This document shows positions 1 to 64,000 of a stretch of DNA of 64,000 nt, one piece after another (positions within the stretch are counted from its first letter, which is position 1; the number at the start of each line of letters is the position of its first letter). The DNA is from Microbacterium sp. LWH11-1.2 (lineage in GTDB: Bacteria; Actinomycetota; Actinomycetes; Actinomycetales; Microbacteriaceae): NCBI RefSeq assembly GCF_038397745.1, contig NZ_CP151636.1, forward strand, positions 434,001-498,000, in the 5' to 3' direction. The notes under the pieces were generated by a model that worked only from the letters and a program-made list of their open reading frames with translations, was not told the origin of the DNA and made no database searches. The translations under genes were made by a program, and so were the position numbers.

Positions 1-199
1 CGAGCAGCAGCAGCGAGACGATCGGTCCGCCGATGAGCAGCGTGGTCAGCATGCCCTCGAGGCCGCCCGCGAGGCTGGCGGTGATGAGCAGCGCGCCGCC
101 GAGCACCACGGAGAGGCCTGCCGCGATGAGCGCGTCGATGAGATAGCCGATCGCGCGGCGGGAGATCGGCGCGATCTGTGCGAACGCGGGCTGCGTCAT
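1..199 (-). CDS. RDD family membrane protein (5' part only)
   Basis: Only the first 66 residues are inside the window; the gene continues off the left edge. The visible part contains RRAIGYLIDALIAAG, the Arg-Asp-type start of the RDD family, then a hydrophobic stretch and a second hydrophobic start (GGPIVSLLLL). The ATG overlaps the stop of the preceding transglutaminase-like gene by four bases (ATGA), so it is the distal gene of the operon that starts near 10.9 kb. RDD proteins are small multi-helix membrane proteins, some linked to ion transport. The exact role here is unknown. Confidence 0.8.
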   Translation of the reverse strand, partial: MTQPAFAQIAPISRRAIGYLIDALIAAGLSVVLGGALLITASLAGGLEGMLTTLLIGGPIVSLLLL

Positions 200-2598
200 G
201 GTGTCTCGCTCTCGGGTGCGGCGGGCGTGCTGGTGCTGCTGCTCTCGATCGTGCCAGGTTCGCGCCGCACGCGCGCGGTCGCCGCCTCACGGAGTCCCTG
301 GAGACCGGTCGAGAGGGCACTGCCGCCCAGCAGCGACCGGAGGCTCAGCCGGGCCTTCGTGCGCTTCCAGAACCCGGCGTCCTCCCCCAGGCCGCCGACG
401 ATCGTGTCGACCTCGCTCCAGAACGCCTCGACGTCCTCGGGCGTCGGGTCGGTGGGTCCGAAGACGTCGGCGTCGGCACGGTGCGCGAGGTCCGCGACAC
501 GCGGCACGGCGAGCGTCGCCACCACGGCGGCGGCCTCCTCCGGCCGCGTCCCGCCCGGTGTCAGGCGTGCGCCGTAGTCGACGGCGCGGTCCGTGAGCTC
601 GTCCCAACCGCCGCTGATCCGGTCGGCGGTGCGAGCGGCGGCGCGGCGCGAGCGGCGCTTGGCGGCCTTCCACGCCCCGATCACGATGAACGGCGACATC
701 AGCAGCGCGATGATCCCGAGCGAGATCCCGCCGATCAGCAGAATCGCGCCGATGATGCCGGCGAGGTTGAGGTTCTCATCCTCCGACTCGCGGTCATCCG
801 GCAGTGTCGGGGGCAGGTCGACGGGCTCCTGCGGAGGAGGCGGCGGCTGCAGCACCTGCGGCTTCGGGTCGACGCGCGGCTTGGTGTTCTGGTCGTTGGG
901 GACCTGGTCCTCGGGCGGCGTCGGATTGAACGGAAGCCAGCCGAACCCCTTGAAGTTGACCTCGACCCAGGCGTGCACGTTGTCGCCGGTCGCGGTGAAG
1001 ACGGGCTCGCCGTCCTGCTCGTCGTCGGGGTAGTAGCCCATGACGACGCGGACGGGGATGCCGATCTCACCGGCGAGGAGCGCCATGGCGACGGCGTACT
1101 GCTCGTCGTCGCCGATCATCTGGTCGCCGCCGATGAGCGTGGTGATGCGTTCGGACGTGTGGCCAGCGCGGGACAGCACCTCGCCCTCGAGCCCGTGACT
1201 GAAGAAGCCGCCCTCCGCGAGGAAGGTCTCGAGCGCGCGCACCTGCTCGATCGGCGACTCCGCGCTCGACACCGTCTCCGCCGCGAGCGCGGTGAGCTCC
1301 TCCGGCACGTTGCTCTGCTTCGGCAGCGTGACCGTTCCGAAGTCCACGTCGGCCAGCCGGTCGTCATCGGGCATGTTCGGGATGACGGCGTCGACCGAGT
1401 ACTCGTCGCCCTTGCGCAGCTTCGGGGTCGCGACGGCGGTCCCGGTCGCGGTGTTGACGTAGGTTCCGCGGCGCAGCTCCTCGGCGCGGTCGCCGGTGAA
1501 GCGGATCTCGGACAGCACCCCGGCCGTCGGCATCCACACGGCGTCGTAGTCGTCGACCGCGATGTTGAGCGTCACGGGCACGCCCTCGGCGTCCGGGGAC
1601 ATGTTGGAGCGCAGCGGCGAGAAGGCACTCGAAGAGGTCGGTCCGCCGTCGGTGACGTTGTAGACCATGCCGTCGTACTGGTCCATGACGGCGGTGCGGA
1701 TGCGCGCTCCCTTGGGGAGCCCCTGCACCGTGAAGAGCGTCTCGTCGACCTCGTCGCGCACGTTCTTGCGGAACGCCTGGAGCGGGCTCGGGTAGTCGCG
1801 GATGTTGAACGGCGGGATGATCACGTCGCGGAACACGTGCCGGGGCTCGGTCGGAGCGGCGATCGCGCTGGTCGCGACGCCCGCGCCGCCGGCCACGGCG
1901 AGCACCGCGACGCCGGCGAGCAGTCGACGCAGGCGCATGTGCGCGGCGCGCGAGGGATCGACCTCGCTGACCGAGACGGCCATGTTCTGCGGGGCCCAGA
2001 TCTGACGGAGGGCGAGCCAGGCGATGCTGACGATCGCGAAGACGAGACCCTGCACGATCGGGAACGCCGGCTGCGGGGTGCCGAGCGCGATGACGAGCAT
2101 CAGCGCCGCGCCGGCGGGCAGCAGCGCCCATGCCACCTGCGGCAGCCGCAGGGCGAGGGATGCCGTGACGGTCGTGACCACGAGCGCCAGCAGGAACGGG
2201 ACGATCAGATGTCCGTCGGCCGCGGCGACGGGCGCCACGGTCGTGAGGAGCTGCTTCCAGGCCGTGACCGTTCCCACGGCCAGTCGCTGCAGCGTGTCGA
2301 GGGTCGGGATGACGCCGACGATCGCGGTGTGCGGGAGGGCGAATGCGCCGCCGAACACGAAGTAGGCGGCCACGGTGAGACCGGCGATGAGGAGGATGCC
2401 CCAGCGACGCCAGGCCGCGACGCCCGCGATCGCGAGGCCGATGACGATGCCGCCGACGACGGCGGGGATGAACGACGGGCCCGCGAACGTCGGCCAGAAG
2501 CCGACGAGCGCGACGGCGACGAGCAGAGCGGTCGCACCGAGGTCGAGGCCCCAGCGGCGCACGGAGATCGCAGCGGGTTCGGTGGCTGGCGCTGTCAT
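196..2598 (-). CDS. Transglutaminase-like membrane protein with degenerate active site
   Basis: 800 aa. The N-terminal third (about residues 15-220) is a set of hydrophobic helices of the DUF3488/TgpA type. An extracytoplasmic part carries the transglutaminase-like fold, followed by a proline-rich linker (QPPPPPQEPVDLPP), one more membrane helix (about 630-660) and a cytoplasmic tail. Where active family members have Cys-Glu-x-Phe/Tyr-Ala, this protein reads D498-EQYA. His542 (VHAWVEV) is kept, but the third residue is Asn558 (FNPTP) rather than Asp. It is therefore probably a non-catalytic fold. The start was chosen because it overlaps the DUF58 stop (ATGA); the open frame upstream of it is only a shadow. 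It lies between the DUF58 and RDD genes. Confidence 0.88.
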   Translation of the reverse strand: MTAPATEPAAISVRRWGLDLGATALLVAVALVGFWPTFAGPSFIPAVVGGIVIGLAIAGVAAWRRWGILLIAGLTVAAYFVFGGAFALPHTAIVGVIPTLDTLQRLAVGTVTAWKQLLTTVAPVAAADGHLIVPFLLALVVTTVTASLALRLPQVAWALLPAGAALMLVIALGTPQPAFPIVQGLVFAIVSIAWLALRQIWAPQNMAVSVSEVDPSRAAHMRLRRLLAGVAVLAVAGGAGVATSAIAAPTEPRHVFRDVIIPPFNIRDYPSPLQAFRKNVRDEVDETLFTVQGLPKGARIRTAVMDQYDGMVYNVTDGGPTSSSAFSPLRSNMSPDAEGVPVTLNIAVDDYDAVWMPTAGVLSEIRFTGDRAEELRRGTYVNTATGTAVATPKLRKGDEYSVDAVIPNMPDDDRLADVDFGTVTLPKQSNVPEELTALAAETVSSAESPIEQVRALETFLAEGGFFSHGLEGEVLSRAGHTSERITTLIGGDQMIGDDEQYAVAMALLAGEIGIPVRVVMGYYPDDEQDGEPVFTATGDNVHAWVEVNFKGFGWLPFNPTPPEDQVPNDQNTKPRVDPKPQVLQPPPPPQEPVDLPPTLPDDRESEDENLNLAGIIGAILLIGGISLGIIALLMSPFIVIGAWKAAKRRSRRAAARTADRISGGWDELTDRAVDYGARLTPGGTRPEEAAAVVATLAVPRVADLAHRADADVFGPTDPTPEDVEAFWSEVDTIVGGLGEDAGFWKRTKARLSLRSLLGGSALSTGLQGLREAATARVRREPGTIESSSTSTPAAPESETP

Positions 2599-3857
2599 GC
2601 GAGGACCTTCTGCAGGGCGAGCGGGATCTGGTCGAGCGCGCCGATCGTGACGACGTCGGCGTCGCCGATGCGGCGCAGAGCCGGGGCCTGAGCGGACGTG
2701 TCGGCGACGACCGCGAGCGCGCGAGCCCCGAACGGCAGACGTGAGCAGGCCAACCGCAGGTCGTCGGAGCGTACCTTCGATCCGCACACCAGCACCACGA
2801 CGCTCGCCAGCGGCATCGTGGCGGAGAGGACACCGGCGAGTTCGGCGATGCCGCCGTCGCGCGGCTTGCTGTTCTCGACCGCCGACAACGAGTCGAGCAG
2901 CTGCTTGCCGGTTCCGGCGGGCAGCTCGCGTCCCTGCACGCGCATGTCCACGCGCTGCGAGTCGCGGAGCGCGCGGAGGCCGATCGAACCCGCCGCCGAG
3001 ATCGCGAGCTCGAAGTCGTCGGCCGAGGCGTAGTCGCCACTCGATCGCGACAGGCCGATCACGAAGTGCGACCGGCGGGTCTCCTCGTACTGACGGACCA
3101 TCATCGTGCCGGTGCGGGCCGTGGACTTCCAGTGCACGTGGCGCAGGTCGTCACCCGGCTGGTACTCGAGGAGGGCGTGGAACGACACGTCGTCGCGGGA
3201 CAGGTCGGCGGCGGGCATGCCCTCGAGGTCGCGCAGGTAGCCGAGCGACTGCCCGTCGAACAGCACGGTGCGCGGGTGGACGAACAGATCGACCGGCTCG
3301 TCGCGCCGATGCGCACGCTCGAACAGGCCGAGCGGATCGCCGCGCACGACGCTGACCGGACCGACCTTCACCACGCCGCGCTTCTGCGTGGGGATCGCGA
3401 AGAGCTCCTCCGCCTCCTCGCCGGGGGCGAGACGCTGGATGCCGAACTCGCCGCGCCCGGAGCCGACCGGGAGCACGATGCGCGACGGGAGGATGGCTCG
3501 CGTGCCGCGGTTGGCCAGGGTCAGCGCGCCGACCGCGCGCTCGCCCACGACCACGCGCGTGCGCGCGAGGTCGAGCGACACGTCGTAGGCGGTGCGCCCG
3601 ATCAGGAAGAGGGCGCAGAGCGCCACCGTGATCGCGATGACGATCGCGGCGACCGTGAACTCCGACCAGCCGGCGATGCGCCCGAGGATCCAGAAGCCGA
3701 CGGCGAGGGCCATCAGCACCCAGGCGAGCGGACGGATGGCCGAGGCGATGATGCGGAGACGTGTCAGGACGCGCGCGCCGATGACGGCCGCGACGTCACG
3801 CCAGCCGGCGTCGCGATCCGTCTGCGCCGCCGGCGCCGAGAGTGCCTCCGTGGTCAT
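2595..3857 (-). CDS. DUF58 domain-containing protein
   Basis: 420 aa. Two adjacent membrane helices near the N-terminus (about residues 35-60 and 65-90) are followed by the DUF58 region with the typical stretch GDDLRHVHWKSTARTG and a von Willebrand A-like C-terminal half. In many bacteria DUF58 proteins sit beside MoxR ATPases and transglutaminase-like proteins and are thought to be assembled or remodelled by the ATPase. The start at 3857 overlaps the moxR stop (TGATG), and the stop overlaps the next start. This is tight translational coupling within one operon. Confidence 0.9.
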   Translation of the reverse strand: MTTEALSAPAAQTDRDAGWRDVAAVIGARVLTRLRIIASAIRPLAWVLMALAVGFWILGRIAGWSEFTVAAIVIAITVALCALFLIGRTAYDVSLDLARTRVVVGERAVGALTLANRGTRAILPSRIVLPVGSGRGEFGIQRLAPGEEAEELFAIPTQKRGVVKVGPVSVVRGDPLGLFERAHRRDEPVDLFVHPRTVLFDGQSLGYLRDLEGMPAADLSRDDVSFHALLEYQPGDDLRHVHWKSTARTGTMMVRQYEETRRSHFVIGLSRSSGDYASADDFELAISAAGSIGLRALRDSQRVDMRVQGRELPAGTGKQLLDSLSAVENSKPRDGGIAELAGVLSATMPLASVVVLVCGSKVRSDDLRLACSRLPFGARALAVVADTSAQAPALRRIGDADVVTIGALDQIPLALQKVLA

Positions 3858-4828
3858 CAGGCCGCCGTTCGCGCCTGGGGTGCGGCGATCCCGTCGAGCA
3901 CGCGGGCGATCACGGTGTCGCTGCTGGTACCGGCGAACTCGGCCTCGGCGTCGAGGAGCAGACGGTGCTGCCACACCGGCCGTGCGAGGGCCTTGATGTC
4001 GTCGGGCAGCACGAAGTGACGGCCGTGCGCTGCCGCCCAGACCTTCGCGATGCGGATCATGGCGATCGCGCCGCGCACCGAGACGCCCAGGCGGATCGCG
4101 GAGTCGTTGCGGGTGGCCTCGGAGAGCTCCGCCACGTAGCGGAGCACGGCGGGCTCGACGTGCACGGATGCCGCGAGGTCGGCCATGTCGGCGACCGCGC
4201 TCGTCGTGATGATCGCGCCCAGGCCGGCCGACGGGTTGCGATCGGATGCTCCGGCCAGGATGCTCTCGGTCACCGCGAGGTCGGGGTAGCCGATCGACGT
4301 CTTGATGAGGAAGCGGTCGAGCTGCGCCTCGGGCAGCTTGTACGTTCCGGCCTGCTCGATCGGGTTCTGCGTCGCGATCACGAGGAACGGGCGTCCGGTC
4401 TCGTGCGTGACGCCGTCGACCGTGACCCGGGATTCCTCCATGACCTCGAGCAGCGCGGACTGCGTCTTCGGCGAGGCGCGGTTGATCTCGTCGGCGAGCA
4501 CGATCGACGCGAAGATCGGCCCCTTGTGGAACTCGAAGCGGTGCGACTGCTGGTCGTAGATCGTGACGCCGGTGACGTCGGACGGCAGCAGGTCGGGCGT
4601 GAACTGGATGCGGGCGCTCGTGCCCTGCACGGTCGCGGCCAGCGCCTTGGCGAGGCTGGTCTTCCCTGTTCCGGGGGCGTCCTCGAGGAGGACGTGCCCC
4701 TCGGCGAGCATCGACGCCAGCACGAGGCCGACGATCTCGCGCTTGCCCTGCACGGCCTTGTCGATGTTGTCCACGAGGCGCGTGAAGGTTCCCTGGAACC
4801 AGGCGGCCTGTTCGGGGGTCATGCTCAT
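3857..4828 (-). CDS. MoxR family AAA+ ATPase
   Basis: 323 aa. It has Walker A APGTGKTS, Walker B VLADEINRASPKTQSALLE, and the MoxR-type continuation EESRVTVDGVTH with the sensor region IATQNPIEQAGTYKLPEAQ. MoxR ATPases act as chaperone-like remodelers of partner proteins with VWA or DUF58 domains, which fits the adjacent DUF58 gene. An AGAGGA ribosome site lies about nine bases before the ATG; a second in-frame ATG at 4822 is possible. The upstream leader contains a tandem duplication that includes the ribosome site sequence. It lies 64 bases downstream of the giant Ig/Fn3 gene. Confidence 0.93.
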   Translation of the reverse strand: MSMTPEQAAWFQGTFTRLVDNIDKAVQGKREIVGLVLASMLAEGHVLLEDAPGTGKTSLAKALAATVQGTSARIQFTPDLLPSDVTGVTIYDQQSHRFEFHKGPIFASIVLADEINRASPKTQSALLEVMEESRVTVDGVTHETGRPFLVIATQNPIEQAGTYKLPEAQLDRFLIKTSIGYPDLAVTESILAGASDRNPSAGLGAIITTSAVADMADLAASVHVEPAVLRYVAELSEATRNDSAIRLGVSVRGAIAMIRIAKVWAAAHGRHFVLPDDIKALARPVWQHRLLLDAEAEFAGTSSDTVIARVLDGIAAPQARTAA

Positions 4829-4840
4829 GTGGGTTCTGCT

Positions 4841-4878
4841 TCCTCTGGGGGTGACGATTTCCTCTGGGGGCGACGATG
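4841..4878. repeat. 19-bp tandem duplication in the moxR leader
   Basis: Two adjacent copies of TCCTCTGGGGGYGACGAT plus one base (4841-4859 and 4860-4878) differ at one internal base and the last base. Read on the minus strand, each copy ends in AGAGGA, and the copy nearest the gene supplies the moxR ribosome binding site. The second copy therefore duplicates the ribosome site about 19 bases further upstream. Confidence 0.75.
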
Positions 4879-4892
4879 GGTCGAGCGGGGCA

Positions 4893-7800
4893 CTACCAGG
4901 CCCGGCGTTCGTAGTCGGTTCCGCCGATGGTGACCCAGACGTCGGTGCGGCCGCCGTAGCCGTGGTAGCAGCCGAGGTCGAATGTCCCGTTGGCGGGAAC
5001 GGACACCGATCTGTAAGTGGAGAAGGACCTGGTCACTCCGCTGTTGCAGGTCACCGTGTAGGTGCCTGCCGGGAAGTCCTTGGTGGTGACCCGGAACGTC
5101 GCGCAGGTGCCGTCGTTGCAGTTCGCGTTGCTGACAGGTGTTCCGCGCGTCACCCACGCCCGCGGCGGCGGCGGATCACTCGTGCGCGCGGATGCCGAGG
5201 CGACCGGCGACCAGGTCCCGTTCGAGTCCTGCGCTCGGACGTCGATGCTGTGGTTCTGCTGGTACCCGTTGCCCACCGTGCGGGAGCCGCTGGCCCCGAC
5301 GTCCTGCCAGCCGCCGCCGTCGATCCGGATCTGCGTGGTCTGGATCGGACGACCGTTGTAGGAGCGGTCGGAGTTCCAGCTGACCTCGACGCTCGTGCCG
5401 AGGTTCCTGGCGTTGGCCGCCGGAGCCTGGGGTGGGCCGAACGGGGTCTGCGCGACGCCGTTGGATGCCGCGCCGACGTACTGCACGCCGTCGACGTTCG
5501 CGACGCCGCGCACCTCGACCGTGTAGGACGTGCCGTTGTTCAGCCCGCCGATCCTGTTGTTCCCCGGCATCCCGGCCCAGCCGCCGCCGTTGAGCCGGTA
5601 CTGGTAGCTCACCTCGGTCGTCTTGGCGCCGTTGCGGTTGCCCGCCGACCACACGACGTCCACGAACCCGTCGCCCGCGTTGACCGCACTGATGGACGGG
5701 GCGGACGGGGCGATGACGCCGCGTCGTGGCGCCGACATCGCGCTCCACTCGCCCCAGCCGGCCTTGTTGTGGCCGCGGATGCGGTAGGTGTAGCCGTTCT
5801 CCGAGGTCGGGACCACGACCGCCTGGCTGAAGGATCCCGGACTGGGCGTCAGCGTCCTCTGCAGACTGGACCCCTCCCAGACCTCGAGCTGCAGCGCATC
5901 GATCGCGTCGCCGTTCGCCGGCACCGTCCCCCAGTTGACCTGCATCTGCGCCTGGTTGCCCACGGGCTGCAGTTCCGCCGTCGTCGGCGCACCGGCCGCC
6001 AGCGGGGGCCCGGCGGGCACCTCGGATGCCGACCATGCGCTCCAGCTGGAGGGATCGGGCGCGCGGTTGTGCGCCTGCACGCGCACCTGGTAGTTGCCGC
6101 CGTTCTCCAGGCCCTCCCACGTGAGCGAGTTGCCGGTCACCTCTTTCTGGGTGATGCCGGACGGCGGGGCGGGCGAGATCTGCAGCGTGTACCGCTCGAC
6201 GGGCGAACCCGGTGTCGTCGGCGTGGTCCAGGAGACCTGGAGCGACTTGTCGCCGAACTTCAGGGTCGGGGGGTTGGGCGTGTCGGGACGCGCGTCCGGG
6301 CGGGCGACGGCCGACGAGCCGGACGGCTCGGACTCGCCCACGCGGTTCGTCGCGGTGACCTGGAAGACGTACTCGACGTTGTTCGTGAGCCCGTCCAGGG
6401 TGCAGGTCGTCGACTGGCACTCCTTCGAGTACGAGCCGCCCTGCACCGACTTCACCGTGTACTTGGTGATCTCGGCCCCGTTGTTCGACGGAGCGCCGTA
6501 TGTCACCACCACGGTGCGGTCCTGCACGCTCGTCACGGTCGGCGCGCCCGGCGCGTTCGGGACGCCCTGCACCGTGAGCACGACCTGGCCGGTCGCCTGA
6601 CGATCGGCGTCCTCCGTCGCATCCTGGATCGTGTAGCGCACCACCATGGTGCCGACGAAGTCCTTCGACGGCGTCGCGACGACGTCGTCTCCCTTGATGC
6701 TCACCTGACCGGAGCCGGTCTCGACGTTCGCCGTCAACAGCTTGAGCGGCGTCTCCGGGAAGGGGTTGAAGTCGTTCGCGAGCACCGGAACGGTGACGCT
6801 CTTGCCCTGATCGGCTTCGGCGACGGTGTCGGTGTTGGCAGCGGGCATCGCGCGGTTCGAGGCGGTGACCTGCACGAGGACGGAGCCCTCGACGGGTTCG
6901 GTCTCGCCGTCGCTGACGCGCAGCGTCAGCGTGGTCGCCGTGCCCTTCTTCGCGTTCGACGATGCCTCGACGAGCAGCTTGTCGCCGTCGATCTTCGCGG
7001 TGATCCCCTTGCCCTCGCCGCCGACGAGCGTGTACTTGTGCTTGCCCTTGTCCTCGGGATCGGGGTCGACCGTGAGCGCGGCGAGGTCGAGGACGCTCGC
7101 CTTCTCGCCGGGGGCCACGTTCATCTGACCGCCCACGAACTTCGGCGGCTGGTTGTCGGGCGGGAGCACGTTGATCGGGATGCTGAGCGTGGCCTTGCGA
7201 CCCTCGGGGTCGTCGGGTCCCGTGCCGTCGGTGACCTCGAACGTCAGCGAATCCTGACCGAAGTATCCGGGCGCCGAGGTGTACACCAGTGTGCGCTCGT
7301 CCTTCACGAGGTCGGAGCCGTCGGCCTTGAGAGCGCTGACCTTCGCGTGCTCGGTGATGACGACGTCGCCGCCACCGGCCACGGTGACGTACTTGTCGAG
7401 CGGCACGTCCTTGGTCTCGCCGCTCTTCACCTCGAGCGGCTTGGTCGAGGTCAGCGTCGGGCGCAGGCCGTCCTGCGACGGGACGAAGATGAACGCCGAG
7501 GACTGCAGCTCGTCCTGATCCGTGAGCGTGTACCGGATCAGCTGCAGCTCGTCGGTGACGGTGACACGCACCTTTCCGTTCTCCAGCACCGTCGCGCCGG
7601 GCCCGACGTCGAGCGCGAGGCGCTCGGTCGTGCCGTCGGGATCCTCGTCGTTGTCGAGGATGTCGAGGTCGGCGGTGAGACCGCCGTCTTCGAGGTCGAC
7701 GGGACGCAGCCGGTCGTCTCTCGCGACCGGTGCCTGCAGCGGCACGTTCTCATCGACCGTGACCTGCAGCACGGCCGTCGCGGTCGCGCCGCGCGCGTCG

Positions 7801-10800
7801 CTGACCGTGTACTGCAGAGACGACTCGAGTGCGCGGTCGGGCGCCTGCACGAGCACGCGGTCTCCGGAGACGCGGGCCTCCAGCTCGCCGGGGATCTCGA
7901 GCCCCTCCTTCACGAGCGAGATCTTGTCGCCCTCGGGGTCGGAGTCGTTGAGCATGACGGGCACGGCGATCTCACGACCGGGACGCACCACGACGGCATC
8001 CTTCACCGCATACGGCGCCTGGTTGACCTCTTCGGCCGGGGCGATGCCCACGCGGATCGTGGCGGTGCCCTCCTTGCCGAGACGGTCGCGCACCCGGTAC
8101 TTGAAGACGTCGACACCCGTCGCTCCGTCGAGCGCCTCGTAGGTGAAGTAGTCCTGCGCGACCTCGGTGATGCGCCCCTTCGTCGGATTCGACGCGATGT
8201 CCAGGAGCTCGACCGAGTCGCCGTCGGCGTCGATCCCGTCGAGCGGCACGGCGATGTTGGTCTCGGTGCCCGCGAGCGTGCGGGCCACGAGATCGCGTGG
8301 CCGCGGTGCCGCGTTCGTCTCCTCGTCGATCGGCAGGATCTGCACGGTCACGTACCCGGCGGCCTTCTGCTGGCGGGAGTCCACGGCCTCGTAGGTCAGG
8401 TAGACGGTCTTGGCGACGTCGCCGGCCTTGAACCGCACCTCGTCCTGCGAAACGAAGGCCTCGCCGTCCTCCGGGTCGACGAAGGGCTCGATGAGCTCGG
8501 GGGCGAGGTGCAGCGCGTCGTCGCTCGGATGCGTGTCGTTGTCGAGCACCGGGATCGTCACCACATCGCCGGCGCGGACGTACACCGAGTCGGGGTTGGC
8601 GACCGGCTGCAGGATCTCCTCGGGCGCCGGGATCGGCACCACGACGACCTCGCCCTCGGCGGACTGCTCGCCGTTGGAGATCCGATACGCGATGCGGACC
8701 TGCTCGTCGAGGGTGCCCTGGTCGGTGATGCGGAGAGTCTCGTGGTTGAGCACCGACACCGAGACGCCGGTGCCGGGCTCGACCGAGACGGACTGCACGA
8801 CGAGGATGCCGCCGGACGGGTCGGTGTCGTTGTTGAGCACGCCGATGAGCGCGTCGCCGCCGGTGGGCAGCAGCGCCACATCGCGCACGGCGACCGGCGG
8901 CAGGGTCACCTCGGCGGCCTCGGTCACGTCGATGCGGACGAGTCCCTCGCCGTTCTCCGGGCCGGCGGTCGCGAGGTACTGCACGTAGTACACGCCGACG
9001 GTCGGCGCGGTGAAGCTGAAGGTGTTGTTGGTGATGTCGGGCAGCACGGTGGCACCCGGGACCTCGTCGACGCGGCCGAGACGCAGGCGCTCCCGACCGG
9101 AGCTGGTGTCGTTCGCCAGCGGAGCGACCGTGATCTGCTCGCCGACACGCGTGACCACGTGGTCGGCGTTCGTCTTCGGCTTGGTGGTGCCCTGCGGTCG
9201 CACATCGAGGGTGACCGTGGCCGTGGCGTACTCGCCGAAGCCGTCGGCGACCGTGACCTGGATGTCCTTGCGGCCCTGCAGGCTGGCCGTCGCCTTATAG
9301 GTCAACTGGCCGTCGGTGCTGAAGTCGACCTCGTCGCCGGGGGCCGCGACGACGTCCTTGAGGTAGATGTCGTCGCCGTCGGGGTCGATCCAGTCCGGGA
9401 GGATGTTGTACGACACCGTGCCGCCGGTCTCGACCGTGAGCGAGGTCTTGCGCTTGGGCGTAGGTGCGCCGTTCGTGCCCTCGTCGTGCACCGACAGCGT
9501 GACCGTCGCGGTGTCCTTGCCGCCGCGGCCGTCGTCGACCTCGTACTGGAAGGTGGACGTGCCCGAAGCGTCTTCGGCGACGGCGATCTGCAGCGAGGCG
9601 CCGTTGTAGATCGGCTGGACCGTGCCGATCGACGGCTGCTCCTGTGCCATCGCGGCGACCAGGACGTCGCCGTCCGGATCGTTGTCGTTGTCGATCACCG
9701 GGAGCAGCGCCGAGGCGCCGGGCCGCACGCCGAACGAGTCATCCTCGGCGATCGGCACGGTGTTGATCTCGCTGCGCTCCGGGAGCGTGGTCTCGACCGT
9801 CTCCTCTGTCGAGTCGTCCTCGTTCTCGGTCTCGCCCTCGGGCGGGGTGAGGTCGTTCCAGTTGTCGACGCGCTGGAGGCTCTCGTTGGCCAGCCACGCC
9901 GCGCCGCCGACGGCGTCGTTCAGGATGATCACGTCGCGGTTCACACGGAAGACGAGGCTCTTCGACTCCTGCGCCTCTTCGATCGTGGCCGAGACGTCGT
10001 TCGCCGACCCTGCGCACTCGCGCACGAACGCGCCGGTGCCTCCCCAGGCGCCGTAGGTGCAGCCCTGCAGCCACACGGGAGCCGCCGGGGAGCCCTTGCC
10101 GCCGGCATCCGTCGTCGTCACCTCGGAGCCGTCGAGCGGAACGCGCACCAGCGCGGATGCCGTCGCTACCGCGACCGCATCCGTCTCGGCCGAGGCCTGC
10201 TGGATCACGGCGCCGTCGGCGTCGGGGATCTCGGTGCGGAATCCGCCGGGTGTCAGCACCGCACCGGATGCCGTCTCCAGGACCACCGGGGTTCGACCGA
10301 CGGCGGTGATGGTCACCGGCTTCGACGCATCGAGCGCGCCGACCGAGGCGGTGGACGACTCGAGGGGCTCGCCCTCGTTGTCGACGGGGACCGTGACGAC
10401 CTCGCCGTTCGCGCTCGACAGGGCGAAGACCGTGCCGTCTTCGGCGACGACGACGTCCGCGCCCTCGCCGAGCTCTGCGACCGGGTCGGCGGCCTCGATC
10501 TCGAACGAGGCGATGCCCTTGACCGGAACGACCCACAGGTCGCCGGACTTCTTGTCGAGGATGGCGGCGGTCTGAAGGCCCATCGCCACCTTGGCGGAGC
10601 TCGGGATCCCGGCGGAGTCCCCCAGCGAGACCCGAGCCGGGTCGACCGCCGTGACGGTCGAGGCTCCCTCGTCGACCACGAGCACGTTCGCGGCGTCCTG
10701 GACGATGTCGTAGTCCTCGCCGGCGGTGCGCAGACCTCCGTCGAGGACGGTCGACTCGTGGTTGAAGTGCCCGACGAGCAGGCCCGACGTCTTGGTGATC

Positions 10801-10949
10801 CAGACGCCGCCGTCGTTCAGATCGACCTTGGTGGTCGGAAAGCCCTCATACGTGAGCGCCATCGTCGTGATGGCGATCACGCCGACGGTGACACCGGCGG
10901 CAGACGCCAGCATCTTCGGCCGCGCCCTCATCCACGACAACGCCTTCAT
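4893..10949 (-). CDS. Giant Ig-like/fibronectin III cell-surface protein
   Basis: 2018 aa. A short cytoplasmic N-terminus (MKALSWMRARPK) and a membrane helix (about 13-32) serve as anchor. Residues about 34-400 form a beta-propeller-like region. About 400-1460 hold many tandem cadherin/Big-type modules with the recurring signature PVLDNDxDPDGD (VLDNDTHPSDD, VMLNDSDPEGD, VLANDFNPFPE). About 1463-1940 hold fibronectin type III modules (PNAPGAPTVTSV, GESEPSGSSA), and a short cysteine-containing end follows (CYHGYGGRT). The Asp-rich signatures suggest calcium binding. The start was chosen for its GGGGGGAA ribosome site and membrane helix. It leads the MoxR/DUF58/transglutaminase operon. The function is probably envelope or adhesion related, but the ligand is unknown. 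Confidence 0.88.
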   Translation of the reverse strand: MKALSWMRARPKMLASAAGVTVGVIAITTMALTYEGFPTTKVDLNDGGVWITKTSGLLVGHFNHESTVLDGGLRTAGEDYDIVQDAANVLVVDEGASTVTAVDPARVSLGDSAGIPSSAKVAMGLQTAAILDKKSGDLWVVPVKGIASFEIEAADPVAELGEGADVVVAEDGTVFALSSANGEVVTVPVDNEGEPLESSTASVGALDASKPVTITAVGRTPVVLETASGAVLTPGGFRTEIPDADGAVIQQASAETDAVAVATASALVRVPLDGSEVTTTDAGGKGSPAAPVWLQGCTYGAWGGTGAFVRECAGSANDVSATIEEAQESKSLVFRVNRDVIILNDAVGGAAWLANESLQRVDNWNDLTPPEGETENEDDSTEETVETTLPERSEINTVPIAEDDSFGVRPGASALLPVIDNDNDPDGDVLVAAMAQEQPSIGTVQPIYNGASLQIAVAEDASGTSTFQYEVDDGRGGKDTATVTLSVHDEGTNGAPTPKRKTSLTVETGGTVSYNILPDWIDPDGDDIYLKDVVAAPGDEVDFSTDGQLTYKATASLQGRKDIQVTVADGFGEYATATVTLDVRPQGTTKPKTNADHVVTRVGEQITVAPLANDTSSGRERLRLGRVDEVPGATVLPDITNNTFSFTAPTVGVYYVQYLATAGPENGEGLVRIDVTEAAEVTLPPVAVRDVALLPTGGDALIGVLNNDTDPSGGILVVQSVSVEPGTGVSVSVLNHETLRITDQGTLDEQVRIAYRISNGEQSAEGEVVVVPIPAPEEILQPVANPDSVYVRAGDVVTIPVLDNDTHPSDDALHLAPELIEPFVDPEDGEAFVSQDEVRFKAGDVAKTVYLTYEAVDSRQQKAAGYVTVQILPIDEETNAAPRPRDLVARTLAGTETNIAVPLDGIDADGDSVELLDIASNPTKGRITEVAQDYFTYEALDGATGVDVFKYRVRDRLGKEGTATIRVGIAPAEEVNQAPYAVKDAVVVRPGREIAVPVMLNDSDPEGDKISLVKEGLEIPGELEARVSGDRVLVQAPDRALESSLQYTVSDARGATATAVLQVTVDENVPLQAPVARDDRLRPVDLEDGGLTADLDILDNDEDPDGTTERLALDVGPGATVLENGKVRVTVTDELQLIRYTLTDQDELQSSAFIFVPSQDGLRPTLTSTKPLEVKSGETKDVPLDKYVTVAGGGDVVITEHAKVSALKADGSDLVKDERTLVYTSAPGYFGQDSLTFEVTDGTGPDDPEGRKATLSIPINVLPPDNQPPKFVGGQMNVAPGEKASVLDLAALTVDPDPEDKGKHKYTLVGGEGKGITAKIDGDKLLVEASSNAKKGTATTLTLRVSDGETEPVEGSVLVQVTASNRAMPAANTDTVAEADQGKSVTVPVLANDFNPFPETPLKLLTANVETGSGQVSIKGDDVVATPSKDFVGTMVVRYTIQDATEDADRQATGQVVLTVQGVPNAPGAPTVTSVQDRTVVVTYGAPSNNGAEITKYTVKSVQGGSYSKECQSTTCTLDGLTNNVEYVFQVTATNRVGESEPSGSSAVARPDARPDTPNPPTLKFGDKSLQVSWTTPTTPGSPVERYTLQISPAPPSGITQKEVTGNSLTWEGLENGGNYQVRVQAHNRAPDPSSWSAWSASEVPAGPPLAAGAPTTAELQPVGNQAQMQVNWGTVPANGDAIDALQLEVWEGSSLQRTLTPSPGSFSQAVVVPTSENGYTYRIRGHNKAGWGEWSAMSAPRRGVIAPSAPSISAVNAGDGFVDVVWSAGNRNGAKTTEVSYQYRLNGGGWAGMPGNNRIGGLNNGTSYTVEVRGVANVDGVQYVGAASNGVAQTPFGPPQAPAANARNLGTSVEVSWNSDRSYNGRPIQTTQIRIDGGGWQDVGASGSRTVGNGYQQNHSIDVRAQDSNGTWSPVASASARTSDPPPPRAWVTRGTPVSNANCNDGTCATFRVTTKDFPAGTYTVTCNSGVTRSFSTYRSVSVPANGTFDLGCYHGYGGRTDVWVTIGGTDYERRAW

Positions 10950-11023
10950 ACCCGGTTCCCCCCAGGGTCGACACACTTCGACACTTCCGTGCAGGGCACG
11001 ACAGCCCCACAACGCACCCGTTC

Positions 11024-11029
11024 ATCCTA
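11024..11029 (-). promoter_or_regulatory. Probable -10 box of the giant surface-protein operon
   Basis: On the minus strand the sequence reads TAGGAT (consensus TANNNT), placing a transcript start near 11017 and a leader of roughly 70 bases before the ATG at 10949. No convincing -35 box is visible. Confidence 0.4.
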
Positions 11030-11051
11030 ACCGCGCGCCGGAACATCGTTC

Positions 11052-11071
11052 GATGGGCTGATCTGCCCATC
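11052..11071. terminator. Hairpin after the tag gene
   Basis: GATGGGC / GCCCATC forms a 7-bp stem around a 6-base loop just downstream of the tag stop codon and upstream of the next operon. There is no T-tract, which is common for actinobacterial terminators, so the call is tentative. Confidence 0.4.
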
Positions 11072-11080
11072 CTGCAGGCG

Positions 11081-11650
11081 TCAGGCGCGCCAGCAGCCCG
11101 CCAGGTGATCGTCGACCATTCCCGCCGACTGCATGAGCGCGTACATGGTCGTGGGGCCGACGAACCGGAACCCCCGGCGGCGCAGCTCCTTGCTCAACGC
11201 GGTCGACTCCGGCGTGACGGCCGGGACGTCGGCCATCGTCGCCGGACGGACCCCGGATGCCGGCGGCGCGAACGACCACATCAGCTCGTCGAGCTCGCCG
11301 TCGGCCATGCCGCGGACGATCCGCGCATTGCCGATCGTGGCCTCGATCTTCGCCCGGTTGCGGATGATCCCGGCATCCGTCATGAGCCGCTCGATGTCTT
11401 CATCGCCGAACTCGGCGACGACCTCGGGCTCGAAACCGGCGAACACCTCGCGGAATCGCGGTCTCTTGCGCAGGATCGTGATCCACGAGAGACCGGCCTG
11501 GAACCCCTCCAGCGCCATCTTCTCGAACAGGGCCCGGTCGCCGTGCAGCGCCGTGCCCCATTCCTCGTCGTGATAGCGCCGGTACTCGTCGTCGTCGCCG
11601 ACCCACGCGCAGCGGGCGCGGGAGTCGGGGCCCGCGAGGAGGGAGGTCAT
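11081..11650 (-). CDS. tag: DNA-3-methyladenine glycosylase I
   Basis: 189 aa, the usual length for Tag. It removes 3-methyladenine from alkylated DNA as the first step of base excision repair. The family zinc site is visible: Cys near the N-terminus in RCAWVG, the His in YHDEEWG, and the C-terminal DDHLAGC pair. The core ALEGFQAGLSWITILRKR is typical. The ATG has no ribosome site. A TAGCCT -10 box (11657-11662) lies six bases before it, so the mRNA is probably leaderless. It is a monocistronic minus-strand gene. Confidence 0.95.
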   Translation of the reverse strand: MTSLLAGPDSRARCAWVGDDDEYRRYHDEEWGTALHGDRALFEKMALEGFQAGLSWITILRKRPRFREVFAGFEPEVVAEFGDEDIERLMTDAGIIRNRAKIEATIGNARIVRGMADGELDELMWSFAPPASGVRPATMADVPAVTPESTALSKELRRRGFRFVGPTTMYALMQSAGMVDDHLAGCWRA

Positions 11651-11656
11651 GCGGCG

Positions 11657-11662
11657 AGGCTA
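11657..11662 (-). promoter_or_regulatory. Leaderless-type -10 box of tag
   Basis: TAGCCT on the minus strand, six bases before the ATG, with no purine-rich ribosome site between. Transcription would start at or next to the start codon. Confidence 0.5.
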
Positions 11663-11678
11663 CCCGCGACGACCGACA

Positions 11679-12725
11679 TCACTCGCTGAACGTCGCGGCG
11701 TCGATCACGAACCGGTAGCGGACGTCGGACGCCAGCACCCGCTCGTAGGCGGCGTTGATCTCGGATGCCGGGATCACCTCGATCTCCGCGGCGATGCCGT
11801 GCGCGGCGCAGAAGTCGAGCATCTCCTGGGTCTCGGCGATGCCGCCGATGTTCGATCCCGCCAGCGAGCGCCGACCGCCGATCAGCGACATGACCTGCAC
11901 GGGCAGCGGTTCCGCCGGCGCGCCGACGCACACCATGGTGCCGCCGACGTCGAGCAGGCTCAGGTACGAGCGCATGTCGATCACGGCGCTCACCGTGTTG
12001 AGGATGACATCGAAGGAGCTGCGCAGCTCGCGGAAGGTCTGCCGATCGCTCGTCGCCCGGTAGTCGTCGGCGCCGAGCCGGAGGCCGTCGTCCTTCTTGC
12101 TCAGCGTCTGCGAGAGCACGGTCACCTCGGCGCCGAGGGCGTGCGCGATCTGCACCCCCATGTGGCCGAGTCCGCCGAGCCCCACCACCGCGACACGGGT
12201 GCCGGGGCCGACGTTCCAGTGCTTCAGCGGCGAGTACGTCGTGATGCCCGCGCACAGCAGGGGTGCTGCCACGTCGAGCGCCAACCCGTCGGGGATGCGG
12301 AGCACGAACGACTCCGTCACGACGACCTGCTCGGAGTAGCCGCCCTGGGTGACGGTGCCGTCGCGGTCGGTCGCGCCGTACGTGAAGATCGCGCCCTCGG
12401 TGCAGAACTGCTCGTCACCGCGCAGGCAGTTGCGGCATTCTCCGCACGAGTTCACCAGGCAGCCCACGCCGACCCGGTCGCCCACGGCGTGCTTCGTCAC
12501 CTCGGCGCCGACGGCCGCGACGGTGCCGGTGATCTCGTGTCCGGGAGCGAGCGGGTACTGCTGCGGCCCCCAGTCGCCCTGCACGGTGTGGATGTCGGAG
12601 TGGCAGATGCCGGCGAACGCGATGTCGATCAGCACATCGTGCGGGCCGAGCTCACGGCGCTCGATGACGGTCTTCTCGAGCGGGGCGGCTTCGCTGGGGG
12701 CGGCGTAGGCGTGGACGCGGGTCAT
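11679..12725 (-). CDS. Zinc-dependent NAD(P) alcohol dehydrogenase
   Basis: 348 aa, a medium-chain dehydrogenase of the cinnamyl-alcohol/YahK type that interconverts aldehydes and alcohols. Catalytic zinc ligands are in [15 protein letters not shown] (Cys41) and PGHEITG. The structural zinc loop is [15 protein letters not shown]. The Rossmann motif is [19 protein letters not shown]. The start at 12725 has a GAGGAG ribosome site eight bases upstream. It lies 28 bases before tag in the same direction, although tag has its own promoter. The physiological substrate cannot be read from the sequence. Confidence 0.93.
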
Positions 12726-12814
12726 GCGGGCTCCTCGGGTGTGCGGTCCTTCGAGACTACCCACCGCACGCGGAGTCGATACGGTTGACCGAGACTCCGG
12801 AGGGGGAAGTCATC

Positions 12815-13768
12815 ATGCGCGGATCCCGCACGCTCGCTCGTCTGATCACCGTCGTCATCGCGGTGATCGTCACACCGGTCGCCGTGGGGCTGCTCTCCAG
12901 CGGCGGCACGTCATGGCTCATGACCTACTTCCAGTACGGCGGCGCCCGCGACGGCTTCGGCTCGCTGATGATGCCGACGCTCCTTCAGGCGCTCGGCATC
13001 CTGCTCCTGATCGCCGTGGTGCTGACCGGCATCTGGAGCTCGGCTGGCCTGATCGCCGCGGGGGTGATGGCCGTCGTGCCGCTCCTGCTCGCGCTCCTGC
13101 CGGCGCTGCTGCTGGAGTCGTATCGGATGCTGGGGCCGATCCTCCCGCGCGAGTGGCTCGACGGCCTCACCTACGGCATCCCGCTGGTCCTGCTCCCGGC
13201 GCTCGGAGCGATGGGCATCGTGCTCGCGATCGTGCGCCACCGGCCCGAGCGGACCGCGACCGGTCTCTCGATCATCGGCCTCGTGGCCGCGCCGGTCCTC
13301 CTCGCGGCGGGGATCTGGCTGCTGTCGTGGGGCATCGCCCGCGGTCAGTTCACCGCGCTCCAGCAGTTCCGGTTCGACTTCCTGCCGGATGCCGCTGCCG
13401 CCGTGCTGCTCGGGACGCTGCTCTCCGTCGCCGGGGTGTTCGCCACGCGCTGGTCGACGTTCGCGCTGGTGCTGCCGGCAGCGGTCCTGCTGCTGCTCGG
13501 TCTGCTCGTGCTCGTCCCCGACGCGGTCTTCATGATGGTCGGGCGGATCCCGATGGTCGGCCGAACGCTTCCTCAGCTGCTGATCCTCGGAGTGGGGACG
13601 GCGGTCGCGCTGGTCTATCTCGCCTTCACCGCGGTGCTGCTGCGCGTCCGGAAGCAGGCGATGTCGACGGCGGCGGGAACGGGCGAGTCGCCGTTCCCGG
13701 CCGCCGGCTATCCGCCCGTTCCTGCGCCGCCGTACCCACCGCAGTACCCGCCGGCCGCGGGTATCTGA
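12815..13768 (+). CDS. Polytopic membrane protein of unknown function
   Basis: 317 aa. About seven to eight hydrophobic helices fill residues 10-295, for example LITVVIAVIVTPVAVGLL and LLILGVGTAVALVYLAF. A short proline- and tyrosine-rich cytoplasmic tail follows (YPPVPAPPYPPQYPP). The start was set at 12815 because GGAGGGGGAAG lies at ideal spacing; an in-frame TTG ten codons upstream is less likely. No family was recognised. It is divergent from the alcohol dehydrogenase and convergent with the acyl-CoA oxidase-like gene, with 12 bases between the stops. Confidence 0.82.
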   Translation: MRGSRTLARLITVVIAVIVTPVAVGLLSSGGTSWLMTYFQYGGARDGFGSLMMPTLLQALGILLLIAVVLTGIWSSAGLIAAGVMAVVPLLLALLPALLLESYRMLGPILPREWLDGLTYGIPLVLLPALGAMGIVLAIVRHRPERTATGLSIIGLVAAPVLLAAGIWLLSWGIARGQFTALQQFRFDFLPDAAAAVLLGTLLSVAGVFATRWSTFALVLPAAVLLLLGLLVLVPDAVFMMVGRIPMVGRTLPQLLILGVGTAVALVYLAFTAVLLRVRKQAMSTAAGTGESPFPAAGYPPVPAPPYPPQYPPAAGI

Positions 13769-13780
13769 CGCCCGGCGCGA

Positions 13781-15865
13781 TCAGCGCTGCTTGAGGTCGC
13801 CCAGCGGCTCTCGCTTGACCTTCTTCTCGCGCACCGGAGCCTGGCCCGACGCCTCGAGGTCGGCGTAGTACGCGCGCGCCTCGTCCTGACGCTGCTTCTC
13901 GATGCCGCTCGCGATGGGCGCACGCACGTGCTCGGGCTCGTACCCGAACGCATCGACGAGGTCGAGGGCGTAGGGGCGCAGTCGCGCGCACAGGCGGTCG
14001 ATGTAGCTCGATACGGCGGCGGCGCGCTGGGTCGACAGGCGGCCGTTGATCAGGTGCCAGGCGAGGTGCTTCTCGATCAGCTGCAGGCCGAAGAGGTCGC
14101 GCAGCCAGGTGAGCACCTTCTTGGTGTCGGCATCCTCGATCTCGTGCACGGCGTCGGTGAAGGCCTCCCACTGGAGCAGCTCTCCGTGCGCGCGGGCCGC
14201 CTCGATGAGCTCGGCCTGGTTCTCGTTGAAGAGGCGGGCGCCGAGCGCCTTGTCCTTCGCTCCGGGACGCAGCCGGCTCGCGATGTCCGCCACCATCTGC
14301 TGCACGCGACCGGCGAGCAGATCGTGCTGCTGCTCCTCGCGGAGGCCGCGCTCGACCGACCGCGACACCTGGCCGAAGTCGGACACGGCCTGACCGAGCT
14401 GACGGAGGCCTGCGCCGTGGAAGACCTTGCCGGCGGTCATGCCGACGGCGAACTTCGCCAGCGCCGCGGCATCCTTGCCCTGGAACTGCTGGGCGTAGTC
14501 GGTGAGCAGACGCTTGCCGACCAGCTGCAGCAGGACGTTGTTGTCGCCCTCGAAGGTGACGTAGATGTCGAGGTCGGCGCGGAGTCCGACGAGGCGGTTC
14601 TCGAACATGAAGCCCGCGCCGCCGCAGGCCTCGCGCGCCTCCTGCAGGGTGTCGAGCGCGTGCCAGGTCGACAGCGGCTTGAGGGCCGCCGCGAGCGTCT
14701 CGAGGTCTTCCCGGTCGGCCGGGGTGTCGATGCGACCCGAGAAGACGCCGTCGAACTTCTGCAGGAACTCGTCGTGCGCGAAGATCTGCGCGTACGTGGT
14801 GGCGAGACGCGGAAGCAGCCGGCGCTGGTGCTTGCCGTAGTCGAGCAGCACGACCTCCTGCCCGTCGGCGCCGTCGAACTGGCGGCGCTGGGTCGCGTAC
14901 GTGATCGCGATCTTCAGTGCGAGGGCGGATGCCCAGCTGGCCGCGCCGTCGAGCGAGACCCGTCCCTGCACGAGCGTGCCGAGCATCGTGAAGAAACGAC
15001 GGCCGGGACTGTCGATCGCGCTGGAGTAGGTGCCGTCGGCGGCGACGTCGCCGTAGCGGTTCAGCAGATTGGTGCGCGGGATGCGGACCTGGTCGAACGA
15101 GAGCCGGCCGTTGTCGATGCCGTTGAGCCCGCCCTTGAGGCCGTCGTCCTCACGGCCGATGCCGGGAAGATCGTTGCCGTCCTCGCCGCGCAGCGGCACG
15201 TAGAAGCAGTGCACGCCGTGATTGACGCCGTTCGTGATGAGCTGCGCGAACACGGTCGCCGCGATGCCGTGCAGTGCGGCGTTGCCGAGGTACTCCTTCG
15301 TCGCCGCGCGGAACGGCGTGTGGATGACGAACTCCTCGGTCGCAGGATCGTACGTCGCGGTCGTGCCGACGGCCGCGACATCGGAGCCGTGGCCGATCTC
15401 GGTCATCGCGAAGGCCCCGGGGATCGACAGGTCCATGACGCCGGGCAACCACTTCTCGTGGTGCTCGGTCGTGCCGAGCTGCAGGATCGCCGACCCGAAC
15501 AGCCCCCACTGGACGCCCGACTTGATCTGCAGGCTCGGGTCGGCGACCACGAGCTCCTCGAACCCGGCGATGTTGGCGCCGTTGTTCTCCTCGCCGCCGA
15601 GCGACTTCGGGAATGCCCGGTGCACGGCCTTGTTCTCGACCAGCAGGTGCAGCTGGCTGAGGACGCGCTCGCGGTGCTCGTCCTTGCCGAGCTCGTCCTT
15701 GCGCCAGAAGGCGGAGTCCTTGATCATCTCGCGCGCCTCGCGGCGCGTGTCGGCCCAGGTGCCCATCAGCGCGTCATTGACGGCGGCGACATCGATCTGC
15801 GGGGTGTGCGCCGCATCCTGCGGCTCGGCGGGTGTCGTCGAAGGACGGACGGCGGCGTCGACCAT
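13781..15865 (-). CDS. Acyl-CoA dehydrogenase/oxidase family flavoprotein
   Basis: 694 aa, the length of acyl-CoA oxidases rather than the usual 380-aa dehydrogenases. The FAD-domain signature FAMTEIGHGSDVAAVGTTAT is present, as are the oxidase-type middle region (ATKEYLGNAA) and an extra C-terminal helical domain. A lysine-rich tail (REKKVKREPLGDLK) ends the protein. It probably oxidises acyl-CoA thioesters at the alpha-beta position. The start at 15865 is supported by GGAGGAATGCC directly before the ATG; upstream codons are non-coding. It stands alone on the minus strand, with no beta-oxidation partners adjacent. Confidence 0.9.
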   Translation of the reverse strand: MVDAAVRPSTTPAEPQDAAHTPQIDVAAVNDALMGTWADTRREAREMIKDSAFWRKDELGKDEHRERVLSQLHLLVENKAVHRAFPKSLGGEENNGANIAGFEELVVADPSLQIKSGVQWGLFGSAILQLGTTEHHEKWLPGVMDLSIPGAFAMTEIGHGSDVAAVGTTATYDPATEEFVIHTPFRAATKEYLGNAALHGIAATVFAQLITNGVNHGVHCFYVPLRGEDGNDLPGIGREDDGLKGGLNGIDNGRLSFDQVRIPRTNLLNRYGDVAADGTYSSAIDSPGRRFFTMLGTLVQGRVSLDGAASWASALALKIAITYATQRRQFDGADGQEVVLLDYGKHQRRLLPRLATTYAQIFAHDEFLQKFDGVFSGRIDTPADREDLETLAAALKPLSTWHALDTLQEAREACGGAGFMFENRLVGLRADLDIYVTFEGDNNVLLQLVGKRLLTDYAQQFQGKDAAALAKFAVGMTAGKVFHGAGLRQLGQAVSDFGQVSRSVERGLREEQQHDLLAGRVQQMVADIASRLRPGAKDKALGARLFNENQAELIEAARAHGELLQWEAFTDAVHEIEDADTKKVLTWLRDLFGLQLIEKHLAWHLINGRLSTQRAAAVSSYIDRLCARLRPYALDLVDAFGYEPEHVRAPIASGIEKQRQDEARAYYADLEASGQAPVREKKVKREPLGDLKQR

Positions 15866-15970
15866 GGCATTCCTCCAGGGAGAAGTAGGGATGCTCCCAT
15901 GGTAGGTCTGCGACAAATCTCCGTGAAGTCGACTGTACCGATCCTCTAACGAAGCGCCGGGACGCCGGGT

Positions 15971-16011
15971 CCGCGGATTGTCGGCTCCGGACAGGAACCG
16001 GCAATCCGCGG
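15971..16011. terminator. Strong hairpin after the GH3 gene
   Basis: CCGCGGATTGTCGGCTCC and GGAACCGGCAATCCGCGG pair over about 17 bases with two mismatches and a short loop. It begins 11 bases past the GH3 stop on the minus strand and precedes the promoter region of the acyl-CoA oxidase-like gene, so it separates the two units. There is no T-tract. Confidence 0.65.
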
Positions 16012-16021
16012 AAGCCTCGCG

Positions 16022-17791
16022 TCAGAGCGCGAGGCCGTGCCCGAAGCGGAACAGCGGATCGGCGGTGTCGAACGGCACGTCGGGACGCGAGGCCTCGACG
16101 GCTGCCATCGACCGCGGGAGATCGAAGGGGAGCTTCCCCCGCGCGGCGACGGCACCGCTCAGCACGTCGAGGAGAGCAGCTGCCGAAGCGCCCCAGTTCA
16201 CGGTGACCGCCGCGACGGCATCCGTGATCGGGGTGAGGACGGGCGGGCGGTCGGCGAGCACATCGACCACCGTCGGAACGACGGATGCGACCTCGCGCAC
16301 GTGGGCGACCGCATCGTCGGCGAAGTCGAGCGACCCGGCGTGGAAGAAGTTCTCGAACATCGTCTCCCGCTCCTCGAACGGGGCCTGCAGGCGGATGATC
16401 GCGAGATCGGCCTCGGCCGGCGTCGCGACGACCTCGCCGAAGGATGCCGCGACCTCGGCGTCGATCCCCTCGACGTACAGCTTCAGACCTCGCGCGAACG
16501 GCAGGGCCCCGTCGTTCGTGAGCACCGTGATCGACGCGCGCTGCGCCTCTTCTCCTGCGGCACGGAAGTCCGCGCGGCCGACGACCTCATCGGCGGCATC
16601 CTCGTCGACGAAGGGATTCTCGAAGAGCCCCAGCTCGAACTTCTCCCGGAGGATCCGGCGGGCGGAGACGTCGATCCGTTCCTCGGTGATCTCGCCGTCG
16701 GCGACGAGTTCGAGCAGCAGCTCGGGGTTCGCCTCTCCGCCGAACTGGTCGGCTCCGGCATCCAGCACCTTCTTCATCCGCTGACGCGGTGTCAGATCCT
16801 CGACGCCCCAGGCGCGGGCGGGGAACGGCTGGCCGAAGATCTCGGAGTCGCTGATCAGCCCCCAGTCGGTGCAGACGAGACCGTCGAAGCCGTAGCGCTC
16901 GCGCAGGAGTCCGGTGATGACCGACTTGTTGAAGCCGAAGCCGACCTCCTCATACTCGGTGCCGACCGGCATCCCGTAGTACGGCATCATCTGGCGGGTG
17001 CCGGCGGCGAGCGCGTCTTCGAACGGCTTCAGGTGCAGCTCGAACTCCCCGCCAGGGTAGACCTGCTCGCGGCCGTACGGGAAGTGCGGGTCCTCGCCGT
17101 CCTTCTGCGGTCCGCCTCCGGGGAAGTGCTTCGTCATGGTCGAGACCGAGCCAGGCCCGAAGGCCTCCCCCTGGAACCCGCGGATGTAGGCGGCGCCGAG
17201 CCTGCCCGACAGCTCGGCATCCTCTCCGAACGTCGCCGTCTGGCGTGCCCAGCGCGGCTCGGTCGCGAGGTCGACCTGCGGGTGCAGCGCGACGCGCAGT
17301 CCGACCGCCGTGTACTCCTGGCGGGCGATGTCGGCGAACCGCTCGACCAGCGCCTCGTCGCCGATCGCCGCGAGACCGAGGGTCTCGGGCCACTGCGAGA
17401 AGGGCCCGGCGAGGATCGAGGCGCCCGGGTTCTCGCTGAACGAGTGGCGCGGATCGGTCGACAGCGTCACCGGGATGCCGAGGCGTGTGGATGCCGCGAG
17501 CCGCTGCAGCGCGTTCTGCCAGGCCGCGATCTCCCGGCCGGTGGGCGCGGCGCCGAGCAGGTTGAAGTGCGTCATCTGCTTCGTCTCGAGGAACTCGCGC
17601 GCAGAGGGCGTCGCGAAGACGGGGTTCGGCTCCTCGAGATCGCCGATCGCGATCATCGTGTGGAAGAAGAGTCCCGCCTTCTCCTCGATGGTCATCTCGT
17701 CGAGAAGCAGCTGCACCCTCTCGTCGACCGGCAGATCGGCATCGAGCCAGGGGCGGACGGTGGTCGTGGTGGTGGTGCCCGAGATGGTCAC
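16022..17791 (-). CDS. Glycoside hydrolase family 3 beta-glycosidase
   Basis: 589 aa. The GH3 N-terminal barrel includes KHFPGGGPQKDGEDPHF and the nucleophile motif GLVCTDWGL with Asp309. A GH3 C-terminal domain begins near residue 380. No signal peptide is present, so it probably acts in the cytoplasm on an imported beta-glucoside or related oligosaccharide. It starts with GTG overlapping the stop of the upstream MFS gene (GTGA), so carrier and hydrolase are co-translated. The divergent tandem-TetR gene is the likely regulator. Substrate specificity is not evident. Confidence 0.92.
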   Translation of the reverse strand: MTISGTTTTTTVRPWLDADLPVDERVQLLLDEMTIEEKAGLFFHTMIAIGDLEEPNPVFATPSAREFLETKQMTHFNLLGAAPTGREIAAWQNALQRLAASTRLGIPVTLSTDPRHSFSENPGASILAGPFSQWPETLGLAAIGDEALVERFADIARQEYTAVGLRVALHPQVDLATEPRWARQTATFGEDAELSGRLGAAYIRGFQGEAFGPGSVSTMTKHFPGGGPQKDGEDPHFPYGREQVYPGGEFELHLKPFEDALAAGTRQMMPYYGMPVGTEYEEVGFGFNKSVITGLLRERYGFDGLVCTDWGLISDSEIFGQPFPARAWGVEDLTPRQRMKKVLDAGADQFGGEANPELLLELVADGEITEERIDVSARRILREKFELGLFENPFVDEDAADEVVGRADFRAAGEEAQRASITVLTNDGALPFARGLKLYVEGIDAEVAASFGEVVATPAEADLAIIRLQAPFEERETMFENFFHAGSLDFADDAVAHVREVASVVPTVVDVLADRPPVLTPITDAVAAVTVNWGASAAALLDVLSGAVAARGKLPFDLPRSMAAVEASRPDVPFDTADPLFRFGHGLAL

Positions 17792-19086
17792 TTGACTCCC
17801 TTGATGCGGTAGACGAGAACGGCACCCGCGAGCGCGACGAGCGCGCCGAACAGGTACCAGGTGGTGTATCCGCCGAGCGGCGTCGCCGCACCCAGCGCGA
17901 TGATCCCGGGGGCGATGGCCGGGGCGATCGACTGCGGCAGCGCGTTGGCGATGTTCAGCACGCCGAGGTCCTTCGCGACGTCGTCGGGGTTCGGCAGCAC
18001 TTCGGTGGCGAGCGCGAGGTCGACGGAGAGGAACGACCCGGCCCCGAGGCCGATGATCGCCTGCGCCACGATCACGGTCGTGATGTCGGGGGCGACGGCG
18101 AGGATGACGAGGCCGACGACCATGATGAGTCCGGCGACGGCGACGAACGGGCGACGCTTGCCGATCTTGTCGGAGAGGAACCCGCCCAGCGGCGAGGAGA
18201 TCGCCATCGCGGCCATCGAGGCGAGGTTCGCGGCGAGGATGATGCCGACCGCGCCCTGCTCGTCGAGGCCGAACTTGGTCACGAGGTACAGCGGCAGGAA
18301 GGTGGCGATGCCGGCGTAGCCGAACATGACGAAGAACTTGGTGAGCCAGGTCCAGCCGAAGTCCGGGTGTTTGCGCGGGTTGAAGACGAACGACCCGAAG
18401 AAGGTGCCGACGGTGAAGCGGTCGGCGGGCTTCTCGGCAAGGCGGCGGTCCTTGAGCAGCAGGACGAAGACGATCACGAGGACGAGAGCGATCGCGCCGG
18501 GCACGAAGAAACGCTCGAAGTCACCCGGAAGGAAGTTCACGAGGAAGCTGCCGGCGAGGATGCCGATCGGCGTGGTGATGCCGATGATGCCCGAGACCTT
18601 GCCGCGGCTCGAGACCGGGACCTGGTCGGGCAGCGTGGCGTTGGCGGCGGCGAGGACCGCGTTCATCGAGGCCTGCACCAGGCACCAGGCGATCAGCACC
18701 ACGAGCACGGAGCTCGCGACGCCGATCAGGGCGAAACCGCCGAGTCCGACGATCGCGCCGCCGAGGATCCACGGGCGGCGCATGCCCCAGCGCGAGGTCG
18801 TGCGGTCGGAGAGTCGGCCGACGAGAGGATTCGCGATGAGAGCGAACGCCGCGCCGACGCCCATGACGAGGCCGAGGCTGCCCTCGGTGTTGGTCGGGTC
18901 GATGTGCTGGATCTTGAACGCCATCGACACCATCACCGGGGTGAGGAGGGCGAGGTAGACGCCGAAGTTCACGGCGGCGAGGCCGGGCGTGTAGCCGCGC
19001 GGCGTCTTCGGCGGGGTGGTCCCGGGTGCCTTGAAGCCGGTGGTGCCGACCGCGGCCGCGTTCGCGGCGGATGACAGCTCTGTCAT
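17788..19086 (-). CDS. MFS transporter, probable glycoside carrier
   Basis: 432 aa with 12 predicted membrane helices. The cytoplasmic loop after helix 2 is LVGRLSDRTTSRWGMRRPW, and the corresponding loop in the second half is GGFLSDKIGKRRPF. The pattern resembles SLC45/GPH-like sugar porters. The start at 19086 has AAAGGA upstream; the preceding in-frame codons overlap the operator region. Coupling to the GH3 gene suggests it imports the oligosaccharide that the hydrolase cleaves. Two TetR-type operator half-copies lie 66-102 bases upstream. Confidence 0.9.
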   Translation of the reverse strand: MTELSSAANAAAVGTTGFKAPGTTPPKTPRGYTPGLAAVNFGVYLALLTPVMVSMAFKIQHIDPTNTEGSLGLVMGVGAAFALIANPLVGRLSDRTTSRWGMRRPWILGGAIVGLGGFALIGVASSVLVVLIAWCLVQASMNAVLAAANATLPDQVPVSSRGKVSGIIGITTPIGILAGSFLVNFLPGDFERFFVPGAIALVLVIVFVLLLKDRRLAEKPADRFTVGTFFGSFVFNPRKHPDFGWTWLTKFFVMFGYAGIATFLPLYLVTKFGLDEQGAVGIILAANLASMAAMAISSPLGGFLSDKIGKRRPFVAVAGLIMVVGLVILAVAPDITTVIVAQAIIGLGAGSFLSVDLALATEVLPNPDDVAKDLGVLNIANALPQSIAPAIAPGIIALGAATPLGGYTTWYLFGALVALAGAVLVYRIKGVK

Positions 19087-19151
19087 GACAGTCCTTTCGA
19101 TGCGCCGCACGTCTTCGGGCGAGGCGGCTCTGGGAAGAAGATACACCAATC

Positions 19152-19188
19152 TCGACCGTTTGGTAAGTGAATATCGACCGGTCGGTAA
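19152..19188. promoter_or_regulatory. Double operator between the MFS and tandem-TetR genes
   Basis: TCGACCGTTTGGTAA (19152-19166) and TCGACCGGTCGGTAA (19174-19188) are direct copies with a 22-bp period, about two helical turns. The second contains a perfect 10-bp palindrome CGACCGGTCG, typical of TetR operators. The position in the divergent intergenic region suggests autoregulation and control of the MFS/GH3 operon. Confidence 0.7.
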
Positions 19189-19217
19189 TGAGGGAGGATG
19201 GGGGTGGAGAGGAAGCG

Positions 19218-20492
19218 ATGACGATCACGACGCCCCGGGGCTCACGGCACGCGCGCGCCGCGGAGACGCGGCAGCGGATCATCGCCGCCGCCCGCGAGCT
19301 GTTCATCGGCCACGGCTACCGCTCCACGTCGCTGCGCGACATCGCGGCGGCGGCATCCGTCAGTCATCCCGGCCTGCTCGGGCACTTCTCCTCCAAAGAC
19401 GCGCTGCTCGTGGAGGTCGTCGGCGAGTTCGAGGCCGAGAACGAGGACGTGTTCAGCACGATCGCCGCGGCATCCGAACCCGGCGAGCTGATCTTCGCCC
19501 GGCTCGCCGAGCGGAACTCCCGAACCGAGGGATACCTCGAGCTCTTCGCCGCTCTCACGGGCGAGGCGTCCTCACCCGGACACCCCGCCCACGAGCGGAT
19601 GCGCGAGCGCTACGCGCGGCTGCGCGAACTCAGCCGTGACGTGCTGGCCGACGCGCAGCATCTGGGCGCCATCGACCCGGAACGCGACGTCGACGGCGAG
19701 GTCACGCGCCACACCGCCGGCTGGGACGGCCTGCAGCTTCTGGCGCAGTACCTGCCCGACCAGGTCGACGTCGTCGAGATGCTCGAGGAGCGCGAGGCGC
19801 TGTGGGTGCTGCCGACCGGATGGCGCGATCCCGACGACGGAGAACCTTCACCCGAGGCGTCGGGTCCGCTGCCTGCTCCGTTCGGCGTCAAGCCGGCCGA
19901 CGTCGATCCGGGTTACGCGGTGGGACGACGGCGACGGACGCAGATCGTCGCCGACGCCATGCGCCTCTTCTCGCACGACGGCTACGGCGACACCAGCCTG
20001 CGCGACATCGCCGAAGCCGTCGGGGTCTCGAAGTCGACCCTGCTGCACCACTACCCCTCGAAGGAGCTGCTGCTGAGCGCGGTGCTCGCCGAACGCGACA
20101 GCGCCATCCGGGAGAGGGGCGTCATCCGCACCTCGGATCGCGCCGGCGACCTGCTCCGCGGCATCGCCGACGGCGCCCGCGTGAACGCGCTCGAGGAGCC
20201 GGGCCTGATCCAGGTCTACGCCGTGCTCTCCTGCGAGGCGGTGCCGGCGTCGCATCCGGCCCACGACTACTTCACCGAGCGCTTCTCGAGCGCGATCGCC
20301 TACTTCACCGAGCTGTTCCGACTGGCCCAGCTCGACGGCGATCTTCCCTCGCACCGCGACCCCGCGCGCGAGGCGATCTGGCTCATCGCGATGTGGGACG
20401 GCCTGCAGTATCAATGGCTCTACGATCGGGACGCCGTCGACGTCGCCGCGCACCTGCGCGCGCACATGGACGATGTGCTGCCGGTGCGCTGA
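19218..20492 (+). CDS. Tandem TetR/AcrR regulator (two TetR units fused)
   Basis: 424 aa, twice the usual TetR length. Unit one has its helix-turn-helix at about residues 18-64 (GYRSTSLRDIAAAASVSHPG). Unit two has a second at about 234-285 (GYGDTSLRDIAEAVGVSKST). Each is followed by its own C-terminal ligand-type domain, and both C-terminal domains share LxxxxxxHPAHDY/E and WDGLQ. The start was chosen for the GGAGAGGAAG ribosome site before ATG 19218. It probably represses the divergent MFS/GH3 operon through the double operator. The single chain likely behaves as a built-in dimer, though it could still pair further. Confidence 0.9.
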   Translation: MTITTPRGSRHARAAETRQRIIAAARELFIGHGYRSTSLRDIAAAASVSHPGLLGHFSSKDALLVEVVGEFEAENEDVFSTIAAASEPGELIFARLAERNSRTEGYLELFAALTGEASSPGHPAHERMRERYARLRELSRDVLADAQHLGAIDPERDVDGEVTRHTAGWDGLQLLAQYLPDQVDVVEMLEEREALWVLPTGWRDPDDGEPSPEASGPLPAPFGVKPADVDPGYAVGRRRRTQIVADAMRLFSHDGYGDTSLRDIAEAVGVSKSTLLHHYPSKELLLSAVLAERDSAIRERGVIRTSDRAGDLLRGIADGARVNALEEPGLIQVYAVLSCEAVPASHPAHDYFTERFSSAIAYFTELFRLAQLDGDLPSHRDPAREAIWLIAMWDGLQYQWLYDRDAVDVAAHLRAHMDDVLPVR

Positions 20493-20504
20493 CCGAGGTG
20501 CCGG

Positions 20505-22547
20505 TCAGGCGGCGGCGATGACCGCGAGCACGCCCTCGCCGTAGGCCTCGCGCTTCTTCGCGCCGATACCCGTGATGCCGTCGAGATCGCCGAGGGATGC
20601 CGGGCGATGCTCGGCCAGAGCGCGCAGCGTCGCATCGCCGAACACGATGTACGCGGGCACGCCCTGCTCGCGGGCGGTCTCGGCGCGCCAGGCCCGCAGG
20701 GCCTCGAACAAGCCGCGGTCACCGGCATCCAGAGCATCGGCGGCGCTGGCCTTGCGGGCACGGGTCTGTGACGTCGGGCGCCCGATCGTGTCCTTGCGCA
20801 GCGGCACGGGCGTCTCGCCGCGGAGCACGGCGGCCGCCGCCTCGCCGGGAGCGAGCGTGCCGTAGTCGCCCTGTGCGACGAGGATGCCGCGGGCGAGCAG
20901 CTGCCGCACGACGCTGCGCCAGTCCTGGTCGGAGAGGTCGGCGCCGATGCCGTAGGTCGCGAGCTTGTCGTGCCCCTGCTGACGGATGCGCTCGGTCGAG
21001 GCTCCGCGCAGGATGTCGACGAGGTGTCCGGCGCCGAACGCCTGGTTGCGCTCGCGCTTCAGCCGCACGATCGTCGAGAGCAGCTTCTGCGCCGGGACGA
21101 GACCGTCGAACGTCTCGGTGTCGTCGAGGCAGGTGTCGCAGTTGCCGCACGGCTGCGACTCCTGGCCGAAGTACCCGAGCAGATTCTGGCGACGGCACTC
21201 GACCGTCTCGCAGAGCGCGAGCATCGCGTCGAGGTGCTGCCCGAGCCGCATCTTGAAGGTGCGGTCGCCCGGGCTCTGGTCGATCATGCGGCGCTGCTGC
21301 ACGACGTCGCCGAGGCCGTACGCCATCCAGGCCACCGACGGCTCGCCGTCGCGGCCGGCACGACCGGTCTCCTGGTAGTACCCCTCGACGGACTTCGGCA
21401 GGTCGATGTGCGCGACGAAGCGGACATCGGGCTTGTCGATGCCCATGCCGAACGCGATGGTCGCGACCATGACCACGCCGTCTTCCCGGAGGAAGCGCGA
21501 CTGGTTCGCGGCGCGCACCTCGGCCGGGAGACCCGCGTGGTACGGCAGCGCGTCGAGCCCCTGGGCGGCCAGGTAGGTCGCGGTCTGCTCGACCGACTTG
21601 CGGCTGAGCGCGTAGACGATGCCGGCGGGCGGGGTCCCTGCGTCTGTCGAAGGGGTCTGCGAGCGGATGAACGCGACGAGCTGCTTGCGCGGATCGACCT
21701 TCGGCACGATCCGGTACTGGATGTTCGGGCGGTCGAAGCTGGCGACGAAGTGCTTCGCCGTGTCGAGGCGGAGCCGCTCGGTGAGCTCCTTGTGCGTCGC
21801 CGCGGTCGCCGTGGCGGTGAGCGCCATGCGCGGCACACCGGGGAACCGCTCGCCGAGGTCACCCAGGGCGAGGTAGTCGGGGCGGAAGTCGTGCCCCCAC
21901 TGCGACACGCAGTGCGCCTCGTCGATCGCGATGACGCTGAGCGTGCCACGCTGCAGCAGCGCCGTGGTCTGCGCGCTCGACAGGCGCTCGGGCGCGACGT
22001 AGATGAGGTCGAGCTCTCCGGCCACGTAGGCCCGCTCGACCTCACGCCGCTCGTCGATGGCCTGGGTGGAGTTCAGATACGCGGCCTTGACGCCGTTGGC
22101 GCGCAGCGCGTCGACCTGGTCGTGCATGAGCGCGATGAGCGGGCTGATGACGAGACCCGTGCCCTCGCGCACGAGCGCCGGCACCTGGTAGGTGATGCTC
22201 TTGCCGCCACCGGTCGGCATCAGCACGACCGCGTCGCCGCCCGCGATCACCTGCTCGACGATGGCCGCCTGATCGCCGCGGAACTCGTCGTAGCCGAAGA
22301 CGGTGTGCAGCGCCTCGCGCGCGGTCGGGTACCTGCTCGGCGTCGCCTTGCGGACGGCCGGGGCGACCTTGGTGACCGGCCCGGGACCCCAGTCGAGCGG
22401 CGGTTCGAAGCCCGCGCCCTGCGGCTCCCAGTCCATCGGCTCGGGCGGAGCGGACGACTCCCAGCCGTCGTCGTAGGGCTCGTCGGCGTACCCCTCGACA
22501 GGCTCAGGGACCCAACCTTCGTACGGGTCACGGGGAGTCTGCGGCAT
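20505..22547 (-). CDS. recQ: ATP-dependent DNA helicase RecQ
   Basis: 680 aa. It is a 3'-5' helicase acting in recombination and repair. Visible are Walker A MPTGGGKSITYQ, the DEAH box IAIDEAHCVSQWGHDFRPDY, helicase domain 2 with GRAGRDGEPS, the zinc-binding cluster CRRQNLLGYFG...CGNCDTC, a winged-helix region and a C-terminal HRDC domain (PAYIVFGDATLRALAEHRP). Two copies of the window's 23-bp repeat are read through in frame. One gives residues 13-19 (VPEPVEG); one sits inside helicase domain 2 at about residues 298-305. A TACGCT -10 box six bases before the ATG suggests a leaderless mRNA, though GGAGGG lies between them. Confidence 0.96.
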   Translation of the reverse strand: MPQTPRDPYEGWVPEPVEGYADEPYDDGWESSAPPEPMDWEPQGAGFEPPLDWGPGPVTKVAPAVRKATPSRYPTAREALHTVFGYDEFRGDQAAIVEQVIAGGDAVVLMPTGGGKSITYQVPALVREGTGLVISPLIALMHDQVDALRANGVKAAYLNSTQAIDERREVERAYVAGELDLIYVAPERLSSAQTTALLQRGTLSVIAIDEAHCVSQWGHDFRPDYLALGDLGERFPGVPRMALTATATAATHKELTERLRLDTAKHFVASFDRPNIQYRIVPKVDPRKQLVAFIRSQTPSTDAGTPPAGIVYALSRKSVEQTATYLAAQGLDALPYHAGLPAEVRAANQSRFLREDGVVMVATIAFGMGIDKPDVRFVAHIDLPKSVEGYYQETGRAGRDGEPSVAWMAYGLGDVVQQRRMIDQSPGDRTFKMRLGQHLDAMLALCETVECRRQNLLGYFGQESQPCGNCDTCLDDTETFDGLVPAQKLLSTIVRLKRERNQAFGAGHLVDILRGASTERIRQQGHDKLATYGIGADLSDQDWRSVVRQLLARGILVAQGDYGTLAPGEAAAAVLRGETPVPLRKDTIGRPTSQTRARKASAADALDAGDRGLFEALRAWRAETAREQGVPAYIVFGDATLRALAEHRPASLGDLDGITGIGAKKREAYGEGVLAVIAAA
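21632..21654. repeat. 23-bp dispersed repeat inside recQ (internal copy)
   Basis: Reads GGTCCCTGCGTCTGTCGAAG on the plus strand, close to the reverse complement of CTTCGACAAGCTCAGGGACC. It encodes part of TPSTDAGTPPAG within helicase domain 2, in frame. Confidence 0.6.
22491..22513. repeat. 23-bp dispersed repeat in the 5' end of recQ
   Basis: CCTCGACAGGCTCAGGGACC lies here within the recQ coding region and is translated as VPEPVEG. It belongs to the same family as the copies at 22924, 35628 and 45743. Confidence 0.8.
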
Positions 22548-22553
22548 CCCTCC

Positions 22554-22559
22554 AGCGTA
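22554..22559 (-). promoter_or_regulatory. Leaderless-type -10 box of recQ
   Basis: TACGCT on the minus strand, six bases before the recQ ATG. The spacer GGAGGG could alternatively act as a very close ribosome site. Confidence 0.45.
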
Positions 22560-22636
22560 ACGATCCCCGCCGACGTCGACGGCGCCTGTCCACAGATCCG
22601 GGCGTAGGTTGGATGCAGACGCATGAAGGAGCCCCC

Positions 22637-22969
22637 ATGACCGACATCACCGTCACCCGCAACGACGAGGAATCGCGCTACGAGATCCGCTCGGGCGACG
22701 TGCTCGCGGGCTTCGCCGCGTTCGATCTGCGGCCCGGCTCCATCCGCTTCCTCCATACCGAGATCGACGACGAGTTCCAGGGTCAGGGTCTCGCGGGGAA
22801 GCTCGCTTCGGCGGCGCTGACGGATGCCGCGGGTCGCGGCGAGGCGATCGTGCCGCTGTGCCCCTACATCGCGAAGTACCTCGAGACGCATGAGATCGAG
22901 GGCGCCGAGATCCGCTGGCCCCGCCCTTCGACAAGCTCAGGGACCCAGAGGGCTCAGGGGTCCGAATGA
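22637..22969 (+). CDS. Small GNAT-family N-acetyltransferase (YjdJ type)
   Basis: 110 aa. It resembles the short GCN5-related family with GFAAFDLRPGSIRFLHTEID, the acetyl-CoA binding turn EFQGQGLAGKLASAALTDA and VPLCPYIAKYLETH. These proteins bind acetyl-CoA; their targets are mostly unknown. The start is supported by AAGGAG five bases before the ATG. The last 14 or so residues (RPSTSSGTQRAQ) are encoded by a copy of the dispersed 23-bp repeat, so the natural C-terminus may have been extended. The stop overlaps the pirin start (ATGA). Confidence 0.9.
   Translation: MTDITVTRNDEESRYEIRSGDVLAGFAAFDLRPGSIRFLHTEIDDEFQGQGLAGKLASAALTDAAGRGEAIVPLCPYIAKYLETHEIEGAEIRWPRPSTSSGTQRAQGSE
22924..22946. repeat. 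23-bp dispersed repeat at the GNAT/pirin junction
   Basis: Contains CTTCGACAAGCTCAGGGACC exactly, followed by a partial second copy (GGCTCAGGGGTCC). It encodes the C-terminal tail of the acetyltransferase. Confidence 0.85.
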
Positions 22970-23901
22970 TCGGGCAGCGCCGCCTCGTCCTGGAACCGCG
23001 CGAGGTTCCGCTCGGCGGGGTGCGCGGCATGAGCGTGCTGCGCGCGCTTCCGCATCGCAACCTGCCCACGATCGGCGCCTGGTGCTTCCTCGACCGGTTC
23101 GGCCCCGCCGATACGAGGATGCGGGTGGAGCCGCATCCGCACATCGGCCTGCAGACCGTGACCTGGCCGCTCGTCGGCGAGATCCGGCACCGCGACTCGC
23201 TCGGCAGCGACGCCGACCTGCGCCGTGGCCAGCTGAACCTGATGACGGCCGGGAACGGCATCTCGCACTCGGAGTACTCGATCGGCGACGACCCGATCCC
23301 CCTCGACGCCCTGCAGTTCTGGGTCGTGCTGCCGGAGTCCACCCGCCACGGCGCTGCCGGATTCGAGCGGCACACCGAGTTGCCGGGCGTGGCCCTCACG
23401 GCGGATGCCGGGGCCGACGCCACCGCGACGGTCGTGCTCGGCGAGTTCGCCGGCGTCCGCTCGCCGGCGACCGTGCACACCCCGATCGTCGGCACCGAGA
23501 TCGTGCTCGCCCCCGGCTCCCGCGTCCGCCTGCCGCTCCACCCCGACTGGGAGCACGCGCTCATGCTCGTCGAGGGCGACGCGGTCGTGTCCGCGCATCC
23601 GATGGAGCGCAATGATCTGCTCTACCTCGGCGACTCCCGCGATGAGGTGGAGGTGTCATCGACCGAGGGCTCCCTGCTGTTCCTGCTCGGCGGCGAGCCG
23701 TTCGAGGACGACATCGTGATGTGGTGGAACTTCGCCGGCCGCACGCACGACGAGATCGTCGCGGCCCGCGAGGCGTGGGAGGCGGAGTCATCCCCCGACG
23801 CCGCGACGCCGCGGTTCGGTGCGGTGGATGGTCACGATGTGCGCATCCCCGCCCCGCCGCTGCCCGACGTGCGGCTGATGCCGCGCGGCCGCCGGATCTG
23901 A
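22966..23901 (+). CDS. Pirin family protein
   Basis: 311 aa, a bicupin. The N-terminal cupin holds the metal-site region PHPHIGLQTVTWPLVGEI with HRDS and the pirin signature MTAGNGISHSE. The C-terminal half has the second cupin (LVEGDAVVSAHPMERNDLLYL). Pirins bind a metal; some have quercetinase activity and others act as redox-sensitive regulators. Which applies here cannot be told. The ATG overlaps the acetyltransferase stop by four bases, so the two are translationally coupled. The gene is convergent with the symporter gene. Confidence 0.93.
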   Translation: MIGQRRLVLEPREVPLGGVRGMSVLRALPHRNLPTIGAWCFLDRFGPADTRMRVEPHPHIGLQTVTWPLVGEIRHRDSLGSDADLRRGQLNLMTAGNGISHSEYSIGDDPIPLDALQFWVVLPESTRHGAAGFERHTELPGVALTADAGADATATVVLGEFAGVRSPATVHTPIVGTEIVLAPGSRVRLPLHPDWEHALMLVEGDAVVSAHPMERNDLLYLGDSRDEVEVSSTEGSLLFLLGGEPFEDDIVMWWNFAGRTHDEIVAAREAWEAESSPDAATPRFGAVDGHDVRIPAPPLPDVRLMPRGRRI

Positions 23902-23942
23902 CGGCGCCGTTCGTCTCACTCCGCTCGCCCAGGAACCAGGGC

Positions 23943-25400
23943 TCAGCCGGGCTCCGGCGTGTGCACCCGCGCGAGGAAGCGCTCGGTGCGCGGCGACGGC
24001 CCGCGCGGGTCGAGCAGCGACACCACGACCGTGACCACCGCAGCGAGCGGGATCGTCCACGCCGCCGGCTGCGCCAGATACGGGGCAGCCGCTCCGACTC
24101 CCCCGATCACGGCATGCACCAGCAGGGCGAGCCCCGCCGCGACCCCGCCCGACAGCATCCCCGCCACCGCGCCGCGGGCGGTGAGCCCGCGCCACCACAC
24201 CCCGAGCAGCACGACCGGCGACAGCGTCGACGCGGCCACGACGAACACCACCCCGACGCTCGACCCGAGGCCCGCGGGGGCGGTGAGCAGCGCCACCGCG
24301 AGCGGCACGACCGCGCACAGCACGGCGGAAAGCCGGAACGAGCGCACCGAGCCGGAGAACACGTCCTGGCTGATCACGCCGGCGAGCGACACCACGAGCC
24401 CCGCCGATGTCGCCAGGAACGCAGCGAACGCGCCCGCCACGATGAGCGCGGTGAGCAGTTCGCCGAACACCCCGGGGAAGACGCGCGAGGGCAGCAGCAG
24501 CACGACCGTGTCGGCGATGCCGGGCACGGCGAGATCGGGGGCGGCGATGCGTGCCAGCAGACCCATGGTGCTCGACACCGCGTAGAAGGCGCTCACCATG
24601 GCGATCACGATGACGGTCGTGCGCCGGGCCGACACCCCCGTCGGACTCGTATAGAACCGCACGAGCACGTGCGGGAGCCCCATGGTCCCCAGCAGCAGGG
24701 CGAGCAGGAGGGATGCCGTCTCGTACGCGTCGAACCCCGACGGCCCCGCCTCGGCGGGGAAGACGAGCGCCGGATCGAAGTCGTGCGGTCCGCCGCTCAG
24801 CGCGAAGGCGATGCACACGACCGGGACCAGCAGCGCCGTGAGCTTAAGCCAGTACTGGAACGCCTGCACATAGGTGATCGCGCGCATGCCGCCGGCGGCC
24901 ACTGCGGCGGCCACCAATACCGCGACGGTCACGGCGCCCACCCACTCCGGCACACCGGCGACCACGAGCAGGGTGATCCCCGCGCCGTGCAGCTGCGGCA
25001 CGATGTAGAGCCACCCGATGATGAGCACCGCGATGCTGGTGACCCGCCGCGCGGCGCCCGAGTCCAGCCGCGCCTCGATGAAGTCGGGGATCGTGTACGC
25101 GCCGCTGCGGCGGAGCGGAGCCGCGACGAACGCCAGCACGAGCAGATACCCGGCCGCGTAGCCGATCGGGAACCAGAATCCCCTCGCACCGTCGAGCAGC
25201 ACGAGCCCCGACAGGCCGAGGAAGGTGCCGGCCGACAGGTACTCCCCGCTGATCGCGGAGGCGTTCCAGACCGGCCGAACCGTGCGGGAGGCGACGAAGA
25301 AGTCTCCGGTGGTGCGCGAGATCCGCAGTCCGTACACGCCGATGAGCAGCGTCGCGACGATGACCAGCGCGACGCCGACGAGGTCGAGGACCGCGTTCAC
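23943..25400 (-). CDS. Sodium:solute symporter (SSS family, ActP-like)
   Basis: 485 aa with about 13 membrane helices. It has the SSS signature region YGLRISRTTGDFFVASRTV and ISGEYLSAGTFLGLSG, typical of acetate/pyruvate-type symporters (ActP, MctC). It probably imports a short carboxylate with sodium. The start is GTG at 25400, overlapping the stop of the DUF485-like gene (GTGA). It is the last gene of an operon that begins with a LytS-type kinase and a LytTR regulator. Confidence 0.9.
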   Translation of the reverse strand: MNAVLDLVGVALVIVATLLIGVYGLRISRTTGDFFVASRTVRPVWNASAISGEYLSAGTFLGLSGLVLLDGARGFWFPIGYAAGYLLVLAFVAAPLRRSGAYTIPDFIEARLDSGAARRVTSIAVLIIGWLYIVPQLHGAGITLLVVAGVPEWVGAVTVAVLVAAAVAAGGMRAITYVQAFQYWLKLTALLVPVVCIAFALSGGPHDFDPALVFPAEAGPSGFDAYETASLLLALLLGTMGLPHVLVRFYTSPTGVSARRTTVIVIAMVSAFYAVSSTMGLLARIAAPDLAVPGIADTVVLLLPSRVFPGVFGELLTALIVAGAFAAFLATSAGLVVSLAGVISQDVFSGSVRSFRLSAVLCAVVPLAVALLTAPAGLGSSVGVVFVVAASTLSPVVLLGVWWRGLTARGAVAGMLSGGVAAGLALLVHAVIGGVGAAAPYLAQPAAWTIPLAAVVTVVVSLLDPRGPSPRTERFLARVHTPEPG

Positions 25401-25771
25401 TCGCGGTCCCGCAGCGCCCGGTAGCGCCGCTCGTTGCGCGCGGCGGTGCGCACGTAGAGCACCGCGAACACGAGGATGATCGGGTAGAACGCGTAGGCCT
25501 GCAGCAGCCACGACAGCGGCAGCCCCCAGATGAGGACCCGGCCGATCTCGGGGATCAGCGCGATCGCCAGCGTCAGCGCGACCACCACGAGCACGAAGCC
25601 GGCAACGGTGCCGAGCGCGAGGCGGAGCTGGCTGCGCATGAGGGCCCTGGCGTACACGGCATCCGCTTCGTCTACCGGTGAACCGGGCAGGGCGATGCCG
25701 CGGGTCGAGGTGGACGGCCGCCGTGCGGGGAGGTCGGCCGTCACCCGCACGCGCTTCGGGATCTCGCTCAT
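25397..25771 (-). CDS. Small membrane partner of the symporter (DUF485-like)
   Basis: 124 aa. It has a charged N-terminal part and two membrane helices (about 58-80 and 85-107, LQAYAFYPIILVFAVLYV), then a short basic end NERRYRALRDRE. The layout and position directly before an ActP-like symporter match the small DUF485-type partners of such symporters. The start at 25771 overlaps the response regulator stop (ATGA). The family assignment is by context and topology. Confidence 0.8.
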   Translation of the reverse strand: MSEIPKRVRVTADLPARRPSTSTRGIALPGSPVDEADAVYARALMRSQLRLALGTVAGFVLVVVALTLAIALIPEIGRVLIWGLPLSWLLQAYAFYPIILVFAVLYVRTAARNERRYRALRDRE

Positions 25772-26487
25772 CCGATTCCCTCGCCGCGCACCAGGGCTTC
25801 GCGCACGGCCGGCACGAGGCGCCGGCTCACGGGCAGCGACAGCTCGCCGATCGACACCGCGGGGTCCGAACCCGACAGGCGCGCCTCGGTCACCGCTGCG
25901 GTGCGGACCAGCGACGAGCGATGGATGCGGAGGAATCCGGCATCCGCCCACCGCACCTCCAGCTCCGAGATGGGGATGCGCACGAGATGTCCGGCGCCGT
26001 CGCCGGTGTGCAGCCGCGAGTAGTCGCCCTGCGCCTGCACCCAGCGCACGTCGCTCCGGCGCACGAAGCGCACCGCCGAGCCGACCGTGACCGGCAGCAT
26101 CTCGTCGTCTCCCGGTCGCGCCGTGTCGGCCAGTTCGATGACGCGATCGATCGCCTGTCGCAGCCGCTCGGCGCGGACCGGCTTGAGCAGATAGTCCGCC
26201 GCGCGCAGCTCGAAGGCCTCGACGGCACGGGCGTCGTCTGCCGTGACGAACACGACGGCCGGCGGCTGGGCGAGGGCGAGCAGCGCCCGCGCGAGCTCGG
26301 TGCCGGTCAGCCCGGGCATGTGGATGTCGAGGAAGGCGATCCGCACGGCCCGCTCGGAGAGCTGCCGCAGCGCATCCGCCCCGCTGCCCGCGGTGAGGAT
26401 CTCGCCGATCCGATCGTCGGTGCGCAGCAGGTGGACGAGCTCGTCCAGCGCGGGTCTCTCGTCGTCGGCGACCAGCACGTCGATCAT
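25768..26487 (-). CDS. LytTR-family response regulator
   Basis: 239 aa. The receiver domain has acidic residues VADDERPA, the phosphorylation site Asp54 (AFLDIHMPG), Thr in FVTADDA and Lys in YLLKPVRAE. A LytTR DNA-binding domain follows from about residue 135 (VQAQGDYSRLHT, FLRIHRSSLVR). It probably activates uptake genes in response to the adjacent kinase. It overlaps both neighbours by four bases. Confidence 0.95.
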   Translation of the reverse strand: MIDVLVADDERPALDELVHLLRTDDRIGEILTAGSGADALRQLSERAVRIAFLDIHMPGLTGTELARALLALAQPPAVVFVTADDARAVEAFELRAADYLLKPVRAERLRQAIDRVIELADTARPGDDEMLPVTVGSAVRFVRRSDVRWVQAQGDYSRLHTGDGAGHLVRIPISELEVRWADAGFLRIHRSSLVRTAAVTEARLSGSDPAVSIGELSLPVSRRLVPAVREALVRGEGIG

Positions 26488-27677
26488 GGGCTCACCTGGT
26501 CGCGCAGCGGATCGTGCAGCGGCTGGGATTTCGGGACCCGCATGCGCACCAGGGTACCGGCGCCGGTGTTGGTCTCGACGACCAGTCCACCCTCGGCGCC
26601 GTAGAGCTGGCGCAGGCGTGTGTCGACGTTGCGGAGTCCCACGTGCAAGCCGTCGTCACCGGCGGTGAGCGTGGTGCGCAGCCCCTCCGGATCCATCCCC
26701 ACGCCGTCGTCCTCGACCGCGATCTCGGTGTGCGTGCCGTCGTCGCGGGAGAGGATGCGGATCTCCCCGCCTCCTTCCCCCGGCTCCAACCCATGCCGCA
26801 CGGCGTTCTCGACGAGCGGCTGCACCGACAGGAACGGGATGACCGTGGCCAGGGTCTCCGGCGCGATCTGCAGGGTGACCCGCAACCGGTCGCCGAAGCG
26901 CGCGCGCTCGAGCTCGAGATACGAGTGGATGCTGCCGAGCTCCTCGGCGAGCGTGGTGAACTCGCCCTGCCGGCGGAACGAGTAGCGGGTGAAGTCGGCG
27001 AACTCGAGCACCAGCTCCCTGGCGCGGGCGGGGTCGGTGAGGACGAACGACGCGATGGCGGTGAGGGCGTTGTAGATGAAGTGCGGGGAGATCTGCGCGC
27101 GCAGCGACCGCAGCTCGGCCTCAGCCAGCTGCGTGCGCGAGGCATCGAGGCCGCCGAGCTCGACCTGCGCCGCGCACCAGTCCGCGACCTCCTCCGCCGC
27201 GCGCACGAGCGCCGCGCGCGCCGGAGCCGCGAACGCCACGACGACGCCGATCACGCGGCCGTCGACGAGGATCGGCGCCCCGACGGCCTCGAGATCGTCG
27301 TCGGGGCCGGGCGACGGGAAGACCTGCCGACGACCCGACTCCTCGACCTGCCTCGCGATGCGGAGCGCCGCCGACTCCAGCCCGTCGGACGGGCCGTCGA
27401 ACGACACGGTGCCGTCGGCGCTCACGATCGCGACGGCCGCGCTGCCGAGCAGCACGCGCAGATGCCGCACCGCCTTCACGACGTCGGGCGCCGACAGCCC
27501 GGCACGCAGGTGCGGGGCGGCGAGGCTCGCATGGTGCAGGGCGTTGAGCGCCGCCTGCTCGGCGTCGCTGCCGAGGTCGGCCGCCCCGCGCGCGAGGCGA
27601 CGAGCGAGCAGCAGCAGCACCGTCAGGACGATCCCGCCGAGCACGCCCAGCACAGCGGCGAGAACGACGTCGGTCAT
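26484..27677 (-). CDS. LytS-type sensor histidine kinase
   Basis: 397 aa. One N-terminal membrane helix (about 4-25) is followed by a GAF-like sensory region (about 50-185), then the His_kinase domain with phosphoacceptor His199 in QISPHFIYNALTAI and an ATP-binding domain (LSVQPLVENAVRHGLEPG, AVEDDGVGMDP). Unlike LytS or BtsS proteins it lacks a multi-helix sensor, so it may sense a cytoplasmic signal. A TAGGCT -10 box six bases before the ATG suggests a leaderless mRNA. It heads the operon kinase, LytTR regulator, DUF485-like, symporter. Confidence 0.93.
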   Translation of the reverse strand: MTDVVLAAVLGVLGGIVLTVLLLLARRLARGAADLGSDAEQAALNALHHASLAAPHLRAGLSAPDVVKAVRHLRVLLGSAAVAIVSADGTVSFDGPSDGLESAALRIARQVEESGRRQVFPSPGPDDDLEAVGAPILVDGRVIGVVVAFAAPARAALVRAAEEVADWCAAQVELGGLDASRTQLAEAELRSLRAQISPHFIYNALTAIASFVLTDPARARELVLEFADFTRYSFRRQGEFTTLAEELGSIHSYLELERARFGDRLRVTLQIAPETLATVIPFLSVQPLVENAVRHGLEPGEGGGEIRILSRDDGTHTEIAVEDDGVGMDPEGLRTTLTAGDDGLHVGLRNVDTRLRQLYGAEGGLVVETNTGAGTLVRMRVPKSQPLHDPLRDQVSP

Positions 27678-27683
27678 GCGTTC

Positions 27684-27689
27684 AGCCTA
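27684..27689 (-). promoter_or_regulatory. Leaderless-type -10 box of the LytS/LytTR operon
   Basis: TAGGCT on the minus strand, six bases before the kinase ATG, with no ribosome site. Confidence 0.5.
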
Positions 27690-27695
27690 GGGACG

Positions 27696-27935
27696 TCAGC
27701 AGCACCGGGCACCGGGGTTGCGATCCTGGTCATCCATCTTCTGCCGCCAGAACTGCCGCTCCGTCATCGGCTCCTCGCCCGGATGCTCACGACGATGGTG
27801 CGTGACATACGTCGCGTACGCGGTGTCGCCCATCAGGGTCGTCATGTACCACCGGATGCCGCGGCCGACCCGCCCCAGGGCACGCGCGAGCATGCGCAGG
27901 GGGTGGGTGGTCGCGGCATCCGCGTGATTCGTCAT
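27696..27935 (-). CDS. YbdD/YjiX family small protein, partner of CstA
   Basis: 79 aa. The sequence YMTTLMGDTAYATYVTHHRR and MTERQFWRQKMDDQD is typical of the short YbdD (DUF466) proteins that almost always follow cstA. In E. coli such proteins are needed for transport by the CstA/BtsT family. It follows the cstA stop by about ten bases; an alternative ATG at 27944 would almost abut that stop. It ends with two cysteines. Confidence 0.88.
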   Translation of the reverse strand: MTNHADAATTHPLRMLARALGRVGRGIRWYMTTLMGDTAYATYVTHHRREHPGEEPMTERQFWRQKMDDQDRNPGARCC

Positions 27936-27945
27936 GGTGACCATC

Positions 27946-30201
27946 TCAGTGGGTCGACGCCTTGCGGTCGTCGGCCAGGATCGGCTCCCACTGCTTCTCG
28001 AGCTCGCGCTCCGCGGAGTTGGGCAGGAAGCCGGCCGGGGCGAAGCGCCGCGAGGCCACGGGCTCCTCCTCGGTGTTCTCACCGCCGCCGTTGCGGATCG
28101 CCTTGATCGTCACGATCACGGCCGCGACCATGACGATGATCGCCAGCATGACGAAGATGATCGACAGCGTGCCCTGCACCGCGGTGTTGCGGATGACCGC
28201 CTCGAGCACCTCGGGAGCGCCGAGCGAGTCGTCGCCCGAGTCGCGGGCTGCCACGTACTTGAAGTGGTTCGCCCAGTATCCGATCCCCGGGACCGGCGAG
28301 AGGATCTTGTACAGCGAGGCCGTGATCGTGACGACCGCGGTGAACGCGAGCGGCAGCCCGATGATCCACAGCCACTTGAAGTAGCTCTTCCCGCGCTTGG
28401 CGACGATGGCCAGCACCACGGCGAGCGCGATCGCGGCGAGCAGCTGGTTCGCGATGCCGAACAGCGGGAAGAAGGTGTTGATGCCGCCGAGCGGGTCGGT
28501 GACACCGAGGATGAGGATCGCTCCCCAGCCGGCCACCATGATCGCGGTGCAGATCCAGACACCGGGACGCCACGAGACGTCACGGAACTTCGGGAACCAG
28601 GCGCCGATGGAGTCCTGCAGCATGAAGCGGGCCACGCGGGTTCCGGCATCCACCGCGGTGAGGATGAACAGCGCCTCGAACATGATCGCGAAGTGGTACC
28701 AGAAGGCCATGAGCGCCTGCCCGCCGAGTGCCTGCTGCATGATGTGGGCGAGTCCGAGCGCGAGCGTCGGGGCGCCGCCGGTCCGGGAGACGATCGATTC
28801 CTCGCCGACCAGGGTGGCCGTGCCGGTGAGCATCTCGGGCGTGAGGTTCACCCCCGTCAGCCCCAGCGAGTTCACGAATGCGACCGCCCCTTCGACCGTG
28901 CCTCCTGTGGCCGCGGTCGGCGCGTTCATCGCGAAGTAGATGCCCTGGTCGATCGAGATCGCGGCGACGAGCGCCATGATCGCGACGAAGGACTCCATGA
29001 GCATGCCGCCGTACCCGATGAAGCGCGTCTGGCGCTCCTTCTCGATGAGCTTCGGCGTGGTGCCGGAGGCGATCAGGGCGTGGAAGCCCGACAGCGCTCC
29101 GCAGGCGATCGTCACGAACAGGAAGGGGAAGAGCGGACCGGCGAACACCGGCCCCATGCCGTTCTCGCCGAAGATGCTGATCGCGGGGACGGTGATCTCC
29201 GGGCGGACGAGGATGATCGCGCCGGCGAGCATGACGATCACGCCGATCTTCATGAAGGTGGACAGGTAGTCGCGCGGGGCGAGCAGGAGCCAGACCGGGA
29301 GCACCGCGGCGATGAAGCCGTAGATGATGATGCCCCAGGCGATCGTGGTGCGGTCGAGGTGGAAGATCGCCTGACCCCAGTCGGTCGCCGCGACCTGACC
29401 GCCGCCGATGATCGCGGCCATCAGCAGCACGAATCCGATGATCGAGACCTCGGTGACCTTGCCCGGGCGCAGGAACCGCAGGTAGATGCCCATGAAGATC
29501 GCGATCGGGATGGTCATCGCGACGGAGAAGACGCCCCACGGGCTCTCACCCAGGGCGTTCACGACCACGAGCGCGAGGATCGCGACGATGATCAGCATGA
29601 TCAGCAGGGAGGCGATGATCGCCGCCGTGCCGCCGATGCGGCCGAGCTCCTGCCGGGCCATCTGGCCGATCGTGCGACCACCGCGGCGCATCGAGAAGAA
29701 GAGCACCGTGTAGTCCTGCACCGCGCCGGCGAGCACGACGCCGACGATGATCCAGATCGTGCCGGGGAGGTAGCCCATCTGCGCGGCCAGCACGGGGCCG
29801 ACGAGCGGGCCGGCGCCGGCGATCGCGGCGAAGTGGTGGCCGTAGAGCACGCGGCGGTCGGTGGGGACGTAGTCCTTGCCGTCCTGCTTGACCTCGGCAG
29901 GGGTGGCGCGGCGGTCGTCGGGGCGGGTGATGTACTTCTCGATCACCTTCGAGTAGAAGCGGTAGCCGATCAGGTACGTGCAGACCGCCGCGAACACGAA
30001 CCAGATCGCGTTCACGGTCTCGCCACGGACGATCGCGAGCATGGTCCAGGCGACGGCCCCCAGCAGCGCGATCGCCGCCCAGAGGACGATCTTCGGCAGG
30101 GTCCATCGGTTCGCCTTCTCGTGATGCTCGTCGGAGAGAGCGGTGGAAGGGAGTTTCGGGTCGGTGACGATGACGGGTTCGGTGCTGCCCGGTGCGGTCA
30201 T
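27946..30201 (-). CDS. cstA: Carbon starvation protein A (CstA/BtsT family transporter)
   Basis: 751 aa with about 16 membrane helices. CstA signatures are present: RPDDRRATPAEVKQDGKDYV, FAAIAGAGPLVGPVLAAQMG, GAVQDYTVLFFSMRRGG. E. coli members of this family import pyruvate or peptides. The start at 30201 is supported by GAGGAG and a TAGCGT -10 box about 40 bases upstream. The ybdD-like gene follows, and then a LytS/LytTR pair on the same strand. This echoes the E. coli BtsS/BtsR system that controls the CstA relative BtsT. Confidence 0.95.
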   Translation of the reverse strand: MTAPGSTEPVIVTDPKLPSTALSDEHHEKANRWTLPKIVLWAAIALLGAVAWTMLAIVRGETVNAIWFVFAAVCTYLIGYRFYSKVIEKYITRPDDRRATPAEVKQDGKDYVPTDRRVLYGHHFAAIAGAGPLVGPVLAAQMGYLPGTIWIIVGVVLAGAVQDYTVLFFSMRRGGRTIGQMARQELGRIGGTAAIIASLLIMLIIVAILALVVVNALGESPWGVFSVAMTIPIAIFMGIYLRFLRPGKVTEVSIIGFVLLMAAIIGGGQVAATDWGQAIFHLDRTTIAWGIIIYGFIAAVLPVWLLLAPRDYLSTFMKIGVIVMLAGAIILVRPEITVPAISIFGENGMGPVFAGPLFPFLFVTIACGALSGFHALIASGTTPKLIEKERQTRFIGYGGMLMESFVAIMALVAAISIDQGIYFAMNAPTAATGGTVEGAVAFVNSLGLTGVNLTPEMLTGTATLVGEESIVSRTGGAPTLALGLAHIMQQALGGQALMAFWYHFAIMFEALFILTAVDAGTRVARFMLQDSIGAWFPKFRDVSWRPGVWICTAIMVAGWGAILILGVTDPLGGINTFFPLFGIANQLLAAIALAVVLAIVAKRGKSYFKWLWIIGLPLAFTAVVTITASLYKILSPVPGIGYWANHFKYVAARDSGDDSLGAPEVLEAVIRNTAVQGTLSIIFVMLAIIVMVAAVIVTIKAIRNGGGENTEEEPVASRRFAPAGFLPNSAERELEKQWEPILADDRKASTH

Positions 30202-30238
30202 GGGGGTCTCCTCGGGGTACGCGTCGTTGCGTTCCCCC

Positions 30239-30244
30239 ACGCTA
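30239..30244 (-). promoter_or_regulatory. Probable -10 box of cstA
   Basis: TAGCGT on the minus strand about 38 bases before the ATG. It gives a leader of roughly 30 bases that contains the GAGGAG ribosome site. Confidence 0.4.
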
Positions 30245-30330
30245 GGAAAGCCCCGGCACCGACGGACGGCCGCCGGACGGATGCTGCGACGAGCGGCGCC
30301 GATCGCGCGACGAGCGGGTGCCCGGACGCA

Positions 30331-30368
30331 CACAGCGCCCCGCGGTCCGTCGACCGCGGGGCGCTGTG
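30331..30368. terminator. Perfect 17-bp hairpin after the subtilase gene
   Basis: CACAGCGCCCCGCGGTC and GACCGCGGGGCGCTGTG pair without mismatch around a 4-base loop, ten bases past the subtilase stop on the minus strand. It is a clear intrinsic-type terminator, without a T-run, separating the protease from the cstA promoter. Confidence 0.8.
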
Positions 30369-30378
30369 CTGTGGGGGC

Positions 30379-30516
30379 TTACTCCGGCTTCGGCGTCTCC
30401 GGCGCCTCGGTCGGCGGAGCTTCCGACGGCGGAGCTTCCGTCGGCGGAGCTTCCGTCGGCGGAGCCTCGGTCTCCGGCGCCTCCGTCGGCGGGGCCTCCT
30501 TCTCCGGGGCCTCGGC
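30379..30516. repeat. Short in-frame repeats encoding the PPTEAPE tail of the subtilase
   Basis: A 15-bp unit (GGCGGAGCTTCCGTC with variants) is repeated about seven times and codes for the C-terminal Pro-Glu-Ala-Thr tail. This is slippage-type coding repetition likely to vary between strains. Confidence 0.75.
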
Positions 30517-33500
30517 GGCCGGGGCGTCGACCGTCAGGATCGTGCGGACCGCCGAGTCGCCGTACTGCACGAGCCCGAGGTAGCGGGCGCCGGCGGTGAG
30601 GCCGGTCCAGCCGAGCTGGTAGCTCGTCTTCACACCGCGGACCACCGGGAGCGGGTTCGGCGTCGCCGTGAACGCTCCCTCGCCGCCGGGCACCACGTTG
30701 GCGTAGGACATGTCCCACGTCATCGGCCCGGTCGTCGAGTAGATGTTCGCCACCACGAGGTAGGTGCCGGCGGTGGGCGCGGGGATCGTGACCCTCTCGT
30801 CCGCCGAACCGGTCGCCGACTGCCAGCGCTCGTAGTAGCGCAGATCGTCGGCGCTCACCACGCGGTAGACGGTGAGGTCGAGATCGCTGCCGTCGTCATC
30901 CGACGAGTCGAGGTCGAACCGCGAGAGCGTCGTCCCCGCCGGCACGTCCACGATCCAGGACACGTCCTTGTTCGCGTCGCCCGAGTTCTCGTCGCCCGAG
31001 TGCCCCTCGACCGGGTTGTCCGGGTCGGCGAGCAGCTCGAACGGGGTGAGCCCGGAGAGGTTCAGCGGCAGATCGCCGTCGAGACCGGGGGTGATCTCCA
31101 CGGTGGTGCTGCCGTCGACGCCGGTGCCGGAGACCTCGGCCGGAGCATCCGCCGTCACCGGGAACACCGCGATCGGAGAGCGGACCGTGTTCTTGGTGCT
31201 CGTCCAGACGAGCGACCCGGTGGTCCACTGCTCGACCGGGGCGTCGGCGTTGTCGAACGTCACCGTGAACGTCTTCGTCTGCCCCGCCTTGTCGAACGTC
31301 AGCTGCTGCGGCGAGACCTTCACGTTCAGGCCGGGGACCGACGCCTGTGCCGTGAAGACGCCCTTCTCGGTCGAGGTGACGGAACGGGTCACGGTCTGCT
31401 CGCTGGCCAGGGAGCCGATCGAGATCGACGCCTGGTTCAGATCGCTGCCGTCGATGGGCTCGATCCCTGGGAAGTCCGAGAGACCCTTCCCATCGAGGAA
31501 GGCGGCCCAGTCCTTGACGCCGTTGAGGTAGAGCAGGCCGGGGTTGAAGTAGCGCCGCGGGTCGACGTGACCCGCCCCCTGTTCGAACGGATTCGTATTC
31601 GGCGATCCGTCGGCCAGCACGGTGTCGTAGGCGGTGGTCATCATCGCCGACTTGACCTCGGCGGGCGTCGCCTTCGGGCGCTCCCCGAGGTACAGGGCGC
31701 CGAGGCCCGCGACGTGGGGCGAGGCCATGGACGTGCCGGAGAGGATGCCGAAGCTCGGCTCCTCACCCGGTGCGTTGTGGGTCGCCGCGAGGATCGCGAC
31801 GCCGGGAGCCGAGACATCCGGCTTCAGCACGTCGCTGCCGTCGGCGAGCATCGGGCCGCGGCTCGAGAAGCCGGCGATCTGCGGCGTCGGCGTGGTCACG
31901 CCGGTCGTGTTCTCCCCGACCAGCGTGATGGGCAGGTCGGTGCCGCTCTGCACGTAGGCGAGAACGGCTTCACGATGCACGGATGCGAGGTGCACGGTCG
32001 GCACCGCGTGGAAGTCGTTGTCGAGGGAGTCGGCGCCACCGGGCACGTTCACCAGGACCATGCCGATGCCACCGGCATCCTTCACGACCTGCGACTTCTC
32101 GGCGCGCGCGTTGTTGCCGCGATCGCAGACCACGATGTGACCCGCGACCTTTGCGGGGTCGAGGGTGCCCGGCAGGCAGACCTGCGCGTCGACGGCGCCG
32201 TCGGCGGCGGCATCCGCTGCGGCGATCGACGGACCGGTCACGGTCGTGCCGAACGGCACGCTCACCGAGGCGCCCGCCTGTGCGAACCCGTCGAACTGCA
32301 CCGTGCCCTCCCAGGTCGGGATGGTGGATGCCGCGACGGTCGTGTACCACGGCGAGGCGTGGTCGGCCGTGACGGGGTCGGGGCCGTCGTTGCCGGCGCT
32401 GGTCGCGACGAAGACGCCCGCGGCAGCCGCATTGAAGAACGCGAGGTCCTCGGGCGCGAGCACGGTGCTGGCTGCGCCTCCGCCGATCGAGTAGTTGATC
32501 ACGTCGACGCCGTCGGCGACGGCCTGGTCGATCGCGGCGACGAGGTCGCTGAGTGCGCAGATGTCATCGGTCGTGACGGTCGTGTCGGGCCCGACGTAGC
32601 AGGCCTTGTAGGCAGCGACCTTCGCGCCGGGGGCGACGCCCGAGATCGTGCCGAACTCCACATCCTCGATCTGGGCCTTGACCTTGAAGTTCCCGGCTGC
32701 CGTGCTCGCGGTGTGCGAGCCGTGGCCGTCGCCGTCGCGCGGCGAGAGGTAGTCGTACTGGAAGTCGAAGCCTGCCGCCTCTGCACCGGCGTAGAAGTAC
32801 TGGCCGCCGATGAGCTTGGACGAGTAGTCGCGCTTGTCCCAGTCGTGGCCCTCGACGATCGCGGACTGGAACTGCCCGCCGTCGGACTTGTCGAAGTAGA
32901 CATACGTGCCGTCGGTGTACGGCTGGCTGCCCTTGTGGCGGTTCTGCTGCTTGTTCTGCTTCTTGAGCTTCTTGCCCTCGAACGACGGATGCTCGGGCGC
33001 GATGCCCGTGTCGATCACGCCCACCACGACGCCTTCTCCCGCCTTGTCGACGCCGCCGGTCTGCTGCCAGACGCCGCCGCGGCCCTTGCGGTCGTCGCCG
33101 AGTCCGAGGAAGTCGGTCGAGGTCTGCGCGTCGGGGTGCCGGATCTCATCCGGGTAGACGCCGAAGACGTCCTTCGAGGCGCGGAGCTCGTCGACCTGCG
33201 CGCCCGTGAGGTCGGCGCTGAAGCCGTTGAGCACGACCTGGTAGGTGGTGTCGGGCGTGACCCCGACCTGCGTGGCGAGGTCGGTCTGCTCGGTCTGAAG
33301 ATGCTTGACATAGCGCTGGGAATCCTGCGACTGGGTCTCGAGCTGCTCGCCTTCGGCGGGCTTGGTCGCCTTCAGGCCATCGACGTCGCCTTCGTAGCTG
33401 GCGAGCGGATCGGACTTCATCACGACGATGTAGTGCCCGGGGGTGCCGGCGACGGGGACGGGGTGCGTCACCTCCTCCGCCGCGTAGCCTGCGGTTGCCG

Positions 33501-33564
33501 TCGATGCGATGAACAGCGTGGCCAGGGTGGTGGCTGCTGCCATCCGGAGGGGTGTTCGACCCAT
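30379..33564 (-). CDS. Secreted subtilisin-like serine protease (S8)
   Basis: 1061 aa. A signal peptide (residues 1-29, cut after GYAA) is followed by an I9-type propeptide (HYIVVMKSDP to DVFGVYPDEI). The S8 catalytic domain has triad Asp185 (VIDTG), His284 (GHGSHTA) and Ser612 (GTSMASPH), with a protease-associated domain inserted before the Ser. Fibronectin-like domains and a pre-peptidase-type C-terminal domain follow (about 880-1010). The last 45 or so residues are a low-complexity tail of PPTEAPE repeats. No LPxTG sorting signal or final membrane helix is present, so it is probably released or wall-associated. The start is supported by GGGAGAAG before the ATG. Confidence 0.93.
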   Translation of the reverse strand: MGRTPLRMAAATTLATLFIASTATAGYAAEEVTHPVPVAGTPGHYIVVMKSDPLASYEGDVDGLKATKPAEGEQLETQSQDSQRYVKHLQTEQTDLATQVGVTPDTTYQVVLNGFSADLTGAQVDELRASKDVFGVYPDEIRHPDAQTSTDFLGLGDDRKGRGGVWQQTGGVDKAGEGVVVGVIDTGIAPEHPSFEGKKLKKQNKQQNRHKGSQPYTDGTYVYFDKSDGGQFQSAIVEGHDWDKRDYSSKLIGGQYFYAGAEAAGFDFQYDYLSPRDGDGHGSHTASTAAGNFKVKAQIEDVEFGTISGVAPGAKVAAYKACYVGPDTTVTTDDICALSDLVAAIDQAVADGVDVINYSIGGGAASTVLAPEDLAFFNAAAAGVFVATSAGNDGPDPVTADHASPWYTTVAASTIPTWEGTVQFDGFAQAGASVSVPFGTTVTGPSIAAADAAADGAVDAQVCLPGTLDPAKVAGHIVVCDRGNNARAEKSQVVKDAGGIGMVLVNVPGGADSLDNDFHAVPTVHLASVHREAVLAYVQSGTDLPITLVGENTTGVTTPTPQIAGFSSRGPMLADGSDVLKPDVSAPGVAILAATHNAPGEEPSFGILSGTSMASPHVAGLGALYLGERPKATPAEVKSAMMTTAYDTVLADGSPNTNPFEQGAGHVDPRRYFNPGLLYLNGVKDWAAFLDGKGLSDFPGIEPIDGSDLNQASISIGSLASEQTVTRSVTSTEKGVFTAQASVPGLNVKVSPQQLTFDKAGQTKTFTVTFDNADAPVEQWTTGSLVWTSTKNTVRSPIAVFPVTADAPAEVSGTGVDGSTTVEITPGLDGDLPLNLSGLTPFELLADPDNPVEGHSGDENSGDANKDVSWIVDVPAGTTLSRFDLDSSDDDGSDLDLTVYRVVSADDLRYYERWQSATGSADERVTIPAPTAGTYLVVANIYSTTGPMTWDMSYANVVPGGEGAFTATPNPLPVVRGVKTSYQLGWTGLTAGARYLGLVQYGDSAVRTILTVDAPAAEAPEKEAPPTEAPETEAPPTEAPPTEAPPSEAPPTEAPETPKPE

Positions 33565-33613
33565 GTGCTTCTCCCGATGATCTCGGAGCGGCGTCGTTGC
33601 CGCACCGCGGCTC

Positions 33614-33619
33614 AAGGTA
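33614..33619 (-). promoter_or_regulatory. Possible -10 box of the subtilase gene
   Basis: TACCTT on the minus strand about 50 bases before the ATG. The rest of 33565-33767 shows no further recognisable site apart from the promoter of the divergent gene. Confidence 0.3.
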
Positions 33620-33755
33620 GTCCGGGGTCGGCGACCGCGCCAGGTGCATGCCGGAAACATAGACGAAGGGCCACAGGGGGGACTTTGGTCGAAGGGGAGA
33701 CGGTCGCGCGTCGTTTTCCCGGCCCTCCCGCGGCGCTCCTCGGCGGCGGCGCAAC

Positions 33756-33761
33756 TAGGCT
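33756..33761 (+). promoter_or_regulatory. Leaderless-type -10 box of the first YkoE-like gene
   Basis: TAGGCT six bases before the GTG start at 33768. The spacer GGGAGG could also serve as a very close ribosome site. Confidence 0.45.
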
Positions 33762-33767
33762 GGGAGG

Positions 33768-34310
33768 GTGGCCCGAACACCCGTCCTCTCGACCAGATTG
33801 CTGCTGGTCTGCGCGGCGATCGGCGTCGCCACGGGCATCATCGGAGGGATCGCCGGTCTGCTGACACCGGTCGTGCTGCTCGCCGCCCCGTTCGCCTACG
33901 GGCTGCTTCTCGGGTCGCATGTGCTGCCCGGCATCATCGCGCAGGAGGTGCTGCGTCGCCCGCTCGTGGCATTGATCACCCATGTGATCGCGGCTCTCGT
34001 CGCCAGCGCGTTCAACCCGGCATGGGCTCTGCGCTTCCTCGGTACGGCACTGCTGTTCGGCGCGATCCAGGAGGGAGTCGCGGCGCTCACCCGTTACCGC
34101 GCCTGGGGCGCCTGGCGCTTCTTCGTCTCTGCCGTCGTGATCGGCGTGCTCGTCGCGGTGGTCGTCTTCTTCGCCGCGCATCTCGGGGCTCTGCCGCTGT
34201 GGGCCCAGGTCCTGTACCTCGTGATCTCGGTGCTCGGGCCGATCGCGTGGACGGCGGTCGGACTCGCGATCGGGGCGGCTCTGCGACGGGCCGGGGTCGC
34301 GCAGCGCTGA
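33768..34310 (+). CDS. ECF transporter S component, YkoE-like
   Basis: 180 aa with about five membrane helices. The stretch EVLRRPLVALITHVIAALV and the later GAIQEGVAALTRYRAWGAW match the YkoE type of substrate-binding S component. Classical YkoE members are linked to thiamin precursors, but here the neighbouring siderophore reductase and iron box argue for an iron-related ligand. The GTG start follows a -10 box by six bases. A 98-base gap with its own promoter and iron box separates it from the ATPase gene, so it may be a separate transcript. Confidence 0.85.
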   Translation: MARTPVLSTRLLLVCAAIGVATGIIGGIAGLLTPVVLLAAPFAYGLLLGSHVLPGIIAQEVLRRPLVALITHVIAALVASAFNPAWALRFLGTALLFGAIQEGVAALTRYRAWGAWRFFVSAVVIGVLVAVVVFFAAHLGALPLWAQVLYLVISVLGPIAWTAVGLAIGAALRRAGVAQR

Positions 34311-34351
34311 GCCCTCGCCGTGCTGGCCGCGGGATTCGGCCCGATAGCGGA

Positions 34352-34370
34352 TCAGGTAAGGCTCAGCTAA
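34352..34370 (+). promoter_or_regulatory. DtxR/IdeR-like iron box
   Basis: TCAGGTAAGGCTCAGCTAA matches about 16 of 19 positions of the actinobacterial iron box TTAGGTTAGGCTAACCTAA, allowing A/T and G/C degeneracy. It overlaps a possible -10 box TAAGTT (34368-34373) of the ABC/SIP operon, where a bound repressor would block transcription in iron-replete cells. Confidence 0.68.
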
Positions 34371-34408
34371 GTTAGAAGCGTTCGATCCGCCGACTCCGGG
34401 ACTCCGCC

Positions 34409-36103
34409 GTGCGCTCATCCGCGCCTCTGCTCCGCGTGCGTGAGCTCTCTCTCACCCACGCCGATGCCGCGCACCCGTCGCCGCGCGACGTGACGTTCGA
34501 CATCGCCGCCGGGGAGGTCGTGCTGTTGCTCGGCCCGTCGGGTTCGGGCAAGTCGACGCTCACGCTCGCCTTGAACGGGCTCATCCCCCACGCCGTGCCG
34601 GCGACCATGACGGGCACGGTCGAGGCGGGCGGGCTCGACACGGCTGCGGCGCACACGGCGACGCTGAGCACCCGGGTCGCGATGGTGTTCCAGGACCCGG
34701 ATGCGCAGATCGTCACGGGCACGGTCTACGACGAGGTCGCCTTCGGTCCGGAGAATCTGCTGCTCCCGCTGGAGGCGGTACGCGCCAGGGTCGAGGACGC
34801 GCTGCGCCGCGTGGGGCTGTGGGAGCGCCGCGACGACAACCCCGACCATCTCTCCGGCGGCGGACGGCAGCGTCTCGCGATCGCCTGTGCGCTGGCGATG
34901 GGATCGCCGCTGATCGTGCTCGACGAGCCCACGGCCAATCTCGACCCGCAGGGCATCGACGACGTGTACGCGGCGCTCGCCGATGTGGTGGCGGCGGGCG
35001 ATCGCGCGATCCTGCTCGTCGAGCACAACCTCGACGCGGCGATGGCCTTCGTGACACGCACGATCGTGCTCGACCGCGACGGACGCGTGGTGTTCGACGG
35101 ACCGGCGTCCGAGATCATCCGCACGCACGCCGAGGAACTCGTCGCGATGGGCGTGTGGCTGCCCACGGCGACGCTGGCCGCGCTGCGGCTGCGTGAGGAG
35201 GGGTACCGATTCGATCCGCTGCCCCTGTCGCCGGAGGAGCTGGCGCGTTCGCTGCCCGCGACTGACGTCTCGTCTCGCCCTGCTCGCTCGATTCGCGCGA
35301 CGACCGAGGATGCCGCTCCGGCGATCATCCGCGCTCGAGGCCTGACGGTGCGGCGGCGCCGGACCGAGATCCTGCACGGGATCGATCTGGATCTCGCGGA
35401 GGGGAGCCTCACCGCGATCGTCGGCGCGAACGGCGCCGGGAAGACGACGCTGATCCAGGCGCTGGCGGGGGTCGTGCCGCCGCCGAAGGGCGAGGTCAGC
35501 GTCGACGGCATGGATCCGGGGTCGGCATCTCCGCGGGATCTCGCTTCGCGCATCGGCTTCGTGTTCCAGAATCCGGAGCATCAGTTCATCGCGCACACCG
35601 TGTTCGACGAGTTGGCGCACGGACTGACCCTTCGACACGCTCAGGGGCCCAGGGATCAGAGGATCTCGGACGCGGAGATCACGACGCGCGTGGAGGAGAT
35701 GCTCGCCCGGTTCGGACTCGAGCACAAGGCGGGCGTGCATCCGTTCCTGCTGTCGGGCGGCGAGAAGCGGCGCCTGTCGGTGGGAACCGCGCTGATCACG
35801 CGCCCTCGGGTGCTGGCGCTGGACGAGCCGACGTTCGGTCAGGATCGAGCGAGGGCATCCGAGCTGCTGGCACTGCTGCAGAGTCTGCGCGCCGAGGGCA
35901 CGACGATCGTGATCGTCACGCACGACCTGCAGCTGGTCGCCGAGCACACGACGCACACGGTGGTGCTGAAGGACGGACGCGTTCATGCGGCGGGTCCCAC
36001 ATCGACGCTCTTCCGGGACGAGCAGCTCTTCGCCGAGGCCGGCCTGCGCCTGCCCGCGCTGCAGGGGGTTCTGGCATCCGCCGGTCTGGAGGTGGCCTCG
36101 TGA
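34409..36103 (+). CDS. ECF transporter double ATPase (fused A and A' subunits)
   Basis: 564 aa holding two complete ABC ATPase domains. First: Walker A GPSGSGKST, signature LSGGGRQRLA, Walker B LIVLDEPTANLDP. Second: Walker A GANGAGKTT, signature LSGGEKRRLS, Walker B VLALDEPTFGQD. The arrangement is that of YkoD/EcfAA' energising subunits. A dispersed 23-bp repeat is read in frame at about residues 407-414 (RHAQGPRD), in a surface loop of the second domain. It starts with GTG and its stop overlaps the next gene (GTGA). An iron box lies 39-57 bases upstream. Confidence 0.94.
   Translation: MRSSAPLLRVRELSLTHADAAHPSPRDVTFDIAAGEVVLLLGPSGSGKSTLTLALNGLIPHAVPATMTGTVEAGGLDTAAAHTATLSTRVAMVFQDPDAQIVTGTVYDEVAFGPENLLLPLEAVRARVEDALRRVGLWERRDDNPDHLSGGGRQRLAIACALAMGSPLIVLDEPTANLDPQGIDDVYAALADVVAAGDRAILLVEHNLDAAMAFVTRTIVLDRDGRVVFDGPASEIIRTHAEELVAMGVWLPTATLAALRLREEGYRFDPLPLSPEELARSLPATDVSSRPARSIRATTEDAAPAIIRARGLTVRRRRTEILHGIDLDLAEGSLTAIVGANGAGKTTLIQALAGVVPPPKGEVSVDGMDPGSASPRDLASRIGFVFQNPEHQFIAHTVFDELAHGLTLRHAQGPRDQRISDAEITTRVEEMLARFGLEHKAGVHPFLLSGGEKRRLSVGTALITRPRVLALDEPTFGQDRARASELLALLQSLRAEGTTIVIVTHDLQLVAEHTTHTVVLKDGRVHAAGPTSTLFRDEQLFAEAGLRLPALQGVLASAGLEVAS
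35628..35650. repeat. 23-bp dispersed repeat inside the ECF ATPase gene
   Basis: CTTCGACACGCTCAGGGGCC within the second ATPase domain, translated as LRHAQGPRD. It differs at two positions from the intergenic copy at 45743. Confidence 0.8.
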
Positions 36104-36933
36104 CCGCCACGAGTCCCACGACAACGGCGTTCGATCCGTATGCGACGATGACGGGGAGCTCGCGCCACCAGTTCCTGTACGCCCTGAATCCGCTCGCGAA
36201 GGTCGTGGGTTTCGCTCCGGCGATGGTGCTGCTCATCTTCGTGCGGGATCTCGCGACGCCGGCGGCGTTCCTCGTGCTGGCTTACGCGGTGATCCTCATC
36301 GGTGCGCGGCTGACGGGGAGGCTGCTCGCGCTGATGCTGCTCGCCCTGCCGGTCGGGATGCTCGCGATCGGCGTCGGATTCTCGCTGTGGGTGGATGCCG
36401 GGCTCGTCGCGGACACCGCCCCGTTCCTGCGCATCGGCGAGTGGACGCTCTACGCCGGCGCCCTCGAGATCGGCTTCGCGACCGCACTGCGTCTCGGCGC
36501 GATCATCGCTCTCGCGCTGATCGGCGGACTCACGACGACGGGTCCGGATCTGGTGCGGGCGAGCGTGCAGCAGCTGCGCGTGCCGTATCGGATCGGATAC
36601 ACGGCTCTGGCGGCCTTCCGGTTCGTGCCGCGGTTCGGTCATGAGCTGGCGGTCATCCGGGCGGCGCATCGCGTGCGCGGGCATCACGGCGGACGGGGTC
36701 CGTTCGCCCGGATCGCTCGCGGGTGGGGGTACATCGTGCCGTTGCTCGCGGGAGCGATCCGGCATGCGGAGCGGGTGGCGCTCGCGATGGATTCGCGCGC
36801 GTTCGGCGCCCACTCAACGCGGACGGAGCGGCATCTGGTGCCGTTCCGTGTGCGCGACATCATCTTCACGGTTGCGAGTCTCGCGGCATCCGCGGCGATC
36901 TTCGTCGTGTTCTTCCCCTGGCAGCTTTCCTGA
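36100..36933 (+). CDS. ECF transporter T component (transmembrane coupling subunit)
   Basis: 277 aa with about five to six membrane helices. The C-terminal cytoplasmic coupling region includes VIRAAHRVRGHH and the conserved Ala/Ser-Arg-Ala motif DSRAFGA that docks to the ATPases. The GTG start overlaps the ATPase stop (GTGA). Together with the double ATPase it forms the energising module shared by the two YkoE-like S components. Confidence 0.93.
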   Translation: MTATSPTTTAFDPYATMTGSSRHQFLYALNPLAKVVGFAPAMVLLIFVRDLATPAAFLVLAYAVILIGARLTGRLLALMLLALPVGMLAIGVGFSLWVDAGLVADTAPFLRIGEWTLYAGALEIGFATALRLGAIIALALIGGLTTTGPDLVRASVQQLRVPYRIGYTALAAFRFVPRFGHELAVIRAAHRVRGHHGGRGPFARIARGWGYIVPLLAGAIRHAERVALAMDSRAFGAHSTRTERHLVPFRVRDIIFTVASLAASAAIFVVFFPWQLS

Positions 36934-36943
36934 AAGGCGTCGT

Positions 36944-37819
36944 ATGGCATACAGCAAGCTGGTCAAGCCCGAGTCGGCCGAGCTCATCCACCTCACGGTG
37001 CTGCGCAGCGAACAGCTGTCGGCGCATTGGATCAGGGTGACGCTCGGCGGCGGCGAGATCGAGAAGTTCCGGCCGATGGGCTTCGACCAGTGGTTCCGGC
37101 TGTTCCTGCCGATCGGAGGCGATGCGGGCCTCGATCGTGTGCCGGCGAAGGCGAACAAGATGTTCGGGTATCTGAAGTTCCTTCGGATCCCCGATGGCGA
37201 GCGGCCTGTCATGCGCAACTACAGCGTGCGGGCGTATCGCGCGGCGACCGCGGATGCCGGGGCGGAGATCGATGTGGACTTCGTGCTGCACGGCTCCGCG
37301 GCGGAGGGCACGGCCGGTCCCGCGTCGCGCTGGGCAGAGACGTGCCGGCCGGGTGAGCATGTGCTGATCATCGACGAGGGGCTGACGTTCAATCCGCAGC
37401 GGGGGACGGATCGTGTTCTGCTGGTCGGCGACGAGACGGCTCTGCCGGCGATCGCCTCGATCAGCGCCTCGCTGCCGGAGGATGCCGCCGGCCTCGCGAT
37501 CATCGAGGTGCCGACGCGGGAGGACGCACTGTCGTTCCCCCATCCGGCGGGCGTCGAGGTCGTCTGGATCGTGCGACCGCATGAGGCCGCACCGGGTTCT
37601 CTGGCCCTGGAGACACTCGGCAGGACGGCACTGCCGGATGCTCCGTTCCACGCGTATGCGGCAGGTGAGCAGGCTCTCGCCTCGGGGGTGCGCAAGCATC
37701 TGGTGGGTGAGCGCGGTGTCGACAAGAATGCGGTGAGCTTCTGCGGATACTGGAAGATCGGTGCGGCATCGCCAGCGTCGAAGGCCGCGCGCGAGGCAGC
37801 TGCGGAGCCCCTCGCATGA
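36944..37819 (+). CDS. Siderophore-interacting protein (ferric-siderophore reductase)
   Basis: 291 aa. The FAD-binding domain has MRNYSVRAYR and FDQWFRLFLP. The C-terminal SIP domain has VLLVGDETALPAIASI, FHAYAAGEQALASGV and the final FCGYWKIG. SIPs reduce ferric iron in siderophores in the cytoplasm to release it. The ATG is preceded by AAAGG at seven bases. Its place inside an ECF transporter operon with an iron box is strong evidence that the transporter deals with iron, a siderophore or haem. Confidence 0.95.
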   Translation: MAYSKLVKPESAELIHLTVLRSEQLSAHWIRVTLGGGEIEKFRPMGFDQWFRLFLPIGGDAGLDRVPAKANKMFGYLKFLRIPDGERPVMRNYSVRAYRAATADAGAEIDVDFVLHGSAAEGTAGPASRWAETCRPGEHVLIIDEGLTFNPQRGTDRVLLVGDETALPAIASISASLPEDAAGLAIIEVPTREDALSFPHPAGVEVVWIVRPHEAAPGSLALETLGRTALPDAPFHAYAAGEQALASGVRKHLVGERGVDKNAVSFCGYWKIGAASPASKAAREAAAEPLA

Positions 37820-38433
37820 GCGGGACGAAGGCGAGCACACCCCGGTCGCGCGGGCGCTTCCGCTTCCCGACCGCGATCCTGTTGACGTGCGCGGCGCTGG
37901 GTGTCGCGGGCGGTCTGCTGCTGGCTCCGGCGAACTGGATCTCGACGATCCTCTTCCCCGGCCTGCCGTTCGTGAGCGTCGCACTGGCGGGGCTCTGGCT
38001 GCTGCCGTCTGTCATCGCGCTGCGACTGTTGCGCCGGCCGCTGGTCGGATTGCTGGTCGGTCTGCTCGCCGGGCTCGTGATCGTGCCGTTCTCGGGCTAT
38101 GGATTCGGCAGCGTCGCGACGAACCTGTGGTGGGCGGCCTTCACCGAGCTGCCCTTCCTCTTCGTGATCTGGCGGTACTGGGGAACGTGGCTGCACTATG
38201 TCGGCGCGGTGGTCGTCGGCGTCGTGTATCCGCTGCTGGCGTGGGCCTCGTTCAACCTCGAGACCATGCCCGTGGGTGTGCGCATCGCGTTCTTCGCCAT
38301 CACACTGGCGAGTTGCGTCGGGGCGACGGCTCTCGGCATCCTGATCGCGGATCGCCTGCGCCGCGCCGGCGTCGGCGGGCGGCTTCCGCTGCCTCGTTCC
38401 GCACGCACGCCAGCCGCGAAGCCGGAGGCCTGA
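37816..38433 (+). CDS. Second ECF transporter S component, YkoE-like
   Basis: 205 aa with about five membrane helices. RLLRRPLVGLLVGLLAGLV and WWAAFTELPFLFVIWRYWG align in layout with the YkoE-like protein at 33768, so the locus holds two related S components. A basic tail (RSARTPAAKP) ends the protein. The ATG overlaps the siderophore-interacting protein stop (ATGA), making it part of the iron-box operon. The substrate is inferred from context only. Confidence 0.85.
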   Translation: MSGTKASTPRSRGRFRFPTAILLTCAALGVAGGLLLAPANWISTILFPGLPFVSVALAGLWLLPSVIALRLLRRPLVGLLVGLLAGLVIVPFSGYGFGSVATNLWWAAFTELPFLFVIWRYWGTWLHYVGAVVVGVVYPLLAWASFNLETMPVGVRIAFFAITLASCVGATALGILIADRLRRAGVGGRLPLPRSARTPAAKPEA

Positions 38434-38486
38434 GAGCTCGACACGCAGAGATTCCGAAGTGCCGTTCTTGCGGCCTGACTCGTCGT

Positions 38487-39827
38487 TCATGCGGCGATGT
38501 CGAAGCGATAGCGGCCGCCGGTGCGAGGTGTGCGGGCGGGGTCGACGTACGCGGGCGGGATGAACCACACTCTCGCGGCGACGCCCGTTCCGTCGATGCG
38601 GATGTCCCATCCGTTGTCATGGATCCGGTGGTGGCACGTCTCACACAACAGCACTCCGTTGTCGAGGTCGGTGGGGCCGTGGTCTCTCGTCCACCATCGG
38701 ATGTGGTGCGCTTTCGTCATCCCCGGTGGCAGGCCGCACATCGCGCACCCGCCGTCGCGTTCGGCCAGGGCGAGGCGTTGGGCGCGGGTGAACAATCGTT
38801 TCTCCCGCCCCCAGTCCAGGATCTCGCTCCCACCACCACACACCCACGGGATGATCCCCCCACTGCCGGCCATGCGTCTCGCGGCGCCGATGTTCACCGG
38901 GTGATCCATCCCGTCGATCGTCGCTGACCCCGACCCGGACTGCAGGTCGTCAAGCGTCAACCGGACCACGACCGTGGCACCGGCGAGCGGGACCCGAGAC
39001 TCACACCCGAGAACATGCGCACAGAACACCGCCAGCGCATCCGCCTGCAGCATCGCCACGGTGCGTCGGTCGGCATCCGGAGCATCCGGGTCTGGCGCAT
39101 CGTTGCGGGCAGCGAACGCCGCAGACACGTAGCCACGGATCGCAGTCACGATCGGGGCGGCGGTCTCCGCATCGAGGACCGCGTTCAGGTGCACCATCCC
39201 TTCCCGCTCGACCATCGTCAACGACCGTCTCGCCCGGCGTTCCTCATCCTTCGGTTCCACACCGTCGGGGTCCATCCAGGCTTCCGCCCGGGCGATCAGC
39301 TTGCGGACATCCTCCAACGCCAACCCGGCACACCGCTTCGCCAGCAGCCGCTCCGCCAGGCCGATCCGCTCCGCCCCGGCCACCACCCGACACCGGTCCA
39401 ACAGCGCGACGATGAGTGCGGCCGCTTGCACGCTGAGTTCTCCCGACGCGAGCGCCCCACGCAACAGTGCATACCGGGCGGGCAGCTTCGTCCCCAGCAG
39501 GTCCGTCCGGGGCGCGGTCGCTTCCCCGACCTTCACCAGGCGTTTCGCATCCCCGGTCGACACCCCGCCGGTCGCGGCGAGCAGTTTCGCCGCCGTCCGA
39601 TAGCCCTGCTCCTTCGCGAGACTCCCCGCCCCGAGCTCACGCCGCGACTCGTGCGCGATCCGCGCGGCGACATCCGCATGCGCGGCATCCGCCTGGCGTC
39701 GCAGCACCCCGATCGCGTCGTTGACGGCGATCAGCTGTTCCCGCGACAGCCCTGTCGCGTCATCCGCATCGGCCCACAACTGATCGAGGCGGGTGACCGC
39801 CTCGATCAAGCCAGGGAGCTTCGACAT
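38487..39827 (-). CDS. HNH endonuclease of the DUF222/13E12 repeat family
   Basis: 446 aa. The N-terminal DUF222 helical region covers residues 10-320 or so. A C-terminal HNH nuclease has zinc cysteines CAMCGLPPG and CETCHHRIH and the catalytic AHHIRWWTRDHGPTDLDN. Such proteins are abundant in actinobacteria, where they form the 13E12 family, and several are under SOS control. Here TAAACT lies six bases before the ATG (leaderless), and a LexA-like box sits just upstream. Convergent with the ECF operon. Confidence 0.92.
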   Translation of the reverse strand: MSKLPGLIEAVTRLDQLWADADDATGLSREQLIAVNDAIGVLRRQADAAHADVAARIAHESRRELGAGSLAKEQGYRTAAKLLAATGGVSTGDAKRLVKVGEATAPRTDLLGTKLPARYALLRGALASGELSVQAAALIVALLDRCRVVAGAERIGLAERLLAKRCAGLALEDVRKLIARAEAWMDPDGVEPKDEERRARRSLTMVEREGMVHLNAVLDAETAAPIVTAIRGYVSAAFAARNDAPDPDAPDADRRTVAMLQADALAVFCAHVLGCESRVPLAGATVVVRLTLDDLQSGSGSATIDGMDHPVNIGAARRMAGSGGIIPWVCGGGSEILDWGREKRLFTRAQRLALAERDGGCAMCGLPPGMTKAHHIRWWTRDHGPTDLDNGVLLCETCHHRIHDNGWDIRIDGTGVAARVWFIPPAYVDPARTPRTGGRYRFDIAA

Positions 39828-39833
39828 ACCCGC

Positions 39834-39839
39834 AGTTTA
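39834..39839 (-). promoter_or_regulatory. Leaderless-type -10 box of the HNH gene
   Basis: TAAACT on the minus strand, six bases before the ATG. The LexA-like box begins about 20 bases further upstream and covers the -35 position. Confidence 0.5.
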
Positions 39840-39858
39840 CCCGCGAAACACCCGACAT

Positions 39859-39874
39859 TCGAAGCTATGTTCGA
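39859..39874. promoter_or_regulatory. LexA-like SOS box upstream of the HNH gene
   Basis: TCGAAGCTATGTTCGA differs at one position from the actinobacterial LexA consensus TCGAACNNNNGTTCGA. It lies 32-47 bases before the start codon, over the promoter. Confidence 0.72.
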
Positions 39875-39889
39875 TTCAATATCGGCATT

Positions 39890-40120
39890 TCACGGGAAGC
39901 GTGAAGAGGCAACGACAGGCGGGAGAGAAGGAGGCACGCCGTGGATACGCACGATCGCATCTTCCGGCAGATCATCAGCCGTGACGACCTCCACCCGTCC
40001 GTCAGGCGAGCCGCTGACGCCGATGGCACCCGGGACCGCGCCGCGCGAGACATGGTCTTCGAGGATCGACAGGAGCGAGGAGGGCAATGCAGTCGATCCA
40101 CGCGCGGGACGGACGGACAC
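39890..40120 (-). pseudogene. Remnant of a serine hydrolase (class C beta-lactamase fold)
   Basis: The minus-strand frame reads LLSILEDHVSRGAVPGAIGV and TADDLPEDAIVRIHG. This resembles the opening 50 or so residues of beta-lactamase-family serine hydrolases just before the catalytic Ser-x-x-Lys helix. After IVRI the similarity ends and the frame stops about 20 residues later, so the catalytic part is gone. It is probably what is left after a deletion or rearrangement next to the HNH gene. It also fills most of the 304-base gap between flanking genes. Confidence 0.5.
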
Positions 40121-40131
40121 TGTCCATGGGC

Positions 40132-40755
40132 TCAGCTCACCAGCCAGGTGCGCAGCTCCGCGATCGCGCCCTCCGTCTCCTCGTCGCTCGGGCCGCGCAG
40201 GCCCGACCCGCTCCTCGGTGCCAGGGTGAAGAGGATCTCCTCACCGGAGATCAGCAGGATGGCGAGCTTCCGGTACGACATGCTGGTCGCCTCGCGCGCG
40301 AAGACATCGCTGATCTCATCGAAGCGGATGCTGCGCCGCTCGCGCGGGGCCCCGGCGCCGAGCGATTCCCGGCGAAGGTCGATCTCGAGGCGATCGTCCC
40401 AGACGAGGACGAAACCGGGAGCCGACGAGTCGCCCGCACGACGGGCATCGCCGGGGAACTGCGCCTGCAGGAATGCGAAGCTGCTCCGGGCGCCTCCGGC
40501 CGCTGCCGCCTTGTCTGCGCGCCTGACCAGAGGCACCCGTCGGAAGGCCATGACCATCGATCCGGTGATCAGCGCCGTGCCCAGGAGGAGAGGGAGGAGA
40601 GCGTTCGGCATCGGCGCCCAGCCGAGCGGAAGGACGAGCAGGCAGAAGATTCCGAGGACGGCATATGTCCCGATGGCGAAGTTACGAGCAATCGTCAGGA
40701 TCGGAGCGAGGGGTGCGCTGAAGCCAGCGTTCAGCGGCCCCGGGTCAGGACTCAT
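40132..40755 (-). CDS. Hypothetical membrane protein with possible PH-like domain
   Basis: 207 aa. Two membrane helices (about 25-45 and 52-72) are followed by a soluble domain with alternating strands (VLVWDDRLEIDLRR, IRFDEISDVF, LAILLISGEEILFTL) that looks like a bacterial PH-type fold. No family was identified with confidence. It is the last gene of the minus-strand row of small membrane proteins that starts at 42177. Confidence 0.75.
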   Translation of the reverse strand: MSPDPGPLNAGFSAPLAPILTIARNFAIGTYAVLGIFCLLVLPLGWAPMPNALLPLLLGTALITGSMVMAFRRVPLVRRADKAAAAGGARSSFAFLQAQFPGDARRAGDSSAPGFVLVWDDRLEIDLRRESLGAGAPRERRSIRFDEISDVFAREATSMSYRKLAILLISGEEILFTLAPRSGSGLRGPSDEETEGAIAELRTWLVS

Positions 40756-40827
40756 CCGCGCTCCTCCGTTCGTAGCTCGGACGAATGAACAGAAACAAGA
40801 GCAGCCCGAGGCCGCTGAGAGACTTCT

Positions 40828-41064
40828 TCACGCGTCATCCTCCGGACCCGAGACGACCCGCTTCGCTTCGTCTACGCGCTCCGAATAGTCGGGGGCGAAC
40901 ACCACGTCGATCTTCGTCTCCAACTGCGACTCCAGATCCCAGAGGACCCGGTGCTCCGCGTCATCCGCCGAGAGAACATCGGAGTCGTTCGCGCGCGCCA
41001 GCCAGTCGAAGAACACGAGCGCCTCGGCACTCGTCAACTCCAGCGTCACGACTTCGTCAGCCAT
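40828..41064 (-). CDS. Small acidic hypothetical protein
   Basis: 78 aa, soluble and acidic, from ATG 41064 preceded by GAGAGGAATCGAG. The sequence begins MADEVVTLELTSAEALVFFD and continues with DDAEHRVLWDLESQLETK. Short proteins of this LTSxEALVxFxWLAR type occur in many actinobacteria with no assigned function. The gene follows a small membrane protein gene in the same operon. An ATG five codons upstream would overlap that gene by four bases and is an alternative. Confidence 0.75.
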   Translation of the reverse strand: MADEVVTLELTSAEALVFFDWLARANDSDVLSADDAEHRVLWDLESQLETKIDVVFAPDYSERVDEAKRVVSGPEDDA

Positions 41065-41075
41065 CTCGATTCCTC

Positions 41076-41330
41076 TCACCGCGCACTGAACAGCCCCACC
41101 AGGACGAGCGCCGCACCGAACGCGACGAACCCCGACCCGACGATCACGACCGCGGCCATCTTCGGGAATCGACCGGCGATCTCCGTTTCCGGAACACCGT
41201 CTTCCCGGTAGACACTCGCGAACCGCTGACGCACGAAGCTCAGCGCGCGGCCACGCAGCGAGAGAAGGAGCACTCCGAAGACCAGGACGACGATCCCCGT
41301 CACGAGGCTCGTGAGAGCAAAACCACTCAC
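41076..41330 (-). CDS. Two-helix membrane protein of a local repeat family
   Basis: 84 aa. Helix one (about 5-25), a basic loop SLRGRALSFVRQRFASVYRE, then helix two (about 58-81, VVIVGSGFVAFGAALVLVG). The same plan is found in its neighbours at 41334 and twice within 41608-42177. Function unknown. It follows the previous gene by three bases. Confidence 0.75.
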   Translation of the reverse strand: MSGFALTSLVTGIVVLVFGVLLLSLRGRALSFVRQRFASVYREDGVPETEIAGRFPKMAAVVIVGSGFVAFGAALVLVGLFSAR

Positions 41331-41333
41331 TGC

Positions 41334-41579
41334 CTACAACTCCCGCGCGAAGATGCCGGCGAAGAACGCGACGACGCCGATGAACGTGAGCCCCGCGCCC
41401 GTGAAGCCGACCCAGAACGGGCTCGACCCCTTGACAGCGGCGCGCCCCGGCGCAGCGCTGAGTTCGCGAAGGGTGACCGAGAAGAAATCGAAGATCTTCA
41501 CCCGGTTCCGAATGATCAGCGGTCCACAGATGAGCGCGATGATCCCGACAGCGATCACGATGTAGTTCTCGTAGGTCAT
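41334..41579 (-). CDS. Two-helix membrane protein of a local repeat family
   Basis: 81 aa from ATG 41579. Helix one (IVIAVGIIALICGPLII), a loop RNRVKIFDFFSVTLRELS, the conserved SSPFWVGFTGAG, then helix two. It shares PFWxGxxGxxxxxIGVV with the second half of the protein encoded at 41608. Function unknown. Confidence 0.78.
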   Translation of the reverse strand: MTYENYIVIAVGIIALICGPLIIRNRVKIFDFFSVTLRELSAAPGRAAVKGSSPFWVGFTGAGLTFIGVVAFFAGIFAREL

Positions 41580-41607
41580 CTCATCATCCCCGCGTTCGCG
41601 CGCACAT

Positions 41608-42177
41608 TCATGCCATCGCTCCCAGGACCGTGACGACACCGCCCACCAACACCACGACCCCGATCACAAGCACGACGACGCCCGCGAGTCCGATCCAGAA
41701 CGGCCGATGCTCACGCGCGAACTCGTTCACCTCGCTCACTCCCCGCACCGCCCGCGCCCGCCGGTCGACGAAGTCGTAGACGCCGCGACGGAATCTCCAC
41801 AGTGCGAAACCCGCCGTGGTCGCGATCACACCGACGAGGGAGAACGGCACCATCGTCGCGAATGCCGGGTTGCTCGTCGAAACCGGCTCCGGCCCGGAGC
41901 TCTGCCCCGGGAAGACGCCGTCCCGAATGATCGCGACGATCGCACCCGACACCATGATCACGCCCATCAGCATCACGACCGACCCGACGACGCCCAGTAC
42001 CCAAGGCTGCTGCCTTCCGGCGGACATCTGCGCCATCCGGCGACCGAGCATCGCTTCCTGCTGCCGGAAGACGAGGGCGTTCAATGGCTTGCGGAACCGG
42101 ACGATCAGGATGCCGCCGACGAAGGCGAGAGGACCGACGATGAGGTTCGCGAGAATGCTCGTCGCGACTTCCGACAT
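41608..42177 (-). CDS. Four-helix membrane protein made of two repeated modules
   Basis: 189 aa. First module: VRFRKPLNALVFRQQEAM, then QQPWVLGVVGSVVMLMGVIM. Second module: LWRFRRGVYDFVDRRARAV, then HRPFWIGLAGVVVLVIGVVV. Each module is helix, basic RxR loop with (D/A)(F/L)V, then PFWxG helix. The following two genes hold one module each. It looks like an internal duplication of the small gene, or the reverse. No known family was recognised. Confidence 0.8.
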   Translation of the reverse strand: MSEVATSILANLIVGPLAFVGGILIVRFRKPLNALVFRQQEAMLGRRMAQMSAGRQQPWVLGVVGSVVMLMGVIMVSGAIVAIIRDGVFPGQSSGPEPVSTSNPAFATMVPFSLVGVIATTAGFALWRFRRGVYDFVDRRARAVRGVSEVNEFAREHRPFWIGLAGVVVLVIGVVVLVGGVVTVLGAMA

Positions 42178-42260
42178 CCGCCTAGTCCGGCATCGTCGAC
42201 GAGGGCGTGATCATGCCCACACATTAGCGCGCCGTCGACGCGGCGCGATCAGCGCACTCC

Positions 42261-43424
42261 TTACCGCTTCCCCGCGATCTGCCGCCCGACGATCTCGCGC
42301 ATGATCTCGTTCGTGCCGCCGTAGATGCGGTGCACGCGGGCGTCGAGGAAGGCGCGGGCGATCGGGTACTCCGTGATGTAGCCGTAGCCGCCGTGCAGCT
42401 GCACACCGGTGTCGAGGACCTCCCACTCGCGCTCGGTCGCCCAGAACTTGACCTTCGCGGCCTCTTCGGCCGAGAGCTTGCCCTTCGAGTAGGCGAGCAG
42501 CGCGCGGTCGACGTAGGCCCAGAGCGCGTCGACCGTGGTCGCCATGTCGGCGATCTTGAAGCGGGTGTTCTGGAAGTCGATGATCCGCTCTCCGAAGGCC
42601 TCGCGGTCCTTGGTGTAGGCGACCGTCCAGTCGAGCGCGGCCTGCGCCGCTGCGGCTCCGGCGACGCCGATCGACAGACGCTCGAGCGGCAGGTTCATCA
42701 TGAGCTGCACGAAGCCCTTGCCCTCGACGCCGCCGATGAGGTTCTCCTCAGGCACGAACACGTCGGTGAACGAGAGCTCCGCGGTGTCGTGACCCTGGAA
42801 GCCCATCTTGTGCAGCTTCTTGCCGTGCTCGAAGCCCTCCATGCCGTCCTCGAGCAGCACGAGGCTGAACGCGTCGGGACGGTTGCCCTCGCCGGTCTTC
42901 ACGAACGTGACGACGAGGTCGGCGGTGGCGCCGGAGGAGATGAACGTCTTCGCGCCGTTGACGATGTAGCCGCCGTCGACCTTCTTCGCGGTGGTCTTGA
43001 TGCCGCGCAGGTCGGATCCGGCGCCGGGCTCGGTCATGGCGAGAGCGCCGACGACCTCACCGGTGGCCATGCGGGGCAGCCACTTCTCCTTCTGCTCCTG
43101 CGTGCCCATGTGCACGAGGTACGGCACGGCCAGGTCGTCCTGGATGCCGAACGCGCCGGCGAGCGAACCCGCCCCGGCCGCGATGACCTCTTCGTTCACG
43201 ACAGCCCGGAAACGGTAGTCCTGCAGCATCCCTGCGCCGCCGAACTCCTCGGGAACCGACAGGCCGATGATCCCGGCCTCACCCGCCGCCAGCATCGTGG
43301 CCCGGTCGACCTCGCCGTCGGCGTCCCACTTCTCGATCGTCGCGTTGGTGACGTAGCGCTTGACGAAATCCTTGACGAGGTCGCGGAATGCCTCGTGATC
43401 CTCTTCGTAGATGTCGCGTTCCAT
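42261..43424 (-). CDS. Acyl-CoA dehydrogenase
   Basis: 387 aa, the normal length. Signatures: ALAMTEPGAGSDLRGIKTTA, DTAELSFTDVFVPEENL, and HGGYGYITEYPIARAFLDAR. The likely catalytic base is Glu248 in LPLERL, as in long-chain and isovaleryl-CoA dehydrogenases. The C-terminal YGGTNEIMREIVG lacks the Glu used by medium-chain enzymes. It oxidises an acyl-CoA to the enoyl-CoA using FAD. CAGGAGG lies directly before the ATG. It is monocistronic, with no electron-transfer flavoprotein genes nearby. Confidence 0.94.
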   Translation of the reverse strand: MERDIYEEDHEAFRDLVKDFVKRYVTNATIEKWDADGEVDRATMLAAGEAGIIGLSVPEEFGGAGMLQDYRFRAVVNEEVIAAGAGSLAGAFGIQDDLAVPYLVHMGTQEQKEKWLPRMATGEVVGALAMTEPGAGSDLRGIKTTAKKVDGGYIVNGAKTFISSGATADLVVTFVKTGEGNRPDAFSLVLLEDGMEGFEHGKKLHKMGFQGHDTAELSFTDVFVPEENLIGGVEGKGFVQLMMNLPLERLSIGVAGAAAAQAALDWTVAYTKDREAFGERIIDFQNTRFKIADMATTVDALWAYVDRALLAYSKGKLSAEEAAKVKFWATEREWEVLDTGVQLHGGYGYITEYPIARAFLDARVHRIYGGTNEIMREIVGRQIAGKR

Positions 43425-43509
43425 GCGATCCTCCTGAACGTGTCGTGCCTCATTGCTCCGGCGATTCTATGTCCGGATGCCGACGCGCGCAGCAGGTCAT
43501 TGTGAGAAT

Positions 43510-43553
43510 GCATCCCACAGATGGTGGCACTGGGTACCGCACTTGTGGGATGC
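43510..43553. terminator. Hairpin between the acyl-CoA dehydrogenase and VanY genes
   Basis: GCATCCCACA and TGTGGGATGC form a perfect 10-bp stem with a 24-base loop, 25 bases after the VanY-type gene's stop. It may end that transcript on the minus strand. Confidence 0.45.
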
Positions 43554-43577
43554 CGCAAAGTCGGCCGTCCCGCCGGT

Positions 43578-44519
43578 TCAGTAGAGGTAGTCGGGCGCCG
43601 CCGGCAGCCCGAAGAACTCCTCGAGCGTGTGGTATCCGCCCGCGTGATAGGCGGCTGCGAGGTCGACGCCGACATAGCGGAGGTGCCACGGCTCCGGCGT
43701 GTACCCGGTCACCGGAGTGCCCACGCCCTCATAGCGGACGATGAACCCGTACTCCCACGCGTGCGCCGCCACCCAGTCGCTCTGCGCCGTCGCGCCGAAG
43801 TCGTCGAGCCCTCCGCACCCCCCGCCGCACGCGACCACATCGAGTGCGAGCCCCGTCTGGTGCTCGCTGTGCCCGGGTCTCGCCGATCCGGCATCCGCCC
43901 CCTCCTGGCCCTCGGCGCGGACGTGCGCATCGTACGTCGACACCTGCAGTCCGTAGGAGCGGTAGCCGTTGTTCGCTCCGATGACTCCGACGCCGGCCGC
44001 CGAGGCCGCCTCCGCCATCTGACCGACCGCGACCGCGACATCCGACCGCACCAGCCCGGAGAGCGTCGTCATCTGCAGCGGCACCGAGTCCAGCCCCGCG
44101 GGTTCGAACTCGACCGGATCCAGCGGTCGCGTCTTGTTGACGACCACCCAGAGGCGCGACGGATCGCTGAGAGAGATGCACGGCGCGTTCCCGGCGACGA
44201 CCGCGGCACGGAAGTTCGCGCCTCCGCCGAAACCGGCGATGGTCGCCGCGTCGTCGCCGCTCGCGAGAGACTCCAGCACCGAGGGCTCGGCGCACGGATC
44301 GGCCGCGACGGTCGCCCCGACCTTCACCGTCGGCACCTGCACCACCGCGACCGGCTCCGGCATCGACGAGGGCTCGACCGTCGTGTCCATCGGTGCGGAC
44401 GCGATCGAGAACAGCATCCCGATCGCCGTCACGGCGACACCGATGGGCAGAGCGGGACCGCGGATCGGGGAGCGCGGAGCCGCGTGCTGGGCGTGCGGCG
44501 AGGAGAGCATCGCATCCAT
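43578..44519 (-). CDS. D-alanyl-D-alanine carboxypeptidase, VanY/M15 type
   Basis: 313 aa from ATG 44519. One N-terminal membrane helix (PALPIGVAVTAIGMLFSIAS) anchors an extracytoplasmic M15 peptidase with zinc ligands in GHSEHQTGLALD and EPWHLRYVG, and the core ANNGYRSYGLQVSTYD. It trims peptidoglycan stem peptides. The frame is open up to ATG 44579, but that codon overlaps TATGAT, a perfect -10 box on the minus strand, so translation from further down is more likely. The exact start remains uncertain. Confidence 0.88.
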   Translation of the reverse strand: MDAMLSSPHAQHAAPRSPIRGPALPIGVAVTAIGMLFSIASAPMDTTVEPSSMPEPVAVVQVPTVKVGATVAADPCAEPSVLESLASGDDAATIAGFGGGANFRAAVVAGNAPCISLSDPSRLWVVVNKTRPLDPVEFEPAGLDSVPLQMTTLSGLVRSDVAVAVGQMAEAASAAGVGVIGANNGYRSYGLQVSTYDAHVRAEGQEGADAGSARPGHSEHQTGLALDVVACGGGCGGLDDFGATAQSDWVAAHAWEYGFIVRYEGVGTPVTGYTPEPWHLRYVGVDLAAAYHAGGYHTLEEFFGLPAAPDYLY

Positions 44520-44588
44520 TGTCCCCCGTCCGGACCGTCGCGCGAGCACGGGTTGCGGGAGCCATTGGTAATTCATCATACGTCTGGG

Positions 44589-44594
44589 TACGCT
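44589..44594 (+). promoter_or_regulatory. Leaderless-type -10 box of the aldo/keto reductase gene
   Basis: TACGCT six bases before GTG 44601. No ribosome site is present before that codon. Confidence 0.45.
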
Positions 44595-44600
44595 GGCATC

Positions 44601-45608
44601 GTGCGAGAAGAAGAGCCATCAGAGCGGATGCCGACGGTGCGGCTGCGTACCGGAACCCCCCTCACCCGCTTCGGTCTGGGTGGCGCCCAACTGGGGAACC
44701 TCGGCCGCGTCACGACCGACGAGCAGGCGCGCTCCGCCGTCGACACGGCCTGGGAAGGCGGCTCGCGGCTGTTCGACACCGCCCCGCACTACGGGCTCGG
44801 CTACTCGGAACGCCGTCTGGGCGAGCTGCTCGCCGAGCATCCGCGCGACGAGTACGTGCTGTCGACCAAAGCCGGGCGCACACTGGTGCCGCAGGACCAT
44901 GCCGAAGGACAGCTCGACGACGGGGGCTTCGCGGTACCCGCCGCCTACCGCCGCGCGTTCGACTTCTCGCGCGACGCGATCCTCCGCGGCGTCGAGTCCA
45001 GCCTGGAGCGGCTCGGCGTCGACCGCCTCGACATCGTCTACCTGCACGACCCCGACGACCACTGGGCTGTGGCTTCGACGGAGGGCATCGGCGCGCTGAT
45101 CGAGCTGCGCGACCAGGGCGTCGTCCGATCGGTCGGCGTCGGCATGAACCAGTCCGCCCTGCCTGCCCGCTTCGTGCGCGAGACCGACATCGACGTCGTC
45201 ATGCTCGCCGGACGCTACACGCTGCTCGAGCAGCCCGCGCTCGCCGACCTCCTACCCGCCGCGCTCGCGCACGGAGTCGGCATCGTGAACGTCGGCATCT
45301 ACAACTCCGGACTGCTCGCGCGGCCACGCGTCGCCCCGGATGCGACCTACGACTACATCCCGGCTCCGCCCGCGCTCATCGCCCGAGCCAACGCGATCGC
45401 CGACGTCTGCGAGGAGTTCGGCACGGACCTGCCGACCGCGGCCATGCAGTTCAGCCTGCGGCATCCGGCCGTCTCGTCGGTGGTGCTCGGATGCCGCGAC
45501 GGACGCCAGGTCGCCGAGGGGATCGAGCGTCTCGAGGTCGACGTCGACGGCGCGCTCTGGGACGCTCTCATCGCGCGCGGGCTGCTGCCGGAGGGCGTCT
45601 TCGGCTGA
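44601..45608 (+). CDS. Aldo/keto reductase, aldose dehydrogenase type
   Basis: 335 aa from GTG 44601; an alternative ATG lies at 44629. AKR features: LFDTAPHYGLGYSERRLG (catalytic Asp and Tyr), LSTKAGRTL (Lys) and VYLHDPDDH (His), then the cofactor-binding end SVVLGCRDGRQVAEGI. The sequence is of the D-threo-aldose/L-fucose 1-dehydrogenase group, which oxidises an aldose to its lactone. It stands next to the sugar-acid catabolic cluster but is convergent with it, so a link is possible and not shown. Confidence 0.9.
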   Translation: MREEEPSERMPTVRLRTGTPLTRFGLGGAQLGNLGRVTTDEQARSAVDTAWEGGSRLFDTAPHYGLGYSERRLGELLAEHPRDEYVLSTKAGRTLVPQDHAEGQLDDGGFAVPAAYRRAFDFSRDAILRGVESSLERLGVDRLDIVYLHDPDDHWAVASTEGIGALIELRDQGVVRSVGVGMNQSALPARFVRETDIDVVMLAGRYTLLEQPALADLLPAALAHGVGIVNVGIYNSGLLARPRVAPDATYDYIPAPPALIARANAIADVCEEFGTDLPTAAMQFSLRHPAVSSVVLGCRDGRQVAEGIERLEVDVDGALWDALIARGLLPEGVFG

Positions 45609-45654
45609 GCTCGCGCGCTACGCCCGCCTACCCGCCCGCACGTCCGCACGACAT

Positions 45655-45721
45655 GAAGGAGATCTCTTGACATGAAGGAGGCCTGGCGGCATTCACTCCT
45701 TCATATCGAGAGATCTCCTTC
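45655..45721. terminator. Large two-part hairpin between convergent genes
   Basis: An outer 13-bp stem GAAGGAGATCTCT / AGAGATCTCCTTC and an inner 9-bp stem ATGAAGGAG / CTCCTTCAT are perfect, joined by a small symmetric bulge, with a 15-base loop. It lies between the aldo/keto reductase and the semialdehyde dehydrogenase, which converge here, so it could terminate both transcripts. Confidence 0.6.
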
Positions 45722-45742
45722 GTTGCGCGAGGTCGCGCCTGG

Positions 45743-45765
45743 CCCTTCGACAAGCTCAGGGACCC
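45743..45765. repeat. 23-bp dispersed repeat, intergenic copy
   Basis: Contains CTTCGACAAGCTCAGGGACC exactly, identical to the copy at 22924. It is followed by degenerate fragments of the same family up to 45865. Confidence 0.85.
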
Positions 45766-45798
45766 AACGACCGCAGCTTCAGGGATCCAGCGACCGTG

Positions 45799-45842
45799 GG
45801 GTCGCTGAGCCAGCACCCGCGGGTCGCTGAGCCAGCACCCGT
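45799..45842. repeat. 22-bp tandem repeat between convergent genes
   Basis: Two adjacent copies of GGTCGCTGAGCCAGCACCCG (with flanking G and C/T), followed at 45843 by a third, diverged copy ending in GTCGAAGCG. It is related to the 23-bp dispersed repeat. The 257-base gap 45609-45865 is thus almost entirely repeats. Confidence 0.75.
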
Positions 45843-45865
45843 GGGTCGCCGAGCCAGTCGAAGCG

Positions 45866-47380
45866 TCAGGAACCCGCGAGCCGCAGCACCCCGTCGACCC
45901 GGCGCGGCACGTCGACCGGGCCATCGCGGAGCTCGTCCGGGAGGACATCCACCGGAGCATCCTGCCACGCGAGCGGACGCAGGAACCGTCGGATCGCCGT
46001 GACGCCGACCGAGGTGTGCTGCGTGTTGGTCGCCGGCCAGGGACCGCCGTGGTTCATGCCCCACGACACGCGCACGCCGGTCGGGTAGCCGTCGTAGACG
46101 ATGCGGCCGACCAGGTCGCGGGCGGCATCCGTCAGCTCTCCGCGCACGGCGCTCTCATCCGACGCCGAGTGGATCGTCGCGGTGAGCGAGTGCGGCACGG
46201 CCTGGAGCGCGTCGCGCACCTCCGACACCGTCGAGTACCGCATCACGACCACGAGCGGCCCGAACGCCTCTTCCGCCACTGCGGGAGTGACATCCTTCGC
46301 ATCGATCTCCAGCACGGCCGGCGTCAGCGAGAACCCGTCCTCACCCGCTCGGGGGGCGACGAGGCTGCGCGCTCCGCCCTCTGCGATCAGGCGCGTGCGG
46401 ATCTCGTCGAACGCCCCGTGGATGCGGGAGTTCAGCAGGGTCTGCGCCGCAGCATCCGTCGCCCGGGCGACCACGTCGGCGACGAGTGCGTCGCCCGCCG
46501 CGCCCACGGGCACGAACGCGACACCCGGCTTCGTGCAGAGCTGCCCCGCCGAACCCGTCACCGAGGTGAAGAGTCCCTCTCCGATCGCGGCGGTGCGCTC
46601 CGCCGCCGCACCCGGCGTGATCACGAGCGGGTTGAGGCTCGACAGCTCGCCGTAGAACGGGATGGGCGTCTCGCGCTCGTCGATGATGCTCTGCAGGATC
46701 TTTCCGGTCGAGAGCGAACCGGTGAAGCCGACCGCCGTGATGCGCGGGTCGGCGACGAGCTGCGATCCGGCCTGCTGGCCGTAGACGATCCCCAGCGTGC
46801 CCGCGGGCGCACCGTAGGCGGATGCCGTCCGCGACAGCGAGTCGAACGAACGCTGCGAGGTGACCAGGTGCGAGCTGTGCGCCTTGATCACGACGGGGCA
46901 GCCCGCGGCGAGCGCCGACGCGGTGTCGCCGCCGACCACCGAGAACGCGAACGGGAAGTTGCTGGCGCCGAACACCGCCACGGGGCCGATGGGCACGAGC
47001 ATCCGCCGCACATCGGGACCGGGCCCGAGCGGGGTGTCCCCCGCGTGATCGATCACGGCTTCGAGGTAGCCGCCCTCGTCGACGGCATCCGCGAACAGCC
47101 GGAACTGGAACGCGCTGCGCGACAGCTCGCCGTTCAGCCGCGCCTCGGGCAGCCCGGTCTCGGCCAGCGCCGCTCCCACGAGCGAGGCGCGGTCGGCCTC
47201 GAGCCCGTCGGCGAGCGCCCGGAGCAGCCCCGCCCGCCACGCGCGCGGCCGGGACCGCAGCTCCGTGAACGCGGATGCCGCCGCCTGGGCGAGAGCCGCG
47301 ACGCCCGCGGCATCTGTGGGCTCGATGTCGGTGGCCGACGTGGCCCCGGTGCGGGGATCGGTCGTGGTGAGGGTGGTCAT
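45866..47380 (-). CDS. Aldehyde dehydrogenase, alpha-ketoglutaric semialdehyde type
   Basis: 504 aa. It has the catalytic Cys282 (GQLCTKPG), Glu in YGELSSLNPLVIT, and the cofactor region VFGASNFPFAFSVVGGDT. This type oxidises 2,5-dioxopentanoate to 2-oxoglutarate with NADP, the last step of the Weimberg route for sugar acids. It directly follows a XylX-like dehydratase that would make its substrate; the two genes overlap (ATGA). GGAAGGACG precedes the ATG. It is the last gene of the catabolic operon. Confidence 0.93.
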   Translation of the reverse strand: MTTLTTTDPRTGATSATDIEPTDAAGVAALAQAAASAFTELRSRPRAWRAGLLRALADGLEADRASLVGAALAETGLPEARLNGELSRSAFQFRLFADAVDEGGYLEAVIDHAGDTPLGPGPDVRRMLVPIGPVAVFGASNFPFAFSVVGGDTASALAAGCPVVIKAHSSHLVTSQRSFDSLSRTASAYGAPAGTLGIVYGQQAGSQLVADPRITAVGFTGSLSTGKILQSIIDERETPIPFYGELSSLNPLVITPGAAAERTAAIGEGLFTSVTGSAGQLCTKPGVAFVPVGAAGDALVADVVARATDAAAQTLLNSRIHGAFDEIRTRLIAEGGARSLVAPRAGEDGFSLTPAVLEIDAKDVTPAVAEEAFGPLVVVMRYSTVSEVRDALQAVPHSLTATIHSASDESAVRGELTDAARDLVGRIVYDGYPTGVRVSWGMNHGGPWPATNTQHTSVGVTAIRRFLRPLAWQDAPVDVLPDELRDGPVDVPRRVDGVLRLAGS

Positions 47381-48567
47381 GCACTCGTCCTTCCGAGCAG
47401 GCCCCGCTGCGCGAGGTTGGCCATGAGGGCGCCGATGCCGAAGCTCCACGGCGCGAGTTCTTCGCTGTGCTGCACGCGGTTCACCAGGGCACCGAGGCGC
47501 GGGGAGGCGATGCGCACGACGTCGCCGACATGGTGCGTGAAGCCGTGGCCCGGCTCGTCGCGGTCGTCTGTGGGGGCGAACATCGTTCCCAAGTACAGCA
47601 CGAAGCCATCGGGGTAGGCGTGGTGCGCGCCACTGGCCTGCCGCGCGAGATCGGCGGGGTCGCGGCTGATCTGCGCCATGTGCGACGACGCCTCCATGCG
47701 GAAGCCGTCGTCGCCGTCGACCGAGAGGGTGACGGTCTCGGAGCGCACGTCGTCGAGCCCGAAGCGGTCGTCGAACAGCCGGATGAAGGGACCGACGGAT
47801 GCCGATGCGTTGTTGTCCTTCGCCCGCCCGAGCAGCAGGGCGGAGCGCCCCTCGATGTCGCGGAGGTTGACGTCGTTGCCGAGGGTCGCGCCGACGATGG
47901 CCCCGTTCGACGCGACCACGAGCACGACCTCGGGCTCGGGGTTGTTCCACTTCGATTCGGCGAGCACGCCGACGTCGGAGCCCGCGCCGACCGTGGCGAG
48001 CACCGGGGCCTTGGTGAAGATCTCGGCATCCGGTCCGATGCCGACCTCGAGGTACTGGCTCCACAGGCCTGCGGCGATGAGCACCTGCTTGAGGCGCGCG
48101 GCCTCGGGCGACCCCGGCACGAGGTCGCGGATGTCGCCGCCCAGCGCGTCGAGGATCGTGGCGCGGATGCCGTCGGCCGACTCGGCCTCGCCACGGGCGC
48201 GCTCCTCGATGATGCGCTCGAGCATCGACACGGGGAACGTGACCCCGGATGCCTTGACGACCTGCAGGTCGATCGGCGACAGCAGCCACGGAAGCGCGTC
48301 GTCGCGGGCATCCGGTGCGGTGTTCGCCCAGACCTCGTCGAACGATCCGATGACGGGACCGTCGGCGGCGCGCACGGCGGATGCCGGGTCGGCCGTCTCG
48401 GTCAGCGAGGCCATGGTCGGGAACGTCGCCGACAGGTCATGCAGTCGGCCGTCGCGGAGCACGACCACGGTCGGGCCCTCGGGCAGCTGGACGCGTCCGA
48501 CGAGCAGCGCGTCCGCGGCATCCGCCGGCAGCACGTCTGCGGCATTCCCGGTCCAGTTCTCGGTCAT
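47377..48567 (-). CDS. FAH-family 2-keto-3-deoxy sugar acid dehydratase (XylX-like)
   Basis: 396 aa. The fumarylacetoacetate hydrolase fold is recognisable from ESKWNNPEPEVVLVV, GATLGNDVNLRDIEGRSALL and AKDNNASASVGPFIRLFD, the pattern of XylX-type 2-keto-3-deoxy-pentonate dehydratases. It would convert a 2-keto-3-deoxy sugar acid to alpha-ketoglutaric semialdehyde, which the next enzyme oxidises. GAGGATCAG precedes the ATG. A 168-base gap holding an 86-bp palindrome separates it from the upstream enoyl-CoA hydratase, so it may form a sub-operon. Confidence 0.9.
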   Translation of the reverse strand: MTENWTGNAADVLPADAADALLVGRVQLPEGPTVVVLRDGRLHDLSATFPTMASLTETADPASAVRAADGPVIGSFDEVWANTAPDARDDALPWLLSPIDLQVVKASGVTFPVSMLERIIEERARGEAESADGIRATILDALGGDIRDLVPGSPEAARLKQVLIAAGLWSQYLEVGIGPDAEIFTKAPVLATVGAGSDVGVLAESKWNNPEPEVVLVVASNGAIVGATLGNDVNLRDIEGRSALLLGRAKDNNASASVGPFIRLFDDRFGLDDVRSETVTLSVDGDDGFRMEASSHMAQISRDPADLARQASGAHHAYPDGFVLYLGTMFAPTDDRDEPGHGFTHHVGDVVRIASPRLGALVNRVQHSEELAPWSFGIGALMANLAQRGLLGRTSA

Positions 48568-48614
48568 CTGATCCTCGTCTCCCACATTCGGGCGGTCGGT
48601 GTTCGCGGGTCGGT

Positions 48615-48700
48615 GTTCACAATTCAGCAAGAATCTGCGCGAAGGAGCGGTTTCGGCCGCGGTTCGCCCGAACGGGCCGAGGTTTGGCTGAATTGTGACC
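48615..48700. repeat. 86-bp palindromic element, copy 1
   Basis: The ends TCACAATTCAGC and GCTGAATTGTGA pair over 12 bases; the inside contains GC-rich complementary segments (GTTC-GCCC-GAAC). It has the same length and same termini as the element at 63298-63383. It sits 35 bases after the enoyl-CoA hydratase stop and before the XylX-like gene. It may be a terminator, an RNA element or a small mobile repeat. Confidence 0.75.
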
Positions 48701-48735
48701 GGGGGTTCCCGCAGCCGCGCCTCGACAGATGCGCA

Positions 48736-49506
48736 TCAGCGCCGCCGGAAGACGCCGGGGCGCTTCTCTGCGAACGCCGCGCGGCCCTCGGCGGCATCCT
48801 CGGTCGCGAACGTGATGCCCTGCATCTCGCGCTCGTACGCGATGGCCTGGTCCTGCGGCAGGTTGAACGCCGCGCGGAGGTTCGCCTTGGCCGTCTCGGC
48901 GGCGATCGGCGGGCGGGACGCGATCGTCGCCGCGAGTTCCTGCGCGCGCTCGATCAGCGCGTCGGCCGGGACCACCTCGCTGATCAGGCCCCAGGCCAGT
49001 GCGCGCTGCGCGTCGATCGGGTCGCCGGTGAGCAGCATCAGCGCCGCGTTGCTCGCGCCGATCGAGTTCGCGAGCAGCACCGACATCCCGCCGCCGCCGA
49101 TCCAGCCGAGCTTGATCTCGGGCGCGGCGAAGCTCGCGGTGTCGGCGGCGATGCGGATGTCGCAGGTGAGCGACGCCTCGAGCCCTCCGCCGAACGCGTA
49201 TCCGTTGACGGCCGCGATCACGGGCTTGCGGAGCTCCCTCAGGGCATCGCAGTAGTCGCGCCTGTTGCGGAAGTCCCACGGCGTCTCGTACTGGTCGAGC
49301 GTCGAGATGTCGCTGCCCGCGCTGAACGCACGGCCGGTTCCGGTGTAGACGACGGCTCGCACCTCCGGGTCGTCGTTCAGGTCGCGGACGATGCGCACGA
49401 GCGCGTCGCTCATCTCCTGCGTGACGGCGTTCAGCTTCTGCGGCCGGTTGAGCCGCACGGTCGCGACGTGCCCCTGATGCTCGACGACGATGAGTTCCTC
49501 GGTCAT
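48736..49506 (-). CDS. Enoyl-CoA hydratase/isomerase family protein
   Basis: 256 aa. Crotonase fold with the oxyanion-hole segments GRAFSAGSDISTLDQ and AAVNGYAFGGGLEASLTCDI. The first catalytic Glu position is in GGGLEASL; the second, usually Glu in GLVNEVV-type loops, lies near ALAWGLISEVVP. It acts on an acyl-CoA, presumably the product of the CoA transferase encoded upstream. AGGAGGTACGACC precedes the ATG. Its start overlaps the stop of the solute-binding-like gene. Confidence 0.93.
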   Translation of the reverse strand: MTEELIVVEHQGHVATVRLNRPQKLNAVTQEMSDALVRIVRDLNDDPEVRAVVYTGTGRAFSAGSDISTLDQYETPWDFRNRRDYCDALRELRKPVIAAVNGYAFGGGLEASLTCDIRIAADTASFAAPEIKLGWIGGGGMSVLLANSIGASNAALMLLTGDPIDAQRALAWGLISEVVPADALIERAQELAATIASRPPIAAETAKANLRAAFNLPQDQAIAYEREMQGITFATEDAAEGRAAFAEKRPGVFRRR

Positions 49507-50693
49507 GGTCGTACCTCCTGGAGGGATGTCGAAGCGCCGGCCCCCTGGGTCGCTGAGCCTGTCGAAGCGCCGGCCCCCTGGGTCGCTGAGCCTGTCGAAG
49601 CGCCGGCGAGCGGAGCGAACCGCTCCTCGAGCTCGCCGAGCGCGCCGTCCGCGGACCGCTCCCCCGCGACGACAGCGCGGACGACGGCGGATGCCGCGGA
49701 CTGGAACGGGATGTACCCCGCGACGCGCGGTCGCACCCACGAGGCCTCGATGGTCGAGAGGGTCTGCGAGTAGAACCCGTGCGCTGCCGCGTCGACCGCG
49801 GCATCCGTCCAGGCTGCCCGCAGGCCCGGCTGTCCGTCGTGCTGCGGGATGAATCCCGTCTGCACCTCGCCGCTCAGCAGGTGCCGCAGATGCGCGAGCA
49901 GCGCGGACGACGGCTCGGACCGCCGGGTGACCGCGATGCCGGTGCCGCCGATCGTCGAGCCGATCCTGCCCGCGAACGCCGGTGCGGGGCCGAACGCGAG
50001 CGTCGGCGAGCTGTGGGTCACGTACCCGTAGACGAGGGGGATGTACCCGATGTCCCCGCGATCGCGCAGACGGTCCAGCAGACCGATCGGATTCAGCAGC
50101 TCCGTGCCCTCCGGCGCGTTGGCGGAGAGCCGGGTGAGCAGGTCGAGGGCGCGCAGCGCGATGTCGTGGTCGAAGAGCGCCGACCCGCGACCCGGATCGT
50201 CGCCGAGCGACACCGCGATCGAGCACAGTGAGAGGAACGCGTGCGGGCCGGCGAGGCTCGTGGCCACGAGGCCGCGCTCGGCCAGCACCAGAGCGTCGTC
50301 CCAGGTCTGCGGCGCGTCGACGACGAGGTCGCGCCGGCGAGCGGACACCTGCGTCGCGGCATCCAGCGGCAATGCCCAGAGTCGCCCGTCCATCCGGTAC
50401 GAGGCGATGCTCGGCCCGACGGCGGCATCCGCCCAGGCACGCAGCTGATCCTCGTCGAAGAGCTCGTCGAGCGGACGGATGCCGTCGCTCGCGAGCGCAT
50501 CGCCGAGATGCGGATGATCGAGCACGAGCAGGTCGTAGTGCCGCGCCAGCTCATCGATCGGCGCGGACTCGAATCCCTCCAGCGACTGCACCTCCCAGCG
50601 CAGGGTGTCGCCGTCGCGGAGATCTCCGGATGCCGCGTCGAGGGCGTTCCGCCCGCGCGGGTGATCCCAGGTGAGGCCGACGTAGTCGGTCAC
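49503..50693 (-). CDS. Cytoplasmic protein with solute-binding-protein fold
   Basis: 396 aa. It resembles periplasmic sugar-binding proteins (DGRLWALPLDAATQV, PQTWDDALVLAERG, SGEVQTGFIPQHDGQPG) but begins MTDYVGLTWDHPRG, with no signal peptide or lipobox. It is therefore expected to stay in the cytoplasm. It is wedged between a CoA transferase and an enoyl-CoA hydratase, with four-base overlaps on both sides, so it probably binds an intermediate or forms a complex with these enzymes. The C-terminus carries an 11-residue repeat (GASTGSATQGA) encoded by 33-bp repeats. It starts with GTG. Confidence 0.85.
   Translation of the reverse strand: MTDYVGLTWDHPRGRNALDAASGDLRDGDTLRWEVQSLEGFESAPIDELARHYDLLVLDHPHLGDALASDGIRPLDELFDEDQLRAWADAAVGPSIASYRMDGRLWALPLDAATQVSARRRDLVVDAPQTWDDALVLAERGLVATSLAGPHAFLSLCSIAVSLGDDPGRGSALFDHDIALRALDLLTRLSANAPEGTELLNPIGLLDRLRDRGDIGYIPLVYGYVTHSSPTLAFGPAPAFAGRIGSTIGGTGIAVTRRSEPSSALLAHLRHLLSGEVQTGFIPQHDGQPGLRAAWTDAAVDAAAHGFYSQTLSTIEASWVRPRVAGYIPFQSAASAVVRAVVAGERSADGALGELEERFAPLAGASTGSATQGAGASTGSATQGAGASTSLQEVRP
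49526..49605. repeat. 33-bp in-frame tandem repeat
   Basis: Unit GTCGAAGCGCCGGCCCCCTG plus GGTCGCTGAGCCT, two full copies and a third partial. It encodes the Ala-Gly-Ser-Thr tail of the solute-binding-like protein in 11-residue steps. Each unit contains the core of the dispersed 23-bp repeat. Confidence 0.85.
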
Positions 50694-51916
50694 GACGACA
50701 CCGCCACCGGCACCGCGGTCTGCGCCACGGCACCGGAATCCAGCAGCTCCTGCGTGCGCTCCGGCGTGACGCCGAGCTCGGCGAGGATCTCGGCTGTGTG
50801 CTCGCCGGTCAGCGGCGCGCCGCGATCGATGCGCGCGGGGGTCTTCGCGAACCGGTACGGGAATCCGGGCGTCTTGATGTGCCCCTCGGTCGGGTGCTCG
50901 TACTCGACGAAGGTGCCGTTGTGGATGATCTGGGGATCGTTCACCAGGTCCTCATAGCCGTAGACCGGTCCGACCCACATGCCCGCAGGGAGCAGGGTGT
51001 CGAGCCAGTGCTGCGTCGGCTGCTCGCGCAGATGCTTCGCGACCGTCGCGTAGAGCTCATCGCGGTGCGTCCAGCCGTGCACCTCGGCGTCGAGGCCGCG
51101 GAACGACGGCTCGTCGAGCACCTCGCCCAGCTTCTCCAGATCGGCGAACCCGAGCGCGAGGTAGCCGTCGGTGGTGGCGAAGATGCCGTAGGGCGCACGG
51201 ATGTAGACGTGCGCGTTCGGCTCGGTGCCGCGCTGCTGCGGCACCCCGCCGACCGTGTACACGCTGAGCTCCTGCATCTGCAGGGTCGTGAGCGCGTCGA
51301 GCATGTTCACCGTCACGAGCTGCCCCTCGCCGGTGCGCTCCCGGTGCAGCAGCGCGGCGAGCACCGCTTCGAACGCGGTCGACGCCGTCACGGCATCCGC
51401 CAGGTACTGGCCGGCAGGAGACGGCGGCTCGCCTTCGCGTCCGGCGGACAGCATCGCGCCGCTCATGGCCTGCAGGATGAGGTCCTGTCCCGGACGGTCC
51501 TTGTACGGGCCGTCCTCGCCGTAGCCCGACATCGAGACGTAGACCAGCGAGGGGTTGATCGCGGAGAGCGATTCGTAGTCGAGACCGAGGCGCGCGGCGA
51601 CCCCCGGACGGTAGTTCTGCAGGAAGACGTCGGCTCCGGCGATGAGGTCGCGGACGACCTCGCGTCCGGCATCCGATTTGAGGTCGACGGCCAGCGAGCG
51701 CTTGTTGCGGTTGAGGGAGAGGAACGAGACGTTGATCTCGTTGCCCTTCGCTCCGCCGGCCGCGGCGAAGCGCTGCCACTCGCCGGCGGTCGGCTCGACC
51801 TTGATCACGTCGGCGCCGAGATCGCCGAGCCGCTGGGCGGCGAAGGGACCGGCCATCGCGATCGAGCAGTCGATGACACGATAGCCGTCGAGGATGCTGC
51901 GGGGAGTTTCGGACAT
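50690..51916 (-). CDS. CaiB/BaiF family CoA transferase
   Basis: 408 aa. Class III CoA transferase with the opening LDGYRVIDCSIAMAGPFAAQ, LGADVIKVEPTAGEW, and the catalytic Asp145 in PGQDLILQAMSG. It moves CoA between carboxylic acids and so activates an acid for the adjacent enoyl-CoA hydratase. GAGGTAGG precedes the ATG. The stop overlaps the GTG of the next gene. A CoA-activation step is not part of the Weimberg route, so its substrate in this sugar-related operon is unclear. Confidence 0.94.
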   Translation of the reverse strand: MSETPRSILDGYRVIDCSIAMAGPFAAQRLGDLGADVIKVEPTAGEWQRFAAAGGAKGNEINVSFLSLNRNKRSLAVDLKSDAGREVVRDLIAGADVFLQNYRPGVAARLGLDYESLSAINPSLVYVSMSGYGEDGPYKDRPGQDLILQAMSGAMLSAGREGEPPSPAGQYLADAVTASTAFEAVLAALLHRERTGEGQLVTVNMLDALTTLQMQELSVYTVGGVPQQRGTEPNAHVYIRAPYGIFATTDGYLALGFADLEKLGEVLDEPSFRGLDAEVHGWTHRDELYATVAKHLREQPTQHWLDTLLPAGMWVGPVYGYEDLVNDPQIIHNGTFVEYEHPTEGHIKTPGFPYRFAKTPARIDRGAPLTGEHTAEILAELGVTPERTQELLDSGAVAQTAVPVAVSS

Positions 51917-51939
51917 GACCTACCTCGGGTGCGGGGGTT

Positions 51940-53007
51940 TCAGACGGGGGTGTCGACGCCGCCGGCGGCGGACGACCGCAGCAGCGCGTCGATGAGCTCG
52001 ACGGAGCGCGCGGCGACCGTGACATCGGAGTTGTTCTCGGTGCTCGCACCCGTGATCAGCTCGATGAAGCGCGCCGGCGGGATCAGGCACTCATACTCGC
52101 CCTCGCCCTCCGCGATCGCGACCTCTTCGCGGCGACCGTCGTAGCGGCTGAGCGTGACGCGCTCGCGCTCGACGTCGATCATGAGCACGCCCTCGGTGCC
52201 GAACAGGCGGATGTCGACCTGGTACTTGTCGCCGTCGGCGAGCGTGGCGGCGCCCGACAGCGAGCCGATCGCGCCGCCTGCGAAGCGGATGACGCCGGCG
52301 TCGAACAGGTCGACCGGCGCACCGGCGGTGATCACCCGACCGGCGACCGAGGCCGCCCGGAGACCCGTGAGCCAGAAAAGCAGGGCCGAGGAATGCGTGA
52401 TCTGCCCGTGCGCGTACCCGCCACCCTTCTCGGGGCTCGACCAGGTGCGCGGGTCGGGTGCGGTGTCGGAGTTCCAGCGCTCGAGCATGTGCGACGGGTC
52501 GGTGCCGAAGAGCCCGCGCGTCGGCGAGGCCATGTGGCACATCGCGTACTGGATCTCGCCGATCGCCCCCGACTCGAGGATCCGCCTGGCGGCGACCGTG
52601 AACGGCTTGTAGTTCCAGCCGTAGGGGACGAGGAAGACGGTGCCTGCCCGCTCGGCCCGCGCCGCCAGGTCCCAGGCTTCGTCGGCGTGCAGCGTCATCG
52701 GCTTCTCGCACAGCACGTGCAGCCCGCGGTCGAGCGCCTGAGCGGCGAGAGGATGGTGCAGATCGTGCGGGGTCGAGATCACGACCGCGTCGATGTCGGC
52801 ATCCAGCAGTTCGGTCGCGTCCTCGGTCGCGAAGGCGAAGCCGAATCTCTCGCGGATGGACTCGAGGCCGTCGCCCTTGCCGCAGACGCCGACGAGCTCG
52901 ACGTCGTCGCGTGCTGCGAACAGCGGGAAGTGGTTGCTGGTCGCCCACCAGCCGGCGCCGATCGCGCCGAGACGGACCTTCCTGCCGACCACCGTCGACG
53001 TGCTCAC
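51940..53007 (-). CDS. Gfo/Idh/MocA family oxidoreductase
   Basis: 355 aa from GTG 53007, which overlaps the preceding stop (GTGA) and follows GGTGGA; ATG 53022 is an alternative. Rossmann motif LGAIGAGWWATSNHFPL, the family motif CEKPMTLHADEAWDLA, then the C-terminal sheet domain (GDKYQVDIRLFGTEG). Members oxidise or isomerise sugars and cyclitols with NAD(P). Here it could make a keto-sugar or lactone for the following steps. Confidence 0.92.
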   Translation of the reverse strand: MSTSTVVGRKVRLGAIGAGWWATSNHFPLFAARDDVELVGVCGKGDGLESIRERFGFAFATEDATELLDADIDAVVISTPHDLHHPLAAQALDRGLHVLCEKPMTLHADEAWDLAARAERAGTVFLVPYGWNYKPFTVAARRILESGAIGEIQYAMCHMASPTRGLFGTDPSHMLERWNSDTAPDPRTWSSPEKGGGYAHGQITHSSALLFWLTGLRAASVAGRVITAGAPVDLFDAGVIRFAGGAIGSLSGAATLADGDKYQVDIRLFGTEGVLMIDVERERVTLSRYDGRREEVAIAEGEGEYECLIPPARFIELITGASTENNSDVTVAARSVELIDALLRSSAAGGVDTPV

Positions 53008-53963
53008 GCGATCCACCGCCATGTGCGGATGCCGTCTCTCTCACCCTCGACGACCCGTCCCCGGGCGACGAGTCGCTCGAGGTTGCCGGTCATCGGGAAG
53101 ATGAGGTACTCGGCCGCGGCCTCCGGCCACGGACCGAGATCGGGGGCGGCGCGGTGGATGAGGTCGAGCGAGGTGAGCTCCACCCCCGAGGCCAGCACCT
53201 GCTCGATCACCCGGTCGACGCGCTCGGTGTAGGCGAGGGAGTCATCGAGGAACTCCCCGACGGCTGCCCCCTCGTACACGGGATAGTGCGCGGTCAGGAG
53301 AAGGTCGGCGTCGAGAGCCCGCAGACGGCGGATGCTGTCGACATACGCGACCGTGTCGCGGTAGGTCGGCGGGAACGCGGCGCGACCGTCGGCTGTCGGC
53401 ACGGTCTCGCCCAGCACGGCGTCGGAGATGAGGAGCGTGTCGTTCTCGGCATCGCGGAGCGCCAGGTGACCCGGCGAGTGCCCGGGCACCGACAGCACTT
53501 CGATCAGGCGGTCGCCGAGGTCGAAGGTCTCGCCGCCGTCGAGAGACCGGTGCACGGGGACCAGCCCCGTCGAACGACGCACCTCGGCCGTGGTCTCGGG
53601 CGGGTCGTCGAAACGGTCACGGGCGGCGAACTCGCCGTAGCGGCCGGAGATGAGCAGCTCGACGTCTTCGGTCATCGGCACATCGGCGCGGCCGGCGAGG
53701 AACTCGGCGCCCGGAGCGATCGCGGCCAACGCGGCGTTGCCGCCGGTGTGGTCGAAGTCGCAGTGCGAGCTGATCACCCAGCGGATGTCGGTCGGATCGA
53801 ACCCGATCTCGTCGAGGTACGGCAGCAGGGTGCCGGGCACGGAGTCGGCGACGCCGGTGTCGAACAGCAGCGCGCCGTCGGGACCGGTGAGCAGGTACAT
53901 CGCGATGAACCGCTCGCCGAGGGGCGCCACGATGCGATGGATGCCGGGACGGAGCTGCATCAT
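53004..53963 (-). CDS. MBL-fold metallo-hydrolase
   Basis: 319 aa. The metal site reads H67-C-D69-F-D71-H72, where the usual second His of HxHxDH is Asp. Further metal ligands lie in VPGHSPGHL, LLISDAV and TAHYPVYEG. In this setting a lactonase or esterase role is likely, opening a sugar lactone before dehydration, but MBL enzymes are diverse. It has ATGATG at the start; the first ATG overlaps the upstream stop. It lies between the dehydratase and the Gfo/Idh/MocA genes. Confidence 0.9.
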   Translation of the reverse strand: MMQLRPGIHRIVAPLGERFIAMYLLTGPDGALLFDTGVADSVPGTLLPYLDEIGFDPTDIRWVISSHCDFDHTGGNAALAAIAPGAEFLAGRADVPMTEDVELLISGRYGEFAARDRFDDPPETTAEVRRSTGLVPVHRSLDGGETFDLGDRLIEVLSVPGHSPGHLALRDAENDTLLISDAVLGETVPTADGRAAFPPTYRDTVAYVDSIRRLRALDADLLLTAHYPVYEGAAVGEFLDDSLAYTERVDRVIEQVLASGVELTSLDLIHRAAPDLGPWPEAAAEYLIFPMTGNLERLVARGRVVEGERDGIRTWRWIA

Positions 53964-55114
53964 TCGCCCCAGGCGCCGTTGTCGACCAGGCGCAGACCGG
54001 CGCGCGGAGAGCGCACGTGGGGTCCCGCCGGCTCCTGCCAGTCGGCGTCGCTGCGCGCCTTGAGGATCAGCGCCTCGTCGACGTCGATGCCGACGCCGGG
54101 TCGGTCGCCCAGCACGATGCCGCCGCTCTCGAACTCCTGGTCGAGCGTGAGCCCGAACGGGGATCCGAGATCCTGCACCTCGGCGGAGAGATGGTTCGGC
54201 ACGGCCGCGGCGGCCGCGGTGACCGTGTGGTTCGCAGTGAGGCCCACCGGGCTCACCGGCAGGTCGCGGCTATGCGCGGTGACGGCGACGCGGAGGAAGT
54301 GGGTGATGCCCCAGACCGCTCCGGCCTGCACGATGTCGGCGCCACCGGCGTCGAGCAGCGGCCGGTACTGCTCGAGGCCGGTGAGGTTCTCGCCGGTCGC
54401 GACCGACGCCTTGATGGCCGCGCTCAGTCGTGCGTGGCCCGCGGCATCCCATCGACGGAGCGGCTCCTCGACCCAGGTGACGTCGAGATGCTCCTCGAGG
54501 GCGCCGACGTGGCGGACGGCCTGCTTGAGGTTCCACGACTCGTTGGCGTCGAGCATGAGCGCCGGCGGCGCGCCGTTCGCGGTGAGGAGGTCGGTGAGGA
54601 TGCCGAAGCGACGCAGATCCGCCTCGACGTTGCGACCGCCCTTGAGCTTGGCGGCGGTGTAGCCGCGATCGGCGAAACGGCGGTAGAGCTCGGCGAGCTG
54701 CTCGTCGGTCAAGGCAGCGTCGAGGCCGGAGGCGTAGCCGGGCACGAAGCGGTCGCCCGCGCCGAGCAGACGCCAGAGCGGCTCGCCGGCGAGCTTGGCC
54801 TTGATGTCCCAGAGCGCGGTGTCGAAGGCGCCGATGCCGCCGAAGGTCGCACCGCCGTGCGACGACTTGAAGACCCGCGCGAGCATCGCGTCGTAGAGAG
54901 TGGTGACGGCCCGGGGGTCCTGCCCCTCGATGGCCGGGAAGAGCCGGTCGAGATCGGCGTGCGATCCCATGCCGACGCCCTCGACGCCCTCGTCGGTCTC
55001 GAGGATCACCAGAGGGACGTCGGTGACGCCGGATGCGATGAATCCGTTGACGTCGCCGACGGGCCGCCCCCAGTCGTGGACGGTGCGCAGTGTGCGGTAG
55101 CCGGTGATCTTCAT
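53960..55114 (-). CDS. Enolase-superfamily sugar acid dehydratase (MR/MLE type)
   Basis: 384 aa. The capping domain is followed by a barrel with Lys156-x-Lys158 (AAKLKGG), metal ligands Asp189 (LMLDANESW), Glu in WVEEPL and Glu in GEN, spaced as in mandelate racemase. The usual His of the His-Asp dyad is not in an SPH context; the segment reads SPVGLTANHTVTAA. It probably dehydrates an aldonate to a 2-keto-3-deoxy acid. AAGGGCGAC precedes the ATG. It leads the operon; a GntR-type operator lies upstream. Confidence 0.9.
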   Translation of the reverse strand: MKITGYRTLRTVHDWGRPVGDVNGFIASGVTDVPLVILETDEGVEGVGMGSHADLDRLFPAIEGQDPRAVTTLYDAMLARVFKSSHGGATFGGIGAFDTALWDIKAKLAGEPLWRLLGAGDRFVPGYASGLDAALTDEQLAELYRRFADRGYTAAKLKGGRNVEADLRRFGILTDLLTANGAPPALMLDANESWNLKQAVRHVGALEEHLDVTWVEEPLRRWDAAGHARLSAAIKASVATGENLTGLEQYRPLLDAGGADIVQAGAVWGITHFLRVAVTAHSRDLPVSPVGLTANHTVTAAAAAVPNHLSAEVQDLGSPFGLTLDQEFESGGIVLGDRPGVGIDVDEALILKARSDADWQEPAGPHVRSPRAGLRLVDNGAWGE

Positions 55115-55152
55115 GTCGCCCTTGAGTGTGAGAGATCGAGCAGTACTAAACA

Positions 55153-55171
55153 CCATACATCATATGTCTGG
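55153..55171. promoter_or_regulatory. Palindromic operator, probable FadR/GntR site
   Basis: CCATACATCATATGTCTGG matches its own reverse complement at 15 of 19 positions. It lies in the divergent region between the dehydratase operon and the regulator gene. Confidence 0.6.
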
Positions 55172-55212
55172 GGTTTCGCGAGTGTCCGGTGTCGAGCGGG
55201 CAGGGACGTGAA

Positions 55213-55218
55213 TAGAGT
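55213..55218 (+). promoter_or_regulatory. Leaderless-type -10 box of the GntR gene
   Basis: TAGAGT seven bases before the ATG at 55226, without a ribosome site. Confidence 0.45.
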
Positions 55219-55225
55219 GTCTGGC

Positions 55226-55972
55226 ATGACCCTGCCCGCAGATCCCGCCACCGCCGGTCGCGCACGCACCCCGATCGACCGCATCGGCGCGACCGTCCTG
55301 AAGGAGCTCGTCCAGTCGATCGTGACCGGCGAGTTCGGCCCCGGCGACCTGCTCCCCCCGGAGAGCGTCATCAGCGTGCAGTTCGGCGTGAGCCGCACCG
55401 TCATCCGCGAGACCATGAAGCGTCTGCAGGAGAAGGGCATGGTGACCGTCGCCCAGGGCCGCGGCACGCACGTGAATCCGTCGACGAGCTGGAACGTGCT
55501 CGACCCCCTGGTGCTGTCGACGATGATCACGAACGACTCCACCCTCGGCGTCCTCGACGACCTCAGCGTCGTCCGGGGCGCGCTCGAGGCCGCGATGGCG
55601 GCGGCAGCAGCGACCGCCGTCGATGACGAGGCGCGGACCCGGCTCCAGGACGACCTGGCCGCGATGGCCGAGTGCGTCGACGACTCCGCCGCATTCCGCG
55701 AGGCCGACCTGCGATTCCACCGCTCCGTCATGGAGCTCTCCGACAACGCGCTGGCCGAGAACATCGCCCGCGTGCTGATCACGCACGCCGTGTGCAGCGA
55801 TCGCTTCACGGGCATCGACCCCGCGCACGCGTTCGAGCTCACCCTCGCCGAGCACGAGAAGATCGTCGAGGCGATATCCGCCGGCGACGCGGAGGGCGCC
55901 AGGGTCGCGATGAGCGCGCACATCCTCGGGTCGTGGTCCCGCCGGCGCCTGCCGTCCGAGAAGCGCGCCTGA
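55226..55972 (+). CDS. FadR-subfamily GntR transcriptional regulator
   Basis: 248 aa. The winged helix (LVQSIVTGEFGPGDLLPPES, FGVSRTVIRETMKRLQEKGM) is followed by an all-helical FCD ligand domain with metal-type residues in EADLRFHRSV and AEHEKIVEAI. FadR-type regulators commonly sense sugar acids or other carboxylates. It sits between the catabolic operon and the importer genes, and two related palindromes lie before both, so it is the likely local repressor. Confidence 0.94.
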   Translation: MTLPADPATAGRARTPIDRIGATVLKELVQSIVTGEFGPGDLLPPESVISVQFGVSRTVIRETMKRLQEKGMVTVAQGRGTHVNPSTSWNVLDPLVLSTMITNDSTLGVLDDLSVVRGALEAAMAAAAATAVDDEARTRLQDDLAAMAECVDDSAAFREADLRFHRSVMELSDNALAENIARVLITHAVCSDRFTGIDPAHAFELTLAEHEKIVEAISAGDAEGARVAMSAHILGSWSRRRLPSEKRA

Positions 55973-56024
55973 CGGCATCCGTCCGGCCTACGCGAGAAAC
56001 CCCTGAACATCAGTCATGTGACCT

Positions 56025-56054
56025 TTGCTTGCTCGTTTTCATAAGACGTAGTAT
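56025..56054 (+). promoter_or_regulatory. Promoter of the ABC importer operon
   Basis: -35 TTGCTT (56025-56030) and -10 TAGTAT (56049-56054) with an 18-base spacer, about 70 bases before the binding-protein ATG. Confidence 0.6.
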
Positions 56055-56059
56055 GTTTC
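56043..56059. promoter_or_regulatory. Second, weaker copy of the GntR-type operator
   Basis: AAGACGTAGTATGTTTC matches about 11 of 17 positions of the reverse-complement form of the operator at 55153 and overlaps the -10 box of the importer promoter. Confidence 0.4.
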
Positions 56060-56122
56060 CATCAGAGACCTGCACCCTCGGGTCCTGCAGCAAACTTCTT
56101 CATCAACGTTGAGAGGATCGCA

Positions 56123-57385
56123 ATGAAGCGAAGGATCGCCATCCCCGCCGCCATCGGAGTGGCGGCACTTGCACTCACCGGCTGCGGAGGTGCATCGCCC
56201 AGCGGCACGACCGGAGGCTCCGGCAGCGACGACAAGCTCGTCATCTGGAACTGGGGCGACGCCGACGAGGCCGCGGCCGCGTACACCGAAGACGTCAAGG
56301 CCGCATTCGCGGAGAAGCACCCCGACGTCGAGGTCGAGATCGTCAACCAGCCGTTCGACCAGTACTACACGCTGCTCGGCAGCGCGGTCGAAGCCGGCAC
56401 CGGTCCCGACCTCGCCCTCTTCAACGGCGGCACGCAGCTCAAGAGCCGCGCCGACACCCTCGTCCCCGTCACCGACGAGCTCGCCGACCTCGAGGACACG
56501 CTCGCCGGATGGCCCGCGTTCCAGGCCGACGGCGAGACGTACTCGGCGCCGATGTTCCTTCAGGGCTTCCCGATCTACTACAACAAGGCGCTCTTCACGG
56601 CCGCCGGCCTCGACGCCGACACCCCGCCGGCGACCTGGGACGAGCTCGCCGAGGCCTGCACCGCGATCACCGAGAAGACGGATGCCTCGTGCTTCGCGCT
56701 CGGCAACAAGGAGGGCCTCGGCATCGAGTTCTTCCTCTCGGGCTTCGCCTCGGGCATCTTCACGCCCGAGGAGTACGACGCCTGGATCGACGGCGAGCGC
56801 GACTGGACCGGGGAGCACGCCACGCAGGTCCTGCAGATGTGGGCCGACTCGGCAGCCAACGGCTGGTACAACGAGGGCGCGAACTCCACCGCCATGTTCA
56901 ACGACTCCTTCGACCTCTTCTCCGGCGGCAAGTCGGCGATGGTCGTCGGCCTCATGAGCGGCACGGCGCACTGGAAGCAGTTCGACGAGTTCCTCGGCGA
57001 GGACCTCGGGTTCATGATGCCGGTCAGCACCAACGACGGCACGACGCTGGCCCTCCCCGCCGAGGGCGGCATCGGCTACGCCGTGCTGAACGAGGACAAG
57101 AAGGAGCTCGGCGTCGACTGGATCAAGGCCACCGTCGACCACGATGCACTCTCGGCCTACTCCCTCGCGGGTGGCCAGATCACGTCGGACACGACGATCG
57201 AGCTCGACACCGACATCGCGTCGGCGAACGACATCGTCGGGGAGCTGCCGGGCAGCAAGCCGCTGCTGCACACGGCGCTCGAGGCCGACACGCTCGACCT
57301 TCTGCACCGCCTCGGTCAGCAGCTGCTCGGCGGCGAGGTCACCGTGCAGGACGCCGCAGCCCAGCTGGCAGCGTCGGAGGGCTGA
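56123..57385 (+). CDS. ABC sugar importer, substrate-binding lipoprotein
   Basis: 420 aa. The lipoprotein signal ends in LALTGC with the modified Cys21. The mature part is a family 1 binding protein (LVIWNWGDADEAAAAYTEDV, GTGPDLALFNGG, GFPIYYNKALFTAAGL, TWDELAEACTAIT), the class that binds oligosaccharides and polyols outside the membrane. GAGAGGAT precedes the ATG. It is followed by two permease genes; no ATPase gene is present, so a shared MsiK-type ATPase encoded elsewhere probably powers it. Confidence 0.94.
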   Translation: MKRRIAIPAAIGVAALALTGCGGASPSGTTGGSGSDDKLVIWNWGDADEAAAAYTEDVKAAFAEKHPDVEVEIVNQPFDQYYTLLGSAVEAGTGPDLALFNGGTQLKSRADTLVPVTDELADLEDTLAGWPAFQADGETYSAPMFLQGFPIYYNKALFTAAGLDADTPPATWDELAEACTAITEKTDASCFALGNKEGLGIEFFLSGFASGIFTPEEYDAWIDGERDWTGEHATQVLQMWADSAANGWYNEGANSTAMFNDSFDLFSGGKSAMVVGLMSGTAHWKQFDEFLGEDLGFMMPVSTNDGTTLALPAEGGIGYAVLNEDKKELGVDWIKATVDHDALSAYSLAGGQITSDTTIELDTDIASANDIVGELPGSKPLLHTALEADTLDLLHRLGQQLLGGEVTVQDAAAQLAASEG

Positions 57386-57389
57386 TCCC

Positions 57390-58364
57390 TTGTCGACCGA
57401 CACCACCTCGACCCGGAGCCTTGTTCTCGAGAACAGGGCTCCGGGCCGCGGCCGCACGAAGCGCGGGGGCCGCGCCGATCTGGGCGTGCCGCTGCGCAAG
57501 AAGCCGTGGACGTCCGAGCGCATCGCGCCCTACCTCATGGTGCTGCCGGTCATCCTCATCCTCGCCGTCTTCCGGCTCTACCCGCTCCTGCTCGGCGTGA
57601 ACTACTCGTTCACCGGCGACAAGGAGCTCAACGGACAGTTCATCGGACTGGACAACTACTTCACCCTCCTCGGCGACGCGCGCTTCCAGGCATCCGCCCG
57701 CAACGTGCTGGTCGTGCTGCTGTTCGTGCCGATCCAGGTCTTCGTCGCCGGCATCCTCGCGACGTTCGTCTTCCTCAAGATCCCCGGCCACCGCTTCTAC
57801 CGCAGCGTGTACTTCCTGCCGGTGGTGCTGTCGCCGATCATCATCGGCGCGATCTTCAACATCCTGCTCGCCGCCAACGGCCCGATCAACGGCGCCCTCG
57901 GCGCGGTGAACATCCCCGCCGTCGACTTCCTGGGCCTGCCCGGCACCGCGCTCCCCTCCGTGCTCGTCGTGCACATCTGGGCCACGTTCGGCATGGCCTT
58001 CACGATCTTCCTCGCCGGCTTCGCGACCCTCGACGCCGAGCTGCTCGACGCCGCGAAGATCGACGGCGCGAACCTGTGGCAGCAGATCGTGCACGTCATC
58101 ATCCCGAGCCTCAGCCAGACCATCCAGTTCGTGTTCGTCACGACCACGATCGGCATGCTCACCGGCCTGTTCGGCCTGCTCTACACGATGACCGCCGGAG
58201 GGCCGGGAGCCGCGAGCTACCTGCCCGAGTTCCTCATCTGGAAGCTCAACGGCGAGGCCCGACCGGCGCTGGCGTCGGCGGCATCCGTCTTCCTGCTGCT
58301 CATCGTCCTCGTGATCGGCCTGATCCAGATCCGCGTGCTCCGCCGCGCCACCAAGGAGGCATGA
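57390..58364 (+). CDS. ABC sugar importer, permease 1 (MalF type)
   Basis: 324 aa with six membrane helices. The cytoplasmic coupling loop is ELLDAAKIDGANLWQQIVHV, the EAA motif of binding-protein-dependent permeases. The start is TTG at 57390, preceded by GGAGG at nine bases and four bases after the binding-protein stop. The first 40 residues are a basic cytoplasmic extension. Confidence 0.92.
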   Translation: MSTDTTSTRSLVLENRAPGRGRTKRGGRADLGVPLRKKPWTSERIAPYLMVLPVILILAVFRLYPLLLGVNYSFTGDKELNGQFIGLDNYFTLLGDARFQASARNVLVVLLFVPIQVFVAGILATFVFLKIPGHRFYRSVYFLPVVLSPIIIGAIFNILLAANGPINGALGAVNIPAVDFLGLPGTALPSVLVVHIWATFGMAFTIFLAGFATLDAELLDAAKIDGANLWQQIVHVIIPSLSQTIQFVFVTTTIGMLTGLFGLLYTMTAGGPGAASYLPEFLIWKLNGEARPALASAASVFLLLIVLVIGLIQIRVLRRATKEA

Positions 58365-59191
58365 TGCGCCGGGAACGCCTGGGCAAGTGGCTCATCGCCA
58401 TCCCCATGATGCTGCTGGCCATCGCCACCATCGCGCCCATGCTCTACGGGCTGAACATCTCGCTCAAGACGCGCAAGGACTACGTGCTCGACCGCCTGGG
58501 CGTCACGCAGACGTTCAACGTGCAGAACTTCATCGACGCGTGGACCAACGCCGACATGGGCCGCTACTTCATGAACACGATCATCGTGACCGTGTTCTCG
58601 GTCGCGATCCTGCTCGTGCTCGCCTCGATGTGCGGCTACGCGCTCAGCCACCTGACGTTCCGCGGCAGCAAGGTCGCGTTCCTGATCATCCTGGCGATGA
58701 TGATGATCCCGTTCCAGGTGATCATGGTCCCGACCATCAAGGTGCTCAGCGACATGGGGCTGATCAACTCGTTCCCGGGGCTGATCATCGCCTACGTCGC
58801 ACAGTTCCTGCCGTTCACCGTGTTCTTCATGACCTCGTACTACTCCGGCATCCCGAAGGAGCTCACCGAGGCGGCGCGCGTCGACGGCAACGGGCTGTTC
58901 GGCGTGTGGGCGCGCATCATGATCCCGGTGGGCAAGCCCGCGCTGATCTCGATGGGCATCCTGAACGCGCTGTTCGTCTGGAACGACATCCTCATCGCGC
59001 TCCTGATCATGCAGTCGCCGCAGAACCGCACCGTCATGGTCGGAGTCAGCGCGCTGCGCGGCCAGTACCCCGACAACGTGCCGACGTACATCGCCGGCGT
59101 GCTGCTCGCGGTGCTGCCGATCATCGTCGTGTACCTGATCTTCCAGCGGCAGATCTCGGCCGGAGTCACCGCCGGCGCCACGAAGGGCTGA
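58361..59191 (+). CDS. ABC sugar importer, permease 2 (MalG type)
   Basis: 276 aa with six membrane helices. EAA motif ELTEAARVDGNGLFGVWARI. Two adjacent ATG codons (58361, 58364) follow AAGGAGG; the first overlaps the previous stop. Together with permease 1 it forms the membrane channel of the importer. Confidence 0.93.
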   Translation: MMRRERLGKWLIAIPMMLLAIATIAPMLYGLNISLKTRKDYVLDRLGVTQTFNVQNFIDAWTNADMGRYFMNTIIVTVFSVAILLVLASMCGYALSHLTFRGSKVAFLIILAMMMIPFQVIMVPTIKVLSDMGLINSFPGLIIAYVAQFLPFTVFFMTSYYSGIPKELTEAARVDGNGLFGVWARIMIPVGKPALISMGILNALFVWNDILIALLIMQSPQNRTVMVGVSALRGQYPDNVPTYIAGVLLAVLPIIVVYLIFQRQISAGVTAGATKG

Positions 59192-59195
59192 CTCC

Positions 59196-61340
59196 ATGAG
59201 CACGGACCGGATCGAGGTGTACGCCGCTCCGGACGGATCGCCCTACGCGGACGGCTCGCACGGGTACCCCGCGAACGACCTCGCGCACGCGCTCGCGCTC
59301 GTGCGGAAGCGACGAGAGCCGGGGCAGCGCGCCGTGATCTGGATGGCCGGCGGCGAGTACGCCCACACCGCCCCGGTGTCATTCACGGCGGCCGACTCGT
59401 TCACCTCGGTGGTGGCTGTCGACCCGTCGAATCCGCCCGTGCTCCGAGGATCCGCACGCATCACCGGATGGCGTCCGGTCACGGTCAACGGCGTCGACGC
59501 GTTCGCCGCCCCCTCCCCCCGCGCGGTCGCCCGCCGCCTGTACGTCGACGGCGTCGCGGCATCCCGCCCCCGCTACCCGCGCGAAGGATTCCTGCGTGTC
59601 GAGGAGCAGACCGGGCTCGACCCTGCCGGGAGCTTCGTGGGCACGCTGTTCGACGGCGCAGCATCCTTCCGGTTCGCCGAGGGCGACATCCCCTCGCTCG
59701 CTCAGGAGGAGGCGGTCGAGATCGTCGTGCCGCACTACTGGGTGCAGGAGCGGATGCCGATCACCGCGATCGACCGCGAGAACCACACGATCACGAGCTC
59801 GCTGCGGAGCATCTTCGCCCTGCGCGACGATGCCGCCGCGCTCTTCGCGCGGTACTACCTCGACAACGTCGCCGAGAGCTTCGGCGAGGTCGCGGGCGAG
59901 TGGTACCTCGACCCGACGGGCGAGCTGGTCGGCGCATCCGGCCCGCACGTGCTGTACCTGCCCGCGCCGGGTGTCGACATCGCGGACCTCGACGTGCGGA
60001 TGCCGGTGGTCGAGGCGTTCACGACGCTCGACGGCACGGCCGAGGCCCCGGTGCGCGAGGTGCGGTTCGAGGGCATCCGCTTCGCCGAGGCCGACTTCGA
60101 GGCCGTGCCTGCGGCCGTTCCGCCGTTCGGCGTGCGGGAGGACCCGCAGCTTCCGGCGGACGGGCGATACGCCGCCGACGTGCAGGCGGCGAGCAGCGTG
60201 CCGGCGGCTCTGCAGTTCTCGTTCGCGCGATCGTGCGCAGTCGTCGGCGGGGCGATCGAGCGCGTCGGCGGATACGGCGTCAGCCTGGATGCCGGAACGC
60301 GCGGCACGCTGATCAGCGGCGTCGAGTTCCGCGATCTGGGTGCGGGCGCGGTGCGCTCGGGCGGCGGGATCGACGCGCTGGCCGCCGACTACAACCAGGC
60401 CAACGAGATCTCGGACTGCCTGATCGAGCGGGGCGGACAGGTCTATCCGAACGCCGTCGCGGTGCTGTTCCAGCACGGGTCGCACAACGTCATCGCACAC
60501 AACGAGATCCGCGAGTTCCTCTATTCGGGGATCTCGGTCGGCTGGATGTGGGACTACCTGCACAACCCGTCCGAGGGCAACCGCATCGAGGGCAACCACA
60601 TCCACCACCTGGGCGGCGGACTGCTCAACGACATGGGCGGCGTCTATCTGCTGGGCATCGCGCCCGGCACCGTGATCCGCGGCAACCGCATCCACGATGT
60701 CGAGTGCGCGAACTACGGCGGGTGGGGCATCTACCTCGACGAGGGGTCTTCGCACGTGGTCATCGAGCAGAACGTCGTGCACGACGTCTCGAGCCAGGCG
60801 TACCACCAGCACTACGGCCGCGAGGTGATCATCCGCGACAACGTCTGGGCCTTCGGCCGCAACGGGCAGATCTCGATCACGCGCCCGGAGGACCACGTCT
60901 CGTTCACGTTCCACCGCAACATCGTGGTCGGCGACGGGATGCCGGCGTTCGTCGGATATCCGGACCACCGTGACATCCGGAACTTCGGCATCGACAGCGA
61001 CCTCAACCTGTTCTGGGACGCGGCGCCGATCGACGGCGCCGCGCGTGCGGCGAACGCGGCGCGCGCGACCGGCGCGGACGGACGGGTCGGCTTCGAGATC
61101 GTCGAGCCGCTCGACGACGAATGGGCCCGGCTCGGGCACGACCGGCATTCGATCACGGCGGATCCGCTGTTCGTGGATGCGGAGGCGCGCGACCTGCGGG
61201 TGCGATCAGGGTCTCCGGCGGAAGAACTGGGCATCCGGGTTCCGGACGTGCGCGGAGCGGGGCCCCGGCCTGTCGCCGAGCGGCGGCATCCGCTGGCCTC
61301 GGAGACGCGCGTCGATCCGTTCCTCCCCACGCAGGGATAG
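59196..61340 (+). CDS. Right-handed parallel beta-helix protein, probable glycoside hydrolase
   Basis: 714 aa. The N-terminus (IEVYAAPDGSPYADGSHGYP) and middle hold the pattern of GH141-like and related beta-helix glycosidases. The helix coils are visible from about residue 340 on (HNVIAHNEIREFLYSGISVG, GNRIEGNHIHHLGGGLLN, TVIRGNRIHDVE). There is no signal peptide, so it should act inside the cell on material brought in by the ABC importer four bases upstream. Family and activity are inferred from layout. A lyase or epimerase role is also possible. Confidence 0.85.
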   Translation: MSTDRIEVYAAPDGSPYADGSHGYPANDLAHALALVRKRREPGQRAVIWMAGGEYAHTAPVSFTAADSFTSVVAVDPSNPPVLRGSARITGWRPVTVNGVDAFAAPSPRAVARRLYVDGVAASRPRYPREGFLRVEEQTGLDPAGSFVGTLFDGAASFRFAEGDIPSLAQEEAVEIVVPHYWVQERMPITAIDRENHTITSSLRSIFALRDDAAALFARYYLDNVAESFGEVAGEWYLDPTGELVGASGPHVLYLPAPGVDIADLDVRMPVVEAFTTLDGTAEAPVREVRFEGIRFAEADFEAVPAAVPPFGVREDPQLPADGRYAADVQAASSVPAALQFSFARSCAVVGGAIERVGGYGVSLDAGTRGTLISGVEFRDLGAGAVRSGGGIDALAADYNQANEISDCLIERGGQVYPNAVAVLFQHGSHNVIAHNEIREFLYSGISVGWMWDYLHNPSEGNRIEGNHIHHLGGGLLNDMGGVYLLGIAPGTVIRGNRIHDVECANYGGWGIYLDEGSSHVVIEQNVVHDVSSQAYHQHYGREVIIRDNVWAFGRNGQISITRPEDHVSFTFHRNIVVGDGMPAFVGYPDHRDIRNFGIDSDLNLFWDAAPIDGAARAANAARATGADGRVGFEIVEPLDDEWARLGHDRHSITADPLFVDAEARDLRVRSGSPAEELGIRVPDVRGAGPRPVAERRHPLASETRVDPFLPTQG

Positions 61341-61366
61341 TCCTTTTCTTCGAATCTCGCTTGCGT

Positions 61367-61372
61367 TAACTT
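61367..61372 (+). promoter_or_regulatory. Probable -10 box of the radical SAM gene
   Basis: TAACTT, 22 bases before the ATG, immediately followed by a LexA-like box that would cover the transcription start. Confidence 0.4.
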
Positions 61373-61387
61373 CGATCACATGTTCGA
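61372..61387. promoter_or_regulatory. LexA-like SOS box upstream of the radical SAM gene
   Basis: TCGATCACATGTTCGA differs at one position from TCGAACNNNNGTTCGA. It lies between the -10 box and the start codon. Confidence 0.72.
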
Positions 61388-61394
61388 ATGAAGC

Positions 61395-62513
61395 ATGCGC
61401 TGGCAGGGACAGAAGCTCGGAGAGAAGGATGCGGCGGCGCTCCCCGGTCTCGAAGACCGGTCGAGCGTGCTGCGGTCGGTGACGACCCCCGATTTCGCGG
61501 GGATGACGTTCCACGAGGTGCTGTCGAAGTCCGCGCTGAACCATGTTCCGGGCGCTTCGCGCATGCCCTTCGCGTGGACGATCAACCCGTACCGCGGATG
61601 CAGTCATGCCTGCCTTTACTGTTTCGCTCGCGGCACCCATGAGTACCTCGACCTCGACGGAGGAGCCGACTTCGACTCGCAGATCGTCGTGAAGGTCAAC
61701 GTCGTGGACGTGCTCGAGAAGGAGCTGCGCAAGGGCAGCTGGCAGCACGAGACCGTCGCGCTCGGCACGAACACCGATCCGTACCAGCGTGCCGAGGGCC
61801 GCTACAAGCTCATGCCGGGGATCATCGAGACACTCGCGGCATCCGGCACTCCCCTGTCGATCCTCACGAAGGGCACGCTGATCCGGCGCGACATCCCACT
61901 CCTCGTCAGGGCCGCCGGGCGCGTTCCGGTCGACGTGCAGATGTCGATCGCCATGTATGACGACGAGCTGCAGAAGTCGATCGAACCGGGGGCTCCGACG
62001 ACCCAGGCGCGGCTCGACACCGTGCGCGCTCTCGCAGATGCCGGGTTCCGGGTGACGGTCTTCCTGATGCCGATCATGCCGCACATGACGGACTCGGTCG
62101 AAGCGATCGACGACGCGCTCACGCGCATCGAGGCAACCGGTGCGCGCAGCGTGATCTACGGCGCACTGCACCTGCGCCCCGGGGTGAAGCCGTGGTTCTT
62201 CCAGTGGCTCGAGATGGCCCGCCCCGACCTCGTGTCGTCGTACCGCGGACTGTATCCCGGTGCCTCCGCCGAGGCCCCGAAGGCATACCGGCAGTGGCTC
62301 GCCAAGCGCGCGCGTCCGCTCATCCGTGCCCACGGACTCGACGGACGGCACGAAGACGACTATCCGCAACGCGGAGTCCGTCCCGGGCAGGGGCACGTCG
62401 AGTCGATCTGGCGTCAGGGAAGTGTGCAGAGCACCGGCCGCCCGGGCGCACCCGTCACGTTCCGGACGACAGGCTCGGCCTCGGCATCCCCCGCGCAGCC
62501 GATGCTCTTCTGA
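61395..62513 (+). CDS. Radical SAM protein, Rv2578c type
   Basis: 372 aa. The iron-sulfur motif C69-x3-C73-x2-C76 (RGCSHACLYCFARG) is followed by the SAM-binding parts TVALGTNTDPYQRAEG and TLIRRDIPLL, as in the mycobacterial Rv2578c proteins that resemble spore photoproduct lyase. It is probably involved in DNA damage repair. The C-terminal 70 residues are basic and low in complexity. A LexA-like box in the promoter supports an SOS role. It is monocistronic. Confidence 0.92.
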   Translation: MRWQGQKLGEKDAAALPGLEDRSSVLRSVTTPDFAGMTFHEVLSKSALNHVPGASRMPFAWTINPYRGCSHACLYCFARGTHEYLDLDGGADFDSQIVVKVNVVDVLEKELRKGSWQHETVALGTNTDPYQRAEGRYKLMPGIIETLAASGTPLSILTKGTLIRRDIPLLVRAAGRVPVDVQMSIAMYDDELQKSIEPGAPTTQARLDTVRALADAGFRVTVFLMPIMPHMTDSVEAIDDALTRIEATGARSVIYGALHLRPGVKPWFFQWLEMARPDLVSSYRGLYPGASAEAPKAYRQWLAKRARPLIRAHGLDGRHEDDYPQRGVRPGQGHVESIWRQGSVQSTGRPGAPVTFRTTGSASASPAQPMLF

Positions 62514-62536
62514 ACGGGCGCACCGCGTCAGCCGCG

Positions 62537-62542
62537 TAGGCT
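62537..62542 (+). promoter_or_regulatory. Leaderless-type -10 box of the YaeQ gene
   Basis: TAGGCT eight bases before the ATG, with no ribosome site. Confidence 0.45.
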
Positions 62543-62550
62543 CGACAGTT

Positions 62551-63090
62551 ATGGCTACCGGCTCCACGATGCACACGTTCGACGTCCAGCTGGCCGACAC
62601 CGATCGGGGCGTCTACGAGGACTACGCGCTGCGCGTGGCGCGGCATCCGTCCGAGACCGACGCCTACATGATCACGCGCGTCCTGGCCCACGGACTGGAG
62701 CACACCGAGGGGATCGCGTTCGGCGACGGCATCTCGTCGACGGAGGAACCCGCCGTGATCGTGCGCGACATGACCGGTGCCATCATGGCCTGGATCGAGA
62801 TCGGCGCCCCCGATGCCGAGCGCCTGCACTACGGCAGCCGACTCGCCGAGCGCACCGTCGTCTACACGCACCGCGACCCCGCCAAGGTCATGGCGCCGTG
62901 GGCGGGGAAGAAGATCCACCGGTCGGATGAGATCCGCGTGTACAGCTTCGACCCGGGCTTCATCGACTCGGCTGCGGCGCTGATCGAGCGCCGCAACACC
63001 CTCACCCTCACGGTGACCGAGCAGGTGCTCTACCTCGACCTGAACGGCACGAGCCTCACCTCGAGCATCCACGAGCACGAGCTGGCCTGA
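62551..63090 (+). CDS. YaeQ family protein
   Basis: 179 aa, the full family length. It contains MHTFDVQLADTDRGVYEDYA, RHPSETDAYMITRVLAHGLE, and PAVIVRDMTGAIMAWIEIG. YaeQ has a PD-(D/E)XK nuclease-like fold. Its role is not settled, although the E. coli protein has been tied to suppression of RfaH loss. The start follows a -10 box by eight bases. Confidence 0.93.
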   Translation: MATGSTMHTFDVQLADTDRGVYEDYALRVARHPSETDAYMITRVLAHGLEHTEGIAFGDGISSTEEPAVIVRDMTGAIMAWIEIGAPDAERLHYGSRLAERTVVYTHRDPAKVMAPWAGKKIHRSDEIRVYSFDPGFIDSAAALIERRNTLTLTVTEQVLYLDLNGTSLTSSIHEHELA

Positions 63091-63130
63091 CGGCACCTCG
63101 CCCTCGGGCGGAGATCTCTCCGTCGGGAGG

Positions 63131-63300
63131 AGCCCTCGGCGCGGAATCTCAGCCCGACACTGCGATCTCAGCCCGACACTGCGATCTCAGCCCGACGCGG
63201 TGTTCTCAGCCCGACGCGGTGTTCTCAGCCCGACGCGGTGTTCTCAGCCCGACACTGCGATCTCAGCCCGACGCGGTGTTCTCAGCCCTGTGCGGTCGTT
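63131..63300. repeat. 19-bp tandem repeat array with two unit types
   Basis: Seven contiguous 19-bp units from 63150 to 63282 share CAGCCCGAC and end in either ACTGCGATCT (type A) or GCGGTGTTCT (type B), in the order A A B B B A B. Degenerate units flank them at 63131-63149 and 63283-63300. They lie between the convergent YaeQ and helicase genes. There are no spacers, so this is not a CRISPR array. Confidence 0.88.
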
Positions 63301-63383
63301 CACAACTCAGCAAGAACAGTGCCGAAAGGGCCCAAGACATGTCGTCCCGGGCCCTTTCGAGCGAATATTGCTGAGTTGTGAAC
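63298..63383. repeat. 86-bp palindromic element, copy 2
   Basis: GTTCACAACTCAGCAA and TTGCTGAGTTGTGAAC form a perfect 16-bp outer stem. After an internal loop, CGAAAGGGCCC and GGGCCCTTTCG form a perfect 11-bp inner stem with a 15-base loop. It has the same length and ends as the element at 48615. It lies 25 bases past the helicase stop and could act as its terminator. Confidence 0.85.
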
Positions 63384-63408
63384 GCGTCGACCTCTCGGCC
63401 CGGGCGAC

Positions 63409-64000
63409 TCAGCTCGTGAGAGCCGCCGCGGTCGGCATGCGACCGGTGATCTCCTCGATGATGTCGTCATCGAGACGCGCGTTCTCGAACGGGGCGTCGA
63501 TCTCGGCGCGGTCGAGCAGCTCGGTCATACGGCGCTGACGCTGACGCGTGATGAGCGTGACCACGCGACCCGAGCGACCGGCGCGGCCGGTGCGGCCGGA
63601 GCGGTGCAGGTACGTCTTGTACTCGTCGGGGGCATCGGCCTGGACGACCAGGTCGATGTCGTCGACGTGGATGCCGCGGGCCGCGACATCCGTCGCGACC
63701 AGCACGTTCACGCGACCCGAGGTCAGACGCTCCAGGTTGCGCGTGCGCTTGGCCTGGTTCAGGTCGCCGTGCAGCGAGACGGCCGGGATGCCGGCGTCGT
63801 CGAACTGCTCGGCGAGCATGTCGGCGTAGGCACGGGTGCGGGCGAACACGAGAGTCTTGCCCTCGCGGTCGACGAGCGAGGTGAGGATGTCGGCCTTGTC
63901 ACGGTGCTCGATCACGAGCACGCGGTGCTCGATCGTGCTCGAGCCCTGGTCCTCACCGGCGACCTCGAAGACCGCGGGATCGATCAGGAACTCGTCGACG
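63409..64000 (-). CDS. DEAD-box ATP-dependent RNA helicase (C-terminal part)
   Basis: The last 197 or so residues are visible; the gene enters from the right edge. Helicase domain 2 motifs are present: TLVFARTRAYADMLAEQF, VSLHGDLNQAKRTRNLE, LVATDVAARGIHVDDIDLV, and HRSGRTGRAGRSGRVVTLI. The order and spacing are those of DEAD-box RNA helicases involved in RNA remodelling or ribosome assembly. The N-terminal ATP-binding domain is outside the window. Confidence 0.93.
   Translation of the reverse strand, partial: VDEFLIDPAVFEVAGEDQGSSTIEHRVLVIEHRDKADILTSLVDREGKTLVFARTRAYADMLAEQFDDAGIPAVSLHGDLNQAKRTRNLERLTSGRVNVLVATDVAARGIHVDDIDLVVQADAPDEYKTYLHRSGRTGRAGRSGRVVTLITRQRQRRMTELLDRAEIDAPFENARLDDDIIEEITGRMPTAAALTS

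What the first reader, a model, noticed from the sequence alone, without database searches (positions are those of the whole stretch)
45866..61340. Sugar-acid catabolic supercluster with mixed Weimberg-type and CoA-linked enzymes
The sequence shows two divergent, tightly overlapping operons around a FadR-type regulator. One has an enolase-superfamily dehydratase, MBL hydrolase, Gfo/Idh/MocA, CaiB CoA transferase, solute-binding-like protein, enoyl-CoA hydratase, XylX-like FAH dehydratase and alpha-ketoglutaric semialdehyde dehydrogenase. The other has a sugar ABC importer and a beta-helix protein. Known families explain import, lactone opening, dehydration and formation of 2-oxoglutarate. The CoA transferase and enoyl-CoA hydratase in the middle do not belong to any standard sugar-acid route, so the pathway as a whole appears undescribed.
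Basis: partly seen in the sequence, partly recalled or inferred. Interest (0 to 1): 0.72.

Follow-up and report, generated by a model that had tools for sequence, protein, structure and literature searches.

The report
CoA-linked sugar-acid module with binding-protein relative
A soil bacterium's sugar-acid gene cluster contains a three-gene unit, found in at least two bacterial phyla, that pairs a coenzyme-A transferase and a hydratase with an intracellular relative of sugar-import proteins, suggesting an undescribed way of breaking down sugar acids.

Summary
The odd CoA genes are the conserved core, not passengers. With a cytosolic relative of sugar-binding proteins (SBPL; invariant TWxHxRG and DHPH motifs) they form a unit, CaiB-SBPL-hydratase. 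Of 56 distinct clade-I SBPL genes examined, 54 adjoin CaiB and 53 a crotonase. Of 17 clade-II genes, all adjoin CaiB, 14 a MaoC hydratase, none a crotonase. The unit recurs in Actinobacteria and Proteobacteria with sugar dehydrogenases, lactonase-type hydrolases and glycosidases, once with a TRAP importer. The enolase-superfamily protein lacks the His-Asp dyad of acid-sugar dehydratases (22 of 22 rows). I propose that the unit dehydrates an aldonate as its CoA thioester to a 2-keto-3-deoxy acid, which the XylX-like dehydratase and ALDH carry to 2-oxoglutarate. This is inferred; nothing was assayed. SBPL's role (enzyme or substrate-presenting partner) is open; structure prediction never ran. 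My searches of the held library found no paper describing the unit.

The parts
44571..44585 (-). operator site 1 (AGACGTATGATGAAT, 1 mismatch), 42 bp before the AKR start
44628..45608 (+). aldo-keto reductase, candidate aldose 1-dehydrogenase (best solved relatives: L-galactose dehydrogenases)
   Evidence: no NCBIfam model over cut-off
45866..47380 (-). aldehyde dehydrogenase, likely alpha-ketoglutaric semialdehyde dehydrogenase type
47377..48567 (-). XylX-like FAH-family dehydratase (9kkt 441 bits; 2-keto-3-deoxy-D-arabinonate dehydratase 2q18 56 bits)
48736..49506 (-). enoyl-CoA hydratase (crotonase); both catalytic Glu kept
49503..50693 (-). SBPL: cytosolic solute-binding-protein-like protein, no signal peptide, TWDHPRG and DHPH motifs
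50690..51916 (-). class III (CaiB) CoA-transferase, catalytic Asp174 kept
51940..53022 (-). Gfo/Idh/MocA oxidoreductase
53004..53963 (-). MBL-fold hydrolase, candidate lactonase
53960..55114 (-). enolase-superfamily (MR-type) protein; KxK and metal ligands kept, His-Asp dyad lost
55155..55169 (-). operator site 2 (AGACATATGATGTAT) between MR and regulator
55226..55972 (+). GntR/FCD (FadR-type) regulator
56044..56058 (+). operator site 3 (AGACGTAGTATGTTT) upstream of the SBP gene
56123..57385 (+). sugar ABC solute-binding protein with a lipoprotein-like N-terminus (by eye)
57423..58364 (+). ABC permease 1
58361..59191 (+). ABC permease 2
59196..61340 (+). beta-helix protein, no signal peptide by eye, homologue of BT_1002 (GH141, family name recalled)

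Best explanation
One co-regulated oxidative catabolic system. An L-fucose-configured glycoside is imported and cut by the GH141-like enzyme. The free aldose (a pentose such as D-arabinose fits the downstream enzymes best) is oxidised by the AKR or the Gfo enzyme to a lactone, which the MBL hydrolase opens. The aldonate is charged with CoA by CaiB. The crotonase (MaoC in the sister clade) removes the 3-hydroxyl from the aldonyl-CoA, giving a 2-keto-3-deoxy product. CaiB then passes the CoA to the next aldonate. XylX and ALDH convert the 2-keto-3-deoxypentonate through alpha-ketoglutaric semialdehyde to 2-oxoglutarate. SBPL is a cytosolic descendant of a sugar-binding protein that binds the sugar acid, either as a catalyst (for example of epimerisation or tautomerisation) or as a partner presenting it to CaiB and the hydratase. 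Shown: families, gene order, conserved catalytic residues, missing dyad in MR, lack of signal peptide, shared operator in this genome, crotonase/MaoC exchange. Inferred: every reaction, the substrate, and SBPL's role.
For: CaiB-SBPL-hydratase linkage in 73 distinct genes: clade I 54/56 CaiB and 53/56 ECH; clade II 17/17 CaiB, 14/17 MaoC, 0/17 adjoining ECH. The 14 MaoC-linked rows of the tree fall in one 15-row clade. An exchange of crotonase for MaoC points to acyl-CoA hydration or dehydration as the step. Catalytic residues kept in the rows aligned: ECH Glu/Glu 62/62, clade-I CaiB Asp 61/61, MaoC Asp/His 15/15. MR lacks the dyad in 22/22 rows (alignment). Three annotated type-A loci with SDR and FAH list no other aldonate dehydratase within 12 kb (the gene tables are incomplete). 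L049 is LacI-DctP-DctQ-DctM-CaiB-SBPL-MaoC-Amidohydro_2, so the unit can sit with a TRAP importer. L057 is GH95-CaiB-SBPL-MaoC-Amidohydro_2-Gfo. Operator sites (at most 1 mismatch) only at this cluster in the genome, and a zero-mismatch site before the unit's operon in two Sphingomonas loci. XylX homology; FAH-family enzymes as 2-keto-3-deoxy-D-pentonate dehydratases (PMC7374468 and PMC9795676, passages).
Against: No assay or expression data, and no structural model (queue always full). Six of ten clade-II loci lie near a fuconate-dehydratase-like MR; the four of these aligned have the dyad, so there the unit need not be the aldonate dehydratase. Window-type clusters also keep an MR-type protein whose role is not explained. 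L078 (Sinorhizobium) has two enolase-superfamily genes within 12 kb and no FAH annotated. The Sphingomonas loci carry the unit without XylX or ALDH but with a 2-hydroxyacid dehydrogenase and a P-loop protein, so the product may not always be a 2-keto-3-deoxypentonate. No lactonase was recognised in most type-A loci (of the lactonase-type families looked for, one hit, an amidohydrolase in L048; SMP-30 is annotated in L078). GH141/GH95 relatives suggest L-fucose or L-galactose, whereas XylX plus ALDH suggest a pentose. The AKR's operator is weakly conserved: of the seven window-type loci with an AKR, only L059 (near-identical strain) and L047 (2 mismatches) have a site before it. Three genomes keep the operon without SBPL in cis.
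Confidence: 0.42

Rival explanations
1. Ordinary Weimberg-type route: the MR-type enzyme is the aldonate dehydratase after all, and the CoA unit handles a separate acyl compound released from the same plant material (for example an acyl group on the glycan).
For: MR keeps KxK and all three metal ligands in 22/22 rows; an MR-type gene is in 16 of 16 window-type loci; fuconate-dehydratase-like MR near 6 of 10 clade-II units.
Against: Both dyad residues replaced in 22/22 rows. The unit occurs with SDR and FAH where no other aldonate dehydratase is annotated. Across cluster types CaiB and a hydratase are constant while MR is not.
Confidence: 0.25
2. SBPL is not catalytic: it is a cytosolic sugar-acid-binding partner or sensor that presents substrate to CaiB and the hydratase, or gates them. 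(This concerns SBPL only and is compatible with the main reading.)
For: Homology to maltose/trehalose-type binding proteins. Three Microbacterium genomes keep CaiB-ECH-XylX without an SBPL between them, and all three have a clade-II SBPL elsewhere, as expected if SBPL can act in trans.
Against: 47 invariant columns, among them several charged or His residues, at 32-80% identity look like more than binding; but invariance alone does not show catalysis.
Confidence: 0.4
3. The unit works in another direction or on another bond: CaiB/ECH hydrate an enoyl-CoA or cleave a C-C bond of a sugar-derived acyl-CoA rather than dehydrate an aldonyl-CoA.
For: Crotonases catalyse several reactions on CoA thioesters (recalled); the Sphingomonas loci have a 2-hydroxyacid dehydrogenase and a P-loop protein instead of XylX/ALDH.
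Against: XylX is present in 16 of 16 window-type and 11 of 13 type-A loci, which fits a 2-keto-3-deoxy acid product.
Confidence: 0.2

Closest known systems
Weimberg pathway and other Route II oxidative pentose pathways (Caulobacter xylXABCD, recalled; Herbaspirillum clusters, PMC6336799)
   Same: aldose dehydrogenase, putative lactonase, FAH-family 2-keto-3-deoxypentonate dehydratase, aldehyde dehydrogenase, sugar importer
   Different: no IlvD/EDD-type dehydratase among the operon proteins; the enolase-superfamily protein lacks the dyad; a CaiB-SBPL-hydratase unit stands in the middle. The term CoA has 0 occurrences in the main texts of PMC7374468, PMC6336799 and PMC9795676.
Class III CoA-transferase plus (R)-hydratase of the methylaspartate cycle (Mct/Mch, PMC5592240)
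   Same: class III transferase charging a free acid, and a hydratase of the former MaoC family acting on the CoA ester (passages)
   Different: substrate there is mesaconate; no solute-binding-like protein or sugar enzymes in the passages seen
Cyclohexadienyl dehydratase, an enzyme that evolved from a solute-binding protein (PMC7683729, abstract)
   Same: precedent for a solute-binding protein becoming a dehydratase
   Different: descends from an arginine-binding protein; SBPL is related to sugar-binding proteins, cytosolic and linked to CoA enzymes, and its activity is unknown
Phenyllactate dehydration by FldA and FldBC (recalled)
   Same: CaiB-type transferase recycles CoA around a dehydration of a hydroxyacyl-CoA
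   Different: FldBC is a radical-type dehydratase of 2-hydroxyacyl-CoA; here a crotonase or MaoC would remove a 3-hydroxyl

Membership tests
Weimberg pathway | FAH-family (XylX-type) 2-keto-3-deoxy-D-pentonate dehydratase | tested here: met
   homology only: 9kkt 441 bits, 2q18 56.5 bits; the function of 9kkt beyond its name is not known to me
Weimberg pathway | alpha-ketoglutaric semialdehyde dehydrogenase | tested here: inconclusive
   Aldedh family; best solved relatives are aldehyde dehydrogenases 1eyy and 3v4c; none of the NCBIfam models shown reaches its cut-off (best 25 of 37)
Weimberg pathway | IlvD/EDD-type aldonate dehydratase in the cluster | tested here: not met
   no such domain among the operon proteins scanned; the rest of the genome was not searched for it
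Weimberg pathway | growth on D-xylose through these genes | not testable with these tools
   needs genetics
Enolase-superfamily acid-sugar dehydratase (MR subgroup) | KxK motif and three metal-binding acidic residues | tested here: met
   22 of 22 rows of at least 60% identity, window copy and duplicates included
Enolase-superfamily acid-sugar dehydratase (MR subgroup) | His-Asp dyad | tested here: not met
   Gly265 and Val290 in 22 of 22 rows; alignments
Class III CoA-transferase | CoA_transf_3 domain with catalytic Asp | tested here: met
   362.6 bits; Asp174 in 61 of 61 rows of at least 60% identity, clade-II CaiB not counted; activity not tested
Enoyl-CoA hydratase (crotonase) | two catalytic Glu | tested here: met
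   Glu110 and Glu130 in 62 of 62 rows of at least 60% identity
ABC-importer solute-binding protein | sequence relation to sugar-binding proteins | tested here: met
   profile A2 against 1eu8 E 2.5e-15; PF01547/PF13416 in clade-II members
ABC-importer solute-binding protein | signal peptide / export | tested here: not met
   TWxHxRG starts within the first 24 residues in 240 of 240 listed proteins, within 13 in 238 (the best 120 of each of two searches)
GH141 | sequence relation to BT_1002 | tested here: met
   5mqp 107.9 bits over residues 7-527; activity not tested; family number recalled

The most novel reading that the evidence does not exclude
A new way to degrade sugar acids: aldonates are dehydrated as CoA thioesters by a CaiB transferase and a crotonase or MaoC hydratase, with the help of a cytosolic enzyme that evolved from an ABC sugar-binding protein. 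The crotonase/MaoC exchange would track the stereochemistry at C3 of the sugar acid.
Probability: 0.33. Interest if true: 0.85.

Novelty: new variant of a known kind. Interest (0 to 1): 0.66.

Why it matters
If the CoA unit dehydrates aldonates, it adds a third chemistry beside iron-sulfur (IlvD) and magnesium (enolase-type) dehydratases, with hydratases able to choose the stereochemistry. It would also give a function to a family now mostly named 'hypothetical protein' or 'extracellular solute-binding protein' although it has no export signal; the search scored 1,877 relatives at E 1e-3 or better among 8,000 candidates (the more distant of these may be true binding proteins). The unit is small, clearly bounded and present in culturable bacteria, so the question can be tested directly.

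Tried and rejected
Rejected: chance assembly of genes (order recurs across genera and two phyla); CoA unit regulated apart from XylX/ALDH (no operator of this regulon in the ECH-XylX gap; a 10-bp inverted repeat of unknown meaning lies there); SBPL as the binding protein of the ABC importer (no signal peptide, and the importer has its own SBP).

Led nowhere: profile-profile comparison of SBPL with the window's own SBP (probability 0.4%); paper searches for CoA-linked aldonate steps or the unit (0 papers; 5 listed; 28 found, 20 listed; none about this by title; PMC9007349 seen by passages, 12 of 14 places, no such unit). The substrate could not be fixed. The tree's outgroup was too distant to place SBPL's origin or to say whether clade I is one clade; the change count I asked for printed nothing. 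In one search the rows from the genome's own MR paralogues were mis-framed and not used; the dyad was re-examined.

Rows dropped: for the 42-row SBPL alignment, L048 and L054 (the match ran past a stop), L040 and L045 (copies of L060 and L067) and L044 (my choice, contig-edge locus). For the cluster table, 41 of 49 loci were grouped; L040, L044, L045, L060, L062, L069, L070 and L084 were left out (copies, contig ends, other order), and L129-L131 were in it because they had been fetched for lacking SBPL. Identity thresholds per gene there were set by me. Of the 53 places, 30 had loci and were examined; 23 weaker ones were not. Of 145 plasmid records, 7 regions were fetched, 2 without annotation. 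The 73 distinct genes include the window's own copy (L085) and a 98% identical strain (L059); only genes with an identical 400-base slice were removed, so counts are not independent. L123 counts as clade I by BLAST but lies beside clade II in the tree. Rows include the window copy and duplicates.
Full report
WHAT IS THERE. The window lies in a 4.22-Mb Microbacterium genome (nearest named relative found Microbacterium sp. TPD7012, 97-100% in the cluster's proteins). The minus operon runs MR-type enolase-superfamily protein, MBL-fold hydrolase, Gfo/Idh/MocA, CaiB, SBPL, enoyl-CoA hydratase, XylX-like FAH protein, ALDH. The plus operon runs GntR/FCD regulator, sugar SBP, two permeases, beta-helix protein. 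The beta-helix protein shows no signal peptide by eye and matches the glycoside hydrolase BT_1002 (5mqp, 107.9 bits), which is GH141 by recall. No Rfam family reaches its gathering score in the window.

ONE REGULON. Comparing the regulator-flanking regions of relatives gave a 15-bp site, AGACRTAKKATGTWT. In the window it occurs three times with up to 2 mismatches, against 0.05 expected. In the whole genome it occurs three times with up to 1 mismatch, against 0 for the reversed pattern: in the MR/regulator gap, upstream of the SBP, and 42 bp before an aldo-keto reductase (44628-45608) whose best solved relatives are L-galactose dehydrogenases. With up to 2 mismatches, sites recur in the MR/regulator gap of most related loci scanned (not in L046 or L130) and before many of the SBP genes; a zero-mismatch site lies between RhaM and DUF4432, ahead of the CaiB-SBPL-ECH operon, in two Sphingomonas loci. 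The AKR site is weakly conserved: of seven window-type loci with an AKR, L059 (the near-identical strain) and L047 (2 mismatches) have it within 260 bp; one clade-II locus, L056, has a site before its AKR too. The site was built from the MR and SBP promoters, so its presence there is by construction; the independent parts are its absence elsewhere in the genome, the AKR site, and the Sphingomonas DUF4432 site. None lies between ECH and XylX.

THE CORE IS CaiB-SBPL-HYDRATASE. SBPL has no Pfam match at E 0.001 but its profile matches maltose/trehalose-type binding proteins (1eu8, E 2.5e-15). In 240 of 240 listed relatives the TWxHxRG motif starts within the first 24 residues, in 238 within 13 (these are the best 120 of each of two searches, so fairly close relatives). 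As a check, the most hydrophobic 11-residue stretch in the first 40 residues scores -0.18 in the window's SBPL, 0.73 on average in the family and 2.17 at most, against 2.25 for the window's true SBP, so at least one member has a hydrophobic stretch there. Forty-seven columns are invariant in 43 sequences whose identity to the window's copy is 32-80%, among them Thr8, Trp9, His11, Arg13, Asp54, Asp59, His60, His62, Asp111, Gln115, Tyr224, Gln288, Arg321.

Gene order was counted in 73 distinct SBPL genes. Clade I: 56 genes, CaiB within 300 bp in 54, crotonase within 400 bp in 53, MaoC in 0. Clade II: 17 genes, CaiB in 17, MaoC within 300 bp in 14, crotonase in 0. Clade-II exceptions: L081's second copy has MaoC upstream of CaiB, L087 has a crotonase 1.3 kb away beyond CaiB, L125 has neither in its short flanks. 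Clade-I exceptions: L084 has its crotonase 3.8 kb upstream; L122 has a CaiB on the other strand about 1.3 kb away beyond a LacI gene and no ECH in the flanks; L123 has neither. All 14 MaoC-linked rows in the tree lie in one 15-row clade with L087 (SH-aLRT 96). That clade nests within clade I under a very distant outgroup, so clade I may not be one clade. SBPL overlaps the CaiB stop by 4 bp in 32 of 46 loci, with the start codon chosen nearest to that stop.

Catalytic residues are kept in the rows aligned: crotonase Glu110 and Glu130 in 62 of 62, clade-I CaiB Asp174 in 61 of 61, MaoC Asp38/His43 in 15 of 15 (rows of at least 60% identity, window copy and duplicates included; residue roles recalled). 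Clade-II CaiB was not counted. Hydratases related to rat enoyl-CoA hydratase give (3S)-hydroxyacyl-CoA and those related to the PaaZ domain (MaoC type, recalled) give (3R) (PMC9007349, passage). So the exchange would fit substrates epimeric at C3. That is inference.

HOW COMMON. Strong SBPL matches: 11 (clade I) and 10 (clade II) of 198 Microbacterium genomes, one genome holding both; 48 of 299 Microbacteriaceae at E 1e-20; only 3 of 346 genomes drawn across the phylum at E 1e-30, the window's own among them. Related genes lie on 145 of 72,556 plasmid records, 90 of them Sinorhizobium.

FOUR KINDS OF CLUSTER (41 of 49 loci grouped). Window-type (16 loci): MR, MBL, Gfo, CaiB, ECH, XylX and regulator in 16 of 16, ALDH in 11, SBPL in 13 (the other three had been fetched because they lack it). 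Type A (13 loci: Herbiconiux, Arthrobacter, Pseudoclavibacter, Achromobacter, Sinorhizobium, Azospirillum, Pseudosulfitobacter, Variovorax, Streptomyces and one Microbacterium): CaiB, SBPL, ECH 13 of 13, XylX 11, SDR and DUF4432 12, xylose-isomerase-like barrel 11, Gfo 10, ALDH 6. Sphingomonas (2 loci): the unit with MR, rhamnose mutarotase, DUF4432, SDR, a 2-hydroxyacid dehydrogenase and a P-loop protein, no XylX. Clade II (10 loci): CaiB, SBPL, MaoC 10 of 10, an Amidohydro_2 protein (family that includes sugar lactonases, recalled) in 9, AKR in 6. Two clade-II loci are telling: L057 is GH95-CaiB-SBPL-MaoC-Amidohydro_2-Gfo and L049 is LacI-DctP-DctQ-DctM-CaiB-SBPL-MaoC-Amidohydro_2. A TRAP importer usually carries carboxylates (recalled), so there the unit probably works on an imported acid.

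LOSS OF SBPL IN CIS. Among 198 Microbacterium genomes the crotonase occurs in 14 at E 1e-70. The three with the crotonase operon but no SBPL between CaiB and ECH (G175, G012, G087) all carry a clade-II SBPL elsewhere. By hand, the chance of 3 of 3 is 120/1,274,196, about 1 in 10,000, if genomes were independent, which they are not. It suggests that SBPL is needed and can be supplied in trans. It could also mean that SBPL is dispensable.

THE MR-TYPE PROTEIN. It keeps KxK and the three metal ligands but has Gly and Val in place of the dyad Asp and His in 22 of 22 rows of at least 60% identity, Sphingomonas included. It is therefore not a standard acid-sugar dehydratase, though another residue could serve as the acid. 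In contrast six of ten clade-II loci lie near an MR with fuconate-dehydratase-like motifs, and the four aligned have both dyad residues. That speaks against the unit being the only aldonate dehydratase there. No MR was found in L049, L050, L057 and L058. L078 also has two annotated enolase-superfamily genes within 12 kb.

HOW IT MOST LIKELY WORKS. Sugar in, glycoside cut, aldose oxidised, lactone opened, aldonate charged with CoA, 3-hydroxyl eliminated by the hydratase, CoA returned, then XylX and ALDH to 2-oxoglutarate. FAH-family enzymes are known 2-keto-3-deoxy-D-pentonate dehydratases (PMC7374468 and PMC9795676, passages); a bacterial non-phosphorylative D-arabinose route is reported in PMC6336799 (passages). 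Precedent for a class III CoA-transferase with a MaoC-family hydratase is PMC5592240 (passages); for a solute-binding protein turned dehydratase, PMC7683729 (abstract). The product logic is strongest for XylX-containing clusters. The sugar is not settled: GH141 and GH95 relatives (fucosidase families, recalled) and the L-galactose-dehydrogenase-like AKR point to an L-fucose-configured sugar, XylX and ALDH to a pentose; D-arabinose would satisfy both.

LIMITS. No structure could be predicted, no assay or expression was available, the genome was not screened for other dehydratases, and the paper library lacks most subscription journals and preprints. 'Not described' means not found.

Noticed in passing
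window 49553-49566, 49586-49599 (also 45746, 22494, 22927, 35631): A dispersed repeat (TTCGACAAGCTCAGGGA-like) has 148 copies in the genome (up to 2 mismatches; reversed control 2). Two copies lie in the C-terminal tail of SBPL and seem to explain its 396 aa against about 373 in relatives.
   Followed up: partly
window 48568-48735: The ECH-XylX gap (168 bp) contains a 10-bp inverted repeat (ACAATTCAGC ... GCTGAATTGT). By aligned ends the gap is about 150-170 bp in L039, L059 and L066, about 17-64 bp in the other window-type loci with SBPL looked at, and over 200 bp in some type-A loci. No operator of this regulon lies in it.
   Followed up: partly
L075:11875-13615 and L076:11875-13618: Sphingomonas clusters follow CaiB-SBPL-ECH with a 2-hydroxyacid dehydrogenase and a P-loop protein (kinase-like by eye) instead of XylX/ALDH, hinting at a different end product.
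   Followed up: no
L123:1501-4112: A diverged SBPL (37%) followed by an aldehyde dehydrogenase-like gene, with no CaiB or hydratase found in the 1.5-kb flanks; very long branch in the tree.
   Followed up: no
L078, L082, L083, L068-L074, L077: A recurrent set Gfo - xylose-isomerase-like barrel - DUF4432 - SDR (order of the last two varies) accompanies the unit in many genera; DUF4432 proteins are annotated as aldose 1-epimerase family and may be the mutarotase.
   Followed up: partly
L084 (Shinella plasmid pShin-01) 7462-14374: Unit with another order: ECH-SDR-unknown protein (no Pfam, 360 aa)-ABC ATPase-SMP-30 lactonase-SBPL-CaiB.
   Followed up: no
window 61395-62513 (+): Radical SAM protein downstream of the GH141-like gene; also next to the cluster in L040 and L042, probably a separate conserved neighbour.
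   Followed up: no
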